Source of the DNA: Salinimicrobium tongyeongense
Lineage (GTDB): Bacteria; Bacteroidota; Bacteroidia; Flavobacteriales; Flavobacteriaceae
Assembly: GCF_026109735.1 (NCBI RefSeq)
Contig: NZ_CP069620.1
Span: forward strand, 2,480,001-2,544,000
Direction of reading: 5' to 3'
DNA: 64,000 nucleotides
Positions 1 through 64,000 of the stretch are shown one piece after another. Both the position numbers and the translations under genes were made by a program. Every line of letters begins with the position of its first letter. Position 1 is the first letter of the stretch. Below the pieces are notes generated by a model, which saw only the letters and a program-made list of their open reading frames with translations, ran no database searches and was not told the DNA's origin.

Positions 1-1623
1 TTACAAAGAGCCAACTCGGCTAACGAAGTAGTGGTATTTTTTGAGCGGCCCGATAAATCAAAAATGAATTTGATTCTTCGTGCTTATAATGACGGTCTGG
101 TTTTTCGCTATGAATTTCCTGAAAAAGATAAGTCTTCTTATGTAATTAAAGAAGAAATGACCTCTTATACAATTCCGGATAGTTCAAAACGCTGGCTACA
201 AAAGTTCAATCCTGCAAATGAAGGTTATTACCGGGAAATGAAAGATGCAAGGGAGCAGAAAGACTGGGCTTATCCTGCTCTTTTTCAGGCGCCAGACAGC
301 ACTTACTTTTATTTAATTCATGAAGCTGACTTAATGAGGAGCTACGCAGGGACGAAACTAACTAATTACGAAGAACCTTCTAAGTACAAGCTCACATTTC
401 CTGACGCCTGGAATGGCAGGGAACAGGGAGAATCCCAACCTACAATAAACCTGCCCTGGAAATCTCCCTGGAGGGTAATAATAATTGGCGGACTGGATGA
501 TATTGTTTCCTCAACGCTTGTAGATGATGTTTCTACACCATCTTTAGTCGAAAATACTGAATGGATAAAACCCGGGCTGGTATCCTGGAATTATTGGTCT
601 AATAACCATGGAACAAAAGATTACCAGGTGGTGCGCAAATTTACTGATCTGGCAGTAGAAATGGGTTGGCCCTACACCTTACTGGACTGGGAGTGGGATG
701 CTATGGGCAATGGAGGTAATTTGGATGACGCCCTGGAGTACATACATTCAAAGGGAATAAAACCTTTAATATGGTACAATTCCGGGGGTGATCACACCTG
801 GGTAGAAGCTACTCCAAAAGACAGGATGTTAACTCATGAAAACAGGGTGGAGGAGTTTACCAAACTAAAGAAAATGGGAATTGTCGGGGTCAAGGTTGAT
901 TTTTTCGAAAGTGAAAAACAGGATATGATCAACTATTATATGGATATTCTGGAAGATGCTGCAGATTTTGAGATGCTGGTTTTTTTCCACGGTAGCCTGG
1001 TGCCCAGAGGCTGGGGTAGAACTTATCCTCATCTTATGACCTATGAAGGAGTTCGCGGTGCCGAATGGTACAATAACGGTCCAGATTTCACTTATGAAGC
1101 GCCTGTACATAATACTATTCTGCCGTTCACAAGGAATGTTGTTGGTTCTATGGATTACACACCGGTAACTTTTACCAATTCTCAATATCCCCACATAACT
1201 TCTTATGGCCATGAACTGGCTCTGGGAGTGCTTTTTGAGTCTGCTTTACAGCACATGGCCGACAGGCCCGAGGGATATAGATCTCTCCCGGCAGAAATAA
1301 TTTCGTTCCTCATGGATCTACCGGTCACCTGGGATGACACCAAATTACTGGATGGATATCCCGGGCAGGGAGTCACCATGACCCGTCAAAAAGAGGAAAT
1401 CTGGTATATAGCTGGAATTAACGGAGAAGAAAAGGTAAAGGACCAGGTGTTAAGCTTTGACTTTTTACCTGAAGACAAAAAGTACAGGCTAAGCTTATTT
1501 GCAGATGGAGATCATGATAAAGAATTTTCCATCAGCTATCAGGTAGTGGATAGAAATAGTTCAGTTGGTGTGAAGTTGCTGCGTCGGGGCGGCTTCGCAG
1601 GTTATTTATCTCCTATAGAATAA
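1..1623 (+). CDS. Glycoside hydrolase family 97, partial (5' end outside window)
   Basis: The reading frame is open from the first base, so the N-terminus, including any signal peptide, lies outside the window; about 540 codons are visible. The protein matches GH97 exo-alpha-glycosidases (alpha-glucosidase or alpha-galactosidase, usually periplasmic). Visible parts are the end of the N-terminal beta-sandwich, a (beta/alpha)8 barrel (about codons 190-440) and a short C-terminal beta domain. The barrel contains VSWNYW, LLDWEWD, VGVKVDFF and LMTYEGVRGAEW. The Asp of VKVDFF (codon 300, 898-900) sits where retaining GH97 enzymes carry their nucleophile, and the Glu of TYEG (codon 349) fits the acid/base. 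This favours the retaining, alpha-galactosidase-like branch over the SusB-like inverting branch; that is inference. It is followed 19 nt later by a GH31 gene on the same strand. Confidence 0.9.
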   Translation, partial: LQRANSANEVVVFFERPDKSKMNLILRAYNDGLVFRYEFPEKDKSSYVIKEEMTSYTIPDSSKRWLQKFNPANEGYYREMKDAREQKDWAYPALFQAPDSTYFYLIHEADLMRSYAGTKLTNYEEPSKYKLTFPDAWNGREQGESQPTINLPWKSPWRVIIIGGLDDIVSSTLVDDVSTPSLVENTEWIKPGLVSWNYWSNNHGTKDYQVVRKFTDLAVEMGWPYTLLDWEWDAMGNGGNLDDALEYIHSKGIKPLIWYNSGGDHTWVEATPKDRMLTHENRVEEFTKLKKMGIVGVKVDFFESEKQDMINYYMDILEDAADFEMLVFFHGSLVPRGWGRTYPHLMTYEGVRGAEWYNNGPDFTYEAPVHNTILPFTRNVVGSMDYTPVTFTNSQYPHITSYGHELALGVLFESALQHMADRPEGYRSLPAEIISFLMDLPVTWDDTKLLDGYPGQGVTMTRQKEEIWYIAGINGEEKVKDQVLSFDFLPEDKKYRLSLFADGDHDKEFSISYQVVDRNSSVGVKLLRRGGFAGYLSPIE

Positions 1624-1642
1624 AAGATGTTAAGAGAAAAAA

Positions 1643-4237
1643 ATGAATTTTAGAATAGCCGTCTTATTGTTTCTTTGTTTTCCGATAACCTCTATACCTC
1701 AGGAGAGGGTGTACGAACTTAAGAAGGATCGGCTTAGCATTAATCTGGAAGATGGTGTCTTAGAGATCATTCCGTTTTCTCCTAATGCTGTAAGAGTTCA
1801 AATGGAAATGGGAGGAATAAAGGAAAAGGAAGAACTTATTTTAGTAAATCAGCAGCCGTTTTCAGATTTTCAATTTTCACATGAAGAGGATCAACTTCAA
1901 ATCAGCACAGATTCTATGCTGGTAACCTACAATAGGAAAGAGAGGACTCTTAATTTTTCAGATGTAAATGGAGAGATATTTCTCAGTGAAAAACCGGGAA
2001 GCCGAATTATGAAACCAAATTCAGTCATGGGAGAACCGGCATTTCTGGTGGAACAAACTTTCCATTCCCCCGAAGACGAGTTTTTATTTGGTCTGGGACA
2101 ATTTCAGGATGGGCATTATAATCTTAGAAATATCAGCCGGAAATTGATACAGGTAAATTCTCAAATAGCTATTCCTTTTCTATACTCCAGCAAGGGGTAT
2201 GGAATATTATGGCATCAATACGGCCTCACAGAATACAATCCGGCTGACAATGAAATTTCATTGGTCAGGGAGGAAAATGCGGATTCGGGTGGAGAGAAAG
2301 ACCTGGTGGAAATCACTACTACCTCAGGAACCCAGAAGATCTCCCGGGAAGAAGCCCTTTATTCAGGAAAGTTTTCAGTAGATGAAGATGGGGATTATAT
2401 CTTTATGTTGGATTTGGGCGATATGGATAGTCGTCATCTTGTAGTCATTGATGATTCGGCCATAATAGACCATTCCAATTTGTGGCTTCCTCCCGCAGCA
2501 AGTAAATCGGTACACCTAAAAGCAGGAGAACATAGTGTACAGGTAGTTAGTAAGTCTTCGAATACTCCTAAATTGTCCTGGAAAAAGGCAGATAATACTA
2601 CTACTTTTCGCTCTCCTCATGCCAAGTCCCTTGATTATGTAGTTTTCAATGGTAATAGTGCTGATGAAGTTATAGGCAGCTATCGTGAATTATCCGGAAA
2701 CACTCCCATGCTCCCTCTTTGGGCATATGGATTCTGGCAGTGTCGGGAAAGGTATACCTCAGCAAGTGATCTGGTGGAAACTGTCAAAGAATTCAGAAGG
2801 CGGGAATTACCTATGGATGTTATTGTGCAGGATTGGCAGTACTGGGGAGACCGTGGTTGGGGCGTACCTCAATTTGATGAAACCAATTATCCTAATCCCT
2901 CCGGATTTATTCAGGAGATACATGATCTAAATGCACATTTAACCATTTCCATATGGTCTAATCCCGACAAGAATTCAGAAATAGGTAAGGAATACGTCGA
3001 AAAAGGTTTGTTCATCCCTGAGACGAAATGGCTTGATTATTTTAATCCGGAAACAGGAAGACGTTACTGGCAGACGCTAAATGAAAATCTATTCACCCAT
3101 GGGATAGATGGCTGGTGGATGGATGCCACCGAGCCGGAGAACGATGCGTTAACGGGAGAAATTACACATCGTGGTCCAGGCGAGTTTTACCGCTTAACTT
3201 ATCCCTTGTTTGTGAGTGAATCAGTTTACGAAGGACAGCGAAGAGCCAATCCTGAGAAAAGGGTCACTATATTAACACGTTCGGCATTTGCAGGACAACA
3301 TAGGTATGGAACAATTAATTGGTCAGGTGATATTGGTGGTACCTGGGAAGAGTATCAGAGGCAAATAGTTGCCGGCTTGAATTATTCGCTTACTGGAATG
3401 CCATTTTGGACTACCGATATTGGAGGATTTTTTCGTCCGGGGGCTTCACAGTATACTGATGAGAATTACAGGGAATTACTTACGAGGTGGTTCCAATGGG
3501 GAACATTTAATACGATTTTTAGGGTACATGGGTACCAATCTGAAACCGAACCCTGGAAATTTGGCGAAGAAGTAGAGTCTAATATGCGTAAAATGCTGGA
3601 TCTTCGTTACCGTCTGCTTCCCTATATCTATTCAGGATCATGGCACATTTCTAAAAATGGATATACTATGATGCGTCCAATGGTTATGGATTTTCAGGAC
3701 GATGCTGAGGCTGTGAACCAGTCAATGCAGTATATGCTTGGAGATTCTTTTCTGGTGGCCCCTGTTACTGAATTTGGCGCAGTAGAAAGACCTGTGTATT
3801 TACCAAAATCCAGCGACTGGTTTGATTTCTGGTCAAATAAAAAATTCACCGGGGGACAAACGATTTCAAGAACGACACCTATAGATATCATTCCTTTATT
3901 TATCAAAGCCGGATCCATTATTCCAATAGGTCCTGAAGTTCAATATTCTGAAGAGAAGGATTGGAAGGAACTTGAAATTCGAATTTATCCCGGAGCGGAA
4001 GCAACTTTTACATTGTATGAAGATGAAAACGATAATTATAATTATGAAGAAGGTGCTTATTCGGAGATCAATTTTCTCTGGAATGAAAATGAAAAGATGT
4101 TAACTATAGAAGAAAGAGAGGGAGATTTTGAAGGGATGTTCCAGAAGCGTTCATTTAATATCAGCCTGTTGAAAGACGGAGAGTGGATAAATAAACAAAT
4201 TGAGTATAACGGAAATAAAGTAGAAGTAAAAATATGA
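1643..4237 (+). CDS. GH31 alpha-xylosidase/alpha-glucosidase with PA14 insert
   Basis: An 864-residue secreted GH31 hydrolase. A short hydrophobic signal peptide (about residues 1-19) precedes an N-terminal beta-sandwich. A PA14-like insert follows at roughly 220-312, then the catalytic barrel. The nucleophile is Asp494 in [10 protein letters not shown], and the acid/base is Asp563 in NWSGDIGG. The C-terminal beta domains end in [18 protein letters not shown]14 insertion before the barrel is known from xyloglucan alpha-xylosidases (CjXyl31A, BoGH31A), so release of alpha-1,6-xylose from xyloglucan oligosaccharides is the leading guess; an alpha-glucosidase cannot be excluded. The stop codon overlaps the next ATG by 4 nt (ATGA), indicating translational coupling with the GH43 gene. 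The C-terminal half is paralogous to the GH31 half of the fusion protein at 5640. Confidence 0.92.
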
Positions 4238-5595
4238 AAGCAAACAGAGTAATATTATGCCTAATCCTGTTTTTGGTTTATAATAAAGGAATATCCCAAA
4301 ACCCGATTATTCAAACGAATTATACAGCAGATCCTGCTCCCCTGATTTATAATGGTAAAGTTTATTTATATACCTCCCATGATGAAGCAGGGTCAACCTG
4401 GTTCACTATGAACGACTGGCGCTTGTACACCACCGAAGACATGGTCAACTGGACAGACCATGGGACGGTACTGGCCTATGATGATTTTGACTGGGCTAAA
4501 CAGAATGCCTGGGCACCCCAGGCCATAGAGAGGCATGGTAAGTTTTATATGTACGTGCCTATAACTGCCAGGAATGGAAGGAATGGAATTGGTGTGGCGG
4601 TAGCCGATAGTCCATATGGACCATTCCTGGATCCTTTAGGAAAACCCTTGATTAGCAATAGTAATGCAGATATAGATCCCTCTGTATTTATTGACGATGA
4701 CGGGCAGGCCTATCTTTTTTGGGGAAACCCCGAATGCTATTATGTGAAACTGAATGAAGACATGATAAGTTATGATGGGGAAATTAAAAAGATCCCTAAT
4801 ACCATTGAAGCATTTGGAAAACGCGAAGGGGAAGAAAATCCTCAACGCCCCACTACATATGAAGAAGGTCCCTGGTTGTACAAAAGAAATGGTATCTATT
4901 ACATGTTTTTTGCCGCCGGACCTTTACCAGAACATATTGGCTATTCTACAAGTAACAGTATCACAGGTCCCTATAAATATCAGGGAGTGGTGATGCCTAG
5001 GGAAGGAGGCGCCTTTACAAATCATCCCGGAGTCATTGATTACAAGGGTAAAACCTATTTCTTTTATCACAATGCAGCCCTCCCCGGAGGAGGTGGGTTT
5101 ACCCGTTCTGTAGCCGTGGAGGAATTGAAATTCAATGAAGATGGATCGATCCGGCAATTGAATATGACTAAGGGATTAGAGGACCCATTGAAACCTTTGA
5201 ACCCATATATTAAAAATGAAGCAGAAACCATTGCCTGGTCCGAAGGTTTGAAGTCAAGAGAAAATGACATTGTAGGAAACTTCATTGTGGCTACCCACAA
5301 CAATGCCTTTTCTACCGTCAAAAAAGTAGATTTTAGAGAGCAAGGTGCTTCTCGATTTACAGCCAGGGTGGGGACAACCCATAACGGGGATGTAAGTATG
5401 GAGATAAGACTCGATGCAGTAGATGGGGAACTGATTGGAACCCTAAAAGTGCCATTAACCGGAGGTAGTGATAGGTGGGAATTAGTGACTGTAGATATTG
5501 ACAATATAACCGGTATACACGATGTATATTTTGTTTTTAAAGGAAAAGCACCCAGCGAGATACTCTACTTTGATTACTGGAAATTTGAAAAATAA
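4234..5595 (+). CDS. GH43 arabinofuranosidase/xylosidase with C-terminal CBM6-like domain
   Basis: A 453-residue secreted GH43 enzyme with a signal peptide (about 1-21, cleavage near ISQ). The five-bladed propeller carries the usual triad: general base Asp33 in TADPAP, pKa modulator Asp148 in DIDPSVF and general acid Glu211 in YEEGPW. From about residue 330 a beta-sandwich resembling family 6 carbohydrate-binding modules ends the protein ([10 protein letters not shown]...FDYWKFEK). GH43 enzymes of this layout usually remove alpha-L-arabinofuranosyl side groups from arabinoxylan or xyloglucan, or act as beta-xylosidases; the substrate cannot be fixed from sequence. It starts inside the stop codon of the GH31 gene and ends 44 nt before the GH43-GH31 fusion, so the three are probably co-transcribed. 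Confidence 0.9.
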
Positions 5596-5639
5596 ATTAA
5601 GAATAGATACGTAAGGAAATAACAATAAAAATATTTAAA

Positions 5640-8600
5640 ATGAAAAAAAATCAACCGTTCTTAATCACCATTCTCTTAGCCCTTTTTGTCTTTACCGGCT
5701 GTAGTGCGCAGAAAAATGTACCTGTATTTTCCAAAGCGGTTTATGAAGGGAATGATGATGTGTATAATGAGAATCCTTTGGAGGAGGATGAATTCTATAA
5801 TCCTATTTTACAGGGAATGTATCCAGATCCGGCAATTGCCCGAAAAGGAGATGATTATTATTTGGTTTCCTCATCCTTTGCTGTTTTTCCGGGGGTGCCA
5901 ATCTTCCATTCAAATGACCTGGTGAACTGGACGCAAATTGGCCACGTTCTGGATAGAAAAACACAGTTAAAAGTTTTTGATACAGGGATCAGTGCCGGAA
6001 TTTATGCCCCTGATATTCGGTATAACCCTCACAATGATACTTTTTATATGATCACCACCCAGTTTGCCGGTGGTTTTGGAAACATTGTGGTTAAAACCAA
6101 AGATCCTATGCAAGGTTGGAGCGATCCGTACAAATTGAACTTTCAGGGTATAGATCCGGCGATCTTTTTTGATGACGACGGGAAGGCCTATGTAGTCCAT
6201 AATGATGCTCCAAACCAGGGAGAAGAACTATACCAGGGGCATCGCGTGATTAAAATTTGGGAATATGATCTGGAAAAAGATCAGGTGATTGAGGGAACCG
6301 ATAAGATAATTGTAGATGGAGGAGTCGATCTTGCAGATAAACCCATCTGGATTGAAGCTCCTCATATCTATAAAAAAGATGGTCTTTATTATCTAATGTG
6401 TGCCGAAGGTGGTACAGGAGGTTGGCATAGTGAGGTGATATTTGTAAGTGATAAGCCAATGGGACCTTATGAGCCTGCACCCTCAAATCCAATCCTAACA
6501 CAAAGATATCTTTCGCAAAACCGGGATTACAAAGTAGACTGGGCTGGACATGCAGATCTGGTTGAAGGACCCGATGGTGAATACTGGGGGGTATTTTTAG
6601 CAATACGCCCAAATGAAAAAGGTAGGGTAAATACCGGAAGAGAAACTTTTATTTTACCGGTAGACTGGTCTGGAAAGTTTCCTGTTTTTATAAATGGTCT
6701 TGTTCCCATGGAACCAAAACTTAAAATGCCGGAAGGTGTTGAAAATAAAACCGGAGAAGGTGATTATTTCCCAAATGGAAACTTTACTTATACCGAGGAC
6801 TTTAGTTCTGATAAATTAGATTACCGTTGGGTAGGATTAAGAGGGCCTCGTGAAGATTTCATTAAGTTCACCAAAAAAGGTCTTCAAATTAACCCTTTTG
6901 AAACCAATATAAAGGAAGTTAAACCTACCTCTACACTTTTTCATCGTCAACAGCACAAAGATTTTTCCTTTACTGCTACTATGAGTTACAAGCCAAAGTC
7001 TGAAAAAGATTTAGCCGGTATCACAGCTATTCAAAGTGAAAAATTTAATTATGTATTTGGTGTAACCAGGAAAGACAACAAATTTTATTTAGTGTTGGAG
7101 AGGACTGAAAAAGGTTCTTCCAAAATACTGGCCAGTAAGGAAATTGAATATAAAGATGAGGTTCAGCTGAGAGTAGAAGCAGAAGAAGATGACTATCAGT
7201 TCAGTTATGCTTTGAAAGGAGAAGATTTTCAGAATTTAGGTGGTACAGTGTCCGGAGATATTCTGTCCACTAATGTTGCCGGAGGTTTTACCGGGGCATT
7301 ATTAGGCTTGTATGCAACATCTGCTAATGATGCAATACCGGGAGTTGTAGCGCAATCATTTCAAGAAACTGAAGGTGGGATATCTGCAACTATTGACTCG
7401 ATTGAGGTTGAGATACAATTTTTTAAGCCCGACTTGGTTCGGGTAATTAAATACCCTGAGGGATCTTCCTATAAAAAAGAAAGTCTTTCAGTAATTATGG
7501 ATCCGGTAGATGTAAGCTTCAATACAAGAGAAAAGGGTGATTACGTTTCTTTAAGCTCAAAAGATCTTGAGGTGCTACTAGATCTTAGAAATGGGAATAT
7601 TACCTTTAAGAGATTAGGGGGGCGGGTGCTCCTGCAGGAGATTAGTGCCTCATTCGTGAAATTCAATGATGCCGGGGAGAATACTTACAGCGTTTCACAA
7701 TCTTTTAAGTTAGATCCAGAGGAAGCTATATACGGACTTGGAATCCTTCAGAATGGAAAAATGTCACAGAGAAATCAGGAAGTTAAAATGATACAGGGTA
7801 ACACCTGGGATTTCGTGCCCTTTTTTCAATCGGTTAAAGGATATGGAATGTTCTGGGATAATTATTCACCTACTACTTTCAGTGATAATACTGAAAGGAC
7901 CCAATTTGAATCCGAGGTTGGAGATGGGATTGACTACTATTTTATGGACGGAGGAAATTCTGATGGGGTAATCGCAAATATGCGAAATCTTACGGGAGAA
8001 GTGCCTATGTTTCCATTATGGACATTTGGGTATTGGCAGAGTAAAGAACGATATAAAAGCCAGGAAGAAACGGTTGGGGTAGTCAAAAAATATCGGGAAT
8101 TAAATGTTCCTTTGGATGGCATTATCCAGGACTGGCAGTATTGGGGAGACAATTATCATTGGAATGCTATGGAGTTTTTAAATCCCAATTTTCCTGAGCC
8201 ACAGAAGATGATTGATCAAATTCATGATCTTAATGCTCATATTATTATTTCAATCTGGTCATCTTTTGGTCCTGAGACCCAACCCTATAAAGATTTAAAA
8301 GCAGGTAATGATCTTCTAGAATTTCAAACCTGGCCTTTATCAGGAAAAGATACATGGCCACCAGATATGAATTATCCATCTGGAGTTCGGGTGTATGATG
8401 CCTACGATCCGGAGGCAAGAGATATTTACTGGAAACATTTAAGGAAGGGCCTTTATTCCCTGGGAATCGATGGATGGTGGATGGATTCAACAGAGCCTGA
8501 CCACCTTGAATTTAAACCTGAGGATCTGGATGTTCAGACACATTTAGGCTCCTTTAGAAAGGTTCGTAATGCTTATCCCTTGTTAAGTGTGGGAGGAGTT

Positions 8601-9659
8601 TATAAAAATCAGAGACAAGAAACTTCAGATAAAAGAGTTTTTATTTTGACACGTTCAGCTTTCGCCGGACAACAGCGGTATGGGGCCAACACATGGTCTG
8701 GAGATGTTACTGCTTCATGGGATGCCCTGGGGAAACAAATTCCGGCCGGCTTAAACTTTTCACTTACAGGAATACCTTATTGGAATACTGATATTGGAGG
8801 TTTCTTCCTTAGTAAATTCAAAGACAAGCTCGAGGATCCTGAATATCGGGAATTATATGCCCGGTGGCTCCAATTTGCAGCCTTTACTCCAATGATGCGT
8901 TCCCATGGTGCAGATGCACCAAGAGAGATCTATCAGTTTGGAAAAAAGGGGGATGACATCTACGATGCATTAGAAAAGTTTATAAACCTGCGTTATAGCC
9001 TACTGCCTTACATTTATTCTTCTGCCTGGGATATTACTCATAATAATTCAAGTATGATGCGGGCTTTAGTAATGGATTTTCCTGGTGACAGTAAGGTGCA
9101 TGATTTAAACGATCAATATATGTTTGGAAAATCCATTCTTGTAGCCCCGGTCACGAGATCCATGTACACAGTAAACAAATCAGAAAATTTTGGAGAAGTG
9201 AAGTCAAAGGATATTTACCTTCCTGCTGGTGCCATTTGGTACGACTACTGGGACGAAAGAAAGTTCAATGGTGGAAAACGTATCGAAAAAGAAACACCAA
9301 TAGATGTTATGCCACTATATGTTCGTGCAGGTTCCATCCTTCCTATAGGACCAAAAGTGCAATATGCTACTCAACATGACTGGAATAATCTGGAAGTTAA
9401 AGTATATCCGGGCGCAAATGGTGAATTTATATTATATGAGGATGAAAAGGATAATTACAATTATGAAGATGGTGCCTATTCTGAAATAAAGTTTGAATGG
9501 AAGGATGAACAAAAACAGTTAATAATTCATCCCCGTAAAGGTGAATTTGAGGGCATGCTGAAGGAGAGGGTTTTTAATATTAAATTGGTGGGAGAAAAAC
9601 AGGGATCTACCTCAAGAAATATTAAGTATCATGGTGAAAAACTTCAGGTGGATCTTTAA
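5640..9659 (+). CDS. Bifunctional GH43-GH31 fusion lipoprotein
   Basis: One uninterrupted 1339-codon frame joins two complete hydrolases. A lipoprotein signal with lipobox FTGC (Cys21) predicts membrane anchoring. Residues about 50-360 are a GH43 propeller: Asp63 in YPDPA, Asp172 in IDPAIF and Glu239 in WIEAPH. Residues about 365-570 form the concanavalin-like sandwich typical of GH43 subfamily 12-like beta-xylosidases/arabinofuranosidases. Residues about 585-1339 are a GH31 enzyme without PA14: nucleophile Asp949 in GWWMDSTEP and acid/base Asp1022 in WSGDVTA. All catalytic residues expected from the families are present in both halves. Physical coupling of an arabinofuranosidase/xylosidase with an alpha-xylosidase-like enzyme suggests sequential trimming of one side chain. 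Usually these are separate genes; the join near residue 580 resembles a GH31 that lost its own signal peptide. Confidence 0.93.
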   Translation: MKKNQPFLITILLALFVFTGCSAQKNVPVFSKAVYEGNDDVYNENPLEEDEFYNPILQGMYPDPAIARKGDDYYLVSSSFAVFPGVPIFHSNDLVNWTQIGHVLDRKTQLKVFDTGISAGIYAPDIRYNPHNDTFYMITTQFAGGFGNIVVKTKDPMQGWSDPYKLNFQGIDPAIFFDDDGKAYVVHNDAPNQGEELYQGHRVIKIWEYDLEKDQVIEGTDKIIVDGGVDLADKPIWIEAPHIYKKDGLYYLMCAEGGTGGWHSEVIFVSDKPMGPYEPAPSNPILTQRYLSQNRDYKVDWAGHADLVEGPDGEYWGVFLAIRPNEKGRVNTGRETFILPVDWSGKFPVFINGLVPMEPKLKMPEGVENKTGEGDYFPNGNFTYTEDFSSDKLDYRWVGLRGPREDFIKFTKKGLQINPFETNIKEVKPTSTLFHRQQHKDFSFTATMSYKPKSEKDLAGITAIQSEKFNYVFGVTRKDNKFYLVLERTEKGSSKILASKEIEYKDEVQLRVEAEEDDYQFSYALKGEDFQNLGGTVSGDILSTNVAGGFTGALLGLYATSANDAIPGVVAQSFQETEGGISATIDSIEVEIQFFKPDLVRVIKYPEGSSYKKESLSVIMDPVDVSFNTREKGDYVSLSSKDLEVLLDLRNGNITFKRLGGRVLLQEISASFVKFNDAGENTYSVSQSFKLDPEEAIYGLGILQNGKMSQRNQEVKMIQGNTWDFVPFFQSVKGYGMFWDNYSPTTFSDNTERTQFESEVGDGIDYYFMDGGNSDGVIANMRNLTGEVPMFPLWTFGYWQSKERYKSQEETVGVVKKYRELNVPLDGIIQDWQYWGDNYHWNAMEFLNPNFPEPQKMIDQIHDLNAHIIISIWSSFGPETQPYKDLKAGNDLLEFQTWPLSGKDTWPPDMNYPSGVRVYDAYDPEARDIYWKHLRKGLYSLGIDGWWMDSTEPDHLEFKPEDLDVQTHLGSFRKVRNAYPLLSVGGVYKNQRQETSDKRVFILTRSAFAGQQRYGANTWSGDVTASWDALGKQIPAGLNFSLTGIPYWNTDIGGFFLSKFKDKLEDPEYRELYARWLQFAAFTPMMRSHGADAPREIYQFGKKGDDIYDALEKFINLRYSLLPYIYSSAWDITHNNSSMMRALVMDFPGDSKVHDLNDQYMFGKSILVAPVTRSMYTVNKSENFGEVKSKDIYLPAGAIWYDYWDERKFNGGKRIEKETPIDVMPLYVRAGSILPIGPKVQYATQHDWNNLEVKVYPGANGEFILYEDEKDNYNYEDGAYSEIKFEWKDEQKQLIIHPRKGEFEGMLKERVFNIKLVGEKQGSTSRNIKYHGEKLQVDL

Positions 9660-9672
9660 ATATCAATGTGTA

Positions 9673-9698
9673 GTGTACAAAAATAAAATGTAGTACAC
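9673..9698. repeat. Inverted repeat downstream of the GH43-GH31 gene
   Basis: GTGTAC and GTACAC are separated by 14 nt in the 170-nt gap between the fusion gene and the GH51 gene. A related TGTAGT word occurs twice in the same stretch (at 9670 and 9689 approximately), so the block looks like a paired operator rather than a terminator; no T-run follows. Function unknown. Confidence 0.3.
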
Positions 9699-9726
9699 CT
9701 TAAGAGAAGCTTATATAAGATATATA

Positions 9727-9747
9727 CTCCAATAAATTTGATTGGAG
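9727..9747 (+). promoter_or_regulatory. Candidate promoter of the GH51-GH127 operon with dyad over the -7 box
   Basis: TAAATTTG (9733-9740) is an exact match to the Bacteroidota -7 consensus TAnnTTTG. It sits inside a perfect dyad, CTCCAAT...ATTGGAG (7-nt arms, 7-nt spacer). A protein bound to that dyad would block the -7 element. No good TTTG -33 box is visible 19-20 nt upstream, so the promoter may need an activator. The predicted leader is about 80 nt. Confidence 0.4.
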
Positions 9748-9829
9748 ATTTTGAGATAAATACAAATTAATTCAGCTCTGAAATATTTGAGAAGTGACTT
9801 TTGAGTAGTAAAAAATTAAACAGTAAATC

Positions 9830-11374
9830 ATGAAAAAAATTAGTAGCCTATTTATTTTTCTTTTTATGTGCCAGTCGGTGGTATTTGCACAGGAAACGAA
9901 GATTACCGTACGTGAAGACCAAAATGCTCCAAAGATCAGCAAGCATATTTACGGTCACTTTGCTGAACATCTCGGCCGCTCTATTTATGACGGATTTTAT
10001 GTTGGGGACACCAGCGCAATCCCCAATAAAGAAGGAGTTAGAACAGATATTATTCAAGCGCTAAAGGAAATCCAAATCCCGAACCTCAGGTGGCCCGGCG
10101 GCTGTTTTGCCGATACTTATCAGTGGAAAGATGGAATTGGCCCACAGGAAGAGAGGCCAACCATGGTAAACTCCTGGTGGGGTGGGGTAACCGAAGACAA
10201 CAGCTTTGGAACGCATAATTTTTTGAACCTGTGTGAAGAATTGGGAGCCGAGCCTTTTATATCAGGAAATGTGGGTAGCGGAACAGTAAAGGATTTTGCC
10301 GACTGGGTACAGTATACCAACCATCCGGCAGGTAGTCCCATGGCCAAATTGAGAAAGGAAAATGGAAGGGAAGAACCCTGGAACGTGAAATTTTGGGGAA
10401 TTGGAAATGAGATGTGGGGCTGCGGCGGGAATATGACCGCTGAATATTATGCGAATATATATAAGCAGTACGCTACTTTTATGAACGCGTCGGAAAATAA
10501 TGAAAATCTCTATAGAATTGCGGCAGGAGCTACAGGTGATGACTATCATTGGACCGAGGTCTTAATGCGGGAGGTTCCGAAATCCCTTATTGAAGCAGTA
10601 GGATTGCATCATTATGCCGTAATTGATTGGAAAGCGAAAGGACCTTCCACAAATTATACCGAAGATATTTACTTTAAGAGTATGAAAGAAGCTCTTAAAA
10701 TGGATGAGTTCGTTACCAAGCATATAGAGGTGATGGAAAAATATGATCCTGAAAATGAAATAGACTTAGCAGTAGACGAGTGGGGTGGCTGGTACGAAGT
10801 AGAAGAAGGAACCAATCCCGGATTTTTATATCAGCAGAATACCATGAGAGATGCTATGATTGCAGGGGCAACTTTGAATATCTTCAATAATCATAGTGAG
10901 AGGGTAAAAATGGCCAATATCGCCCAGACAGTGAATGTTTTGCAGGCACAAATACTTACCGAAGGGGAGAAAATGATCCTTACCCCCACTTATCATGTTT
11001 TCAAGATGTATACAGTGCACCACGATGCCCGGTTGCTGCCGGTGGCTTTTGATTCTCCTAATTATATTTTTAATGGAGAATCCTTACCGGCCATTTCAGT
11101 TTCGGCTTCGAAAAGTGAGACCGGAAGCACCAGCATTTCCCTGGTCAACATAGATGCAAAAAAGGAACATAAGGTGGAAATTGAACTGGAAGGTCTGGAT
11201 GTGAAGAAAATGCAGGGACAAATCCTTAGATCAGGTAAAATTCAGGATCATAATACTTTTGATGACCCAGATAAAATAACCATTAAGGATTTTAAAGACT
11301 TCAGTCTCAAAAATGGCAAATTATCAATGGTTTTGCCTCCTTTCTCAGTGGTAGTGCTTTCCTCAAAAAAGTAA
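9830..11374 (+). CDS. GH51 alpha-L-arabinofuranosidase
   Basis: A 514-residue enzyme with a clear signal peptide (MKKISSLFIFLFMCQSVVFAQ), so it is periplasmic or surface-exposed, unlike the many cytoplasmic GH51 proteins. The barrel contains the family signature residues: acid/base Glu194 in GIGNEMWG and nucleophile Glu317 in AVDEWGG, with NLRWPGGCF near residue 90. The C-terminal beta domain ends in LPPFSVVVLS, as usual. Length is normal for GH51. It would release alpha-L-arabinofuranose from arabinan, arabinoxylan or arabino-xyloglucan fragments. It heads a two-gene unit: the GH127 gene starts 24 nt after its stop, pairing alpha- and beta-arabinofuranosidases. Confidence 0.95.
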   Translation: MKKISSLFIFLFMCQSVVFAQETKITVREDQNAPKISKHIYGHFAEHLGRSIYDGFYVGDTSAIPNKEGVRTDIIQALKEIQIPNLRWPGGCFADTYQWKDGIGPQEERPTMVNSWWGGVTEDNSFGTHNFLNLCEELGAEPFISGNVGSGTVKDFADWVQYTNHPAGSPMAKLRKENGREEPWNVKFWGIGNEMWGCGGNMTAEYYANIYKQYATFMNASENNENLYRIAAGATGDDYHWTEVLMREVPKSLIEAVGLHHYAVIDWKAKGPSTNYTEDIYFKSMKEALKMDEFVTKHIEVMEKYDPENEIDLAVDEWGGWYEVEEGTNPGFLYQQNTMRDAMIAGATLNIFNNHSERVKMANIAQTVNVLQAQILTEGEKMILTPTYHVFKMYTVHHDARLLPVAFDSPNYIFNGESLPAISVSASKSETGSTSISLVNIDAKKEHKVEIELEGLDVKKMQGQILRSGKIQDHNTFDDPDKITIKDFKDFSLKNGKLSMVLPPFSVVVLSSKK

Positions 11375-11398
11375 TTTAATAATTTAAATTTCGGGTTA

Positions 11399-13792
11399 AT
11401 GATTAAAGATCACAGGCACCATATTCTTTTCTATTTGTTTCTAACAGCTTTTGCTTTTGGACCTAATGTCTGGGCTCAAAATAAGAGCGACATTAAATTT
11501 TTTAAGCTTCAGGACGTAGAGCTGGGAGAAGGGCCTTTTAAACAGGCAATGCTTACAGATCTCAATTACATACTCGAATTGGAGCCAGATAAATTACTGG
11601 CTCCCTTTTTACGGGAAGCAGGTTTAGAACCAAAGGCTAAAAGTTACACCAATTGGGAAAATTCCGGGTTGGATGGCCATATTGGAGGGCATTATCTTAC
11701 TGCCCTGGCACAAATGTATGCATCTGCAGGTAGTGAAGATGCATATGAAAGATTAGAATATATGCTTGGGGAGCTTAAACGGGCGCAGGATGCTTATGGC
11801 ACCGGGTATATTGGAGGTGTTCCGGGAAGTAAAGAGCTTTGGGCAGAGATTAGGTCAGGAAATCTGAAGCCGGCCAGTTTTAGTCTGAATGGCAGATGGG
11901 TGCCTCTTTACAACATCCATAAGACATATGCCGGGCTACTTGATGCTTATACACATACTGGAAATCTACTGGCTAAGGAAATGTTGATCGATTTTACCGA
12001 CTGGATGGTCGATCTTACAGCAAACCTTTCTGATGAACAGATCCAGTCCCTTCTTATCTCCGAACATGGTGGTTTAAATGAGGTCTTTGCAGATGTAGCC
12101 AGAATAACCGGCGAAGAGAAATACCTGGAACTGGCCCGGCAATTTTCTCAGCAGGCGCTGCTTGATCCTTTAAGTCAGGAGAATGATGTCTTAAATGGCA
12201 TGCATGCAAATACCCAGATTCCCAAGGTGATTGGATTTGAAACCGTTGCGTCAATTTCGGGGGATGAGGATTATCATGAGGCAGCGAAATATTTTTGGGA
12301 AAACGTGGTGAACCAACGCTCTGTAGCCATTGGAGGGAATAGTGTAAGGGAACATTTTCATCCAACTACCGATTTTTCCTCGATGGTCACCGACGTACAG
12401 GGCCCCGAAACCTGTAATACTTACAACATGCTCAAATTGAGCAAAAAGCTCTTTCAGGCAGAAGGTTTGGAAAAATACATAGATTATTACGAGGAAGCTC
12501 TGTATAATCATATTCTTTCCTCGCAACATCCTGAAAAAGGCGGTTTTGTTTATTTCACGCCTATGCGTCCGGGGCATTACCGGGTGTATTCTCAGCCGGA
12601 AACCAGTTTCTGGTGCTGCGTGGGTTCGGGTATTGAAAATCATGGAAAGTACAATGAATTCATCTATGCCTATTCTGAAAATGAGCTTTATGTGAATCTT
12701 TTTATCCCGTCAACCTTAAATTGGGAGGAGAAAGGACTTTCGTTTACTCAAACAACAAGTTTTCCTGAAGTAGAGTCCACATCATTTTTAATCGGGTCTA
12801 AAAAGTCCCAGGATTTAACCCTGAAAATAAGATATCCGCGCTGGATTTCGCAGGGGGAGTTCAATGTTGAAGTAAACGGAAAACCGGTGGAGGTGAATAC
12901 AACTTCCGGGAACTACTTCATCATTAAAAGAAAATGGAAAGATGGTGACAGGGTCGATGTGAAATTGCCCATGCAGCTTACTTCTGAAAGACTTCCCGAT
13001 GGTTCAGATTACAAGGCTTTGAAATACGGCCCCATTGTACTGGCAGCTAAAACAGGGAATGGGGATATGGACGGGCTTTTTGCCGATGATAGCAGGGGAG
13101 GCCATATTGCAGCCGGTGAGGTCATCCCGCTTTCAGAAGTGCCTTATTTCATTTCAGATAAAACTGAAGACATTGAAACCCTGGCGAAGAAAGTCCCAGG
13201 TAAAAACCTTACTTTTTCAGCATCAGAAGTAATCTATCCCCCCAAATATAAAGACCTCGAATTTATACCATTTTACAAACTCCATGACTCACGGTATGCC
13301 ATTTACCTTCCTCTGGAAACTACTGAAGGTGTGGAGAAGATAAGGAAGGAACTGGAGAAAAAGGAGGAGGAAGAAAAGATGCTGGCGGCTTTGACCATTG
13401 ACAGGGTCGCTCCCGGCGAACAACAACCGGAAGCCGATCATTTTATAGAAAGCCAAAATTCAAATATAGGTACGCACCGCGATAGGCATTGGAGAGATGC
13501 AGAAGGCTGGTTTAGTTATAACTTGATAGATAAGGAGAAACAGGCACGAAAGCTTAGGATCACCTACTTTGGAGGAGATGAAGGCCGTAATTTTAAAATT
13601 TTCATTAATGACGAACTCATTGCCGAAGAAAGTTTCCATGGCCTGGAGGGAAACAGGTTCTTTGAAAAGGATTATAAACTTCCTGCCGGAATGGTGAAAA
13701 AAAGCGATGGAATCTTGAAGCTGAAGTTTGAAGCAGTCCCGGGTTCGCGTACTGCAGGAATTTACGATGTTCGGTTATTGAAAAACAAATAA
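11399..13792 (+). CDS. GH127 beta-L-arabinofuranosidase (DUF1680 family)
   Basis: A 797-residue secreted protein; the signal peptide ends at WAQ (about residue 26). The (alpha/alpha)6 barrel carries the zinc/thiol centre known from HypBA1: Glu337 and Cys339 in PETCNTYN, and Cys406-Cys407 in FWCCVGSG. By alignment Cys406 would be the catalytic nucleophile. About 140 extra C-terminal residues after a charged KKEEEEK linker (near 645-660) form a beta-rich domain found on many Bacteroidota GH127 proteins. The expected reaction is hydrolysis of terminal beta-L-arabinofuranose, as found in extensin-type arabinosides and on the T side chain of solanaceous xyloglucan. It lies directly behind GH51 and ahead of the arabinose catabolic genes. 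Confidence 0.93.
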   Translation: MIKDHRHHILFYLFLTAFAFGPNVWAQNKSDIKFFKLQDVELGEGPFKQAMLTDLNYILELEPDKLLAPFLREAGLEPKAKSYTNWENSGLDGHIGGHYLTALAQMYASAGSEDAYERLEYMLGELKRAQDAYGTGYIGGVPGSKELWAEIRSGNLKPASFSLNGRWVPLYNIHKTYAGLLDAYTHTGNLLAKEMLIDFTDWMVDLTANLSDEQIQSLLISEHGGLNEVFADVARITGEEKYLELARQFSQQALLDPLSQENDVLNGMHANTQIPKVIGFETVASISGDEDYHEAAKYFWENVVNQRSVAIGGNSVREHFHPTTDFSSMVTDVQGPETCNTYNMLKLSKKLFQAEGLEKYIDYYEEALYNHILSSQHPEKGGFVYFTPMRPGHYRVYSQPETSFWCCVGSGIENHGKYNEFIYAYSENELYVNLFIPSTLNWEEKGLSFTQTTSFPEVESTSFLIGSKKSQDLTLKIRYPRWISQGEFNVEVNGKPVEVNTTSGNYFIIKRKWKDGDRVDVKLPMQLTSERLPDGSDYKALKYGPIVLAAKTGNGDMDGLFADDSRGGHIAAGEVIPLSEVPYFISDKTEDIETLAKKVPGKNLTFSASEVIYPPKYKDLEFIPFYKLHDSRYAIYLPLETTEGVEKIRKELEKKEEEEKMLAALTIDRVAPGEQQPEADHFIESQNSNIGTHRDRHWRDAEGWFSYNLIDKEKQARKLRITYFGGDEGRNFKIFINDELIAEESFHGLEGNRFFEKDYKLPAGMVKKSDGILKLKFEAVPGSRTAGIYDVRLLKNK

Positions 13793-13905
13793 ATAAATCT
13801 CCTGCCGGGGAAAATCTGTTTAATTAACAGGAGAAATTAATTAATCGCCATAGCACAATTTCTTTCTGTAAATTTAGAAAGACTAAAAACTCTGTTAAAA
13901 ATTCA

Positions 13906-13947
13906 TAAGTGTTTTACTAACACTTAAAGAAAAGAAACTTATATTTG
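13906..13947 (+). promoter_or_regulatory. Candidate araB promoter and operator
   Basis: An exact -7 box TATATTTG lies at 13940-13947. A perfect dyad, TAAGTGTT-ttact-AACACTTA (8-nt arms, 13906-13926), covers the place where the -33 box should be. A second small dyad, TCTTTCT...AGAAAGA, lies upstream at 13861-13882. The arrangement suggests a regulator binding over the -33 region; no regulator gene is present in the window. The rest of the 184-nt gap (13793-13976) holds only a weak TCTCCTG/CAGGAGA stem behind GH127. Confidence 0.5.
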
Positions 13948-13976
13948 AGTATCTGTTTTAAGCAATTACTATTAAG

Positions 13977-15662
13977 ATGAAGAATTATGTTATAGGCCTC
14001 GATTACGGAACCGACTCGGTGAGAGCTGTTTTAGTAGATTCAGAAAATGGAAAAGAACTGGCCTCAGATACTTATTATTACCCGCGATGGAAGGAGCAGA
14101 AATACTGTAACGCAGCAATAAATCAATTCCGGCAACACCCTTTAGACCATATTGAAGGTCTTGAAAAGACCATTAAAGGAGTTGTGGAAAAAAGCGGAAT
14201 TGACGGCCAGGCCGTAAAAGGGATTTGTATAGATACCACCGGCTCATCACCCATTGCAGTTACCAAAGAAGGAACTCCACTGGCATTTATTGAAGGTTTT
14301 GAAGAGAATCCCAATGCCATGATGGTGTTGTGGAAAGACCATACTGCCATTAAGGAAGCTAATGAGATCAACGAGCTGGCAGAGAATTGGGGAGGTGAGA
14401 ATTATACCAAATACGAAGGCGGAATTTATTCCTCCGAATGGTTTTGGGCAAAGATCACCCACGTGATCAGGGAAGATGAAAAGGTGAAAAACGCAGCCTA
14501 TTCCTGGATGGAGCATTGTGATCTAATGACCTTTATGCTCATAGAAGACCAGGATCTGCAGTCTTTTAAACGAAGCCGCTGTGCTGCCGGACACAAAGCT
14601 ATGTGGCACGAAAGCTGGGGCGGACTTCCTTCCGAAGATTTCCTCAACAGGCTGGATCCTTATTTAGGTGAGCTTCGCAGAAGATTATACAACGAGACCT
14701 ACACCTCCGATGAGGTTGCCGGGAATTTAAGTGCCAAATGGGCTCAAAAATTAGGATTAAGTACAAATTGTGTTATTGCCGTAGGGGTTTTTGATGCACA
14801 CTCGGGCGCAGTAGGCGCCAAAATCGATAAGCATACTTTGGTTCGTGTAATGGGAACCTCCACCTGCGATATTATCATATCCTCCAAAGAAAACGTTGGA
14901 GATAAGACCGTAAAAGGTATTTGCGGGCAGGTAGACGGCTCGGTTATACCTGAAATGATAGGTCTGGAAGCGGGGCAGTCGGCTTTTGGCGATGTGCTGG
15001 CATGGTTTAAAAATGTGCTTTCCTGGCCCCTGGATAATCTTATATATAATTCTGAAATACTATCCGAAGAACAAAAAGAGCAACTAAAAGCAGAAGCCGA
15101 AAAGAACTTTATCAGGAAACTTTCTGAAGAGGCAGAGAAAATTGACATTTTTGAGAGCCTGCCTATTGCCCTTGACTGGATCAACGGCCGAAGAACCCCC
15201 GATGCTAATCAGGAGTTGAAAAGTGCCATTTCCAACCTGTCTTTAGGATCTAAAGCCCCCCATATTTTTAAAGCTTTGATCAATGCAATTTGCTTCGGTT
15301 CTAAAGAGATCGTGAACCGTTTTGAAGAAGAAGGGGTTAAGATCAATAGCGTGATAGGAATTGGAGGAGTGGCGAGAAAATCTCCTTTTATAATGCAAAC
15401 CCTGGCAAATGTGCTGGATATGCCTATTAAAGTAGCTGCTTCAGATGAAGCACCTGCTCTTGGGGCAGCCATTTATGCTGCTGTTGCTGCAGGGCTTTAT
15501 CCAAACGTGATCGAAGCCAGTAAAACCCTGGGCAGTGATTTTGAAGCAGAATATCTTCCGAAGAAAGAGGAGGTGAAAGTTTATGCCGAATTAATGCAGG
15601 AGTATAAAGAATTGGGCGCCTTCGCCGAAAAAAGTGCAACCAGAAAAATAAGCAGACAATGA
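13977..15662 (+). CDS. araB: L-ribulokinase
   Basis: A 561-residue cytoplasmic FGGY-family kinase that phosphorylates L-ribulose to L-ribulose-5-phosphate. The N-terminal phosphate-binding turn IGLDYGTDSVRAV (Asp9), the catalytic base Asp273 in GVFDAHSGAVG and the C-terminal ATPase motif GIGGVARKSPF (about 460) are all present. Length matches E. coli AraB (566 aa). Its stop overlaps the araD start by 4 nt (ATGA). The B-D-A gene order with an epimerase and a symporter makes the assignment firm compared with xylulokinase or glycerol kinase relatives. Confidence 0.96.
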   Translation: MKNYVIGLDYGTDSVRAVLVDSENGKELASDTYYYPRWKEQKYCNAAINQFRQHPLDHIEGLEKTIKGVVEKSGIDGQAVKGICIDTTGSSPIAVTKEGTPLAFIEGFEENPNAMMVLWKDHTAIKEANEINELAENWGGENYTKYEGGIYSSEWFWAKITHVIREDEKVKNAAYSWMEHCDLMTFMLIEDQDLQSFKRSRCAAGHKAMWHESWGGLPSEDFLNRLDPYLGELRRRLYNETYTSDEVAGNLSAKWAQKLGLSTNCVIAVGVFDAHSGAVGAKIDKHTLVRVMGTSTCDIIISSKENVGDKTVKGICGQVDGSVIPEMIGLEAGQSAFGDVLAWFKNVLSWPLDNLIYNSEILSEEQKEQLKAEAEKNFIRKLSEEAEKIDIFESLPIALDWINGRRTPDANQELKSAISNLSLGSKAPHIFKALINAICFGSKEIVNRFEEEGVKINSVIGIGGVARKSPFIMQTLANVLDMPIKVAASDEAPALGAAIYAAVAAGLYPNVIEASKTLGSDFEAEYLPKKEEVKVYAELMQEYKELGAFAEKSATRKISRQ

Positions 15663-16363
15663 GTTCTATTTATCAGGAATTAAAACAGGAATGTTACGAG
15701 GCCAATATGCAGCTCAATGCATTGAATCTCGTGATCTATACCTTCGGAAATGTGAGCGCGGTAGATCGCGAAAAAGGCGTTTTTGCGATTAAACCCAGCG
15801 GCGTGCCTTATGAAGATTTAAAACCTGAAGATATCGTGATCCTCGATTTTGATAACAATGTTGTGGAAGGGGAAATGAGACCATCTTCAGACACCAAAAC
15901 CCATGCTTTTCTGTATAAGAACTGGAAGGAAATAGGCGGAGTGGCACATACCCACGCGACCTATTCGGTTGCCTGGGCCCAGGCGCAGCGGGATGTTCCT
16001 ATTTTTGGAACCACACACGCCGACCATTTGACAACCGATATTCCCTGTGCACCCCCTATGCGAGATGATTTAATCGAAGGGAACTACGAACACAATACCG
16101 GGATACAGATACTGGACTGCTTTAAAGAGAAAGGTCTCTCTTATGAGGAAGTTCAAATGGTGCTTATAGGCAATCACGGGCCATTTACCTGGGGCAAAGA
16201 TGCCGCCAAAGCGGTGTACAACAGCAAGGTTTTGGAAGAGGTGTCAAAAATGGCATTTTTGACACTTCAGATAAATCCCGAAGCCCCCAGGCTAAAGGAT
16301 TCTCTTATTAAAAAACACTACGAACGTAAACATGGCAAAAATGCCTATTACGGTCAAAAATAA
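15659..16363 (+). CDS. araD: L-ribulose-5-phosphate 4-epimerase
   Basis: A 234-residue class II aldolase-fold epimerase that converts L-ribulose-5-phosphate to D-xylulose-5-phosphate. Zinc-ligand histidines are visible at His97 and His99 (VAHTHATYS) and His173 (GNHGPFTWG); GNVSAVDR and IKPSGVPY form the substrate pocket. The C-terminal HYERKHGKNAYYGQ is nearly that of the E. coli enzyme. The reading frame contains a perfect 25-nt palindrome (16241-16265) coding for VSKMAFLTL, in a place where the enterobacterial protein has a different sequence of the same length. It is translationally coupled to araB. Confidence 0.96.
   Translation: MSSIYQELKQECYEANMQLNALNLVIYTFGNVSAVDREKGVFAIKPSGVPYEDLKPEDIVILDFDNNVVEGEMRPSSDTKTHAFLYKNWKEIGGVAHTHATYSVAWAQAQRDVPIFGTTHADHLTTDIPCAPPMRDDLIEGNYEHNTGIQILDCFKEKGLSYEEVQMVLIGNHGPFTWGKDAAKAVYNSKVLEEVSKMAFLTLQINPEAPRLKDSLIKKHYERKHGKNAYYGQK
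16241..16265. repeat. Iterated palindrome (AAAAATGGCATTTTT core) inside araD
   Basis: A perfect odd palindrome with 12-nt arms around a central G (16253). The core is AAAAATG-G-CATTTTT and the flanks are GTGTC/GACAC. It is in frame and coding. It is one of six exact copies of the core in this window. Confidence 0.9.
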
Positions 16364-16375
16364 ATTAAACGAATC

Positions 16376-16408
16376 AGACCTAACAGGTTTTTAAAACCTG
16401 TTAGGTCT
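16376..16408 (+). terminator. Hairpin between araD and araA
   Basis: A perfect inverted repeat with 16-nt arms (AGACCTAACAGGTTTT and its complement) around one T, followed by TTTTAATAAT. It lies 13 nt after the araD stop and 31 nt before araA. It can end transcription or lower araA expression relative to araBD. The CCTAACAGG...CCTGTTAGG element resembles repeats seen widely in Flavobacteriia (recalled, not searched). Confidence 0.7.
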
Positions 16409-16438
16409 TTTAATAATATTTACCCTAATTCAGAATAG

Positions 16439-17947
16439 ATGATCAGTACAGAAGAAAAGGAAATTTGGTTTGTAACCGGGAGTCAGCACCTTTACGGGGA
16501 AGAAACTCTTAACCAGGTCGCAAAAAATTCCGCAGCCATAGTCGACGGGTTTAACGGATCGAATAAGATCCCGTTAAAAATAGTTCACAAAGAAACGGTG
16601 AAGACGCCCGATGAAATTACAAACCTCCTCCAGCTGGCAAACAGCGAGAAAAAATGTATTGGTATCATCACCTGGATGCATACTTTTTCACCGGCAAAAA
16701 TGTGGATCAATGGTTTGAGCTTATTAAAAAAACCAATTTGCCATCTACATACCCAATTCAACGCTGAAATTCCCTGGAACAAGATCGACATGGATTTCAT
16801 GAACCTGAACCAGTCAGCCCACGGAGACCGGGAATTTGGTTTTATGATGTCCAGAATGCGTAAAAAGAGAAAAGTAATTGTAGGACACTGGCAGGAAGAG
16901 CGCGTACAGCAAAAGATTGGCAACTGGTGCAGAGTGGTACTGGGTTGGGACGAACTGCAGAACCTTAAAGTGGCCCGAATTGGCGACAACATGCGGGAAG
17001 TGGCCGTTACTGAAGGAGATAAAGTGGCCGCCCAGATGAAGTTTGGAATGTCGGTTAATGGCTATGATTCTTCGGAAGTTGTGGCGCATATCAATAAAGT
17101 TTCAGAAGCTGAAGTAGAGAAGCTACTCGAAGAATATGAATCTTCGTATAAGCTTTCAGAAAAACTTCAGAAGAATGGCGAGAAAAGAGACTCACTGAAG
17201 GAAGCTGCAAAAATTGAACTTGGCCTTCGCGCTTTTCTTGAAGAAGGCGGATTTAAAGCCTTTACCGACACTTTTGAGAATCTTGGAGAGCTAAAACAAT
17301 TGCCGGGAATTGCCGTACAACGTTTAATGGCCGATGGGTATGGATTTGGTGCCGAAGGGGACTGGAAAACCGCTGCGCTTCTGCGAGCCATGAAAGTTAT
17401 GACCTATGGACTGGAAGGCGGAACTTCTTTTATGGAAGATTACACCTATCATTTTAGTCCGCAAAAATCTTATGTCTTGGGGTCGCACATGCTCGAGATC
17501 TGTCCTACCATAGCCGATGCCAAACCTTCCTGTGAAGTACATCCGCTGGGAATTGGAGGAAAAGAAGATCCGGTAAGGCTGGTATTCAACTCTCCTAAAG
17601 GTCCTGCTCTTAATGCATCTTTAATCGATTTGGGCAACAGGTTCAGATTAATAGTAAATGAGGTGGAGGCCGTAAAACCTGAAGCCGATCTGCCAAATTT
17701 ACCTGTCGCACGGGTACTTTGGGATCCAAAACCAGATCTGGATATTGCCGCAACCTCCTGGATACTTGCAGGGGGAGCTCATCATACCGTGTACACTCAG
17801 GCCCTGACAACCGAATTCCTTGAAGATTTTGCCGATATCGCCGGCATTGAATTACTGGTGATTGATGAAAAAACAAATGTTAGGGAATTCAAAGATAAGA
17901 TCAACGCCAACGAAGTCTATTACCACCTGTTCCAACACGGAATGTAG
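16439..17947 (+). CDS. araA: L-arabinose isomerase
   Basis: A 502-residue cytoplasmic isomerase converting L-arabinose to L-ribulose, the first step of the pathway. All four metal/catalytic positions known for E. coli AraA are present with almost identical numbering: Glu306 (GAEGDWK), Glu333 (SFMEDYTYH), His350 (GSHMLEICP) and His448/449 (AHHTVY). The N-terminal [13 protein letters not shown] is typical. Length equals the family norm (about 500). It is separated from araD by a strong hairpin and followed 19 nt later by the lipoprotein epimerase gene. Confidence 0.97.
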
Positions 17948-17966
17948 AACTAAAACCAACTCAATT

Positions 17967-19142
17967 ATGAATACTGTAAAAAGAAGTTTTTTAAGTTGTG
18001 GGTTATTGATTTTAGCCCTTGCATTCGTACAGTGCAAAAATGAAAATAAAGAAGTTCAAACTTCAGAAGAGGATACTACTAATGTGGATCAGGAAGTGAT
18101 GAAGGAGGATTATGGCACAACACCCGATGGTGAGAAGGTTGAGCAATATACGCTTAAAAATGATAACGGAATGAAAGTGAAGATCATCACCTATGGGGGA
18201 CGTATCACTTCCCTTACCGCACCAGATGCCGATGGGAATTATGAAGATGTTGTCCTTGGATTCAATTCCCTTGACCAATATCTTGAAGATAATCCCTTTT
18301 TTGGAGCTTTAATCGGCCGCTTTGGAAACAGGATCGCTAATGGAAAATTTAGCCTGGATGGCCAAGAATATACCCTGGCACAAAATGACGGACAAAATCA
18401 TTTGCACGGCGGGGAAAAAGGCTTTGACAAAGTGGTATGGACTGTGGAAGAGGCAGATCCCAAAATGCTTAAACTGTCTTACGTAAGTGAGGATATGGAA
18501 GAAGGCTACCCCGGCAAGCTTGAGACTCTTGTTACTTATACTCTTAATGATGATAATTCTCTAGATGTGGATTATGAGGCAACGACCGATAAAAAGACGG
18601 TAGTTAATTTGACTCAGCATGCATATTTCAATTTATCAGGAGATTTTTCCGAATCTATTCTTGATCATGAAATCGTAATAAACGCAGATAAATTTCTACC
18701 GGTGACAGAAAACTTAATTCCTACAGGACAACTGCAGGATGTTGAAAATACTCCTTTTGATTTCAGGGAGCCAAAGCAGGTAGGGGCAGAAATAGATGCC
18801 GGTAACGAGCAGCTAAATAGAGCCGGGGGTTACGATCACAACTGGGTGCTGAATGAGAAGGACAGCGGGATGCGTTTTGCTGCTTCTGCATACCATCCGG
18901 AAAGTGGCCGTTTTATGGAGGTGCATACCACCGAACCCGGAATCCAGTTTTACTCCGGAAATTTCCTCGATGGAACTTTGCCGCTTCAGTATGGGGAAGG
19001 GAATTATGAAAAAAGGAGTGGCTTCTGTCTGGAAACGCAGCACTATCCGGATTCACCAAACCAAAAAAATTTCCCATCTGTCGTTCTTGAGCCGGGAGAT
19101 ACATATACATCAAAAACTTCCTTTAAATTTTCAGTAAAATAA
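17967..19142 (+). CDS. galM: Aldose 1-epimerase (galactose mutarotase family), lipoprotein
   Basis: A 391-residue aldose 1-epimerase that interconverts alpha and beta anomers of hexoses or of L-arabinose. The ATG at 17967 is preferred: it gives a lipoprotein signal peptide (ILALAFVQC). A longer in-frame start at 17862 lies inside araA and adds a non-signal tail. Catalytic residues are visible: His218 in LTQHAYFN and Glu356 in CLETQHYPDSPN, with GRFGNRIANGKF and GYDHNWVL. Because of the signal it should act outside the cytoplasm, next to the symporter encoded 1 nt downstream, supplying the anomer that is transported (inference). Confidence 0.92.
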   Translation: MNTVKRSFLSCGLLILALAFVQCKNENKEVQTSEEDTTNVDQEVMKEDYGTTPDGEKVEQYTLKNDNGMKVKIITYGGRITSLTAPDADGNYEDVVLGFNSLDQYLEDNPFFGALIGRFGNRIANGKFSLDGQEYTLAQNDGQNHLHGGEKGFDKVVWTVEEADPKMLKLSYVSEDMEEGYPGKLETLVTYTLNDDNSLDVDYEATTDKKTVVNLTQHAYFNLSGDFSESILDHEIVINADKFLPVTENLIPTGQLQDVENTPFDFREPKQVGAEIDAGNEQLNRAGGYDHNWVLNEKDSGMRFAASAYHPESGRFMEVHTTEPGIQFYSGNFLDGTLPLQYGEGNYEKRSGFCLETQHYPDSPNQKNFPSVVLEPGDTYTSKTSFKFSVK

Positions 19143-19143
19143 T

Positions 19144-20763
19144 ATGCAGACTTTAGATACTTTTGACTGGATTTCGATTGGTATTTATTTTGCTGTTCTT
19201 CTGGGAATTGCCGTATGGGTAATTCAGAAGAAACAATCGAATACAGAAGATTATTTTTTAGCAGGAAGAAATGTGGGTTGGTTTGTTGTTGGGGCTTCCA
19301 TTTTCGCATCAAACATAGGTTCTGAACACGTAGTGGGCTTAGCAGGGGCCGGGGCCGGGAATAAACTCCCCATGTTGATTTATGAAATTCAGGCCTGGGT
19401 AGTTCTTATCCTGGGATGGGTATTCCTGCCTTTTTATGCACGCAGTGGGGTGTTTACCATGCCCGAATTTCTTGAAAAAAGATTTGATGCCCGTTCCCGT
19501 TGGGTGCTTTCCATCTTCTCAATTATCGCCTATGTTCTTACCAAAATCTCGGTAACTATTTATGCCGGGGGAGTGGTAGTTTCGGCTCTTTTGGGGATAG
19601 ATTTTTGGACAGGAGCCCTTTCTACTGTTATCCTAACCGGTATTTATACCGTTTTGGGAGGAATGAGAGCGGTTGTCTATACTGAAACCCTGCAGGCCAT
19701 CATTCTTGTACTGGGAGCAGCGGCTTTAACCTTTATTGGTCTCGACAAAGTGGGGGGCTGGAACAGCATGGTTGATACTGTGGGCCCAGAATATTTTAAT
19801 ATGTGGCGTCCCGCTACAGACCCAGATTTTCCTTGGCCATCACTCTTGATTACCAGTACAATTGTTGGAATTTGGTACTGGTGTACAGATCAATATATTG
19901 TACAGCGTGCCCTTACGGCCCGAAATATTAAAGAGGGGAGAAGAGGAACCATTTTTGGAGCTCTTCTAAAGTTACTGCCGGTATTTCTTTTCCTGGTTCC
20001 GGGAATCATCGCCCTAACCCTCAAAATGCGAGGAGAACTTCATTGGGACAGCCCCGATCAGGCTTTCCCTGTACTTATGAGTAACCTGTTGCCTTCGGGC
20101 TTAAGAGGCCTTGTTGCTGCGGGATTACTGGCCGCTTTAATGAGTTCCCTGGCTTCAGTATTCAACTCCTGTTCCACCTTATTTACAGTTGATATTTATA
20201 AAAAACTGAAACCTGATACCCCCGAAAAGAAACTCGTGAGAACAGGGCAAATTGCTACAGTAATCATAGTGCTTATAGGAATTATCTGGATCCCAATTAT
20301 GGCAAACATTTCAGGGGTTTTGTATGAATATTTACAAAGTGTGCAATCATACATTGCTCCTCCAATTACCGCAGTTTTCCTTCTTGGTATCTTTTATAAG
20401 AGAATTAACGCAACCGGGGCTTTCGTTACTTTAATAACAGGGCTTATTGTCGGCGCGCTGCGAATTGTTCTCGAAATCACAAAGGATTCACTTGATCCCG
20501 ACGGCTTCCTGTACGTGCTGGGCGGAAGTAATTTCCTTTCTTTTGGAGCATGGTTTTTCCTCTTCTGTATTATCCTGATTGTGGTGGTGAGCCACCTCAC
20601 CGCTGTTCCGTCTAAAGAAAAGACCGATAACCTCACTTTTCAAACCATATCTGAAGAAGAGAAAAAGAATAACAAGAACAGTTACAACTGGAAAGATATC
20701 GTTGTGTCTGTTATAATTTTAGTGATTGTGGCAGTAGTAATGATATTTTTCAGCGGGGAATAA
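19144..20763 (+). CDS. Sodium/solute symporter (SSS family), probable L-arabinose transporter
   Basis: A 539-residue polytopic inner-membrane protein of the SSS/SglT family with about 13-14 hydrophobic segments. It starts with DTFDWISIGIYFAVL. Family signatures include the unwound TM1 region ASNIGSEHVVGLAGAGA, the GGMRAVVYTETLQAIIL segment and LLAALMSSLASVFNSCSTLF. It would import a monosaccharide with Na+. Its position, 1 nt after the epimerase and behind araBDA, points to L-arabinose, although SglT-type galactose or glucose transport fits the sequence equally. A basic, charged cytoplasmic loop near the C-terminus precedes the last helix. Confidence 0.92.
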   Translation: MQTLDTFDWISIGIYFAVLLGIAVWVIQKKQSNTEDYFLAGRNVGWFVVGASIFASNIGSEHVVGLAGAGAGNKLPMLIYEIQAWVVLILGWVFLPFYARSGVFTMPEFLEKRFDARSRWVLSIFSIIAYVLTKISVTIYAGGVVVSALLGIDFWTGALSTVILTGIYTVLGGMRAVVYTETLQAIILVLGAAALTFIGLDKVGGWNSMVDTVGPEYFNMWRPATDPDFPWPSLLITSTIVGIWYWCTDQYIVQRALTARNIKEGRRGTIFGALLKLLPVFLFLVPGIIALTLKMRGELHWDSPDQAFPVLMSNLLPSGLRGLVAAGLLAALMSSLASVFNSCSTLFTVDIYKKLKPDTPEKKLVRTGQIATVIIVLIGIIWIPIMANISGVLYEYLQSVQSYIAPPITAVFLLGIFYKRINATGAFVTLITGLIVGALRIVLEITKDSLDPDGFLYVLGGSNFLSFGAWFFLFCIILIVVVSHLTAVPSKEKTDNLTFQTISEEEKKNNKNSYNWKDIVVSVIILVIVAVVMIFFSGE

Positions 20764-20910
20764 TTTAGAGCACTAATCTGAAGAAGTAAAGACCAAGTTA
20801 TTGACTTTCAGTGTTGAGCGCTAATAAAATTAGTGTTGCGTTCAGGTAAGTAATTAAGCTGCAGCTAAGAAGTACATATATCATTTATTATTAACCTAAA
20901 ACCAATAATT
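20764..20910. other. 147-nt gap before the esterase gene, with repeated AGTGTT words
   Basis: No gene or terminator is seen. CACTAAT (20771-20777) and ATTAGTG (20829-20835) form a distant dyad. AGTGTTG occurs twice on the plus strand, near 20810 and 20832. The araB dyad also contains AGTGTT, so a shared regulator is conceivable. Confidence 0.25.
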
Positions 20911-21858
20911 ATGAATTACTCAGTATTTAAATTAGTCAGGACTGGCATTTGCAGCATTCTATTTGTCTTTGCTGCATCGGGCTGGGCGCAGGACGGAACC
21001 ATTTACCCTCTTGAAACACCCCAGGAACCTAATGCGATCCCTCTGGGAACCGGGGGTGTGGAAGATCAGCCTGCTCAGGAAACCTGGTTTCGCCAGTGGG
21101 GTGACCCAATGGCACGAAACATTACTACCGCTACTCTTACCCCTTTTTTACCCGATCCCGATAAAGCCACCGGCACTACAATTATTGTAGCTCCCGGAGG
21201 AGGATTTCGTTGGCTTTCTATGGGCAATGAAGGCTGGGAAGTCGCAGAAGCACTTGCAAAAAAAGGAATAGCAGCCTTTGTATTAAAATACCGGCTTCAC
21301 CCAACTCCTCCATCGCTGGAGGAATTTAAAGACTACATGAGCCGCCCCATAACACCGCCGGCAGAATCTTCTGGTGATGGGGAAGCCGCACGGCCCGAGC
21401 GTCCTAGGTGGAACCTTGATAACCAGCTTGAAGATGCCGAAGCAGCCTATGCCTTGATCGTTGAACGTGCTGAGGAGTGGGGTGTAGACACTACCAATAT
21501 TGGGATGATTGGTTTTTCGGCCGGTGCAGGGCTCACCATGCATTCCACTTTAAATTCTAAAACGATGGACCTGGCTTTTATAGGGCCTATTTATGGAGGA
21601 TTGAACGAAGTAGAAGTGCCGGAAAACGCACCTCCCATGTTCAATGTTCTTGCCGCCGATGATTTTCTTTTCAACGGCGAATTCGGTTTGATCGAGTCCT
21701 GGTACAAAGCCGGAATACCTGTTGAATTCCACCTCTACCAGAACGGAGGGCACGGCTTTGGCCTTGGAAACCCAGATCGTACAAGTAATCGCTGGTTTGA
21801 TGCGTTTATATACTGGCTGGAGGTAAATAAATTCCTAGAAACCCAACCTGCAAAATAA
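20911..21858 (+). CDS. Secreted alpha/beta hydrolase, probable acetyl (xylan) esterase
   Basis: A 315-residue protein with a signal peptide (about 1-27, cleavage at GWAQ) and an alpha/beta-hydrolase fold of the Axe/COG0657 lipase-esterase type. The oxyanion region is VAPGGGFRW, the nucleophile Ser203 in GFSAGAG, the acid Asp250 or Asp251 in LAADDF and the base His281 in GGHGFG. Relatives in Bacteroidota polysaccharide loci remove acetyl or other acyl groups from hemicellulose oligosaccharides; the precise ester cannot be told. It is the last plus-strand gene before a strong bidirectional terminator and has its own 147-nt upstream gap. Confidence 0.85.
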   Translation: MNYSVFKLVRTGICSILFVFAASGWAQDGTIYPLETPQEPNAIPLGTGGVEDQPAQETWFRQWGDPMARNITTATLTPFLPDPDKATGTTIIVAPGGGFRWLSMGNEGWEVAEALAKKGIAAFVLKYRLHPTPPSLEEFKDYMSRPITPPAESSGDGEAARPERPRWNLDNQLEDAEAAYALIVERAEEWGVDTTNIGMIGFSAGAGLTMHSTLNSKTMDLAFIGPIYGGLNEVEVPENAPPMFNVLAADDFLFNGEFGLIESWYKAGIPVEFHLYQNGGHGFGLGNPDRTSNRWFDAFIYWLEVNKFLETQPAK

Positions 21859-21920
21859 ACGAGTTAATAGAAGAGAATAAATGGAATTTTCGTCTCTTCT
21901 TTAATGTTTAATTGACTGAT

Positions 21921-21968
21921 TAAAAAAGAGTTAAAAGCAGATCTAGCTCTGCTTTTAACTCTTTTTTA
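21921..21968. terminator. Bidirectional intrinsic terminator
   Basis: A perfect hairpin with 21-nt arms and the 6-nt loop TCTAGC, with A/T tracts on both sides, lies between two convergent genes (esterase ending 21858, PAP2-type gene ending 21979). Confidence 0.88.
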
Positions 21969-21978
21969 TTAACTGAAG

Positions 21979-23457
21979 TTAGTTTTCTGCTTCCCCGATG
22001 TGTTTTTTATAGAAACTCCAGGCTTCCCGGGCAACATTCCTTCCCAGTTCCAATCCGGCAATATTATCAGACTGGATGTGGTAGCCTCCCATCACCCTTG
22101 AAATTCCGGCCATTTCGGCTGTTTCGGTGAAGGTGGGAAATCTTAGAATTACAGTATCCCCTAAGTTATCTGGTTCTGTCATGGCACCTGCAACCAGTCT
22201 GGCTTCAGATCCAAACTCATCACTTCCTGTCCACAGCTTAAGAGCTTCAGCACAACCGCCACTAATTGTACTGTGCCCTGAGACATATCCTGGAAAAGGA
22301 GGGCATAAAAAAGTATCGGGCGAATAGGGTCTCCATTCCGTCCCATCCATCTCAATTATTCCTTTGTTCCCGCCGCCCCAGGCTTTTATTTTTTGATCTT
22401 TGTAGTAGTGGTGCACTAAAGCATTTGGCCTGGCCGAATCATAAAACATCTTTGCATCCCACGAGGCTATAAAAGCATCCATGGCAACCACTTGAACATA
22501 AAAATACATTTTCACATCCTCATCAAGGGTATGCTGATCTCTGACAGAAACCTCCTGGGAAAATTTGAGCCAGTGTCCCGCCTGTTGAACAGATTGTGGG
22601 CCGTCTCGCATAAATTCTACTAATGCCTTATCATGGTCTGTCAGGTTTGCCTGTAAGTCTATCACCTCTTTCACCTCTTTTTCTAATTGAGCTGAACCCA
22701 ATAATGGAGGGGGACCGGGGCGAAACTGGTCGCCCGATTTTAAAGCGATGGGTTTTACTTTATCCCAAAATGGGGTTAAGCAGCCAGGAGCAAACTGCCC
22801 GTTGTTCCCGTCTGAAAAATATTTAGGCTGCCACCGGTTGAGGTCAATATTTTTATCGGGGGAATTTATGGGTTTATAATTGACGTAATCGTAGTAAGGC
22901 TGGCCGTTAGAACCTTCTTCTTCTCCATATTGATTAGAGCCATCTCCTTTTCTTGCTTCAATGACCGCTTTTGCGGCTAAATTCCCAATGCCTTCAGGAG
23001 TAGTGGGATCTAAAGAATTATTGTTTGGGTCCAGCCCCAGTTCTATCATGAAATTGCTGAATAGCTCCACATCAGAGTAATAATATTCACTCATAGCCCT
23101 GTAAGCAGCATAACTTATAGCGATTTCCTTGTTTTTAAGGCTGCGTTCGTTTAGAGGCCTCCTTTGGGTATTGGTAAGATAAACAGGAATTGCCTTATCA
23201 TCATACCGGGACCAGGCATCAAAAACCGAAGTAAAAATTAAGCCGAGGAAACGGGAAGTAATTGTTGGCCTGGGTTTAAATTTTTCAGTGTCATTCGCTG
23301 TTGCAATAACTGCCATTTCACCCCACCTGTAAGCCAGGTTTTCAACCCCTACTGGTTCTTTTTTTGTTATAGGATCAGGCGTATTGCCGGGAATCTGGTT
23401 TGCCTGGCCGCTATAACAAACCAGTAATGCCACTAATAGTAAAACTGCTTTTTTCAT
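21979..23457 (-). CDS. Vanadium-dependent haloperoxidase-like / PAP2 superfamily protein
   Basis: A 492-residue exported protein (signal peptide MKKAVLLLVALLVCYSGQA). It carries all three motifs of the PAP2/vanadium haloperoxidase superfamily: K-x6-RP (Lys336-Arg343, KMFYDSARP), a variant SGH motif (YVSGHST, His395) and SR-x5-H-x3-D (SRVMGGYHIQSD, His460). These bind phosphate or vanadate, so the protein may be an acid phosphatase or a haloperoxidase; sequence alone does not decide. It is the last gene of the minus-strand unit FG-GAP - GH9 - PAP2. Such proteins are often found beside SusC/SusD and FG-GAP genes in Flavobacteriia, but their role in glycan loci is not established. Confidence 0.88.
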   Translation of the reverse strand: MKKAVLLLVALLVCYSGQANQIPGNTPDPITKKEPVGVENLAYRWGEMAVIATANDTEKFKPRPTITSRFLGLIFTSVFDAWSRYDDKAIPVYLTNTQRRPLNERSLKNKEIAISYAAYRAMSEYYYSDVELFSNFMIELGLDPNNNSLDPTTPEGIGNLAAKAVIEARKGDGSNQYGEEEGSNGQPYYDYVNYKPINSPDKNIDLNRWQPKYFSDGNNGQFAPGCLTPFWDKVKPIALKSGDQFRPGPPPLLGSAQLEKEVKEVIDLQANLTDHDKALVEFMRDGPQSVQQAGHWLKFSQEVSVRDQHTLDEDVKMYFYVQVVAMDAFIASWDAKMFYDSARPNALVHHYYKDQKIKAWGGGNKGIIEMDGTEWRPYSPDTFLCPPFPGYVSGHSTISGGCAEALKLWTGSDEFGSEARLVAGAMTEPDNLGDTVILRFPTFTETAEMAGISRVMGGYHIQSDNIAGLELGRNVAREAWSFYKKHIGEAEN

Positions 23458-23565
23458 TTTATAAATGATTAATATTGAGCTATTTTAACGTTTTTTTCTG
23501 AAAAATCCTAAAGAGTAAAGAATTCCCTGTACTTCGGAGGGATTTTCACATTTAAAAGTAAGGTG

Positions 23566-23584
23566 TCAAAAATGCCATTTTTGA
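23566..23584. repeat. Iterated palindrome between GH9 and PAP2 genes
   Basis: A perfect 19-nt odd palindrome (core AAAAATG-C-CATTTTT, flanks TC/GA) lies just behind the GH9 stop codon. The rest of the 132-nt gap shows no clear promoter. Confidence 0.85.
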
Positions 23585-23589
23585 AAGCT

Positions 23590-26076
23590 CTATTTTTCGT
23601 TCAGCAATTTATCTGCAGCCAGGATCAGGAAGAGATAATCTGTGGTTCCACCGCCAAGAACGTACTCCGTTTGCTGCCACAGGAAAGGCCATTCGAGCAA
23701 TTCAGGAAAATCGGGGCGAATTAATGCTGTTCCCGAACCAATTCCGCCGGGAATGTGTGAAAAGTCCCCTCTATTTACGCCGTAGGCCTGGGTTAAAGAT
23801 CTCGATCCTACCCCAGAGGCAAAGGAAGAGGTATTTACGCCGGGATGAACCCCCAAAACAAAGTTCATGGCATTAAACATGTATTTTGCAGGAAAAATGT
23901 CGGGGTAGCTGGTGTGGAAGAAATACTGTTTTACCCCAAAATCCTGAATCCCCCAACCTGCACCCCAAATATCGGGCTCGTAGGGCATTCCGTAAGGCGT
24001 TTTTTTTTCCTGTTCCTGCACAGTCTGTAAATGGCCTTTTACAGCCGTGCGTATTTTTTGTGTAAAATCCCTGTTATTGATCAAAGGAAGGGCAGGGCCA
24101 ACAACCCATCCGGTTTGTGCAATGTTTTCAGCAATGAGGTTGGTGTTTGCCACGAGAAAATCTGAATATTTCTTCTCCTTTGTAGTTCTCAAAAGTTCCA
24201 CCGCCAGCATTACTTTTTGAAGCTCATTGTCTGGTTTGGTGATGTTCCAGATCTCTTCGGAAATATTCAAGCTCCGGCGGGCGAGGTCGGGGTTGTAATC
24301 TCTCATTACCCTCGCTGCAGCTGCAAGGCCTGCGGCAGCCTGCAGTTCCCTTCGCGGGTTGTCTTCGGTAAAGACCCAGCGGTCATCGGGGGCTCCTTCG
24401 AGGCCAATGGGAATACTTTCATCTTCAGGCTTATTGGAAAAAGGAACATTATCACTGTGGGTGACGGGATCACCAAGTAAAATGTACTGTCTATTGGTAG
24501 GCACAATAATGCCGCGGTAAAATCTTTCAAGAGATTCATAGCCCTTAACGATAGAAAGTAGCCCGTGTTCTATTTGCTGAAGAATATCTGGTTTGCCGTC
24601 GGGCTTCAGGATCTCCACAATTCTGGTTTCCTGGTCTATGCTGGTGTTGTCATAATCTTCCTGAAATATTTCATAAATATGAGACAGGCCTTGTACGGTA
24701 GCTGCCTGGGATTCAATCCTTAGATCATAATCCCCGGCATCATGCCAGCCACCCTGATTCAATCCGGGTACATGTGCTCCGGGTTGGTACTTGGTGAGGG
24801 TTTCGCCCCCCTGGATATACCCGTCAAAATGATTGTGATTTATGGGAGCCATGCGGGCATCATCGAGGTGGCATAGCCCATGCCATACCTTATAACGGTC
24901 GTTCACCCGCATGTGGCACATCTGTACCGGCAAAAAATATTCTAAGGTTGGTTGCCACACATCGCGTTTGTAGACATCAGGGCTTATCTGGAAAGGTTCA
25001 GTAGTGTAATCGCCATATTCGATGACGTACATTCCTGAATCTGTAATTTTTGTAAAATCCAGCTGGTAGTACCTGTACCTCAAAAAGTCACCCCATAGTT
25101 GAGGTTTTTGGGAGATGACTTCAGTAAACCCTCCATCAGGTTTTACCTTCAGAAGTTTAATGTCCTTTATATCAGTATCATTTTTATCGGTTTCCACAAC
25201 CGCGATCTTTTCCTGGGCAGGATGGTAACCCACCTGGGAAACCTGTACCACGGGATCATAAGTGAAATTTTCAATAACGTTGGGGGTCACCAGCCATTCA
25301 ATAGCCTTTTTGGTTGCCCCGGCAGGAACCAGGGAGCGCACAATAAACCAGCCGTTGCTGTGAATTGCGCGGCCATCGAGGAGTTCCAGCTCGTTGTCCT
25401 TGAGATTTCGAATGGTAAGGGTTTGTTTAGGATCTTCGGGGGCTACGGTAAGTTCTTTGCCCGTAGCCATGGGTTCAAGGCGGTATTCCCCATCTTCGGT
25501 ATAAAATCCGGGGCCGTTAGCCTGCCGGTTAAAGATGCCGAAATCATCTCCCATATAGTAAGATTTTCCGAAGAGGATGCCGGGAAAAAGTTCAAAGTTC
25601 ATACCTACTTTTCCAACCCATTCTTCGGGAAGTGGCTCATCTAGATCTACTACAATTCTGAAGGATTTGCCTTCGGGAAGTACTTTTAGAGTGTAAGACA
25701 TGTCAAGATCGGGATAGATAATGGGGTTAAATCCCCGCCTGTCTTTTGAAGGATCTGGATAGCTCATGCGAACGCTAATTTCCCTTTTTTGACGATCTAC
25801 CTGTCTTTCTCCCACCTTTGGAACAGGCTGCCACTGTCCCGGGGCAGGTTCTAACCGAAGATCGCCATTGGTGGCAACTCTAATTCCATTCTGGATGAGG
25901 CCAACGCCTCCCTGGTGGCTTTCGGGATAGAAATCGTGGGCCAGCATAACATTAGCCCCCCGTCTTTCGAGATATTCCTGGTCATTTATTTGAAAAACAT
26001 GAGTAGTGTCCTGGTTTTGTTGAGCAAATGCACTTAATACAAAAAGGAAAGGGAGAAATTGCAGATATATTTTCAT
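23590..26076 (-). CDS. GH9 family glycoside hydrolase (endoglucanase-like) with extra N-terminal domain
   Basis: An 828-residue secreted protein (signal about 1-18, SAFAQ). Residues about 25-285 form a beta-rich domain that I do not recognise. A cellulase N-terminal Ig-like domain follows (about 288-375, starting VSQVGYHP), then a GH9 (alpha/alpha)6 barrel. The catalytic Asp pair is Asp446/Asp449 in GGWHDAGDYD, and the general acid is Glu804 in QQTEYVLGG. GH9 members cut beta-1,4-glucans and, in Bacteroides ovatus, xyloglucan; exo-acting relatives exist too. It is the second gene of the minus-strand arm, between an FG-GAP lipoprotein and the PAP2-like gene, with palindromes at both ends. Confidence 0.9.
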   Translation of the reverse strand: MKIYLQFLPFLFVLSAFAQQNQDTTHVFQINDQEYLERRGANVMLAHDFYPESHQGGVGLIQNGIRVATNGDLRLEPAPGQWQPVPKVGERQVDRQKREISVRMSYPDPSKDRRGFNPIIYPDLDMSYTLKVLPEGKSFRIVVDLDEPLPEEWVGKVGMNFELFPGILFGKSYYMGDDFGIFNRQANGPGFYTEDGEYRLEPMATGKELTVAPEDPKQTLTIRNLKDNELELLDGRAIHSNGWFIVRSLVPAGATKKAIEWLVTPNVIENFTYDPVVQVSQVGYHPAQEKIAVVETDKNDTDIKDIKLLKVKPDGGFTEVISQKPQLWGDFLRYRYYQLDFTKITDSGMYVIEYGDYTTEPFQISPDVYKRDVWQPTLEYFLPVQMCHMRVNDRYKVWHGLCHLDDARMAPINHNHFDGYIQGGETLTKYQPGAHVPGLNQGGWHDAGDYDLRIESQAATVQGLSHIYEIFQEDYDNTSIDQETRIVEILKPDGKPDILQQIEHGLLSIVKGYESLERFYRGIIVPTNRQYILLGDPVTHSDNVPFSNKPEDESIPIGLEGAPDDRWVFTEDNPRRELQAAAGLAAAARVMRDYNPDLARRSLNISEEIWNITKPDNELQKVMLAVELLRTTKEKKYSDFLVANTNLIAENIAQTGWVVGPALPLINNRDFTQKIRTAVKGHLQTVQEQEKKTPYGMPYEPDIWGAGWGIQDFGVKQYFFHTSYPDIFPAKYMFNAMNFVLGVHPGVNTSSFASGVGSRSLTQAYGVNRGDFSHIPGGIGSGTALIRPDFPELLEWPFLWQQTEYVLGGGTTDYLFLILAADKLLNEK

Positions 26077-26159
26077 AATACTAAGAAAACAGTGAATAAT
26101 TAAATTTATACTTTTTAATTTTTTTCATTTAAATAATTTATGAAAAAGGGAAAATACCT

Positions 26160-26183
26160 CTCCAAAAATGGCATTTTTAGGAG
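26160..26183. repeat. Iterated palindrome between FG-GAP and GH9 genes
   Basis: The exact core AAAAATGGCATTTTT is at 26164-26178, extended to a CTCC/GGAG stem with one bulged A. It lies in the 124-nt gap behind the FG-GAP stop codon; the remainder of the gap is A/T-rich without a clear promoter. Confidence 0.8.
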
Positions 26184-26200
26184 GTGATATTTTTAGCTTT

Positions 26201-28402
26201 TTAAAGAGCGACTGGCTGTAGGTGCAGTACTTCTGCTTCAGGTTTAGCTTCTGTTATTTTATAGAAGGTGTTTAACTTCAGGTTTTTGAATACCTGCTGA
26301 GTGCCACTTCCTGCCCATTGTATTTTGACCTCTTTTACTTCCGAAGCCTTTCTTAGCCCTATTTGTGCCCTTAAAGTGGAAGCCCCAAAACTGCCTCCCG
26401 GGCTTACCGTATGAAAAATAGTGCGGGGAGAGCCATTTTCAATCACTGTGACTTCTATCCTGCTGCCAATAGCTGCCTTGTTTGCCTTAATTCCTTCCAG
26501 CTTAAGGCTAATCCAGTTGTTTTCATCCTGGTAGGGGTTGAGGTAAACCGAATTAAAAAAATTATCCCCTTCATAAGCCCCTCCCATCACAACATAAATA
26601 TCCTGGTCGCCATCATTGTCTATATCTGAAAATGAGACCGCATGTCCTTTCTGAACATGGCCCAACCCCCCGGCAGTAGTAACGTCCTGAAATTTTTCTC
26701 CGGCATCATTCCGAAAAACCCGGTTGGGAATAATGGATTCAAAACTCACTTCGCCAGTGCTTAGGTAGATGTCCGGGAACCCGTCATTATCCAGATCGCC
26801 GTAATTAGCTCCCATGGCATAACCTATTTTATTTAAGCCAACTTCAGAAGATACATCGGTAAAAGAACCTTTAATGTTTTGATAAAGCCGCATGGTTTCT
26901 GCCCTGTTGGGTTCTTTGAGGTAATCGCTTACTATATCGGGCACAATGTTGTAAAAGCTGCTTCTTCTGTACCCGGCCACAAATATGTCAACCCAGCCAT
27001 CGTTGTTGTAATCAAAAGACCAGGTGGGAAAAGAGGAAATCTTTTCCTGCAACCCCCGGTTTAGCCCGTCTTCCCTGAAGGAGATCTTTCCGTTTTTATC
27101 CTTTCCCTGGTTGATAAACAACAAATTTCTTGTGGAGTGAAGGGTAGAGACATATATATCCATCCAGCCGTCATTGTTATAATCTGCACTGGTTACCCCT
27201 TTTACAAAGAACGGTTCCTCTTCATTGCTAATTGACAGGCCGGCACTGCTGGTGAGGTTTGTAAATGTGCCATCGCCGTTGTTCTTAAAAAATTCTGAAG
27301 GGTGCACATTTCCTTTTTCAGATTCATTTCCTATAAACAGGTCTATCCACCCGTCATTATCAAAATCGGCCCAGGTAGCGGTTTGGGTAGGATGAAAAGA
27401 AAGCAGCCCCGCCTCCAGGGTAACATCGGTAAAGGTGTTGTCGCCGTTGTTTCTTAGCAGGGAATTAGGGTGTTTTCCCAGGCTTTCCATCCATGCCCCA
27501 CGCAAAATAAATACGTCAATAAATCCGTCGTTGTTATAATCGGCCTGGATCATGTTTAAACCTCCTTTCACTTCCTCAAGCCCTGCAGTTGAAGTTTTTT
27601 CAATAAAACCGCCCTGCCCGTCGTTGATGAAATAATTGAGTTTTCCTGATGGGAACCAGCTGGAAACAAGCACATCGAGCAAGTTGTCATTATTAAAATC
27701 ATCTACTATACTGCCGCCAGAAAGGTCATTAACATTCAGGCCCAGTTTTGGAGCTATATCTTCAAATTTTTTTAAAGGGTATTCAGATTCAAAAGCACTT
27801 TCAGGAATTAAATATTTTTCAGGCACGCTGTCGGGATATTTACCAAGGGTCATGTAGGCAATGTTTAGCAGCCACCGGCTGGTGTAGTCTCTTGAATTGT
27901 AATTTAATAAGTTTTCGTAGAGAGCAATTGCTTTTCGGGAGCCTTCGGGAGCCTGGTGGTAGCCTTCAGGGTCTATGGGGATAATGCACGATGCAGAAGC
28001 ATTGTGGTGATGTATGCAGTTTTGTTGTTCTCCCAGGCGCATATAGGCCAGGGCAAGTAATGGCCCAATTTTTTCTTCTTCGTTTAAATCAAGCTGATAT
28101 CTTAAAGCATTTTTATTGCTCTTAGCCCATAATCTCTCGAGAATCTCAATAGCTTCTTTTGTTCTTCCGGCATAGAGCAGGGCATCTGCTTTTCTCAGGT
28201 TGTATTTTTCTTTTTGATTTTTTGGAGCTGCTTTGGAGAGACTGTCAAAATAGGCAATTCTAATGGAAGAAGCATAGATGTTTTCGGGAATGTAAAATTG
28301 TTCTTCAGCAGATTTGTTAATGATTTCGGGCATGCTCTGCTTATCGCTACACGAGAAAAGACATAAAAAATAGAAGAAAAAAAGGCCTTTTAAATATTTC
28401 AT
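26201..28402 (-). CDS. FG-GAP/VCBS repeat lipoprotein with TPR-like N-terminus and ASPIC/UnbV C-terminus
   Basis: A 733-residue protein. A lipoprotein signal (CLFSCSDK, Cys near 18) is followed by an alpha-helical TPR-like region (about 40-210). Seven FG-GAP/VCBS blades come next, each with a calcium-loop DxNxDGxxD pattern, for example DYNNDGFIDVF, DFDNDGWIDLF and DLDNDGFPDIY. The UnbV/ASPIC module closes the protein (VKIQWAGSGTQQ). FG-GAP blades build beta-propellers that bind proteins or glycans at the surface; no enzymatic residues are evident. It is the first gene of the minus arm and faces a second FG-GAP/UnbV gene across a 342-nt divergent promoter region. Its role is unknown; surface glycan binding or assembly with SusCD is a guess. 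Confidence 0.88.
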   Translation of the reverse strand: MKYLKGLFFFYFLCLFSCSDKQSMPEIINKSAEEQFYIPENIYASSIRIAYFDSLSKAAPKNQKEKYNLRKADALLYAGRTKEAIEILERLWAKSNKNALRYQLDLNEEEKIGPLLALAYMRLGEQQNCIHHHNASASCIIPIDPEGYHQAPEGSRKAIALYENLLNYNSRDYTSRWLLNIAYMTLGKYPDSVPEKYLIPESAFESEYPLKKFEDIAPKLGLNVNDLSGGSIVDDFNNDNLLDVLVSSWFPSGKLNYFINDGQGGFIEKTSTAGLEEVKGGLNMIQADYNNDGFIDVFILRGAWMESLGKHPNSLLRNNGDNTFTDVTLEAGLLSFHPTQTATWADFDNDGWIDLFIGNESEKGNVHPSEFFKNNGDGTFTNLTSSAGLSISNEEEPFFVKGVTSADYNNDGWMDIYVSTLHSTRNLLFINQGKDKNGKISFREDGLNRGLQEKISSFPTWSFDYNNDGWVDIFVAGYRRSSFYNIVPDIVSDYLKEPNRAETMRLYQNIKGSFTDVSSEVGLNKIGYAMGANYGDLDNDGFPDIYLSTGEVSFESIIPNRVFRNDAGEKFQDVTTAGGLGHVQKGHAVSFSDIDNDGDQDIYVVMGGAYEGDNFFNSVYLNPYQDENNWISLKLEGIKANKAAIGSRIEVTVIENGSPRTIFHTVSPGGSFGASTLRAQIGLRKASEVKEVKIQWAGSGTQQVFKNLKLNTFYKITEAKPEAEVLHLQPVAL

Positions 28403-28744
28403 GTTATAAAATGTGTATTTTACACCTCCAAAAATATGCAGTTTAATTGATTATTAAACAAAACTTTACAGATATTGCTTCAAACAAATATATGATACAA
28501 TTCGAACTGTAGCATGTTATGGCAGAGAAAGTAGGAGTAGTGCAAAACTGAGAAAACAGGATTTATGGGGCTGCACCAGCTATTTGGCAAATGCATAAGG
28601 AATGGGAGGTGCTAAAACAGGAGAATAATGCTGTTTATGTACAGTTATTTTTTAGAAAGAATAATTCAAGTTGTAAAAAAATAAGAATTTTTTACATTGC
28701 ATGTTAATTAATGTTAATCATACCTTCCAAAAATAGTATTTTCA
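28403..28744. promoter_or_regulatory. Divergent promoter region of the FG-GAP / SusCD locus
   Basis: A 342-nt gap without an open gene. For the minus arm, TATATTTG (28492-28485 read leftward) is an exact -7 box. For the plus arm, TTG (28671-28673), 19 nt, then TACATTGC (28693-28700) fits a -33/-7 pair with an imperfect -7. A small dyad, GTGTA-ttt-TACAC (28413-28425), lies in the minus-arm leader. A repeated GTTAAT word lies at 28703-28718, just before the plus-arm gene. Confidence 0.45.
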
Positions 28745-31700
28745 ATGAAGTTTTTTCTTAGACTATCTGTAGTTGCTGCTTTGCTTGTTCTTAGCAGTTG
28801 TAAAAAAGAGGAAGAGGTTGCAACTTCTGAATCTTCTGAAACTAAAATTTTCCGCAGTGTTTCTTCGGAAGAGTCGGCTATTAATTTCAGTAATAATTTA
28901 ACTGAAAGTGATTCCCTCAATTATTTTAGCTATTCCTACATCTATATGGGCGGGGGCGTGGCCGTTGGGGATATCAATAATGACGGATTGCAGGATCTTT
29001 ACTTTACAGGAAACCAGGTTCCAAATAAGTTGTATTTGAATAAAGGTGAGCTTGAATTTGAAGATATCACTAAAGCTGCCGGCGTGGCAGGAGATAGCAG
29101 GTGGTATACTGGGGTTACCATGGCCGATGTGAACGGCGATGGATATTTGGATATTTACCTTTCTGTAGGGGGGAAGTTTGAGCCCAAAAATAATCAGCTC
29201 TTTATTAATAATGGTGACGGTACCTTTGAGGAGAAGGCCCGGGAGTATGGCCTTGATGATCCAGGGAATAGTGTTCAAACTACCTTTTTTGATTATGACA
29301 GGGATGGGGATCTTGATGCCTACATTGCTAATTATCCGCCAACCAGGTTTGATTCTCCAAATTTCATCTATGAATATAAAATGAAAAACGTAAGTGATCT
29401 CGAATCAGACCACTTACTGCGCAACGATGGAGGTGAATTTACAGATGTTACAGACGAAGCAGGAGTGCGAAGTTTTGGTCTTACCCTCTCTGCAACAGTG
29501 GCCGACCTCAATAACGATGGCTGGCCAGATATGTATGTTTCTAACGATTTTAGCTCTCCCGACTTTTTGTACATGAACAACGGAGACGGCACCTTCAGGG
29601 AAGTTGTTAAAAATGCCACTTCACACACCTCTTTTTTTGGAATGGGGGTAGATATAGCCGATTTTAATAATGACGGGAACCTGGATATCTATCAGGTAGA
29701 TATGTCGGCAAAAGATAACAGGAGAAAAAAGGCCAATATGGCGAGTATGAACCCAGATTTGTTCTGGAGCACCGTTGAGGCCGGTTTTCATTATCAATAC
29801 ATGCAAAACGTATTGCAAACCAATACCGGAGTTTTTGAAGACGAAAACCCATTTTTTGCCGACCTGTCGCGTATCACAGGATCTTCTTCTACAGACTGGA
29901 GCTGGGGGCCTCTGTTTGCCGATTTTGACAATGATGGGCACAAAGACCTTTTTGTTAGTAACGGAACACGAAGGGAGATCAATAACAACGATTATTTTAA
30001 CAGCCTCAAAGACACCAGGGTCGTAGAAGATCAACTTGAAAAAAGCCTGAGTATTCCTTCAGAAAAAATTGATAATTTCATGTTTCAGAACCATGGGGAT
30101 TTGTCTTTTGAAATAGCCAACAAAAAATGGGGAATTGAATATGAAGGATGGTCTAACGGAGTAATATATGCCGATTTGGACAATGATGGAGATTTAGAGA
30201 TAGTGACCAACAACATTGATGATAAGGCTTCTCTTTTTGAAAATACCAGTGCAGGGCAAAATAATTATGTGCAAATAGAATTTGAAGGCAATGAGAAAAA
30301 TGTTTTTGGGCTTGGAACTCGGGCTTATGTGAAAGCGAACGGGATGGAGCAAATGCAGGAGCTCACCCTCACCCGTGGTTTCCAGTCTTCGGTTGCGCCT
30401 ATGTTACACTTTGGGCTGGCAAAAACCGATATAGCAGATGAAATCAGGATAGTATGGCCAGATGGTAAAGCTGAAATCCTGGAAGATGTTAAAGCCAATC
30501 AGCGGTTGAAAATGCAATATGCCAATGCTACCGAATTATCTGCGGAAACTCCTAAGAAAAATCTCCTTTTTACAACCCTTAGAGATACAACTTCTTTCCC
30601 GGAGCATCGACATATTGAAAATGATTTTGACGATTTTAAAAATGAAGTGCTGTTGCCTCATCGTACTTCCACCTTTGGACCGGGTGCAGCGGTGGGTGAT
30701 TTAAATGGAGATGGAAGAGATGATATTTTCATTGGTGCTGCTTCTGGTTACGAAGCAGGGCTTTATTTTCAAAAGGGTTCAGGTTTTGAAAAAATAAATA
30801 GTACAGCTTTTCAGCAAGACAAAATGCATGAAGATCTAGGTGCCCTTATCTTTGATGCTAATGATGACGGTTATAATGACATTTATGTGGTAAGCGGTGG
30901 GAACGAATTTAAACCCGATTCTGAATATTTGCAGGACCGGCTATATATAAATGATGGTAAGGGCAGTTTTAAAAGGGATGAATCTGCACTGCCTGAAATG
31001 CTCACCAGTGGCTCCAGGGTCTATCAGGCCGATTTTGATAAGGATGGGAAAAAGGACCTTTTAGTGCTGGGGCGCCTGGTGCCGGGAAATTATCCTTTAC
31101 CTGCCACATCTTATATCCTCAAAAATGTTGGGGAAAACGGAAAAGCTAAGTTTCGTGACATCACAAAAAATATAGCCCCCGAATTACAATCTCTTGGTAT
31201 GGCTACCAGCGCAGAAATTGTAGATATAGATAATGATGGTTGGGAAGATATAGTAGTAGTGGGAGAATGGATGCCCATTAAGGTCTTCAAAAATTCAGAA
31301 AAAGGCTTTACTGATATTTCTGAAGAGCTTGGGCTGGCCGACACTACTGGCTGGTGGTGGAGTGTAAAATCTGCTGATTTTGACAATGACGGGGATCAGG
31401 ATTTTGTGGTGGGTAACCTTGGTAAGAACTACAAATACAAAGCGAATAAAGAAGAAACTTTTGATATTTACTTCAAGGATTTTGACGCAAACAATAAGCA
31501 GGATATTGTTTTGAGTTACTATAATGATGGTACTAAGTTTCCATTAAGAGGCCGGGAATGTTCTTCCCAGCAAATTCCCGGCATTAAAAATAAATTTCCA
31601 GATTACCAGTCTTTTTCAACAGCGACTTTAGAAGATGTTTATACCCGGGAGGAACTGGAAAATTCCCTGCACTACCAGGTTAAATCTTTTGCCAGTATTT

Positions 31701-32053
31701 ACCTCGAAAACAGGGACGGGGAATTTGTTGTTCATAAGCTACCTTCCGGAGCCCAAATTTCATCCATAAATCAAATTCTTATTGATGATTACAATAAAGA
31801 TGGGCACCTGGATGCTTTGGTGGCGGGCAACCTTTTTTGGTCTGAAGTTGAAACCACCCGGAATGACGCAGGCTACGGATTGTTTTTAAAAGGAGATGGT
31901 AAGGGTGGTTTTAAAGAAGCCACTGCTACAGAGAGCGGTTTGTTTATACCAGGTGATGTGAAGGATATGTTGAGGATGAAAGTGGGGGGCAGCAATGTAA
32001 TTGTAGCTGTTAAAAATGATGATGTTTTACAATTTATTACAGTAAATAATTAA
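28745..32053 (+). CDS. Large FG-GAP/VCBS repeat lipoprotein with ASPIC/UnbV module
   Basis: An 1102-residue lipoprotein (VLSSCKKEEE, Cys20). It holds about fourteen FG-GAP calcium-loop blades in two blocks separated by an UnbV/ASPIC-like module (RIVWPDGKAEILEDV, about 575-590). Examples are DINNDGLQDLY, DVNGDGYLDIY, DFDNDGHKDLF, DLNGDGRDDIF and DIDNDGWEDIV. Two beta-propellers on a membrane-anchored stalk are therefore likely. No catalytic motif is seen. It stands directly upstream of susC/susD and has a shorter relative on the opposite arm. The pairing of such proteins with SusCD is common in Flavobacteriia, but no function is known to me. Confidence 0.88.
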   Translation: MKFFLRLSVVAALLVLSSCKKEEEVATSESSETKIFRSVSSEESAINFSNNLTESDSLNYFSYSYIYMGGGVAVGDINNDGLQDLYFTGNQVPNKLYLNKGELEFEDITKAAGVAGDSRWYTGVTMADVNGDGYLDIYLSVGGKFEPKNNQLFINNGDGTFEEKAREYGLDDPGNSVQTTFFDYDRDGDLDAYIANYPPTRFDSPNFIYEYKMKNVSDLESDHLLRNDGGEFTDVTDEAGVRSFGLTLSATVADLNNDGWPDMYVSNDFSSPDFLYMNNGDGTFREVVKNATSHTSFFGMGVDIADFNNDGNLDIYQVDMSAKDNRRKKANMASMNPDLFWSTVEAGFHYQYMQNVLQTNTGVFEDENPFFADLSRITGSSSTDWSWGPLFADFDNDGHKDLFVSNGTRREINNNDYFNSLKDTRVVEDQLEKSLSIPSEKIDNFMFQNHGDLSFEIANKKWGIEYEGWSNGVIYADLDNDGDLEIVTNNIDDKASLFENTSAGQNNYVQIEFEGNEKNVFGLGTRAYVKANGMEQMQELTLTRGFQSSVAPMLHFGLAKTDIADEIRIVWPDGKAEILEDVKANQRLKMQYANATELSAETPKKNLLFTTLRDTTSFPEHRHIENDFDDFKNEVLLPHRTSTFGPGAAVGDLNGDGRDDIFIGAASGYEAGLYFQKGSGFEKINSTAFQQDKMHEDLGALIFDANDDGYNDIYVVSGGNEFKPDSEYLQDRLYINDGKGSFKRDESALPEMLTSGSRVYQADFDKDGKKDLLVLGRLVPGNYPLPATSYILKNVGENGKAKFRDITKNIAPELQSLGMATSAEIVDIDNDGWEDIVVVGEWMPIKVFKNSEKGFTDISEELGLADTTGWWWSVKSADFDNDGDQDFVVGNLGKNYKYKANKEETFDIYFKDFDANNKQDIVLSYYNDGTKFPLRGRECSSQQIPGIKNKFPDYQSFSTATLEDVYTREELENSLHYQVKSFASIYLENRDGEFVVHKLPSGAQISSINQILIDDYNKDGHLDALVAGNLFWSEVETTRNDAGYGLFLKGDGKGGFKEATATESGLFIPGDVKDMLRMKVGGSNVIVAVKNDDVLQFITVNN

Positions 32054-32102
32054 TATAACTTTTAGAAGCTATTAGACGTACCACAAGGGCTTTAAGAGGG
32101 AG

Positions 32103-32133
32103 TTAACAAAAAAAAAACTTATTTTTTTGTTAA
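32103..32133. other. A/T hairpin in the gap before susC
   Basis: TTAACAAAAAAA and its complement flank 7 nt. It is weak as a terminator (one G-C pair per arm) but could reduce read-through from the FG-GAP gene. Downstream, an ATTG (32150-32153) / 20 nt / TACATTTA (32174-32181) pair is a possible susC promoter. Confidence 0.3.
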
Positions 32134-32208
32134 AGTTTACTCGAAAACGATTGCGGATTGGAAATGTTTTTAATACATTTATCACTAACTAACTTATAAC
32201 CAATTAAA

Positions 32209-35200
32209 ATGATAGGAAATCGCTTAAGAAGTAGTCTGTTTTTGATATGCTTCCTCTGGTTTGGATTCATGTCGGCCCAGGAAACCATTTCGGGAACAGT
32301 TACTGATGCAACCGGCCCTCTTCCCGGAGTAAATGTGGTTCTTGAGGGAACGACCACGGGAACAGTTACAGATTTTGATGGAAATTACACCCTTGAATTA
32401 GAAAAGGATCCGGGTCCAGATGCCAGGCTTATTTTCAGCTATGTTGGCTTCGAAACCCAAAGAGTAGCCATAAATGACCGATCGGTTATCAATGTAAATA
32501 TGATTTCTGATGCACAGGCATTAGACGATGTGGTGATTGTAGGGTATGGTACCCAGTCAAGAGCTGAAGTTACCGGGGCTATTTCAAGTATAGATTCAGA
32601 TGAGGTGAGCAGCCTTCCTGTAGCTACGGCAGAGCAGGCACTACAGGGTAGGGCTTCAGGTGTAACCGTTATAAACTCGGGTGCACCAGGGAATTCTCCT
32701 GCGGTAAGGATTAGAGGACTTGCCACACCTAACAACAACGACCCGTTGTATGTTATAGATGGGGTGATAGCAGGGGGCTTGGGTAGCCTTAACCCTAATG
32801 ACATTCAGAACATACAGGTTTTGAAAGATGCCTCAACCACTGCTGTTTATGGTTCAAGAGGTGCAAATGGTGTGGTTTTGGTAACTACCAAATCGGGTAG
32901 GGCTTCTGAAAAAGCACAGTTAAGCTTAGATGTTTATTCAGGAGTGCAATTTCTTTCAAATAGATATGACCTGCTAAATACAGATCAATATATACAATAC
33001 GCCAGAGAAATTTCAGAAACCGTTCCGCCGCGCATTACAGATCCTCAATACTCCGATATGTTAGATAATGAAACTGACTGGCAGGATGAGATTTTTAGAA
33101 CAGGAGTTTTAAAAAGTGTTACCCTTGGTCTTTCCGGAGGTAATGAGAACAGCAATTACAGGTTCTCGGGTGGCTACCTGAATCAGGAAGGGGCACTTAT
33201 AGAAACTGAATATGAGCGATTTAATTTTAGATCTAATAGTAATTTCACTTTTGGAAAACTGCGTTTAGGGCAAACTTTAAATACTGCTATTACTGTTCAG
33301 AACCCTGAAAGATCAGATGGAGGTAGATCAGTTTTGGAACACGCCATAAAATCAGCACCTTATTTACCTGTATACAATCCCGATAACCGGGGTGGTTTCC
33401 AGGGACCAAACACAGTAATAGATGGTCAGGATGCTGCAAACCCTGTTCGGGTGCAAACATTGGGGAGTGCTGAAAATAAAGGAATAACTCTTCTGGGAAG
33501 TTTGTTTGCTGAATATGAAATAATTGACGGGCTCGTTTTTAAAAGTCAGGCAGGTTTAGATTACTACAAGTATAATAATAACATATTTATTCCTTCTTTT
33601 AATGATGACAGTGCAGGGTCTACCGGAGCAATAAATTATGCGCAAATCACAAAAAATAGTGGTACCAATCAATCTCTTACCCTTACCAATAGTTTAACGT
33701 ATAAATTTGATGTTGCCGATTTGCACAATTTTGAAATTCTGGTTTTGGCAGAAGATCAGAGAATTGATGGTGAAAGCCTGGATGCAAGCAGCCAGAACAA
33801 CATTACAGATGAGGTAGAGGAGTTATCTTTAAATCAGGCCGGATTGTCTTCAGCGTCTTTTGAATATAGAAGAATTGGGTATTTAGGTAGGGTGAATTAC
33901 AATTACGACCAGAAATATCTTCTTGCCGGATCTTTCCGAAGGGATGCTTCGTCACGCTTTGGTGCCAATAATCGTTGGGGGGACTTTTGGTCTGTTGCTG
34001 CAGGATGGAACGTAGCAAAAGAGAGTTTTATGGAAGACTCGAACATTAACAACCTTAAAATTCGCGGAAGTTGGGGTACCACAGGGAATGACCTTATTGG
34101 GAATTATCGTTATTCTACCTCACTGGTTACCAGTTTTCTATACCCAATTGCAGGCTCGGCGCTTGAAGGGACTACAGCGGAAGGTCTTGGTAATCAAAAC
34201 CTGAAATGGGAGGAAGTAACCATGAAAAATATAGGGGTAGATATCGGAATTTTGAATAATACCTTTACGGCATCCCTTGAATATTATAGTAACCGCAGTG
34301 ATGATCTTCTTTATGAATTGCCATTGCCACTTAGCTTAGGTTATAATGTCCCCACCATAGCCTCTAATGTGGGGTCTGTGGAAACCAACGGTTTTGAAGC
34401 CGATTTCGGATATAACGATTATGATGGTGAGTTCACCTGGTCAGCAAATTTGAACCTGGGAACCAGTAAAAATGAAGTTTTGTCTATTGGAAACCTAACA
34501 GAGGTGACAGGAGGATTTTTTGAAAATGAATATCTTACAAGGATTGCACCGGGAGAAGCCTTATTTCATTTCTACGGTTTAAAAACTGATGGTGTCTTCC
34601 AAAACCAGGCAGAAGTGGATGCAGTGTATACCGCAAACCCCGATCAGGATGCTATTCAGCCGGGAGATATTCGCTTTGTTGATATTAACGGAGATGGTAC
34701 CATTAATGCGGCAGATAAAACCGTAATTGGTAATCCTTACCCAACATTAACTATGGGGCTTAATATCAGTGCTCAATACAAGAATTTTGATGCCTCCATA
34801 TTTATTCAGGGAGCTTATGGACAGGATATCTATAATACGAATATATATGACCTAGAAGGTATGCCAAGACTTTTCAATAGTGGGGTAGCTGTTTTGGATA
34901 GATGGACTGGTGAAGGTACATCAAATACCATTCCCCGTGCTTTAGGTGCTCCACAAAACCTTTATGCCTCAGACCGTTTTATAGAAGATGGATCTTACAC
35001 CCGATTAAAAAACCTAAACATAGGCTATACTTTTGATGAAGATGTATTTGGAGATTCGGTGGCCAACCTTAGAATTTATGTTAGTGGGCAGAACCTGATT
35101 ACCTTAACCGACTATTCCGGGCTGGATCCCGAAATTGGTGTTGATAATGTATTGTTCCAGGGAACCGGAGCTATTGGTATTGACAGAGGATTGTATCCGC

Positions 35201-35241
35201 AGCCAACTTCAATAACTTTCGGTGTTCAATTAGGATTTTAA
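32209..35241 (+). CDS. susC: SusC/RagA-type TonB-dependent outer-membrane transporter
   Basis: A 1010-residue outer-membrane protein. A signal peptide (about 1-24, MSAQ) precedes a carboxypeptidase-regulatory-like CNA-B domain (ISGTVTDATGPLPGVNV, about 26-105). The TonB box region (DDVVIVGYGTQ, near 107) is followed by a plug (about 115-230, with RIRGLATPNNNDPLYVIDG and GSRGANGVVLVTTK) and a 22-strand barrel ending in FGVQLGF with a C-terminal Phe. It imports oligosaccharides with energy from TonB-ExbBD. The SusD partner gene starts 12 nt later. No dedicated anti-sigma (FecR) or hybrid sensor gene is adjacent. Confidence 0.96.
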   Translation: MIGNRLRSSLFLICFLWFGFMSAQETISGTVTDATGPLPGVNVVLEGTTTGTVTDFDGNYTLELEKDPGPDARLIFSYVGFETQRVAINDRSVINVNMISDAQALDDVVIVGYGTQSRAEVTGAISSIDSDEVSSLPVATAEQALQGRASGVTVINSGAPGNSPAVRIRGLATPNNNDPLYVIDGVIAGGLGSLNPNDIQNIQVLKDASTTAVYGSRGANGVVLVTTKSGRASEKAQLSLDVYSGVQFLSNRYDLLNTDQYIQYAREISETVPPRITDPQYSDMLDNETDWQDEIFRTGVLKSVTLGLSGGNENSNYRFSGGYLNQEGALIETEYERFNFRSNSNFTFGKLRLGQTLNTAITVQNPERSDGGRSVLEHAIKSAPYLPVYNPDNRGGFQGPNTVIDGQDAANPVRVQTLGSAENKGITLLGSLFAEYEIIDGLVFKSQAGLDYYKYNNNIFIPSFNDDSAGSTGAINYAQITKNSGTNQSLTLTNSLTYKFDVADLHNFEILVLAEDQRIDGESLDASSQNNITDEVEELSLNQAGLSSASFEYRRIGYLGRVNYNYDQKYLLAGSFRRDASSRFGANNRWGDFWSVAAGWNVAKESFMEDSNINNLKIRGSWGTTGNDLIGNYRYSTSLVTSFLYPIAGSALEGTTAEGLGNQNLKWEEVTMKNIGVDIGILNNTFTASLEYYSNRSDDLLYELPLPLSLGYNVPTIASNVGSVETNGFEADFGYNDYDGEFTWSANLNLGTSKNEVLSIGNLTEVTGGFFENEYLTRIAPGEALFHFYGLKTDGVFQNQAEVDAVYTANPDQDAIQPGDIRFVDINGDGTINAADKTVIGNPYPTLTMGLNISAQYKNFDASIFIQGAYGQDIYNTNIYDLEGMPRLFNSGVAVLDRWTGEGTSNTIPRALGAPQNLYASDRFIEDGSYTRLKNLNIGYTFDEDVFGDSVANLRIYVSGQNLITLTDYSGLDPEIGVDNVLFQGTGAIGIDRGLYPQPTSITFGVQLGF

Positions 35242-35253
35242 AAAAGAACAATT

Positions 35254-36720
35254 ATGAAAAGAGTAAAAATATTTTTAACAGTCTTAATCACAGTATTTGC
35301 TATAAATGGTTGTGATGAAGGAGACCTTGAACTATCAAACCCCAGTGGACTTTCCCCTGAAACCTATTTTAGAACTGAGGCTCAGGTACAGTCCGCAGTA
35401 AATGCTGTATATGCTAACCTACAAACTATAGGTTTATATACCAGAACCTATTTTTTCGCAATGGACCTAATGTCTCGTGAAGCTTTGGGGAACCCCCAGC
35501 TGGAAGCAGATAAAAGAGTCTATCTTGAATGGTCTTTTGATGCCAGTCATCCTCCCATTGCATGGTACTGGGATTCGTGTTACCGAGGAATAAATAAGGC
35601 GAATTTTGTAATTACTAATGAAGAAAGAATAAGAGAGATTTCTTCTTCGCTGTTGAGTGATGATAAAAAAGATAATTTTATCGGACAGGCAAAATACCTA
35701 AGAGCTTTATATTATTTTATGTTAGTAACCCGTTTTGGAGACATTCCTTTAATCACTTCTGTTCCTGAAAGTGGTGAAGGTTTCCCACGTACTCCCAAAG
35801 AGCAGGTTTATGACCAGATTATTGCTGATCTCAATGATGCATCACAACTACTCTTTGACAAAGAGAACACAGAAAATGGTAGAGCTACAAAAGGTGCCGC
35901 TTATGCACTGTTAGGTAAAACTCATTTATACAGGGAACAATACCAGGCAGCTTTAAATGCTTTTGATAACATTTACGGAGAGTATTCTCTAGAAGAAGAT
36001 TATTTTGCAAACTTCAGGGAAGAGGATGAGTTTGGACCTGAATCTATTTTTGAGGTGCAATTTGATGATGATCTTGGTAATTCTGCAGTCTGGAATTCAA
36101 ACTCCTCTGGGGAAGATGCAAATGAAGTGACCTTCCGGGGGCAGGAGTATGGGTTTAATGACTGGTTCAACGCCTATCCTTCACCGGCTCTTCTTGATGC
36201 CTATGAAGATGGTGATATCAGGTTTGAGGAAAACTTTTACGTAGTGGGTGATACTTTTGCAGGAGGGGTTATAGAAGAAATTCCTCTGGAGCGTAGAGCA
36301 GCCTGGAGAAAATACCAGAATTACTACAAAGACGTAAATGAAGATCAGGCTTCAGGAATAAACTTCAAAGTGATACGATATGCCGATGTGCTCTTAATGA
36401 TGGCAGAAGCTGAAAATGAATTAGGAAATCAGGCCCAGGCAATTGATTATATCAATGAAGTTAGGGAAAGAGCAGGACTGGATCCTTTACCGAATAATCT
36501 TTCTCAGCAAGAGGTCTTTGATGCTATAGTACAGGAAAGAATGGTTGAGTTGGCAGGGGAACAGGTGCGTTTTCCAGACCTTGTAAGATGGGGGCTTGCT
36601 GCAGATTATCTTGGAGAATTTGGTTTCCAGACTGGTAAGAATGAGCTCTGGCCCATACCAAATGATGAAATTTCATCTAATGATGCTATTAGTCAGGCAG
36701 ATCAAAATCCCGGATATTAA
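35254..36720 (+). CDS. susD: SusD/RagB-type surface glycan-binding lipoprotein
   Basis: A 488-residue lipoprotein (VFAINGCDEG, Cys20) with the SusD fold. The N-terminal SusD-like region (LSPETYFRTEAQVQSAVNAVY) is followed by TPR helices (AKYLRALYYFMLVTRFGDIPL) and the RagB C-terminal part (VIRYADVLLMMAEAENELG, AIVQERMVELAGE). It acts as the lid of the SusC barrel and binds the oligosaccharide. The final residues LWPIPNDEI...QADQNPGY are typical. A strong terminator lies 18 nt after the stop, so it ends the FG-GAP - SusC - SusD unit. Confidence 0.96.
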   Translation: MKRVKIFLTVLITVFAINGCDEGDLELSNPSGLSPETYFRTEAQVQSAVNAVYANLQTIGLYTRTYFFAMDLMSREALGNPQLEADKRVYLEWSFDASHPPIAWYWDSCYRGINKANFVITNEERIREISSSLLSDDKKDNFIGQAKYLRALYYFMLVTRFGDIPLITSVPESGEGFPRTPKEQVYDQIIADLNDASQLLFDKENTENGRATKGAAYALLGKTHLYREQYQAALNAFDNIYGEYSLEEDYFANFREEDEFGPESIFEVQFDDDLGNSAVWNSNSSGEDANEVTFRGQEYGFNDWFNAYPSPALLDAYEDGDIRFEENFYVVGDTFAGGVIEEIPLERRAAWRKYQNYYKDVNEDQASGINFKVIRYADVLLMMAEAENELGNQAQAIDYINEVRERAGLDPLPNNLSQQEVFDAIVQERMVELAGEQVRFPDLVRWGLAADYLGEFGFQTGKNELWPIPNDEISSNDAISQADQNPGY

Positions 36721-36737
36721 TTAGCCTTTTTTAAACG

Positions 36738-36771
36738 AAAAACCCTTTCATAATTTTGAAAGGGTTTTTTT
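36738..36771 (+). terminator. Intrinsic terminator after susD
   Basis: The stem CCCTTTCA/TGAAAGGG with loop TAATTT is preceded by AAAAA and followed by seven T residues. Confidence 0.88.
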
Positions 36772-36864
36772 ATTTAGAGGTATTCATATGAGCAGTTGTT
36801 AACAATAGAGAATGCAAAGAGATTTCTCAAAAACACTATAAATTTATCCAATTCAATTTTTAAT

Positions 36865-39024
<2,160 letters not shown>

Positions 39025-39082
39025 TTCACCTCTAATAAACAACTCTCCTGGGAATATTTACAACTATCGGGAGTGAACCATT

Positions 39083-39129
39083 AAAAAACAACCTTCAAAA
39101 ATGGCATTTTTGAAGGTTGTTTTTTTTTT
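39083..39129. terminator. Bidirectional terminator built on the iterated palindrome
   Basis: A perfect 43-nt inverted repeat (39083-39125, 21-nt arms) around G39104. The apex is the core AAAAATGGCATTTTT, and the stem adds CAACCTTC/GAAGGTTG. A-run and T-run ends serve both convergent genes (YyaL ending 39024, SMP-30 ending 39142). Confidence 0.88.
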
Positions 39130-39141
39130 ACCCAAAGATTT

Positions 39142-40032
39142 CTATTTGCCGCTTACGTTCATTTCAAGGCTAAAGAGGGAGTCCATGGCTGTAATAAATA
39201 AAGTCTTTTTGTCTTTACCGCCAAAAGTGACATTGGCCGTCCACTCTTTATCTACCGCTATGTGAAGTATCTTTTCTCCGGCACTGTTAAAAACTGTTAC
39301 GCCCTCTCCCGTGAGGTAAACATTTCCCTGCTCGTCTATGGTCATCCCGTCTGAACCCATTTCAGTAAAAAGGCTTTTGTTTTCCAGTTTTCCGTCTTTG
39401 CCTATGCTGTATTTCCAGGTCTTGTTGTCTTCAATATCAGCCACATAAAGAGATTTTCCGTCGGGTGTTCCAATGAGGCCGTTGGGTTTTACAAGGCTGT
39501 CTGCGGCCATAAAAAAGCCCTTTTTATCTGGAGTCATGTAATAAACCCGTTGTTCTTTAATAGGCTGTTTGCTGTGGTTCCAGTAAGGCCGCTGGTAAAA
39601 AGGATCGGTTAAAAATATTCCGCCGTCGGGTGCCACCCAAAGGTCGTTGGGGCCGTTTAGTCTTTGGCCCCTAAAATTATCCCGCAGCACTTTAATCTCT
39701 TTACTGGGGCTTATTTGCCATAGTTCCGAATATTTGTCGGCTGCTGCATAAAGATAGCCTTCAGCATCAAAAAACAATCCGTTTGCCCTGCCCGATTCTT
39801 CCATAAAGATGCTTATCTTTTTGTCATTGACATCCCATTTATAAATGTGGTTGTTGGGTTGATCGGTAAAGTAAACATTGCCTTCAGCGTCGGCGGCAGG
39901 CCCTTCGGTAAACTCAAAACCATCGGCCACCAGTTTAAGTTCGGCGCCATCGGCAATTAACTTATTTTCCTGAGCTTTTCCAGTAATGCTGCACAAAAAA
40001 ATTACAGCATAAATAGTGTAAAGAATTTTCAT
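39142..40032 (-). CDS. SMP-30/gluconolactonase family protein
   Basis: A 296-residue exported six-bladed propeller (signal about 1-20, ITGKAQ) of the SMP-30/gluconolactonase/LRE family. Characteristic parts are EFTEGPAADAEGNVYFTDQPNNHIYKWD, NGPNDLWVAPDGGIFLTDP, KPNGLIGTPDGKSLYVAD and GSDGMTIDEQGNVYLTGEG, containing the Glu, Asn and Asp metal ligands expected for calcium- or zinc-dependent lactone hydrolysis. The true substrate is unknown (aldono-lactones likely). It is the last gene of a minus-strand run with acetylesterase-type enzymes and an aldo/keto reductase; a sugar-acid lactone could arise from oxidation of released sugars. Confidence 0.85.
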   Translation of the reverse strand: MKILYTIYAVIFLCSITGKAQENKLIADGAELKLVADGFEFTEGPAADAEGNVYFTDQPNNHIYKWDVNDKKISIFMEESGRANGLFFDAEGYLYAAADKYSELWQISPSKEIKVLRDNFRGQRLNGPNDLWVAPDGGIFLTDPFYQRPYWNHSKQPIKEQRVYYMTPDKKGFFMAADSLVKPNGLIGTPDGKSLYVADIEDNKTWKYSIGKDGKLENKSLFTEMGSDGMTIDEQGNVYLTGEGVTVFNSAGEKILHIAVDKEWTANVTFGGKDKKTLFITAMDSLFSLEMNVSGK

Positions 40033-40091
40033 TAACTATTGTTGATTTGCATGCCGTGAAGGTAAACGTTTTTCCAGATTTTGCTGCGGTT

Positions 40092-41472
40092 CTATTCAAT
40101 TTCTTCAGTAAAACTGGAGGCCGGTAAACCTGCTTCATTGAAAATGTTTGAAGTGCCGGTGTTGCGCCATGAATAACGTACTTCTACGGGTTCTTCAATA
40201 CCTTTCACCTCCAGTTCTATAAAATCCTTTTTTATGCTGAAATCTACCTGCTGAAAAATGCCATTTTTGCCGGCTACTTCAAACTGGGAAGCCGGGTTTT
40301 CTCTGTCCAGGCTTAATTTTTCAGCATTACTGAATTTAAGCTGAAGTTTATTTTTATGCTTGGTAATTCCTGAAATAAGCGGTGCATGGGCAGCAGTTTC
40401 CCTTCCGTAGACATCATTGAGGGCAAGCTTGGCAAAACGCAGCCCCACATCTTCTTTGTTGCGGGGGTGTATATCTTTAATGTTTCCAATGTCGCTGGTC
40501 ATCACCATTCCCGTTTTGGGCATTTTAAGGACCCTGCGCTGGGCATCTCTCACTTTTACTCCCGCGAAATTGTCTCCATATTCGTAAGGCGCGATTTGCG
40601 CGTAGAAAAAAGGAAGTTCAGAATGCCATTTTTGACGCCAGGAATTGATTAGCGCCAAAAAGATCTGCTCGTAATGATCGGCGTTATCGGTGTTTGACTC
40701 CCCCTGATACCATAAAACCCCGGCAAGTTCAAAAGGGCACCAGGGGGGCGATCATGGCATTGTAGAGCAGGCCGGGGTCACGTGGCCCCCATTCTGTAGG
40801 AGACAGCATCCTGGCTGCTTTGGTGAGTTGTTCATCGTTTTCAATAACTTCAGAAGGCATCCATACTTCTGCCGGAGTACCGCCCCAGCTGGAGTTGATG
40901 AGCCCTACCGGCACACCAACTTCTTTATTGATCTTTTTTCCGAAGAAATAGGCTACCGCACTAAAGTTTTTCATGGTTTCGGGGGTGCTGGCCTCCCAGC
41001 TGCCGTCGAGGTCCTGTTGCGGGCAGGTGGCAGTTCTATTCAAGGCCGTGAAGAAACGAATCTGGTCATTACCTGCATTTGCAATAGCAGCTTCGGCATT
41101 GTCTATTCCGGCAGCTGCAGTCCATTCCATGTTAGACTGGCCGCTCACCAGCCAAACCTCCCCTAAAAGCACATTTTTGAGCACCAGGCTGTTATAGCCC
41201 GTGATGGTCACTTCCTGCGGTCCTCTAATGTCGGGTGTGGGAAGGAGTATTTCCCAGTTTCCATTCTTTCCCACCCTGGTTTGTAGCGTATCATTGCCCC
41301 AGCTGGTCGAAATTTTGACCACTTCGCCCGGTTTGGCCCAACCCCATATTTTCACTTCAGCATTGCGCTGTAGCACCATATTATCTGAAAATATTGAAGG
41401 CAAAGAAACGTTCGAGAATGCATCAACTGGGATCATTGAAAAAACAGCTATAAAGAAGACCAAGCTTCGCAT
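40092..41472 (-). pseudogene. Sialate O-acetylesterase family protein, frameshifted
   Basis: Two minus-strand frames form one SASA/CE20-like esterase. The 5' part (41472-40729) has a signal peptide, a beta-sandwich, SGQSNMEW (Ser113) and SSWGGTPAEVWMPS, and stops after MIAPLVPF. The 3' part (to 40092) holds LINSWRQKW and the DIGNIKDIHP block with the catalytic His. Removing one base from the A4 run at 40731-40734 (T4 on the coding strand) joins them through PFELAGVLWYQGESNTDNAD, a sequence conserved in the family. The repaired product would be about 459 residues. This is either a recent one-base insertion in a homopolymer or a sequencing error. It starts 1 nt behind the aldo/keto reductase stop. 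The 3' part carries one exact copy of the iterated palindrome. Confidence 0.88.
40254..40268. repeat. Iterated palindrome inside the esterase gene
   Basis: The exact core AAAAATG-C-CATTTTT is read on the minus strand as GKNGIFQ. Flanks beyond the core are not complementary here. A partial copy (AATGCCATTTTTG) lies at 40622-40634 in the same gene. Confidence 0.8.
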
Positions 41473-41473
41473 G

Positions 41474-42472
41474 TTATTCTTTTTTTAGGATGGTTTCAAT
41501 CTTTTCGAGTTCTTCTTTGGTGAAATTGAGGTTCTTTAAACCTTCAATATTATCCTGAAGCTGTGAAACCCGACTCACACCCACCAAAACCGAACTCACC
41601 CGGTGATCTTTTAACAGCCATGCAATGGCCATTTGTGCGAGTGACTGATTTCGGTTCTGAGCCATTTCATTTAGTTCCTGCACCTGTTCCAGAAGTTTGG
41701 GGGTGATTTTGTTTTTGTCTAGATAACCGCCTTCAATGGCTGCCCTTGAATCGGCGGGAATTCCTCTCAAATATTTTGAGGTAAGTATGCCCTGCTCGAG
41801 GGGCGAAAAGACGATGCTTCCTAAACCCTCTTTTTCGAGGGTGTCTAAAAGGCCATCCTCAACCCACCGGTCAAACATATTATAACGGGGCTGGTGGATG
41901 ATAAAGGGCGTGCCCAGGTTCCGTAGAATCTCGGCAGCTTTAGCTGTTTGTCCTGCCTGGTACTGTGAAACCCCCACATACAGCGCTTTTCCCTGTCGCA
42001 CGATTTGGTCGAGGGCGCCCATGGTTTCTTCCAGCGGGGTGGCAGGATCGGGGCGGTGGTGATAGAAAATATCCACATAATCCAGGCCCATTCTTTTGAG
42101 CGATTGGTCAAGGCTGGCAATGAGGTACTTTCGCGACCCGAAGTTGCCGTATGGCCCCGGCCACATATCCCAGCCTGCCTTGGTTGAAATGAGCAGCTCA
42201 TCGCGATATGCCTTAAAATCTTCTTTGAAGATCTTCCCGAAATTGGTTTCTGCCGAACCGTAAGGCGGGCCGTAATTATTGGCCAGGTCAAAATGTGTTA
42301 TTCCCTTATCAAAAGCTGTGCGCAGCAGCTGCCTTGAATTTTCAAAGCTGGTGGTGTTGCCAAAGTTGTGCCACAGGCCAAGGGAAAGCAGCGGCAGTTT
42401 TATGCCACTTTTGCCACAGCGGCGATAGCTCATTTTTTCATAACGGTCTTTGGCGGCGGTATAATTACTCAT
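41474..42472 (-). CDS. Aldo/keto reductase, YghZ-like
   Basis: A 332-residue cytoplasmic NADPH-dependent aldo/keto reductase. The ATG at 42472 (MSNYTAAKDRYEKM) is chosen because a 20-residue extension to 42532 lies inside the upstream gene and lacks family similarity. The catalytic tetrad is visible: Asp and Tyr in HFDLANNYGPPYG, Lys in ISTKAGWDMWPGPYGN, His in YHHRPDPATPLEE. GLWHNFG and the glycine-rich YGNFGSRKYL place it with E. coli YghZ (L-glyceraldehyde-3-phosphate reductase) and voltage-gated-channel beta-subunit relatives. Its substrate here is unknown. The start overlaps the stop of the CE2-type esterase gene by 8 nt, and its stop is 1 nt before the next ATG, so it is firmly in an operon. 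Confidence 0.88.
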   Translation of the reverse strand: MSNYTAAKDRYEKMSYRRCGKSGIKLPLLSLGLWHNFGNTTSFENSRQLLRTAFDKGITHFDLANNYGPPYGSAETNFGKIFKEDFKAYRDELLISTKAGWDMWPGPYGNFGSRKYLIASLDQSLKRMGLDYVDIFYHHRPDPATPLEETMGALDQIVRQGKALYVGVSQYQAGQTAKAAEILRNLGTPFIIHQPRYNMFDRWVEDGLLDTLEKEGLGSIVFSPLEQGILTSKYLRGIPADSRAAIEGGYLDKNKITPKLLEQVQELNEMAQNRNQSLAQMAIAWLLKDHRVSSVLVGVSRVSQLQDNIEGLKNLNFTKEELEKIETILKKE

Positions 42473-43559
42473 GCGTGGTATTATTGAGAAGTTTGCGGTA
42501 AAAAGGAAGAAGTTTTTCGGCCATGATTTCATGGTCGTGAACGCCAGGATGCCCGGTGCAACCTACAGCATCCATTTTTTCAAATTCAAAGACTTCAATG
42601 CTCTTTTCGGGGAACTCATCCCTGATGTCTTTAAGTATCCTGATAAGTTCCCTACCCTCTTTTTCCGCAGTCATTGGGCTGGAGATAAGGGCAATTTTAG
42701 TTTCGGGATAGACTTCAATAAGAGCTTCTATGAAGCTTATATAGTTCTTTTTAAAACTTTCTTCTTTAAAAGGAAGGCGTTCCTTTTTTCCATCACCCAT
42801 AGAAAAATCGTTAGTGCCAAGGGCGATACTCACAATATCGGGAATATCCTCTTTATTGATCTCTGCCCGCGGCCCCTGTTCTGCATTAAGGTGCAGGTAG
42901 GGGTACACCTGCGGCATCACAGGCTGGTCTTCGTCATTCCAGTTTCGGTACATGCCCATACCCGAGATACAGTTTATTTCAAAATCAACATTCAGCATGC
43001 GCGCCACACGTGGGCCATAGGCCATATAAGCACTGTGCTGGTCGTACCATTCGCCTTCACCACAATCAATTTCACTGGTATCGGCGCCCATACCACAGGT
43101 AATGGAGTCGCCTATAAACTCAATTTTTGCGCGCTTTTCTTCGGAAGTTTTCCCTATTTTTTGCGCCCTTAAGCCATTGAAGATAAGCAGGCCGTTTGAA
43201 GCTTCGGTTTCTTTGTAGATCGCCAGGCTATTGGCCGAATCTTTCTTCGGAAGTGCGAATTTTAGGCTGTCTTTGGTGATCCTGAAGCGGCCTTTGTACT
43301 CCTCATTCAATTCAACCGCCACGTAATGGTGCCCGGTGCCGTCACTTTTCATAAAAACGGTGACCGTGTCGCCATAAACATCTGCTTTTACTGAAGAAGC
43401 CGAAGCAATGAGCTTTATGCCCTCGCTCGACGGCTGAATACGGCCTGAGTAGGTGAAATTTTCATTTTGAGGTTCAAAGAATTTGTCTTTTGGAACTTCC
43501 TGTTCCAGTTTGCAGCTGCTTAGAAGTAGCGCTGAAATAAATAAAATATGGAGGCGCAT
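42465..43559 (-). CDS. CE2-type SGNH acetylesterase lipoprotein
   Basis: A 364-residue lipoprotein (LLLSSCKLE, Cys16). An N-terminal beta-sandwich (about 30-140) is followed by a C-terminal SGNH hydrolase domain, the layout of carbohydrate esterase family 2. The SGNH blocks are visible: FIGDSITCG with Ser152, SGMGMYRNW, ALGTNDFS with the Asn, and HPGVHDHEIMA with the His. CE2 enzymes remove acetyl groups from O-6 or O-3/O-4 of glucose-, mannose- or xylose-based polysaccharides. It is co-transcribed with the aldo/keto reductase, the second (broken) acetylesterase and the lactonase, giving a small deacetylation unit. Confidence 0.87.
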   Translation of the reverse strand: MRLHILFISALLLSSCKLEQEVPKDKFFEPQNENFTYSGRIQPSSEGIKLIASASSVKADVYGDTVTVFMKSDGTGHHYVAVELNEEYKGRFRITKDSLKFALPKKDSANSLAIYKETEASNGLLIFNGLRAQKIGKTSEEKRAKIEFIGDSITCGMGADTSEIDCGEGEWYDQHSAYMAYGPRVARMLNVDFEINCISGMGMYRNWNDEDQPVMPQVYPYLHLNAEQGPRAEINKEDIPDIVSIALGTNDFSMGDGKKERLPFKEESFKKNYISFIEALIEVYPETKIALISSPMTAEKEGRELIRILKDIRDEFPEKSIEVFEFEKMDAVGCTGHPGVHDHEIMAEKLLPFYRKLLNNTTHE

Positions 43560-43644
43560 TTTTTGCTATTTTGGAGACCCTAATTTACGGTTTTCCTGCA
43601 GATCCTTATTTACCGATCCTTTCAAATGCTGATATTATTTTAAA

Positions 43645-43682
43645 AAAAATGTCCGCCGGAAATTTTTTCGGCAGACATTTTT
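43645..43682 (-). terminator. Intrinsic terminator after the acyl-CoA synthetase gene
   Basis: A stem AAAAATGTC-GCCG / CGGC-GACATTTTT with one mismatched pair and a 10-nt loop lies 20 nt beyond the stop codon, with a T-run on the minus strand. The remaining gap up to 43559 shows nothing else. Confidence 0.75.
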
Positions 43683-43702
43683 CAATTTTCTATCTCAGGT
43701 TT

Positions 43703-45481
43703 TTACGACTTCTCGTAGATGCCGTCGTAAAGGTCCTGGTATAATTTTATGATATTTCGGCGTTTGAGCTTCATGGTAGGGGTGAGGTGTTCGCTCTCAA
43801 TACTCCAGACATCGGGGGTAAGTTCAAATTTTTTGATCTTTTCCCAGCTTCCGAATTTTTGGTTGTAGAAATCCACTTCCTCCTGGATGCGTTTTTTAAC
43901 CTCTTCGTTATGAATAAGATCGGCATTACTCGGGCCTACTTCTATATGTTTTCTTTTTGCCCATTCGCGAACAAATTCAAAATCGGGCTGAATGAGTGCC
44001 GCAGGCATTTTTTCGCCCTCTCCAATCACCATTAATTCAGCAATAAAGCGAGACTGCTTCATCTGGTTTTCAATAACCTGGGGCGCCACATATTTTCCGC
44101 CAGAGGTCTTGAACATCTCTTTTTTCCGGTCGGTGATCTTGAGAAAACCTTCGCTGTCAAGCTCTCCAATATCCCCGGTGTGAAAATAGCCATCTTCGTT
44201 AATGGCCTGTTTGGTCTTTTCGGGTTCTTTGTAGTAACCCATCATCACGTTAGGTCCTTTACACAGGATTTCCCCGTCTTCGGCGATCTTGACCTCTACA
44301 TTCTTAAGGACTTTCCCCACGGTTCCAATTTTGAACCCGCGGTTTCTCTGATCGTTAACGGCGATTACGGGAGAGGTTTCGGTGAGGCCGTAACCTTCCA
44401 TTACCGGGATGCCTGCAGCCGCAAAGACCCGGGCAAGCCTTGGCTGAAGTGCAGCACTTCCCGATACTATAAGTTCAATTCTGCCGCCCAGGCCTTCTTT
44501 CCATTTAGAAAAGACGAGCTTTCGGGCAATTTTGAGCCGGGTTTCATACCACCAGCCGTTAGCGCCATAAGGTTCGAATTCCAGACCAAGTTCAACAGAC
44601 CAGAAGAACAGTTTTTGCTTAATGCCGCCCACTGTAGAGCCTTTGGCAATGATCTTGTCATAAACTTTTTCAAGCAGCCTTGGTACAGCCGAGATCACAT
44701 GAGGTTTCACCTCCTTCAGGTTATCGCTTATCTTGTCAATAGATTCAGCAAAATGTATAGAAACGCTGTAATACTGGTAGAGATAAAGGATCATCCTTTC
44801 AAAAATGTGACATACGGGCAAAAAGCTGAGCGAGGTATAGGTGCCAAATTCAAAGGGCACCCGGTCTGAGCTAAGCAGTACATCACTCACAATGTTCTTG
44901 TGGCTAAGCATTACACCCTTAGGCCTTCCGGTAGTTCCCGAAGTATAGATTAGCGTGGCAAGATCATCTTCCTTTACTGCCTTTTTTCGCGCCTCAACTT
45001 CATCCTGGTTAGACTTGTCTTCTCCAAGTTTTAAAATTTCCTTCCAGTTATCGGCTCCCGCAATTTCATCAAAGGTGTACACCCCTTTTAAACTGGTATT
45101 GCTTCGAATGGTGTTTAGCTTATCAAGGATCTCTTTATCTGATACAAAGCAATAGATAGATTCACTGTGATTGAGCACATATTCATAATCTTCTTCAGAA
45201 ATAGTAGGATAAATAGGCACGTTTTGGGCCCCGAGCTGTAAAATTCCAATATCCAGCACGTTCCATTCCGTCCGGTTACTGGTCGAGATCACTGCGATCT
45301 TGTCATTAGGCTGTATGCCCAGTCGCAGCAATCCCCGGCTTACGGCATTGGCCTGGTCTACATATTCCTGAGAAGAAAGGGCTTCCCACTTCCCATTGTA
45401 CTTGGTGACCAGGGATTTTTCCCGTGGTGCATTTTCCAACTGGAAATAGGGAAAATCAAAAAGTCGTTTTATTTCAATCAT
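43703..45481 (-). CDS. Long-chain fatty acid-CoA ligase (AMP-forming)
   Basis: A 592-residue ANL-superfamily enzyme that activates fatty acids to acyl-CoA via acyl-adenylate. Motifs include the P-loop LIYTSGTTGRPKGVMLSH (about 180-197), GYGLTETSP, YFHTGDIGELDSEGFLKITDRKKEMFKTSGGKYVAP with the hinge Lys/Arg, and a C-terminal PTMKLKR with the catalytic Lys. It resembles the FAA1/LACS bacterial group rather than acetyl-CoA synthetase. No signal peptide; probably membrane-associated. It stands alone between a terminator and an aminotransferase gene 78 nt upstream. Confidence 0.93.
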   Translation of the reverse strand: MIEIKRLFDFPYFQLENAPREKSLVTKYNGKWEALSSQEYVDQANAVSRGLLRLGIQPNDKIAVISTSNRTEWNVLDIGILQLGAQNVPIYPTISEEDYEYVLNHSESIYCFVSDKEILDKLNTIRSNTSLKGVYTFDEIAGADNWKEILKLGEDKSNQDEVEARKKAVKEDDLATLIYTSGTTGRPKGVMLSHKNIVSDVLLSSDRVPFEFGTYTSLSFLPVCHIFERMILYLYQYYSVSIHFAESIDKISDNLKEVKPHVISAVPRLLEKVYDKIIAKGSTVGGIKQKLFFWSVELGLEFEPYGANGWWYETRLKIARKLVFSKWKEGLGGRIELIVSGSAALQPRLARVFAAAGIPVMEGYGLTETSPVIAVNDQRNRGFKIGTVGKVLKNVEVKIAEDGEILCKGPNVMMGYYKEPEKTKQAINEDGYFHTGDIGELDSEGFLKITDRKKEMFKTSGGKYVAPQVIENQMKQSRFIAELMVIGEGEKMPAALIQPDFEFVREWAKRKHIEVGPSNADLIHNEEVKKRIQEEVDFYNQKFGSWEKIKKFELTPDVWSIESEHLTPTMKLKRRNIIKLYQDLYDGIYEKS

Positions 45482-45559
45482 TTATTGATTTGTTACGATA
45501 GTCTGTGCAAAATAGCAAAAGAAGCATCTATTTCAAATAAATTTTATAAAATCTCCTGT

Positions 45560-46738
45560 TTAGGTGCATGATTTTAATAAATTGAGACCTTCAAGGGCTG
45601 TTTTCTGCGGCATTTGAAAATTTGGCAGGAACAGGAGAGAAGATCCCTCGGTATTTATCAGCAGGCCTTTCTCCAGGGCCTTTTGTTTGATGTTTGAAGC
45701 ATAATCTTCATCATAAACCTCTACGCCAATGGCGGCACCTTTAATTCGCACCTCCGGCTCTTTTCTGAAATTTACTTCTGAAATGCCATTTTTGAAGGTC
45801 TCTGCGAGTTGTTCTATGTTCTCGAATAGTCTTTTTTGGTTCTTCTCAAGGTAATGTAGCGCGGCCAGAGAAGCATCTACAGCTACCGGGTGCCATCCGT
45901 AAGACGAATATAATCCAATTTTTCCACTTAACTGCCGGTCAATTTCTGAAGTGGTGATTACTGCGCCCATCCCTGCGTGGCCTGCAGTAATGGCTTTAGC
46001 CATGCCCAAGATGTCGGGTTCAATATCGAAGTGTTCTGAAGCAAACATTTTTCCGGTTCTTCCAAAGCCCGTGATGGCTTCATCCATGATCAATAAAGTA
46101 CCTGTGTCTTTACAGATTTTGTTTAGCCCTGCCATAAATTCTTTTTCGGGAACCACAACGCCAAGGTTGATGATGACAGGTTCCATAATAACTGCGGCAA
46201 ATTCTTTGGTTGAAAGCAGTTTTTTTACCCGCTCGAGTTTTTCAGAATTTAATGGAAGCTCCAGTTTTTCAAAGCCTTCTAAAAGTTTGGGAAAGCCTTT
46301 TTTCTTTTTTGTAGCTCCAATACTCAAGGCGCCCATGGTATTCCCGTGGTAGCTGCCTTCAATAGATAAAATCTTTTCTCTGCCGGTGTACATGGTGGCC
46401 ATTTCCAAAGCGGCGTCTACAGCTTCCGATCCTCCCGTCATCCTGTAGCTTTTCTGAAGTTTTCCCGGGGCCAGTTTGGCTAAAACTTCGGCCAGTTCGC
46501 TCCAGCCCCTGTAGTAAAAGTTTGGATAAACATACGCCGGACGGTCTTTCTTCCTGATTGCTTCTTCAATTTCTTCAACGCCCCAGCCAAGATTGCCCAC
46601 TCCGGCGCCTCCCAGAAAATCGATATATTTTTTTCCGTTGGCAGCATAGATGTAGCTGCCTTTTGCCCTTGTAACTTCAAGGTCTAACGCCTGATTTCCA
46701 CGTCCAAAATACTTATCGTCTTTCTCTTTGTTGTCCAT
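45560..46738 (-). CDS. Class III (PLP-dependent) aminotransferase
   Basis: A 392-residue fold-type I aminotransferase of the ornithine/4-aminobutyrate/acetylornithine group. Visible signatures are MTGGSEAVDAALEMA, IEGSYHGNTMGALSIG, the cofactor-binding Asp in LLIMDEAITGFGRTG and the Schiff-base lysine Lys248 in GMAKAITAG. Substrate specificity cannot be read from sequence; ArgD is unlikely because no arginine genes are near. A partial copy of the iterated palindrome (45781-45793) encodes FKNGIS near residue 320. The 209-nt upstream gap is shared with a divergent DUF4136 lipoprotein gene. Confidence 0.88.
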   Translation of the reverse strand: MDNKEKDDKYFGRGNQALDLEVTRAKGSYIYAANGKKYIDFLGGAGVGNLGWGVEEIEEAIRKKDRPAYVYPNFYYRGWSELAEVLAKLAPGKLQKSYRMTGGSEAVDAALEMATMYTGREKILSIEGSYHGNTMGALSIGATKKKKGFPKLLEGFEKLELPLNSEKLERVKKLLSTKEFAAVIMEPVIINLGVVVPEKEFMAGLNKICKDTGTLLIMDEAITGFGRTGKMFASEHFDIEPDILGMAKAITAGHAGMGAVITTSEIDRQLSGKIGLYSSYGWHPVAVDASLAALHYLEKNQKRLFENIEQLAETFKNGISEVNFRKEPEVRIKGAAIGVEVYDEDYASNIKQKALEKGLLINTEGSSLLFLPNFQMPQKTALEGLNLLKSCT

Positions 46739-46947
46739 CTTCCTGTTTTTCCTCTTAAGTTAAGAATCATCAGCTCCAAATTGTGTTATAGAAAGGTGAA
46801 ATGCCCACGGCTGAAGTATCCTTATTTGAAGAAAAATTCCTACATGCAGGTTAAAAATCTGATAATTCAGTTAAAGTATTAATTATCAGTGTTTTTAAAT
46901 AATTAATTTAAAGAGAGTAAAACTATAAACTTTAAAAACCAACAGCT
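46739..46947. other. 209-nt divergent gap
   Basis: No gene is seen. A dyad CTGATAATT...AATTATCAG (46859-46889, 9-nt arms, 13-nt spacer) lies about 60 nt before the DUF4136 start and may be an operator or leader hairpin. No exact TAnnTTTG box was found for either gene. Confidence 0.3.
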
Positions 46948-47538
46948 ATGAAAAAACTAAATCTAATTGTAATGTTGTTAATTGTCGGGCTTATCCTTGG
47001 ATGTGGGCCCAGAGTGGCAACACAAAAAACCACTTCAAAAGATCTTGGTAATTATGACTCTTTTGCGTACCTGCCCAATTCAAATGTCAATGCCCAAAAC
47101 CTGCCAATGGATTCTGAAGATGTGAGCCGGGCAGTGATCGAGGCAGTAAATATGAACATGAGGGAAGTCGGCTATAACCTCGACCGCCAAAATCCCGATT
47201 TGCTGGTACTCATTAGTACCGAAACCGATACAGAACTGGAAACTACCACAGACGCTGTTTATGCTACTTACCCTTATACTGCAGGGGTGAGCACAATAAA
47301 CCCGCTTTACAATAATTACTACTACGGCGGATATGCCGGGTACAACAATATTATTGGTTATGATACCGATACTTATGCCTATGAAGAAGGTACCGTGGTG
47401 ATTAATCTCGTTGACCGCGAAAGCCGAAATACCGTTTGGAAAGGCGTGGCATCAGAGAGCCTTAGCAACCAGAGTAATATTCAGGAAATAAGGGGTCTCG
47501 TAAATGCCATTTTTGAGGAGTATCCGCTGAACAATTGA
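46948..47538 (+). CDS. DUF4136 family lipoprotein
   Basis: A 196-residue lipoprotein (LILGCGPRV, Cys19) of the DUF4136 type. It has the usual KDLGNYDSFAYLPN start, an alpha/beta core with VSRAVIEAVNMNMREVGYNLDRQNPDLLVLIST, a Tyr/Asn-rich loop (about residues 110-150) and a conserved end IVINLVDRESRNTVWKGVASES. The family is common in Bacteroidota envelopes and has no known function. It is a single gene, closed by a bidirectional terminator. Confidence 0.85.
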   Translation: MKKLNLIVMLLIVGLILGCGPRVATQKTTSKDLGNYDSFAYLPNSNVNAQNLPMDSEDVSRAVIEAVNMNMREVGYNLDRQNPDLLVLISTETDTELETTTDAVYATYPYTAGVSTINPLYNNYYYGGYAGYNNIIGYDTDTYAYEEGTVVINLVDRESRNTVWKGVASESLSNQSNIQEIRGLVNAIFEEYPLNN

Positions 47539-47565
47539 TCTTTATAAATTAAGATATTACAAAAG

Positions 47566-47595
47566 AAAAGGTCCGGAGTTTTTCCGGACCTTTTT
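47566..47595. terminator. Bidirectional terminator between DUF4136 gene and purL
   Basis: AAAAGGTCCGGA and TCCGGACCTTTT flank a 5-nt loop (GTTTT). A- and T-tracts on both sides serve the two convergent genes. Confidence 0.88.
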
Positions 47596-47598
47596 AGT

Positions 47599-50500
47599 TT
47601 ACTTTTCCTGCTTTTCAAGCCATTTCCTGGCATTGACAAAAGCCTCTATCCAGGGGCTAACTTCATCCTGCCGGTCTTTTGGGTAATATGCCCAGTTCCA
47701 TGGGAAAGTAGAGCGCTCAAGGTGCGGCATCATCGCCAAATGTCGGCCGTTGTCACTCACAATCATGGCGGTATTGTAGTGGGAACCGTTGGGGTTGGAA
47801 GGATAGGTCTCGTACCCGTATTTTCCAATGATCTTATATCGGTCCATTTCATACGGGAAGCTGAACTTTCCTTCCCCGTGAGCGGCCCAAATCCCGAGCC
47901 TTGTACCCGACAATGAATGCATCATCACCGAATCATTTTCGGCAATTTCCATAGAGGTGAAATTACATTCGAATTTATGCGATTCATTATGCAGCATTTT
48001 TGGCTTCTCCTCGTGATCGGGATGTAACAATCCCAGTTCCATGAAGAGCTGGCAACCATTACACACGCCCAGGGAAAGCGTGTTTTCTCTTGCGAAGAAG
48101 TTGTCCAGCGCAGCTTTGGCTTTCTCGTTGTAAAGAAATGCCCCGGCCCAGCCTTTGGCACTTCCCAGTACGTCTGAATTAGAGAATCCGCCCACTGCCG
48201 CTATAAACTGAATATCTTCCAAAGTCTCCCTTCCCGAAATAAGGTCGGTCATGTGAACATCTTTGACATCAAAGCCGGCAAGATCCATGGCGTAAGCCAT
48301 TTCCCTTTCAGAATTTGAGCCTTTCTCTCTAATAATGGCAGCCTTAATGCGCTCCCCTCTTTTGGAGGGGCCGGGGGAGGCCGGTAATTTCCCATTGAAA
48401 CCTTCCGGAAACCTGAAGTGCAGCGGCTGTTTTGCGTAATTCTTGTAGCGTTCGGTTGCGTTGTCTATTCCGCTTTGCCTCTCATCAAGCAGGAACGAAG
48501 TGCGGCTCCAGGTATCGCGCAGCTTTGGAATATCAAACTTCAGGTTTTGATCCCCGTTTTTGATCTTCAGGGTTTTACCTTCAGTAGCTTTTCCAATCTT
48601 GAAGAATGCAATTCCTTTCTCCTTTAAAATGCCTTCTACGGAAGCATCTTTTGCCTGGAACACAATTCCGGCGTTCTCCGCAAACAGCAATTTCAGGCTG
48701 TCTTTTTCTCCGAGTTTAGTGAGATTGAATTCTGCGGAAAGCTCAACATCTGCAAAGCACATTTCAAGAAGCGTAGTGATCAATCCGCCCGAAGCCACAT
48801 CGTGACCCGCCAGAATTAAATCTTTCCTTATCAATTCCTGCATCGCATTAAAAGCGGCAGCAAATTTTTTATCGTCTTTAATGGTTGGTGCTTCGGCCCC
48901 TATTTTATTCAGGATCTGCCCAAATGAAGAACCTCCCAATTTGAATTCGTCCTGTGAAAAGTTGATGTAGTAGATGGCGCCGCCGTTTTTTTGCAGTACC
49001 GGCTCCACAACCTTCGTAATCTCGTCGCAGTGCCCCGCAGCCGAAATAATCACCGTTCCCGGAGCCAGGACATTTCCGTCCTCATAACGCTGCTTCATGG
49101 AAAGGGAATCCTTCCCGGTTGGCACATTTATTCCGAGGGAAATCGCAAAATCGGAAACCCCCTGAACAGCTTCATAAAGCCTTGCATCTTCCCCTTCGTT
49201 GTTACAAGGCCACATCCAGTTGGCAGAAAGAGAAACCGATTTTAAACCTTTTTCAAGAGGGGCCCACACAATATTGGTAAGTGCTTCGGCAATGGAGTTG
49301 CGTGACCCTGCAACAGGATCGATCAATGCCGAAACGGGGGAGTGGCCAATTGAAGTTGCCACGCCTTCCTTACCTTTATAATCAAGCGCCATCACCCCGC
49401 AGTTGTTAAGTGGTAACTGTAAGGGCCCGGCAGTTTGTTGTTTTGCCACCCTTCCGGTAACACAGCGGTCAACTTTATTGGTAAGCCAGTCTTTTGAACC
49501 AACAGCCTCAAGTTGCAGCACCTGCTCAAGATATTTATGCAGGTCGGCAGGATTATATTCAACATCATTATAGCTCCTGTTCACGGTCTTGTCTTTCATC
49601 ACCATTTTTGGAGAGCTGCCAAACATATCGGCAAGGGCAAGATCCATAGGCTTGTCGCCTTTTGTTTTGCTTTCAAAAGTGAACTGCCTGTCATTGGTTA
49701 CCTGACCTACTGCGTAAAGCGGAGTTCTTTCGCGTTCTGCAATTCTTTGCATTTGCTTAAGGTCTTCTTCAGAAATGATAAGCCCCATCCGCTCCTGAGA
49801 TTCATTGCCGATGATCTCTTTAGCGGAAAGCGTAGGGTCTCCCACCGGAAGTTTATCCAGGTCAATATTTCCGCCGGTATCTTCCACTAGTTCACTCAGG
49901 CAGTTGAGGTGGCCGCCTGCCCCGTGGTCGTGAATGGAAACAATTGGGTTCTCCTCGGCCTCTACCATCGCGCGGATGGTATTGGCGGCTCTTTTTTGCA
50001 TTTCGGGATTGGAACGCTGAATGGCGTTAAGCTCAATCCCGCTGCTGAATTCCCCTGTATCTGCCGAAGAAACCGCAGCTCCACCCATGCCAATTCGGTA
50101 GTTCTCACCTCCCAAAACAACGATCTTATCTCCCTTTTTTGGGGCTCCTTTAATGGCCTGTTCTGCTTTGCCGTAGCCAATTCCGCCGGCAAGCATGATC
50201 ACCTTATCGTAGCCCAAAGCCCTTCTGTCTTCGGAATGCTCAAAAGTGAGGACAGAACCTGCAATAAGCGGCTGCCCGAATTTATTTCCGAAATCTGAAG
50301 CCCCGTTGGAAGCTTTGATGAGGATGTCCATTGGCGTTTGGTAAAGCCATGGTCTTGCGGGAAATGTTTTTTCCCACGGGCGGCCTTCCTCCAATCTTGA
50401 ATAAGAGGTCATATAAACAGCTGTTCCTGCGAGCGGAAGGGAACCTTTTCCGCCCGCCAGCCTGTCACGAATTTCCCCGCCACTTCCGGTTGCTGCCCCG

Positions 50501-51276
50501 TTAAAAGGTTCAACCGTGGTAGGGAAGTTGTGGGTTTCAGCTTTTAAAGAAATTACCGAATCAAAATCTTTTCTCTTGTAAAAGTCGGGCTTGTCGGCCG
50601 ACTGTGGGGCGAACTGCTCTACTCTTGGGCCCTTTAAAAAAGCTACATTATCCTTATATGCCGAAACAATATCATTCGGGTTTTCTTCGGAAGTTTTCCT
50701 GATAAGCTTAAAGAGGGAAACAGGTTTTTCCTTTCCGTCAATTTCAAAAACCCCGTTGAAGATCTTATGCCTGCAGTGTTCCGAATTTACCTGGGAAAAT
50801 CCGAAGACTTCAGAATCGGTAAGTTTCCGGCCGATCCTTTCTGCAAGTTTTTCGAGGTATTCCACTTCCTCATCGTTTAGTGCCAAACCTTCTTCCTGGT
50901 TGTAAGCAGCAATATTGTCTACTTCCTTAATGGCTTCGGGTTCTATGTTGATGGTGAAAATATCCTGATCCAGCCCATTGTATTTTTGGGAAAGCATGGG
51001 ATCAAAATCGTGATAATGCTCATCTACCTTGTAAAATTCTTCGATCCTGCGAATGCCTTCAATGCCCATATTTTGCGTGATCTCCACCGCATTGGTACTC
51101 CAGGGGGTGATCATGGCGGCACGGGGACCAACAAAAAAATCTGCCAGGGCAGATTTTTCTAAATATTGTGCGTTTCCAAAAAGCCAGTCTAACTTAGCGA
51201 TGTTTTCGGCCGACAGTGCCTTATGCGTTTCAACTGCATAGACCTTGTTTGGACGATTTCCGAAGAATAAGATCAT
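47599..51276 (-). CDS. purL: Phosphoribosylformylglycinamidine synthase
   Basis: A 1225-residue large PurL that makes FGAM from FGAR, glutamine and ATP in purine synthesis. Domains in order are the N-terminal PurS-like part, a linker, two AIR-synthase-like halves (GFSQVNSEHCRHKIFNG, LKAETHNFPTTVEPFNGAATG, HDHGAGGHLNCLSE, HDVASGGLITTLLEM) and a C-terminal glutaminase with Cys1072 in LGVCNGCQLF. The start at 51276 is chosen because a -7 box at 51307-51314 would place transcription start downstream of the alternative ATG at 51309. In the linker before the glutaminase, an in-frame G/C palindrome (48352-48384) codes for LPASPGPSKRGE. Confidence 0.97.
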   Translation of the reverse strand: MILFFGNRPNKVYAVETHKALSAENIAKLDWLFGNAQYLEKSALADFFVGPRAAMITPWSTNAVEITQNMGIEGIRRIEEFYKVDEHYHDFDPMLSQKYNGLDQDIFTINIEPEAIKEVDNIAAYNQEEGLALNDEEVEYLEKLAERIGRKLTDSEVFGFSQVNSEHCRHKIFNGVFEIDGKEKPVSLFKLIRKTSEENPNDIVSAYKDNVAFLKGPRVEQFAPQSADKPDFYKRKDFDSVISLKAETHNFPTTVEPFNGAATGSGGEIRDRLAGGKGSLPLAGTAVYMTSYSRLEEGRPWEKTFPARPWLYQTPMDILIKASNGASDFGNKFGQPLIAGSVLTFEHSEDRRALGYDKVIMLAGGIGYGKAEQAIKGAPKKGDKIVVLGGENYRIGMGGAAVSSADTGEFSSGIELNAIQRSNPEMQKRAANTIRAMVEAEENPIVSIHDHGAGGHLNCLSELVEDTGGNIDLDKLPVGDPTLSAKEIIGNESQERMGLIISEEDLKQMQRIAERERTPLYAVGQVTNDRQFTFESKTKGDKPMDLALADMFGSSPKMVMKDKTVNRSYNDVEYNPADLHKYLEQVLQLEAVGSKDWLTNKVDRCVTGRVAKQQTAGPLQLPLNNCGVMALDYKGKEGVATSIGHSPVSALIDPVAGSRNSIAEALTNIVWAPLEKGLKSVSLSANWMWPCNNEGEDARLYEAVQGVSDFAISLGINVPTGKDSLSMKQRYEDGNVLAPGTVIISAAGHCDEITKVVEPVLQKNGGAIYYINFSQDEFKLGGSSFGQILNKIGAEAPTIKDDKKFAAAFNAMQELIRKDLILAGHDVASGGLITTLLEMCFADVELSAEFNLTKLGEKDSLKLLFAENAGIVFQAKDASVEGILKEKGIAFFKIGKATEGKTLKIKNGDQNLKFDIPKLRDTWSRTSFLLDERQSGIDNATERYKNYAKQPLHFRFPEGFNGKLPASPGPSKRGERIKAAIIREKGSNSEREMAYAMDLAGFDVKDVHMTDLISGRETLEDIQFIAAVGGFSNSDVLGSAKGWAGAFLYNEKAKAALDNFFARENTLSLGVCNGCQLFMELGLLHPDHEEKPKMLHNESHKFECNFTSMEIAENDSVMMHSLSGTRLGIWAAHGEGKFSFPYEMDRYKIIGKYGYETYPSNPNGSHYNTAMIVSDNGRHLAMMPHLERSTFPWNWAYYPKDRQDEVSPWIEAFVNARKWLEKQEK
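48352..48384. repeat. G/C-rich palindromic repeat inserted in frame in purL
   Basis: CCCCTC-TTTTG-GAGGGG is followed by CCGGGGGAGGCCGG. Composition is far above the local average. It codes for ASPGPSKRG in the variable loop between the synthase and glutaminase domains. Similar elements are scattered through Flavobacteriia genomes (recalled, not searched). Confidence 0.7.
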
Positions 51277-51306
51277 TCTGTGGGTTTTGTGTTGTTTGTA
51301 AGGAAG

Positions 51307-51336
51307 CAAATTTACATCTTTTTAGAAGATAACAAT
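51307..51336 (-). promoter_or_regulatory. purL promoter
   Basis: On the minus strand, ATTG (51336-51333), 18 nt, then TAAATTTG (51314-51307) match the Bacteroidota -33/-7 pair. The predicted leader to ATG 51276 is about 25 nt. Confidence 0.6.
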
Positions 51337-51350
51337 TGTGTGGAAAATGA

Positions 51351-51388
51351 AAAAAGCCACAAATTCAAGGGAGAATTTGTGGCTTTTT
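51351..51388 (-). terminator. Intrinsic terminator after the endonuclease gene
   Basis: Perfect 16-nt arms (AAAAAGCCACAAATTC and complement) with a 6-nt loop, 19 nt beyond the stop codon. A-runs and T-runs lie at both ends, so it also insulates purL. Confidence 0.88.
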
Positions 51389-51407
51389 AACAGGTTTAAA
51401 TTAGTAC

Positions 51408-53249
51408 CTAGTAAGTTCCTAATCCGTCTACGGTATTTTTTTCAAGAACTTCCCACTCATCTTCTGTGTAGGTGGTGTTTGGTGCGGTCACGGTCGATTT
51501 TCTTCTTAGGGTAACATCTTTTGCAAACTCAACGTCCCCGTCAACTCCAATCATGTCTATAAGAACGCCATCTTTAAATAATCCAATCGGGTCATCACCG
51601 TTAAAATCTACTGGCGCTCCGCTTAGTGAAGCATCAGAAGCATCAATGATTGCCTGAATATCTGCGCCACCATTGATAACCACAAATACATCTCCGCTGG
51701 CTAAAGTTCCTTCAAGAGCGTATGCATCTCTCCATTCTCCATCTCCGTTCACCTGCTTCTGAATTGAATATGCAGAGAGGTCAACCTCTTCGCCAGTAAC
51801 ATTGGCAATTTCCACGGCCTTGTTAAGTCCGCCTCCTTCAACATATTCAGAAAAGAAAAGTTCGGCAGAAGTTCCACCGCCATTTCCGGTTTCTTCTGTG
51901 GTCGTAGCTTCTACGGCTGCGCTTTGTACAGATTCGTTGTCGTAGATATCCCTTGCAAGTACTGTGAAAGAATATTGAGTTTCAGCCTCTAATCCAGCAA
52001 CGGTAAACTCGGTGTTTGTGGTAGTGGCATTGTATTCTCCATCAAGGAAAAGATCGTACTCCTTTACCTCCACATTGTCTGTAGAAGCGTCCCAGCTAAG
52101 GCTTACGCTATTAGCAGTGACAGTACCAACAGTGAGATTGGCAGGCGTACTAGGCGCTTCGGTATCTTCATTGGTAGTAGCTTCTACTGCGTCGCTTTCT
52201 TCGGAAACATTTCCGGCAGCATCTACTGCGGCAACAGTGATGGAGTAAGTAGTTCCGGGAGTGAGGTCTGAAAGACTAGTGGAAGTCGAAGAAGTACTGG
52301 AAATGCTTTCTCCATCTAACATAATATTATATTTAACCACCCCTACATTATCTGTAGCTGCTTCCCAGCTTAGATCAAGGGTTTCATAACCAACTTCTGA
52401 AACTGTCACTGCTTGCGGGGCAGATGGCGCTTCATTGTCTTCTTCTACAGGTTCGCCGTTCCAGCGGTTTTGAGCTTCGTCACCTCCCCATAATCTTGTT
52501 GCAAGATGCGGGTTATCGATAAAAGGATTCCTGTTGCCCTGCGCATCGTAAATCACCTCATTTCGTTGAAGTTCTAGGGTAGAAACAGGATCTTCGGCAT
52601 TCCATTCGAGGAAAAGCTCCAGGCCGCCCATTTCGTCAAAAGGTTCGTTATAACGCAGGTTCATGTACATGATCATTCGGGCAACATCACCTCTCCATTC
52701 ATCACCGGGAAAAAATTTATTGCCGTCTATTAACTCATAAGATCCTTCCCCATCTGTAAAAGGGTAATTCCCCCTAGATTGATTTACCTGAACATCTGCT
52801 GCACGCAGGTGGTGTAGGTCTCCTTTTGCGGTATTATCTACCAAAGATTGTGGATATACGTGCTCTGTATTAAAAGTCTGGGGGTCATATGAATTGCCTC
52901 CAGATAAATATTCTTCCCAGTACCTGCTTTCACCGGTATATATAAGAACAACATTGTCTGGCTTGGCTGGATCTTCATCTGCCTTGTACAGGTAATCATG
53001 CCTGTCTGTGTAATCAAGCATGTTGGTGTGCTTGGCAATGGTGCGCGTCGCCAGGTCATCATAAAGTTCCTCGTTTTCTTCCGAGAAGTCTATTCCTTCA
53101 TAATAACCTACAAGGGCTTCCGGGATTTCGTAGTAAGGAGTTTCCTCTACCGGATCGGGATCTACAGGTGTTGTTACATCATCATCATCAGAACTACAGC
53201 CAATCAGGAAAAGAATGCTCAAAAAAGGTAAATAAAATGATTTTTTCAT
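51408..53249 (-). CDS. Secreted endonuclease I with two fibronectin type III domains and a lamin-tail domain
   Basis: A 613-residue lipoprotein-type precursor (FLIGCSSDDDD, Cys18). Residues about 45-265 are an endonuclease I (EndA/BsuBI-like His-Me finger) domain with NTEHVYPQSL (His130) and HHLRAADVQVNQSRGN. Two Fn3 domains follow (about 272-355 and 362-445, each with SWEAATDN or SWDASTDN), then a lamin-tail domain (about 460-600, LFFSEYVEGGGLNKAVEIANVTG). Such enzymes degrade extracellular DNA for phosphate or nucleoside scavenging. The minus-strand -7 box TAATTTTG lies at 53295-53288. No T9SS C-terminal domain is evident. Confidence 0.9.
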   Translation of the reverse strand: MKKSFYLPFLSILFLIGCSSDDDDVTTPVDPDPVEETPYYEIPEALVGYYEGIDFSEENEELYDDLATRTIAKHTNMLDYTDRHDYLYKADEDPAKPDNVVLIYTGESRYWEEYLSGGNSYDPQTFNTEHVYPQSLVDNTAKGDLHHLRAADVQVNQSRGNYPFTDGEGSYELIDGNKFFPGDEWRGDVARMIMYMNLRYNEPFDEMGGLELFLEWNAEDPVSTLELQRNEVIYDAQGNRNPFIDNPHLATRLWGGDEAQNRWNGEPVEEDNEAPSAPQAVTVSEVGYETLDLSWEAATDNVGVVKYNIMLDGESISSTSSTSTSLSDLTPGTTYSITVAAVDAAGNVSEESDAVEATTNEDTEAPSTPANLTVGTVTANSVSLSWDASTDNVEVKEYDLFLDGEYNATTTNTEFTVAGLEAETQYSFTVLARDIYDNESVQSAAVEATTTEETGNGGGTSAELFFSEYVEGGGLNKAVEIANVTGEEVDLSAYSIQKQVNGDGEWRDAYALEGTLASGDVFVVINGGADIQAIIDASDASLSGAPVDFNGDDPIGLFKDGVLIDMIGVDGDVEFAKDVTLRRKSTVTAPNTTYTEDEWEVLEKNTVDGLGTY

Positions 53250-53287
53250 CTTAGTTTTTTAAATGTTATTGGTTTTTTCGATTGTCG

Positions 53288-53295
53288 CAAAATTA
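53288..53295 (-). promoter_or_regulatory. -7 box of the endonuclease gene
   Basis: TAATTTTG on the minus strand matches TAnnTTTG and lies 39 nt before the start codon. No clear -33 box is seen. Confidence 0.4.
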
Positions 53296-53370
53296 AAATT
53301 TATTTCCCGTTCATTACATTAAGTAATGGTAAAATTCCCCAGCTTTTATGCATTTTGGAAACGGTTTAAA

Positions 53371-53406
53371 TAAAAAATCCTGCATTTCATTCAATAAAAT
53401 GCAGGA
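53371..53406 (-). terminator. Intrinsic terminator after the rRNA methyltransferase gene
   Basis: On the minus strand the stem TCCTGCATTT/AAATGCAGGA (10-nt arms, 9-nt loop) is followed by TTTTTT, 26 nt past the stop codon. Confidence 0.82.
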
Positions 53407-53431
53407 AAATAAAAATATTAATGAGGTGGAA

Positions 53432-54646
53432 TTACTTTTTCTCGAGTAATGCCATATAAAAACCGTCAAACCCGGTTTCGCTCGATAAGATCTTCTGATC
53501 TTTGGCAAGGCTGAAATCTTTTCCTTCTTCGGAAGCCAAGAATTTCTTCACCTGCGCTTCATTTTCTGAAGGTAAAACAGAACAGGTAGCGTATACCATT
53601 TTTCCGCCGTTTTTTACCATTTTTGAATACTGCTTCAGGATCTCTTGCTGGGTTTGTTTGATGGTCTCAATAAATTCTGGCTGCAGCTTCCATTTTGCAT
53701 CGGGGTTTCGGCTTAACACCCCCAGGCCGCTACAGGGTGCGTCAATAAGAACGCGATCTGCACTTCCGTAGAGTTTTTTCACCACCTTGTTAGAATCAAT
53801 CACCCGTGGCTCAATGTTGTGAGCCCCTGCCCGGCGGGCTCGGCGTTTCAATTCTTTCAGTTTATTTCCGTAAATATCTGTAGCGATCAACTGGCCTTTA
53901 TTTTCCATTAAGGCTGCGAGGTGCAAAGACTTTCCGCCGGCTCCGGCACAGGTGTCAACCACGCGCATTCCAGGTTCTACACCCAGGAACCGGGCAACCA
54001 ATTGAGAGGAAGCATCCTGCACCTCAAAAAAGCCATTTTTGAATGCTTCTGTCCTAAACACATTCTTTCTTTCCTTGAGTTGCAGGGCATCGGGATAACT
54101 ATCCAAAAATTCGGTTTCAATTTCCTCTTTTTGAAGCTCCTGTCTTAATTTTTCCCTGGTGGTTTTGAGCGTATTCACCCTAAGTATCACGGGAGCCTGC
54201 TGGTTAAGAGCGTGAATTTCCTTTTCCCAGGTTTCTTCACCCAGCTCCTGCACACCCATTTCATCGAGCCAGTCGGGCACAGATTCCCTGAACTTTCTAA
54301 TTTTACTTAATTCGTCGAATTTTCCTTTGATTCGGCGGGTGGGAACAGGTTCAATCTGCTTCCAGTCAGTCGGAATTTCGATTCCTCTTAGAGTCGCCCA
54401 AACTGCAAATAGCCTGAAAAGATTTTCCCTGGAATATGGAGCTTTAACTTCGGCTATTTCAGAATAAAGGCGCTTCCAGCGAACAATATCGTATGTGGTT
54501 TCAGCAATAAAGCTTCGGTCCCGGGCACCCCAACGTTTATCGCGTTTCAGTGTTTTTTCGATCACCTTATCGGCATAAGCTCCTTCATTAAATATTTCAC
54601 TAAGGGCATCAACGGTAGCAAAGACCAAATTTCTGTATAAGCGCAT
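53432..54646 (-). CDS. RsmB/NOL1-NOP2-Sun family rRNA (cytosine-5)-methyltransferase
   Basis: About 404 residues from ATG 54646. An upstream ATG (54655) would lie only about 3 nt after the predicted transcription start, so the shorter form is preferred. An N-terminal NusB-like helical region (about 1-130) is followed by a SAM-dependent methyltransferase domain: DTCAGAGGKSLHLAAL, DAPCSGLGVLSRNPD (Cys305) and YATCSVLPSENE (Cys355, catalytic). GFFEVQDASSQLVA precedes the SAM site, as in RsmB. It methylates cytosine in 16S rRNA, or possibly another RNA. A degenerate copy of the iterated palindrome (54026-54040) encodes FKNGFF at a conserved site. Confidence 0.9.
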   Translation of the reverse strand: MRLYRNLVFATVDALSEIFNEGAYADKVIEKTLKRDKRWGARDRSFIAETTYDIVRWKRLYSEIAEVKAPYSRENLFRLFAVWATLRGIEIPTDWKQIEPVPTRRIKGKFDELSKIRKFRESVPDWLDEMGVQELGEETWEKEIHALNQQAPVILRVNTLKTTREKLRQELQKEEIETEFLDSYPDALQLKERKNVFRTEAFKNGFFEVQDASSQLVARFLGVEPGMRVVDTCAGAGGKSLHLAALMENKGQLIATDIYGNKLKELKRRARRAGAHNIEPRVIDSNKVVKKLYGSADRVLIDAPCSGLGVLSRNPDAKWKLQPEFIETIKQTQQEILKQYSKMVKNGGKMVYATCSVLPSENEAQVKKFLASEEGKDFSLAKDQKILSSETGFDGFYMALLEKK

Positions 54647-54664
54647 AAATTTCATTTAAAGGCA

Positions 54665-54704
54665 CAAAGGTAAGCTTTTTAAACTTCGGAAAAATCTATC
54701 TTTA
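54665..54704. promoter_or_regulatory. Divergent -7 boxes
   Basis: The minus strand has TACCTTTG (54672-54665), an exact match, for the methyltransferase gene. The plus strand has TATCTTTA (54697-54704), one mismatch, for the BNR lipoprotein gene, giving a very short leader. Confidence 0.45.
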
Positions 54705-54720
54705 CCTTCAAATTCAGGTT

Positions 54721-55782
54721 ATGAAGCGTATAGGTTTTCTTCTTTTTATAGTAATAATCGGGTGTAAATCAGATCCTAAAAGTGAACAGCAGCAGGAAGT
54801 TGTGAGGGAACGGCAGGCTTTTACTGAAGTTGAAATTGACATGCTGCTCGAAGATTCCATCAGCATCAGGGCTATTGAGATCATGGGTAACGATGTGGCT
54901 TTTGCAGGCTCTAACGGGGCTTATGGTATTTACAATTCGGCTAAAGATGAGGTGCGGGTAAGCCGGCAGCAGTACGATTCTATCTTTCCCGAATTTAGGG
55001 CTGTGGCAGGAACTTCCGAAGATTTTTTTATGCTGAGCGTCGCAAATCCGGCACTTTTGTACAAAACAGGTGACAGCGGACAAATGGAACTGGTGTATAA
55101 GGAAGAAGGTGAAAAAGTCTTTTATGATGCCATGTGCTTTTGGAACGATAAAGAAGGTATAGCGATGGGAGACCCTGTTGAAAATTGCCTGTCTATCATC
55201 ATAACCCGAGATGGCGGGAAGAGCTGGAAAAAACTTCCCTGTGATCAACTCCCAAAAGCTGTTGAAGGCGAAGCAGCCTTTGCAGCGAGCAATGCAAACA
55301 TTGCGGTAGAAGGGGAGAAGGCCTGGATACTTTCAGGTGGGGCGAAATCAAGGGTCTTTTTTACGCCCGATAAAGGTAAAAGCTGGGAAGTTTTCGATAC
55401 GCCGCTGGTGCAGGGAAAAAGCACCCAGGGCGGGTACGCTATAGATTTTTATGATGAACAAAAAGGCGTAATCATTGGGGGCGATTACACCGCTCCTGAA
55501 GAGAATACTGCCAATAAAGCCGTGACTACAGATGGTGGCAGGACCTGGAGCCTCATTGCCAATGGCCAGGATCCCGGCTACAAGAGCAGTGTACGTTACA
55601 TTCCGGGTGGTGATGGAAAAGAAATAGTGGCCGTGGGATTTACAGGTATTTCCTATTCTAAAGATGCGGGTGAGAGCTGGCAGCAACTTTCACCCGAAGG
55701 TTTTTACACCATCAGGTTCCTAAATGACAGCGTGGCTTACGCGGCAGGAAAGAACAGGCTGGCAAAATTAAAATTCAGGTAA
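54721..55782 (+). CDS. BNR/YCF48-like beta-propeller lipoprotein
   Basis: A 353-residue lipoprotein (IVIIGCKSD, Cys15). The chain is made of beta-propeller blades with BNR/Asp-box motifs: TRDGGKSWKKL, TPDKGKSWEVF, TTDGGRTWSLI and SKDAGESWQQL. It is commonly annotated as an oxidoreductase or glycosyl hydrolase, but no catalytic residues of a sialidase are evident. YCF48-like propellers act as assembly factors in plastids; in Bacteroidota the role is unknown. Single gene; a weak hairpin follows. Confidence 0.8.
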   Translation: MKRIGFLLFIVIIGCKSDPKSEQQQEVVRERQAFTEVEIDMLLEDSISIRAIEIMGNDVAFAGSNGAYGIYNSAKDEVRVSRQQYDSIFPEFRAVAGTSEDFFMLSVANPALLYKTGDSGQMELVYKEEGEKVFYDAMCFWNDKEGIAMGDPVENCLSIIITRDGGKSWKKLPCDQLPKAVEGEAAFAASNANIAVEGEKAWILSGGAKSRVFFTPDKGKSWEVFDTPLVQGKSTQGGYAIDFYDEQKGVIIGGDYTAPEENTANKAVTTDGGRTWSLIANGQDPGYKSSVRYIPGGDGKEIVAVGFTGISYSKDAGESWQQLSPEGFYTIRFLNDSVAYAAGKNRLAKLKFR

Positions 55783-55788
55783 AAACAA

Positions 55789-55822
55789 ATGATCCGGCAC
55801 CTTTCGGCAACCGGACCATTTT
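55789..55822. terminator. Weak hairpin between convergent genes
   Basis: ATGATCCGG and CCGGACCAT (one G-T pair) with a 13-nt loop and TTTT on the plus side, just after the BNR gene stop. Confidence 0.45.
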
Positions 55823-55846
55823 CAACTAACCAACCAAAAAATCCAA

Positions 55847-56281
55847 CTATTTTTTTGATTCTTTCCGCTGGCGGTACTCCAGCATCATCTTGTGATTAAA
55901 TTCATCTTCCACCTTTTTTAGCTGCATAATCCTTCGGGCACTAAAAATTTGTTTGAGATCGTTGTAGTATTTCTTCTTTAACAGGTAGTCTTCCCGTTCC
56001 AGTGCAACATATTCGTCGAGTTTGGCATTTGCCTTATCTTCAGAAATGCACTCAATGTTCTCAACCTCGGCTCTTTCCTGCCGGTAGAGCTGCCTGCGTT
56101 TCTCAACATATTCGTTATAAACAGGCCAGAATTGCTGGGCTTCCCGGGCTGTTAAATTCATGCCTTCAGTAATATAGGCGGTCTTGAGGGCTTTTATCTT
56201 CTCGCGGTGCTCATCCTTATCCTGCGCCACAGCGTAAATACTGGCATTAAGAAACAGGATTATGAATAAAATCTTTTTCAT
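55847..56281 (-). CDS. CpxP/Spy-like periplasmic helical protein (ECF-associated)
   Basis: A 144-residue exported protein from ATG 56281, which gives a clean signal peptide (MKKILFIILFLNASIYAVAQ). Longer in-frame starts overlap the anti-sigma gene. The mature part is highly charged and alpha-helical: an LTAREAQQFWPVYNEYVEKRR segment resembles the LTxxQ motifs of Spy/CpxP chaperones, and a coiled-coil-like KKVEDEFNHKMMLEYRQR ends it. Genes of this kind often follow sigma/anti-sigma pairs in Flavobacteriia and are labelled sensor of ECF-type sigma factor. A role in sensing envelope stress is inferred from position. Its start lies 1 nt after the anti-sigma stop. Confidence 0.78.
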   Translation of the reverse strand: MKKILFIILFLNASIYAVAQDKDEHREKIKALKTAYITEGMNLTAREAQQFWPVYNEYVEKRRQLYRQERAEVENIECISEDKANAKLDEYVALEREDYLLKKKYYNDLKQIFSARRIMQLKKVEDEFNHKMMLEYRQRKESKK

Positions 56282-56282
56282 G

Positions 56283-56792
56283 TTAATCTTCATTAAGTAG
56301 AAGTGCCGGTTCTTCGATATTCTCATTCAAATATTCCAGGAGGGCTTCTTTGTCAATATTGGGGTTTGCCGAAGCAGTTATTTCATAAGGTGCATAATTC
56401 GTCTCGTTCGGGTTATCGGTGTCCAGAGTCTCCAAAAGGTAATTTTCAACCGCAGTAATATTGAGATCTTCAAAACCCAGCTCAGTGTTGTTGTTAAAGA
56501 GCACTGCACTAAATAGAATAGCCACCACTGCTGCAACACTGGCCACGTAAGACCAGGTTTTCCTGTTGAAAAGAGAAATGATTTTCCCTTCTTTTGGAGG
56601 AGTTTCCAGCTTTTCAAATACTCTGTCGCTAAGCTGCTCAAAATAATCACTGGGCACCTTGAACGGGTTGTCGCCAAAATGCTGCTTATCCCCGGTCACG
56701 CGAGACATCATACGGGCTTCAAAGTCCTCGAAATAGCCGTCAGGGACTTTAAATCCAGATTTGTTCTTATATGGTAACCCTTTCTTTTTCAT
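56283..56792 (-). CDS. Membrane-anchored anti-sigma-factor-like protein
   Basis: A 169-residue protein with one transmembrane helix (about 80-100, WSYVASVAAVVAILFSAVLF). The cytoplasmic N-terminal part has two copies of an FKVPxxYFExx motif (FKVPDGYFEDF near 14 and FKVPSDYFEQL near 44). The acidic periplasmic tail ends in EEPALLLNED. No zinc-binding HxxxCxxC motif is present, so it is not a classical ZAS anti-sigma factor. Its position between an ECF sigma gene (32 nt upstream) and a Spy-like gene supports the role of sigma-factor inhibitor (inference). Confidence 0.75.
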   Translation of the reverse strand: MKKKGLPYKNKSGFKVPDGYFEDFEARMMSRVTGDKQHFGDNPFKVPSDYFEQLSDRVFEKLETPPKEGKIISLFNRKTWSYVASVAAVVAILFSAVLFNNNTELGFEDLNITAVENYLLETLDTDNPNETNYAPYEITASANPNIDKEALLEYLNENIEEPALLLNED

Positions 56793-56824
56793 TTAATTAT
56801 TTGACTGAAAATTCATCCAAAGGT

Positions 56825-57370
56825 TTAAGTCTGTTTCAAAAAATCTTCAATTTTTTTGGTCGCATGGTGATAAGAAGCCTTCAAAGCGCCTTCGGAAGTA
56901 CCTAAGATGTCAGAAATTTCTTTATACTTCAACTCCTGGAAGTACTTCATGTTAAAAACCTGTTGTTGTTTCTCCGGAAGTGTGGCAATGGCTTTCTGAA
57001 GTTTCAGCTGAATTTCATCACCTTCAAAAAATACGTCATTTTGCAGGTTGTCAATAATTTGTTGCTGAAGTTCTTCCGAACTTATTTGTTGCTTTTTGGC
57101 CCTGTTGTTCAAATACGTGATGGCCTCATTGGTCGCAATACGGTACATCCAGGAGAACAACTGGCTTTCCCCTTTAAATTTATCAATATTCCTGAAGATC
57201 TTAATAAAGGTGTTTTGCAGCACATCATCGGCATCTTCGTGGTTCTTCACAATATTGCGGCACTGCCAGTACAAACGCTCCTGGTAAAGTTCCAGTAATT
57301 CCCGAAAAGCCGCATTCCGGGATTCCGGATCCTGGAGGCGGGAGACTAATTTTTCTTCGGAAGCATTCAA
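56825..57370 (-). CDS. ECF-type RNA polymerase sigma factor
   Basis: A 181-residue sigma-70-like protein with only regions 2 and 4. Region 2 contains QNTFIKIFRNIDKFKGESQLFSWMYRIATNEAITYLNNRAKK, including the -10 recognition helix. Region 4 contains LPEKQQQVFNMKYFQELKYKEISDILGTSEGALKASYHHATKKIEDF. It directs transcription of an unknown regulon, controlled by the downstream anti-sigma-like protein. It resembles the stand-alone Bacteroidota ECF groups rather than FecI-type sigma factors tied to SusC. The 353 nt upstream contain tandem repeats and a candidate small RNA. Confidence 0.92.
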   Translation of the reverse strand: MNASEEKLVSRLQDPESRNAAFRELLELYQERLYWQCRNIVKNHEDADDVLQNTFIKIFRNIDKFKGESQLFSWMYRIATNEAITYLNNRAKKQQISSEELQQQIIDNLQNDVFFEGDEIQLKLQKAIATLPEKQQQVFNMKYFQELKYKEISDILGTSEGALKASYHHATKKIEDFLKQT

Positions 57371-57459
57371 AATGGGAGCGTAATTTTAAGCCGATAAAGA
57401 TAGCAGGAAATCCTTAAAAAACACGAATTGCTGAAGGGATAAGGATTACCTCAAACATC

Positions 57460-57499
57460 GATGAAATACACAAAATATAGGATAAAATACACAAAATAT
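57460..57499. repeat. 19-nt tandem direct repeat (operator-like)
   Basis: GATRAAATACACAAAATAT occurs at 57460-57478 and 57481-57499, with one difference (G/A at position 4). The start-to-start distance is 21 bp, about two helical turns, so both copies face the same side of the DNA. It lies 90 nt before the sigma gene start and 30 nt before the candidate small-RNA promoter. Confidence 0.8.
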
Positions 57500-57533
57500 T
57501 TTTTTATATCAATTTTTGTAGTATCTTCACAAA

Positions 57534-57642
57534 GTGAAAAAGTAAATCTTTTTTGCCCCCGATTTTAAGAACCGTTTCACCACAACTCCCCCAAGTGGTG
57601 CGGAATTTGAAAAATGGATGACCTACTCATCCATTTTTTTTT
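57534..57642 (+). ncRNA. Candidate small RNA with C-rich motifs
   Basis: A -7-like box TATCTTCA (57522-57529) is followed by about 108 nt without a plausible reading frame and ended by a strong intrinsic terminator. The predicted RNA has an unpaired GCCCCCG (57555-57561). A hairpin follows, CACCAC-AACTCCCCCAA-GTGGTG (57578-57600), extended by CCG/CGG past a TTT bulge; the terminator stem completes it. Two CCCCC stretches, one single-stranded and one in a loop, look like target-binding seeds. It lies antisense to the flanking genes but overlaps neither. No known family was recognised; 5' end is estimated. Confidence 0.5.
57610..57642 (+). terminator. Intrinsic terminator of the candidate small RNA
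   Basis: Perfect 12-nt arms AAAAATGGATGA/TCATCCATTTTT with loop CCTAC, and nine T residues in a row on the plus strand. No plus-strand gene precedes it for more than 1.5 kb, which is why a short plus-strand RNA is proposed. Confidence 0.85.
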
Positions 57643-57660
57643 GTTTAAAATAGATCCTAC

Positions 57661-57709
57661 AAAAAGAGAGGGGTTCCAAAAATGGCATTTTTGGAACCCC
57701 TCTCTTTTT
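57661..57709 (-). terminator. Terminator of the ABC transporter operon, built on the iterated palindrome
   Basis: A perfect 49-nt odd palindrome (24-nt arms around G57685). The core is AAAAATGGCATTTTT and the stem adds GAGAGGGGTTCC/GGAACCCCTCTC, with A5/T5 ends. It lies 15 nt beyond the stop of the ABC gene. Confidence 0.87.
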
Positions 57710-57723
57710 CTGTTTACGAGCTG

Positions 57724-59547
57724 CTACTCGAATGACTGCATCTCTACTAATTTCTGATAAACAGCCTTTTTTGCCAGTAGCTCCTCGTGTTTTCCCTGTT
57801 CCACGATCTGGCCTTTTTGCATCACCACAATTTGATCGGCATTTTGGATGGTTGAAAGCCTGTGGGCAATCACAATGGATGTCCGGTTTTTCATCATGTT
57901 TTCCAGGGCTTTTTGTACCAGCCTTTCACTTTCGGTGTCTAAGGCCGAGGTAGCTTCATCGAGGATCATGATTGGCGGGTTTTTAAGCACAGCCCTTGCA
58001 ATGGAAAGCCGTTGTTTTTGGCCGCCACTCAATTTATTACCGCTGTCGCCTATATTGGTTTCAAGGCCCTGGGGCAGGTCTTTCACAAACTCCCAGGCAT
58101 TGGCAATCTTTAAGGCATCAATGATCTCTTCATCGGTGGCATTGTCTTTTCCGAGCCCCACGTTGTTGCGGATGGTATCATTAAAGAGGATGGAATCCTG
58201 GGTAACGAGGCCCATTAAATTCCGCAGGGATTTTTTTGTCATTTCCCGAATGTCTATCCCGTCGATCTTAATAGCTCCTTCATTTACATCATAAAAGCGG
58301 GTGACCAGGTTGGCTATGGTAGATTTTCCACTTCCCGATTGTCCAACAAGGGCAACTGTAGAACCCTTAGGCACAGAAATGCTGAAATGCTTCAGCACAT
58401 TTTCTTCTTCATATTTAAAAGAAACATCATCAATTTCTATTACCTCTTCAAAATGGCTTTTTTCAATGGCATTTTCGGCATCTTTAATATGGGTTTCGGT
58501 ATCTAAAACCTGAAAGATCCTCTCGGCAGCGGCATTACCTTTTTTAACACTGTAGCTCGCCTTGCTAATTTGTTTCGCGGGGGTAAGAATGTTATAGGCC
58601 AGCCCCATAAAAGCAATAAAAGTGGCACCGTCAAGTGTTCCCTCAACCAGTACCATATTCCCTCCAAACCAGAGTATGATAACAATTACAAAGATGCCCA
58701 AAAATTCACTGGTAGGTGAAGCGAGGTTCTGGCGGTTTAATAAACTGTCTAATATGGTTTTAAGGCGATTGGTGGAATCGTGGAATTTATGCCTGAATTT
58801 ATCTTCAGCATTAAAGCCCTTTACTATTTTCAGGCTTGATAAAGTTTCTTCTACCAAAGAGAGGAAATAGCCATTTTCTTCCTGCGCCTGATTCGATTTG
58901 CTTTTCAGTTTCTTGCCAATTGCCGAAATTATAAACCCTGAAATGGGCAGGAAAACAAATACAAACAGGGTAAGGGTGGGGCTCATGATGAGCATGGCCG
59001 TTATGGTAAAGATAATGGTAAGGGGTTCGCGCACCACTAATTCCAAAATAGATAGAAATGATGTTTGCACCTCGTTCACATCGGCTGTAATCCGGGAAAT
59101 GGTATCTCCTTTTCTTTTTTCGGAAAAATAGGATACCGGCAGCACGAGAATCTTGTCGTAAATGGCATTACGCACATCGCGCAGCACCCCATTCCGAAGA
59201 AAGGTGATGAAGAAGGCAGCGAGATAGCCAAAAAGGTTTTTTAAGAAGAACAGAACTACAACAATTCCGCAGACGAATAGGAGGGCTGTGACTTCATCTT
59301 CATTAACACGGCGGGTAACCTCGTAGTTGAAGAATTCAACCATGTAATCTTTAATATTCCCCAGGCCGGCCCAACGCGGTTCTACAGCCACTCTTTTGGT
59401 CTTGTCAAACAGGATCTGGATCACCGGGATGAGCGCCAGAAAAGACATGGTGCTAAAGAGCGCGTAGAAAACGTTGCAAATAATGTTGAGGATCGCGAAC
59501 CTTTTGTAAGGGATCGCGAACCTCATAATCTTCTTAAAATAATTCAT
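57724..59547 (-). CDS. MsbA-like ABC exporter (fused membrane and ATPase domains)
   Basis: A 607-residue half-transporter. Six transmembrane helices (about 20-320) are followed by a nucleotide-binding domain: Walker A GQSGSGKST with Lys408, signature KLSGGQKQR, Walker B ILDEATSALD and the H-loop IVIAHRLST. It works as a dimer. Similarity to MsbA/LmrA-type exporters suggests lipid, lipopolysaccharide or drug export. It is the last gene of DUF4199 - GT2 - phosphosugar mutase - ABC (10-nt gap to the mutase), so a link to envelope glycolipid export is plausible but unproven. Confidence 0.92.
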   Translation of the reverse strand: MNYFKKIMRFAIPYKRFAILNIICNVFYALFSTMSFLALIPVIQILFDKTKRVAVEPRWAGLGNIKDYMVEFFNYEVTRRVNEDEVTALLFVCGIVVVLFFLKNLFGYLAAFFITFLRNGVLRDVRNAIYDKILVLPVSYFSEKRKGDTISRITADVNEVQTSFLSILELVVREPLTIIFTITAMLIMSPTLTLFVFVFLPISGFIISAIGKKLKSKSNQAQEENGYFLSLVEETLSSLKIVKGFNAEDKFRHKFHDSTNRLKTILDSLLNRQNLASPTSEFLGIFVIVIILWFGGNMVLVEGTLDGATFIAFMGLAYNILTPAKQISKASYSVKKGNAAAERIFQVLDTETHIKDAENAIEKSHFEEVIEIDDVSFKYEEENVLKHFSISVPKGSTVALVGQSGSGKSTIANLVTRFYDVNEGAIKIDGIDIREMTKKSLRNLMGLVTQDSILFNDTIRNNVGLGKDNATDEEIIDALKIANAWEFVKDLPQGLETNIGDSGNKLSGGQKQRLSIARAVLKNPPIMILDEATSALDTESERLVQKALENMMKNRTSIVIAHRLSTIQNADQIVVMQKGQIVEQGKHEELLAKKAVYQKLVEMQSFE

Positions 59548-59557
59548 GTAGGGTGGC

Positions 59558-61288
59558 TTAAGCCAGTTTTAAATCTGATTTTACAGCAGCAATTTTTTCT
59601 GAAAGCTCTTGTTCAACTTTTTCAAATTCGCTGATATTTTCCAACGGCGCATTTACGCTGATGTAGAACTTGATCTTGGGTTCGGTTCCACTGGGGCGCG
59701 CAGCCACCTTGGTCCCGTTTTCAGTATAATAGATCAACACGTTAGACTTCGGAATGTCGAGGGTTTCAATCCGGGTATCGGTGAGGTCATAATGAAAAGC
59801 TTTTGAGCTTTCATAATCTTCAACCAGCACCACTTTTTCGCCATTGATCTCAGACAGCGGGTTGTCTCGCAGGCTCACCATCATATTCTTGATCTGCTCG
59901 GCACCGTCTATTCCTTTTTTGACCAGGGAGATCAATTCTTCCTTGTAAAAGCCGAATTCTTTGTAAAGCTCCAGCAGTTTTTCGTAAAAAGAAATCCCGT
60001 TGGCTTTCATTTGGGCAGCTATTTCACAGGCCAGGAGGGTAGAGGTAGCGGCATCTTTGTCGCGCACAAAATCTCCAACCATAAACCCAAAGCTCTCTTC
60101 GCCGCCTCCTATATAATTTAGACCGGGATTATCTTTGATCATTTTTGCGATCCACTTAAAGCCGGTAAGCCCTTCTTTATACTGCACGCCATAACTTTCG
60201 GTCACTACCCTCATCATGGGGGTAGAAACAATGGTACAGCCTACAAATTCACGGCCTTTAATTTTGTCCTGTTTTTTCCACTGTTCAAGCAGGAACCAGG
60301 TCATGACCAGCATGGTCTGGTTTCCGTTCAAGAGCTCCATTTCACCTTTCAGGTTTTTCACGGCAACTCCAAGTCGGTCGCCGTCAGGATCTGTACCTAT
60401 AACTATATCGGCATTGATTTCTTTAGCTTTTTCCAACGCCATTTTAAGGGCTGCAGGTTCTTCGGGGTTTGGAGATGCTACCGTGGGGAAAGTACCATCG
60501 GGTTCTGCCTGTTCTTTAACAATATTTACATTTTTATAACCGGCGGCTTCCAGCACTTTTGGATTGAGCTTTATAGCCGTACCATGAAGTGAAGTGAAGA
60601 CGATATTCAGGTTGTCTTTGGCTTCCTGAGGGGTGTCAAAACTGCCATTTTTGACAGATGCTTCCACAAATGCCTTATCAACTTCAGTATCTATAAGTTC
60701 AATGAGGTCTTTATTGGCTTCAAATTTCACTTCGGAATATTGAAGGCTGGCGATTTCTTCCACGATCTCTTTGTCTTGTGGAGGCACAAGTTGCCCGCCG
60801 TCCTGCCAGTACACTTTGTAGCCGTTATATTCTGGCGGATTGTGTGATGCGGTAAGCACGATTCCGCAGTGGCAATTGAGGTGTTTCACAGAAAAAGAAA
60901 GTTCGGGCGTAGGGCGTAATTCAGAAAAGAGAAAAACTTTGATGCCGTTTGCCGAAAATACATTGGCCACCACCTGTGCCAGTTCCCGACTGTTTTGGCG
61001 GCAATCGTAAGCGATAACCACTTTTATGTCTTCTTCGGGAAATTGTCTTTTAAGGTAATTTGAAAGTCCCTGGGTGTTTTTACCAAGGGTATATTTGTTG
61101 ATCCTGTTGGTGCCAACTCCCATGATACCGCGCATTCCGCCTGTACCAAACTCAAGGTCTTTGTAGAAGCTTTCCTTCAGTTCATCGGGATCTTTTTCAA
61201 GGAGTTCTTTTATGCGTGCCTGGGTCTCTTTATCAAATTCAGGATTTAACCATGATTCTGCTCGTGTTTTTATATCGTAATAGCTCAT
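59558..61288 (-). CDS. Phosphoglucomutase/phosphomannomutase
   Basis: A 576-residue alpha-D-phosphohexomutase. The phosphoserine loop is LTASHNPPEYNGYKVYWQDGG with Ser148, the metal loop is GTDPDGDRLGVAV, the sugar-binding loop is GGEESFGFM, and the phosphate-binding RPSGTEPKIKFYISV lies at the C-terminus. Length and the N-terminal YDIKTRAESWLNPEFDKETQ fit the PgcA-like group (about 570 aa) that interconverts glucose-1-phosphate and glucose-6-phosphate, feeding UDP-glucose for envelope polymers. A minus-strand -7 box TATTTTTG (61318-61311) may give it an extra promoter inside the operon. Confidence 0.93.
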   Translation of the reverse strand: MSYYDIKTRAESWLNPEFDKETQARIKELLEKDPDELKESFYKDLEFGTGGMRGIMGVGTNRINKYTLGKNTQGLSNYLKRQFPEEDIKVVIAYDCRQNSRELAQVVANVFSANGIKVFLFSELRPTPELSFSVKHLNCHCGIVLTASHNPPEYNGYKVYWQDGGQLVPPQDKEIVEEIASLQYSEVKFEANKDLIELIDTEVDKAFVEASVKNGSFDTPQEAKDNLNIVFTSLHGTAIKLNPKVLEAAGYKNVNIVKEQAEPDGTFPTVASPNPEEPAALKMALEKAKEINADIVIGTDPDGDRLGVAVKNLKGEMELLNGNQTMLVMTWFLLEQWKKQDKIKGREFVGCTIVSTPMMRVVTESYGVQYKEGLTGFKWIAKMIKDNPGLNYIGGGEESFGFMVGDFVRDKDAATSTLLACEIAAQMKANGISFYEKLLELYKEFGFYKEELISLVKKGIDGAEQIKNMMVSLRDNPLSEINGEKVVLVEDYESSKAFHYDLTDTRIETLDIPKSNVLIYYTENGTKVAARPSGTEPKIKFYISVNAPLENISEFEKVEQELSEKIAAVKSDLKLA

Positions 61289-61340
61289 GCCAGAAGTTTT
61301 TTTTCAGAAACAAAAATAAGGATTTATGTGGTAAAGCCCG

Positions 61341-62300
61341 TTAAATCTCTCCTGTAGTTTCGCTAATGCGATAGCGTTCTTTGTCCCTGCTGCTTCTCAA
61401 GATCAATTCGCCTAAAAAGCCTGCAAGAAAGAGGAGTGTTCCCAGGATCATCGTGGTAAGGGAGATGTAAAACCACGGGTTATCGGTCACCAGAATGCTG
61501 GGCAGCCCCTGGTAGAGTTTGTAGAGTTTGGAAGCACCAATTACCACAGCCGAGAGGAAGCCGAAGAAAAACATGAGCACGCCCAGGGCGCCAAAAAGGT
61601 GCATGGGCCTGCGTGCAAAACTGGACAGGAACCAGATGGTGATGAGGTCAAGAAAACCGTTGATAAAACGCTCGGCCCCAAATTTTGTTTTTCCGTATTT
61701 TCTTGCCTGGTGCTGTACTACTTTTTCGTCTATACGCGAGTAGCCGGCGTTCTTCGCAAGTACGGGAATGTAACGGTGCATCTCGCCGTAAACATCAATA
61801 TTTTTTACTACAGCTTTGCGATAGGCTTTTAGCCCGCAGTTAAAATCGTGCAGCTTTAGGCCAGAGGTTTTTCGGGCGGCGGCATTGAACAATTTTGACG
61901 GGAGGTTTTTGGTAAGCACGGCATCATAGCGCTTCTTTTTCCAACCCGAGATAAGATCAAAATTTTGTTTGGTAATAAGGTGATATAATTCAGGGATTTC
62001 TTCAGGATTGTCCTGGAGGTCGGCATCCATGGTAATGATCACGTCGCCTTCAGCCTTATCAAAGCCCACGTGGAGGGCCTGGGATTTTCCGTAGTTGCGG
62101 TTAAACCTGATTCCTTTAACGCCGGTATCTTCCGCAGCAATTTTTCTAATGACTTTCCAGGAATTATCTGTACTACCGTCATCTATAAAAATGATCTCGT
62201 AAGAAAAAGAATTGGACCGCATCACCGATGCGATCCAATTATATAGTTCATTTAAAGATTCTTCTTCGTTGAGAAGAGGGATGACAATAGATAACTGCAT
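61341..62300 (-). CDS. Family 2 glycosyltransferase, DPM1/GtrB-like, with two C-terminal helices
   Basis: A 319-residue GT-A enzyme. The N-terminal catalytic domain has IVIPLLNEEESL, IFIDDGSTDNSW, RNYGKSQALHVGF, and the metal-binding MDADLQDNPEE. Two long transmembrane helices follow (about 232-262 and 270-300). This layout matches GtrB/ArnC/DPM1 proteins that transfer a sugar from a nucleotide to undecaprenyl or dolichyl phosphate. The sugar is not known. It is preceded by a DUF4199 membrane protein gene (10 nt) and followed by the mutase gene (52 nt). Confidence 0.92.
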   Translation of the reverse strand: MQLSIVIPLLNEEESLNELYNWIASVMRSNSFSYEIIFIDDGSTDNSWKVIRKIAAEDTGVKGIRFNRNYGKSQALHVGFDKAEGDVIITMDADLQDNPEEIPELYHLITKQNFDLISGWKKKRYDAVLTKNLPSKLFNAAARKTSGLKLHDFNCGLKAYRKAVVKNIDVYGEMHRYIPVLAKNAGYSRIDEKVVQHQARKYGKTKFGAERFINGFLDLITIWFLSSFARRPMHLFGALGVLMFFFGFLSAVVIGASKLYKLYQGLPSILVTDNPWFYISLTTMILGTLLFLAGFLGELILRSSRDKERYRISETTGEI

Positions 62301-62310
62301 TTAAATGTGT

Positions 62311-62841
62311 TTATACTTCGTAAGGCCTGTTCTCCTTCATGATAAGCCCGGCGATCAATCCTATAATCAATCCTCCAAGCATATACAGTACAAGGCCACT
62401 GGCAAAGATAATCCATGGAGATTGAAAAGTAGCACTCATTTCCAATGCATCGTCAATTTGTGCATCGGTCATATTAGGGAATTGTTCTACCATTTGTTCC
62501 CTCTGCATTTCAGACATCTGCAGCATATAGTCGGGTTCAATTACCGTAGAGAGTAGAATAGACCAAACGCCGCCAATAATTGCCGCAATAAGTCCTATTC
62601 CCACCGCGACCTTTATAGCTTCACCCAGACTAAGAAAACCAGCATTTTCCGTTTTAAATGCTTTGATTCCATATACCATAAATGCTATTAGAAGTGCCAG
62701 GGTAACGATGGAGAAAGACCAGTGTGGGGCAATATGGTTGTTGGTGACGTACATAATAACGCCTAAAACAACCAGTGCAACCCCTAAAAGAAGACCGTAA
62801 TTAAGAACAAATTTGCGTGCTGTTGCTTGTTGTGTTTCCAT
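62311..62841 (-). CDS. DUF4199 family membrane protein
   Basis: A 176-residue protein with four predicted transmembrane helices (about 12-32, 38-60, 72-98 and 140-165) and a Met/Glu/Gln-rich loop between helices 3 and 4 (LQMSEMQREQMVEQFPNMTDAQ). It matches the Bacteroidota DUF4199 family, whose function is unknown and which is often encoded just before a GtrB-like glycosyltransferase, as here. It is the first gene of the minus-strand operon; an exact -7 box lies 37 nt upstream. Confidence 0.88.
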   Translation of the reverse strand: METQQATARKFVLNYGLLLGVALVVLGVIMYVTNNHIAPHWSFSIVTLALLIAFMVYGIKAFKTENAGFLSLGEAIKVAVGIGLIAAIIGGVWSILLSTVIEPDYMLQMSEMQREQMVEQFPNMTDAQIDDALEMSATFQSPWIIFASGLVLYMLGGLIIGLIAGLIMKENRPYEV

Positions 62842-62877
62842 TGTAATTATATTTGTTGGTTAATTACGATTAGTAAG

Positions 62878-62974
62878 CAAATATAACAAAACGTTACACT
62901 CGTGCTGCTGCTTTCTTTATAGCTGAAAATTAGAGAAGAAATACTTGCTGATTTAGAAAAATTAATTAAATTTG
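62878..62974. promoter_or_regulatory. Divergent promoters of DUF4199 operon and rpmE2
   Basis: The minus strand has TATATTTG (62885-62878), an exact -7 box. The plus strand has CTTG (62944-62947), 19 nt, then TAAATTTG (62967-62974), a good -33/-7 pair for rpmE2 with a leader of about 30 nt. Confidence 0.6.
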
Positions 62975-63012
62975 CAGCTCGAAAAAATTACAAGATTTTA
63001 AAGAATAAAGAG

Positions 63013-63264
63013 ATGAAGCAGGGAATCCATCCGGAAAATTATAGATTGGTAGCTTTTAAAGACATGTCAAATGACGAGGTTTTTATCACCAAATCTACCG
63101 CGAACACAAAAGAAACTATTGAAGTTGATGGTGAGAATTATCCTTTGGTGAAGTTGGAGATCTCCAGAACTTCTCACCCATTCTACACCGGGAAAGCCAA
63201 ATTGCTGGATACTGCCGGTCGTATTGACAAGTTCAAGAACAAATACGCGAAATTCAAAAAGTAA
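63013..63264 (+). CDS. rpmE2: 50S ribosomal protein L31 type B
   Basis: An 83-residue L31 paralogue of type B (RpmE2/YkgM): it starts [20 protein letters not shown] and ends [29 protein letters not shown]. The four zinc-binding cysteines of the classical form are absent (C-minus type), so it can function without zinc. In most Bacteroidota this is the only L31 gene. Good promoter upstream and a terminator 23 nt downstream make it a single-gene unit. Confidence 0.96.
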
Positions 63265-63286
63265 TTTTAGCGTCATTATAATTTAC

Positions 63287-63315
63287 AAGCCTCCTTACAG
63301 GGAGGCTTTTTTTTT
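63287..63315 (+). terminator. Intrinsic terminator after rpmE2
   Basis: The stem AAGCCTCC/GGAGGCTT with a 6-nt loop is followed by nine T residues. Confidence 0.9.
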
Positions 63316-63385
63316 GTTATACTTTTTTAAAATTTCATGTGTTTTTTTAAAAAACTGTACTTTTAGGCCCATAAAAGAAAAACAG

Positions 63386-64000
63386 ATGAATTATATTCTC
63401 TTTGACGGCTCTGCCCGTGCCCATTTGCTGCCATTCACTTTTACGCGCCCTGTGGCCGAAATTAGAATTGGGATCTTAACCATTCGGGAAAAATGGGAGA
63501 GATATTTAAACACCACTACTTCTACAATTACCGAAGATTACCTTTCTGAAAAATGGCCAATGGTAGAGATGGAAGAGAACATTATGATCAATGCTTCTTT
63601 TTTGCCCACACCCGAACTTGTGGAGCAGGTAAAGAACCTGCAACCCGGCGAAGGGATTTTTCACGAAGAAGATATCGTTGCATTTCATGCCTACGAAGAA
63701 CAGGAGGTAGATTTTGACGACTGCAAACATATCGAGCTTGAAGGAAAACCGGTGGTTGTGGAGCATACATGGGATATCTTCAGGCTGAATGGAGAAGCTA
63801 TTACTGCCGATTTTGAACTGCTGGTACAGGATCGTAGCAGTCAGAAGTTATCTCCTACCAACCAGGTAATAGCCCCCGAAAATGTCTTTTTAGAGGAGGG
63901 GGCAAAGGTAGAATGTGCTATTTTAAATGCTTCCGAAGGTCCTATCTATATTGGAGCTGATGCCCAGATTATGGAAGGCAGCATTGTGCGGGGCCCATTC
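63386..64000 (+). CDS. GlmU-like putative sugar nucleotidyltransferase, partial (3' end outside window)
   Basis: 205 codons are open to the window edge. The protein starts MNYILFDGSARAHLLPFTFTRPVAEIRIGILTIREKWE, typical of the Bacteroidota GlmU-like family. Its N-terminal nucleotidyltransferase-like domain keeps the family RPVAEIRIG block, and by residue about 165 it runs into a left-handed beta-helix (VIAPENVFLEEGAKVECAILNASEGPIYIG). The family is annotated as putative UDP-GlcNAc diphosphorylase / acyltransferase, and the activity is not firmly shown. The ATG at 63386 is supported by a -7-like box TACTTTTA (63358-63365). Confidence 0.88.
   Translation, partial: MNYILFDGSARAHLLPFTFTRPVAEIRIGILTIREKWERYLNTTTSTITEDYLSEKWPMVEMEENIMINASFLPTPELVEQVKNLQPGEGIFHEEDIVAFHAYEEQEVDFDDCKHIELEGKPVVVEHTWDIFRLNGEAITADFELLVQDRSSQKLSPTNQVIAPENVFLEEGAKVECAILNASEGPIYIGADAQIMEGSIVRGPF

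Follow-up and report, generated by a model that had tools for sequence, protein, structure and literature searches.

A long palindromic motif repeated across Salinimicrobium genomes, a possible DNA uptake signal

What has scattered one palindrome through the genes and gaps of a Salinimicrobium tongyeongense chromosome? The initial annotation of the 64,000-nucleotide stretch analysed here (the window) reported six exact copies of a 15-mer, and all six begin where it placed them (16246, 23568, 26164, 39097, 40254, and 57678). The five degenerate copies it listed are real as well, lying 0-3 bp from the reported positions. Matches with up to three mismatches number 24 in the window against 9.9 +/- 3.4 in shuffled sequence, and none of 100 shuffles reaches 24. 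The genome of the window is called G000, and compared genomes carry other G-numbers. The copies, each with its surrounding interval, are as follows.

16233..16273: exact copy at 16246-16260, in an aldolase-II-type gene (15659-16363, +), toward its 3' end; score 41.4; the G151 ortholog differs in 1 of 61 bp.
23555..23595: exact copy at 23568-23582, directly past the stop codon of a GH9-like gene (23590-26076, -); score 43.5; fold not unusual (z -0.23).
26151..26191: exact copy at 26164-26178, directly past the stop codon of an FG-GAP/ASPIC-like gene (26201-28402, -); hairpin with a bulge, fold z -2.7.
39084..39124: exact copy at 39097-39111, in the gap between two convergent ORFs; terminator-like, with a T-run after a perfect hairpin (-21.5 kcal/mol, z -5.3); missed by a simple terminator scan.
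40241..40281: exact copy at 40254-40268, within a 188-aa ORF without a Pfam match (40092-40658, -); motif absent at the ungapped G151 ortholog.
57665..57705: exact copy at 57678-57692, directly past the stop codon of an ABC-transporter gene (57724-59547, -); terminator-like, with a long, perfect hairpin; - strand fold -35.3 kcal/mol, z -8.2; + strand terminator-like match in the scan.
60625..60665: degenerate copy at 60638, within a phosphoglucomutase/phosphomannomutase gene (59558-61288, -); score 29.3; kept in G151.
47487..47527: degenerate copy at 47500, at the end of an ORF (46948-47538, +); score 28.9; kept in G151; related letters in G155, G152, G157, and G150.
54013..54053: degenerate copy at 54026, within an RsmB/F-like methyltransferase gene (53432-54655, -); score 25.5; this place scores at least 15 in the regions of 9 of 11 genomes, likely through coding constraint.
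58436..58476: degenerate copy at 58449, within the ABC-transporter gene (57724-59547, -); score 21.6; kept in G151.
45766..45806: degenerate copy at 45779, within an aminotransferase-III gene (45560-46738, -); score 20.7; G151 below threshold, ungapped.
40606..40646: degenerate copy at 40619; score 18.7; G151 below threshold, ungapped.
15125..15165: degenerate copy at 15138, within an ORF (13977-15662, +); score 19.9; kept in G151.
29596..29636: weak copy at 29609, within an ORF (28745-32053, +); score 19.8; kept in G151.

The 3.51-Mb genome as a whole holds 163 exact copies of the 15-mer and none of a reversed-pattern control, and AAAAATGNCATTTTT occurs 43 times in 584 kb of it, where order-5 Markov sequence of equal length averages 0.0 (four runs). 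These counts bear out the initial annotation of an iterated, non-random palindrome spread over genes and gaps, an observation that was correct but too modest on the extent of the repeat. The 15-mer is the core of a longer symmetric motif that recurs many times in most of the sequenced members of Salinimicrobium, a marine genus. Copies range from 0 to 193 per genome across 12 members of the genus, against 0-2 in 148 other genomes of the family. Strong over-representation limited to one lineage is shared with the USS of Pasteurellaceae and the DUS of Neisseriaceae, which likewise have many copies in genes and gaps. Samples of 40-100 kb from ten other genera revealed no other prominent lineage-specific palindrome, at a depth that sparse ones would escape, and no alternative dominant palindrome (a different dialect) appeared in the sampled sequence of G007 or G149.

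The repeated unit is a dyad-symmetric duplex of about 40 bp, roughly AAAAnRSSYBYC-AAAAATGNCATTTTT-GRVASSYnWTT, along which AT and GC tracts alternate. Its centre base is free, not restricted to S as first described: among 42 copies it is G in 17, C in 15, A in 9, and T in 1. In the extended consensus of 54 exact-core copies, AT tracts flank the core on either side, a USS/DUS trait also found in the flanking AT-rich repeats of pasteurellacean USSs (PMC1626085). H. influenzae and N. gonorrhoeae have non-palindromic uptake sequences (PMC1939737), a shared rather than defining trait, whereas both core and flanks are dyad-symmetric in Salinimicrobium, which speaks against an uptake role. The motif is also sparser, numbering 163 exact copies in 3.5 Mb, whereas H. 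influenzae has about 1300 (PMC5217627). Its spacing to TTCCGNAG is not fixed, so the two were rejected as parts of one tight motif.

The resemblance to HIP1 of cyanobacteria raised by the initial annotation holds in part. Both are highly iterated, lineage-specific palindromes, and the Salinimicrobium motif could be a HIP1-like sequence, lying in genes and gaps alike, that a methylation and repair process produces or maintains. However, HIP1 is 8 bp long, GC-rich, and co-occurs with matching methyltransferases (PMC4390886), whereas the site described here is long, degenerate, and AT/GC-phased, with a 15-bp core, a free centre, informative flanks to about 40 bp, and copies concentrated past stop codons. 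Such an origin is therefore very unlikely.

Comparison of two species locates the conservation. Mismatches affect 9 of 266 core positions (3.4%) versus 122 of 665 positions in distant flanks (18%; p=7e-11), and the core letters themselves are the conserved part of the site. Between G000 and G151, 27 of 39 sites are alignable (the 12 non-alignable sites were left out); 24 are kept and 3 lost, all three without a gap. Change by substitution rather than insertion is also the rule for USSs, to which a gap test of the same kind has been applied (PMC1626085). The ungapped losses bear on a further suggestion, that a REP-associated (Y1) transposase spread the palindrome as a REP/MITE-like mobile repeat. 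REP/BIME elements with RAYTs are iterated palindromes of bacterial chromosomes too, and Y1 transposase matches occur in 9 of 12 genus members, with two of the three exceptions (G149 and G156) being motif-poor. Yet these matches track copy number poorly, since G157 has no match but 61 copies, and G007 has four matches but 2 copies. Many copies lie within genes rather than mostly in gaps, and none of the lost sites has an insertion gap. REP/RAYT spread was rejected on the ungapped losses and poor tracking, and its probability is minimal.

Placement relative to genes is strongly uneven. Among 107 classed copies, 46 are genic (in ORFs of about 600 bp or longer), 50 are intergenic, and 11 fall in short ORFs. 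The genic copies use all three codon phases (17/17/12), which led to rejection of a protein-level repeat, and the consensus is alike for genic and intergenic copies. Density is highest directly beyond stop codons, with a bias toward 3' ends: in a set of 87 copies, convergent gaps hold 12 (1.1 expected), tandem gaps 25 (4.6 expected), and divergent gaps 3 (1.5 expected). This bias favours a set of intrinsic terminators sharing a conserved hairpin cap, as do the hairpins at 39097 and 57678, the latter also found by the terminator scan, and some 3'-end sites at which the arms vary while the core is constant. However, the 46 copies in long ORFs lack arm covariation (3.70 versus 3.79 of 10 pairs with swapped arms, p=0.69). 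The 50 intergenic copies slightly exceed their control (4.44 versus 3.99 of 10 pairs, p=0.013), and only 6 of them have perfect 10-bp arms. Moreover, the conserved letters are those of the cap, which need not be fixed in a terminator, and motif-free terminator-like hairpins are present nearby. A family with a complementary-arm hairpin at every copy is thus unlikely, and only a subset of copies is predicted to act as hairpin terminators. The initial annotation had described self-complementary flanks at five of the six exact copies and proposed selection on a hairpin. Long arms do exist at 16246, 39097, and 57678, but the arms are bulged at 26164, reduced to 2 bp at 23568, and absent at 40254. 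Hairpin selection as a general rule is not supported, given the missing covariation in genic copies, the conserved part being the core letters. Some USS copies of H. influenzae lie in terminators (PMC5217627), and Salinimicrobium resembles USS/DUS systems in having copies in coding sequence (all frames) and in gaps, some of them terminators as predicted from hairpins.

The main rival to an uptake role is a binding site for a dimeric chromosome-associated protein (of the nucleoid, segregation, or nucleoid-occlusion type) in most Salinimicrobium, with chromosome organisation keeping the sites and uptake uninvolved. A binding or replication site, as the initial annotation suggested, is possible. 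Noc, SlmA, and MatP are known to read, as dimers, palindromic sites in genes and gaps, and the Salinimicrobium sites are likewise palindromic, genic, and intergenic. Dyad symmetry with alternating AT and GC tracts fits a DNA-bending dimer, conservation is strong in genic and intergenic copies alike, and the state of G007 would be simply explained by loss of the protein. The first 1 Mb holds 30 of the 163 exact copies, fewer than elsewhere (p=0.004), and among 20 evenly spaced 20-kb stretches, the two closest to the terminus as placed by GC skew contain 0 and 1 sites. However, the neighbouring stretches have 8 and 6 sites and zero-site stretches also occur far away; thus, this sample has no clear ori- or ter-centred pattern, unlike the Noc, SlmA, and MatP sites, and an ori/ter-type site is disfavoured. 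Low-GC segments are poorer in copies despite the AT-rich core (Spearman 0.24, p=0.009, 116 bins), a point in favour of uptake. A chromosomal protein predicts neither the 3'-end bias nor low counts accompanying loss of transformation genes (G149), and we regard it as a serious possibility at odds clearly below even.

In Riemerella anatipestifer, proteins with comEC-, DprA-, DUF5689-, and HHH-type domains are essential for transformation (PMC8459023). Salinimicrobium genes may correspond to these, judging by domains, length, and gene order. In G149 (99% complete), comEC is a relic of about 0.95 kb, the HHH protein is broken, the DprA frame has 281 aa versus 339-393, and a domain search did not find DUF5689; this genome has 4 exact copies and 0 sites at score 18 in 160 kb sampled. 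G156, an incomplete bin (74%), has 0 copies, and it gave no comEC match above the cut-off, no DprA or DUF5689 match, and no HHH frame of about 297 aa. Low copy number (0-4) thus marks 2 of 2 genomes lacking transformation genes versus 1 of 10 in which they are intact (G007, 2 copies), an association (Fisher p=0.045, Mann-Whitney p=0.03) that ignores phylogeny and rests on one or two losses. CTTCCGHAGAAA, which is enriched in 20 other genera, was disfavoured as an alternative uptake sequence: with 77 copies, G149 is about as dense in it as the intact G157 and G158, which shows that it does not track transformation genes.

Several observations weigh against an uptake role. G007 has intact comEC, DprA, DUF5689, and HHH frames, yet 2 exact copies and 3 sites at score 20 in 160 kb, a nearly motif-free state that also differs from USS/DUS systems. 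An unusual DUF5689 change was dropped as the explanation, since the G007 protein is 65-69% identical to the others, similar to that of G154 (65-71%); the ORF preceding the DUF5689 gene is somewhat more diverged in G007 (59-65% identity) than elsewhere (64-67%). Furthermore, G156 is incomplete and also has 0 copies of CTTCCGHAGAAA, the nine motif-rich genomes differ 7-fold (27-193 copies), and G149 does hold a site scoring 20.2, outside its randomly sampled sequence, in a gene whose site is common to most congeners.

The motif is over-represented, symmetric, strongly conserved, and restricted to the genus; it occurs in every codon phase, is lost without gaps, and is nearly absent from G149 and G156, where transformation genes have been lost, are broken, or went undetected. 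These features nonetheless favour an uptake-signal-like sequence accumulated by transformation, with a probability of about 0.46. We infer uptake as the driving process in a phylum other than those of the USS and DUS. Natural transformation would preferentially take up motif-bearing DNA, and recombination of that DNA into the chromosome would build up copies by point substitution at many places. These would settle in genes, most densely past stop codons, with some doubling as intrinsic terminators. The dsDNA site of about 40 bp, being dyad-symmetric, would likely be read by a dimeric DNA-binding protein. A surface reader would belong to the Bacteroidota transformation apparatus, with the DUF5689 protein and the preceding ORF as candidates.

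Among the openly accessible papers listed by literature searches, titles and abstract beginnings contained neither the motif nor an established Bacteroidota uptake sequence. Riemerella columbina, a member of the Flavobacteriaceae, prefers its own DNA; the k-mers tabulated in that study are all A/T-rich words, and whether these serve as uptake sequences is left open there (PMC7965970). Self-preferring uptake is reported for this one species of the family; with a candidate motif this strongly conserved, uptake preference can be tested with simple fragments. More tentative still is the full proposal of a palindromic Bacteroidota uptake sequence that is read at the surface by the DUF5689/outer-membrane transformation apparatus rather than a pilin, and that is lost after transformation is lost. 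If true, this would be a palindromic DNA uptake sequence in Bacteroidota. The uptake-sequence readers known from other phyla are pilins, and a symmetric sequence would, unlike these, suggest a dimeric reader. The range of 0-193 copies within one genus would then provide a natural series for the gain and loss of such a motif.

All six exact copies of the 15-mer palindrome AAAAATGSCATTTTT that the initial annotation placed in the window are present (starts 16246, 23568, 26164, 39097, 40254 and 57678). The 3,509,958-bp single-contig genome that holds the window carries 163 copies, against 0 for a reversed control pattern. Among sampled palindromes whose 7-bp arms flank a single-base gap, the motif makes up 42 of 104, and the runner-up 6. 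Across twelve Salinimicrobium genomes the count ranges from 0 to 193 (own genome 163; others 2, 4, 32, 193, 48, 27, 56, 51, 0, 61 and 46). The 148 other genomes of a family draw (149 genomes from 148 genera, including the window's own; one of the 148 is a congener) hold 0-2 copies each. A 27-base form with one flank set matches four stretches, all Salinimicrobium, in the genome_contigs collection, from which records close to the window's genome may be missing.

The repeated unit extends beyond the core. In 54 exact-core copies, selected on the core only, flanks are non-random to ~12 bp on each side: the 5' side has an A tract, two G/C positions, pyrimidines and C, and the 3' side is a rough mirror image. 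The central position is unconstrained (G 17, C 15, A 9, T 1; n=42). A weight matrix built from these copies finds 87 places at score ≥20 in 464 kb, whereas six order-5 Markov sequences average 0.3; because part of its training set came from the scanned stretches, exact copies do not count as independent matches. From 107 places in 564 kb, we infer that the whole genome would hold some 660.

Comparison with a congener, G151 (~137 kb aligned, 86% identical), covers 39 sites at score ≥18 in the window's genome, of which 27 aligned and 12 were unalignable and excluded. Twenty-four of the 27 still score ≥15 in G151 (18 without any gap, six with gaps outside the core); three fall below 15, none with a gap. 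In reverse, 23 of 29 G151 sites are alignable and all 23 are kept. For the 19 copies with at most one mismatch chosen in the window's genome, the core differs at 9/266 positions and distant flanks at 122/665 (p=7e-11), five of the nine differences falling in one lost site, 40254. The 16 copies chosen in G151 give 1/224 and 93/560. The centre base differs at 4/19 and 3/16 copies, respectively. The core is far less diverged than its flanks, so some process maintains its letters. Part of the uptake-signal (USS) literature uses the same argument of substitution, not insertion, as applies to the Salinimicrobium motif (PMC1626085). The palindrome may itself be an uptake-signal-like sequence, at a probability of about 0.46; this reading would account for the changes without gaps, the AT tracts around the core, the presence in genes and the 3'-end bias, and also for a terminator-like subset.

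Placement was scored against simple ORF picks. Of 87 sites, 47 lie within ORFs (expected 79.5), 12 in convergent gaps (1.1), 25 in tandem gaps (4.6) and three in divergent gaps (1.5); with a second ORF set, long ORFs hold 46 of 107 sites and short ORFs 11, the other 50 being intergenic. Intergenic copies are closer to the 3' ends of genes than to their starts. A protein-level repeat is ruled out because the centres of genic copies occupy all three codon phases (17, 17 and 12).

The initial annotation also proposed that selection or the copying process acts on a hairpin, which is not supported as a general rule. At genic copies the arms show no covariation (3.70 of 10 pairs versus 3.79 for arms swapped between copies, p=0.69). 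Intergenic copies reach 4.44 versus 3.99 (p=0.013), with perfect arms in six; the matrix that selected the 107 sites includes flanks and so biases genic and intergenic copies alike towards the consensus there. Folding of eight window sites gives z of -8.2 at 57678, -5.3 at 39097, -5.0 at 16246 and -2.7 at 26164, while 23568, 40254, 54026 and 60638 are unremarkable. Thus, a subset of copies looks like terminators, and the object common to all copies is a duplex site.

Copies are few in low-GC segments (Spearman 0.24, p=0.009): sites per 5 kb number 0.14 below 40% GC (7 bins), 0.40 at 40-42% (10), 0.95 at 42-44% (44), 1.26 at 44-46% (43) and 0.92 above (12). Under the uptake reading, this scarcity would perhaps reflect imports. 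Window positions 1-15000 and the sampled stretches L062, L063, L092 and L068 have no site at score 20 and are mostly of low GC and strong GC skew; the low-GC ones are perhaps imported islands. Low GC does not explain L068 (GC 0.444), near the inferred terminus. In sampled stretch L071 of congener G152, four near-identical copies share one gap (~9580-9990, reversed region coordinates), the last three 143 bp apart; a segment carrying the motif was probably duplicated locally.

Across 20 stretches of 20 kb sampled at even intervals, the site count ranges from 0 to 8. It is 0 and 1 in the two closest to the terminus that GC skew implies, and 8 and 6 in their outer neighbours; zero-site stretches also occur elsewhere. 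Because the two nearest stretches are nearly empty, the odds of an uptake signal are slightly lowered and those of its main rival slightly raised. That rival, a chromosomal binding protein that reads the site, is a doubtful though serious candidate; it accounts for the motif's symmetry.

The motif count can be set beside transformation genes. Transformation in Riemerella anatipestifer requires eight genes, which include those for ComEC, DprA, an HHH protein, a DUF5689/DUF5017 protein and an adjacently encoded outer-membrane protein (PMC8459023). Among the twelve Salinimicrobium genomes, comEC is intact in ten; congener G149 has a relic of ~0.95 kb in several frames (L142, G149:C11 ~32600-33600), and G156 only a weak match below cut-off. 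DprA occurs in 11 (281 aa in G149 versus 339-393) and was not found in G156. The HHH protein (292-308 aa; Riemerella counterpart assigned by domain and length) is found in ten, is broken in G149 and was not found in G156. DUF5689 occurs in ten and was not found in G149 or G156. In the window's genome the DUF5689 protein has a weak DUF5017 match, and the preceding ORF, with no Pfam match in the part examined, ends directly upstream.

In G149 (99% complete) there are four exact copies, and 160 kb of it contain no site at score 18; no exact copy occurs in G156 (74% complete). However, in G007 the comEC, DprA, DUF5689 and HHH frames are all intact, yet it has two exact copies (in 160 kb, five sites at score 18 and three at score 20). 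Over the twelve genomes, uncorrected for shared ancestry, count and genes are associated (Fisher p=0.045, Mann-Whitney p=0.03). An unrooted tree of one region from 11 genomes, without G156, places G149 beside motif-rich G154 (support 0.93) and G007 on a separate branch; the two low counts would hence be separate events, most simply losses. The binding protein accounts for G007 but leaves the low G149 count beside its gene losses unexplained. An uptake signal would cover the absence in G149 and G156 and does not by itself explain G007; there, the preference in uptake may have shifted or become weaker, or something else may underlie the motif.

A second iterated motif, CTTCCGHAGAAA, occurs 233 times genome-wide versus 2 for its reversed control. 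It lies in genes on both strands, and is conserved between two species: 20/29 TTCCGHAGAA copies are intact between the window's genome and G151, versus 28% for words with the same letters in shuffled order. Its copies in the window are as follows.

Window copies of the second motif, TTCCGHAGAA
15556, 40938, 41919, 51258, 59192; plus strand
17068, 28861, 43137, 43243, 48634; minus strand
48730, 50683, 52197, 53525, 57353; minus strand

At least 20 copies occur in 20 of 147 other genera drawn from the family (e.g. G039 170, G063 157, G012 121, G100 114; reversed controls 0-11). Within the genus, 11 of 12 members have it and G156 does not. As 77 copies remain in G149, CTTCCGHAGAAA does not track transformation-gene loss. 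The palindrome CCCGAG-NN-CTCGGG occurs seven times in 60 kb of G150 (L073, L081, L082) and is outside the top five listed palindromes of the other samples. In the G149 sample (L076, L134-L141), GGGTGACTTGCG and overlapping words occur eight times versus 0.01 expected, probably a local repeat.

PMC7965970 reports that in R. columbina own DNA outcompetes foreign DNA, a specific motif not being established there. For Salinimicrobium, G149 seems, from its gene remnants, to be a lineage that gave up transformation. More tentatively than the uptake reading itself, the motif could be a palindromic Bacteroidota uptake sequence read at the cell surface by the DUF5689/outer-membrane apparatus, in which case loss of transformation would lead to loss of the motif.
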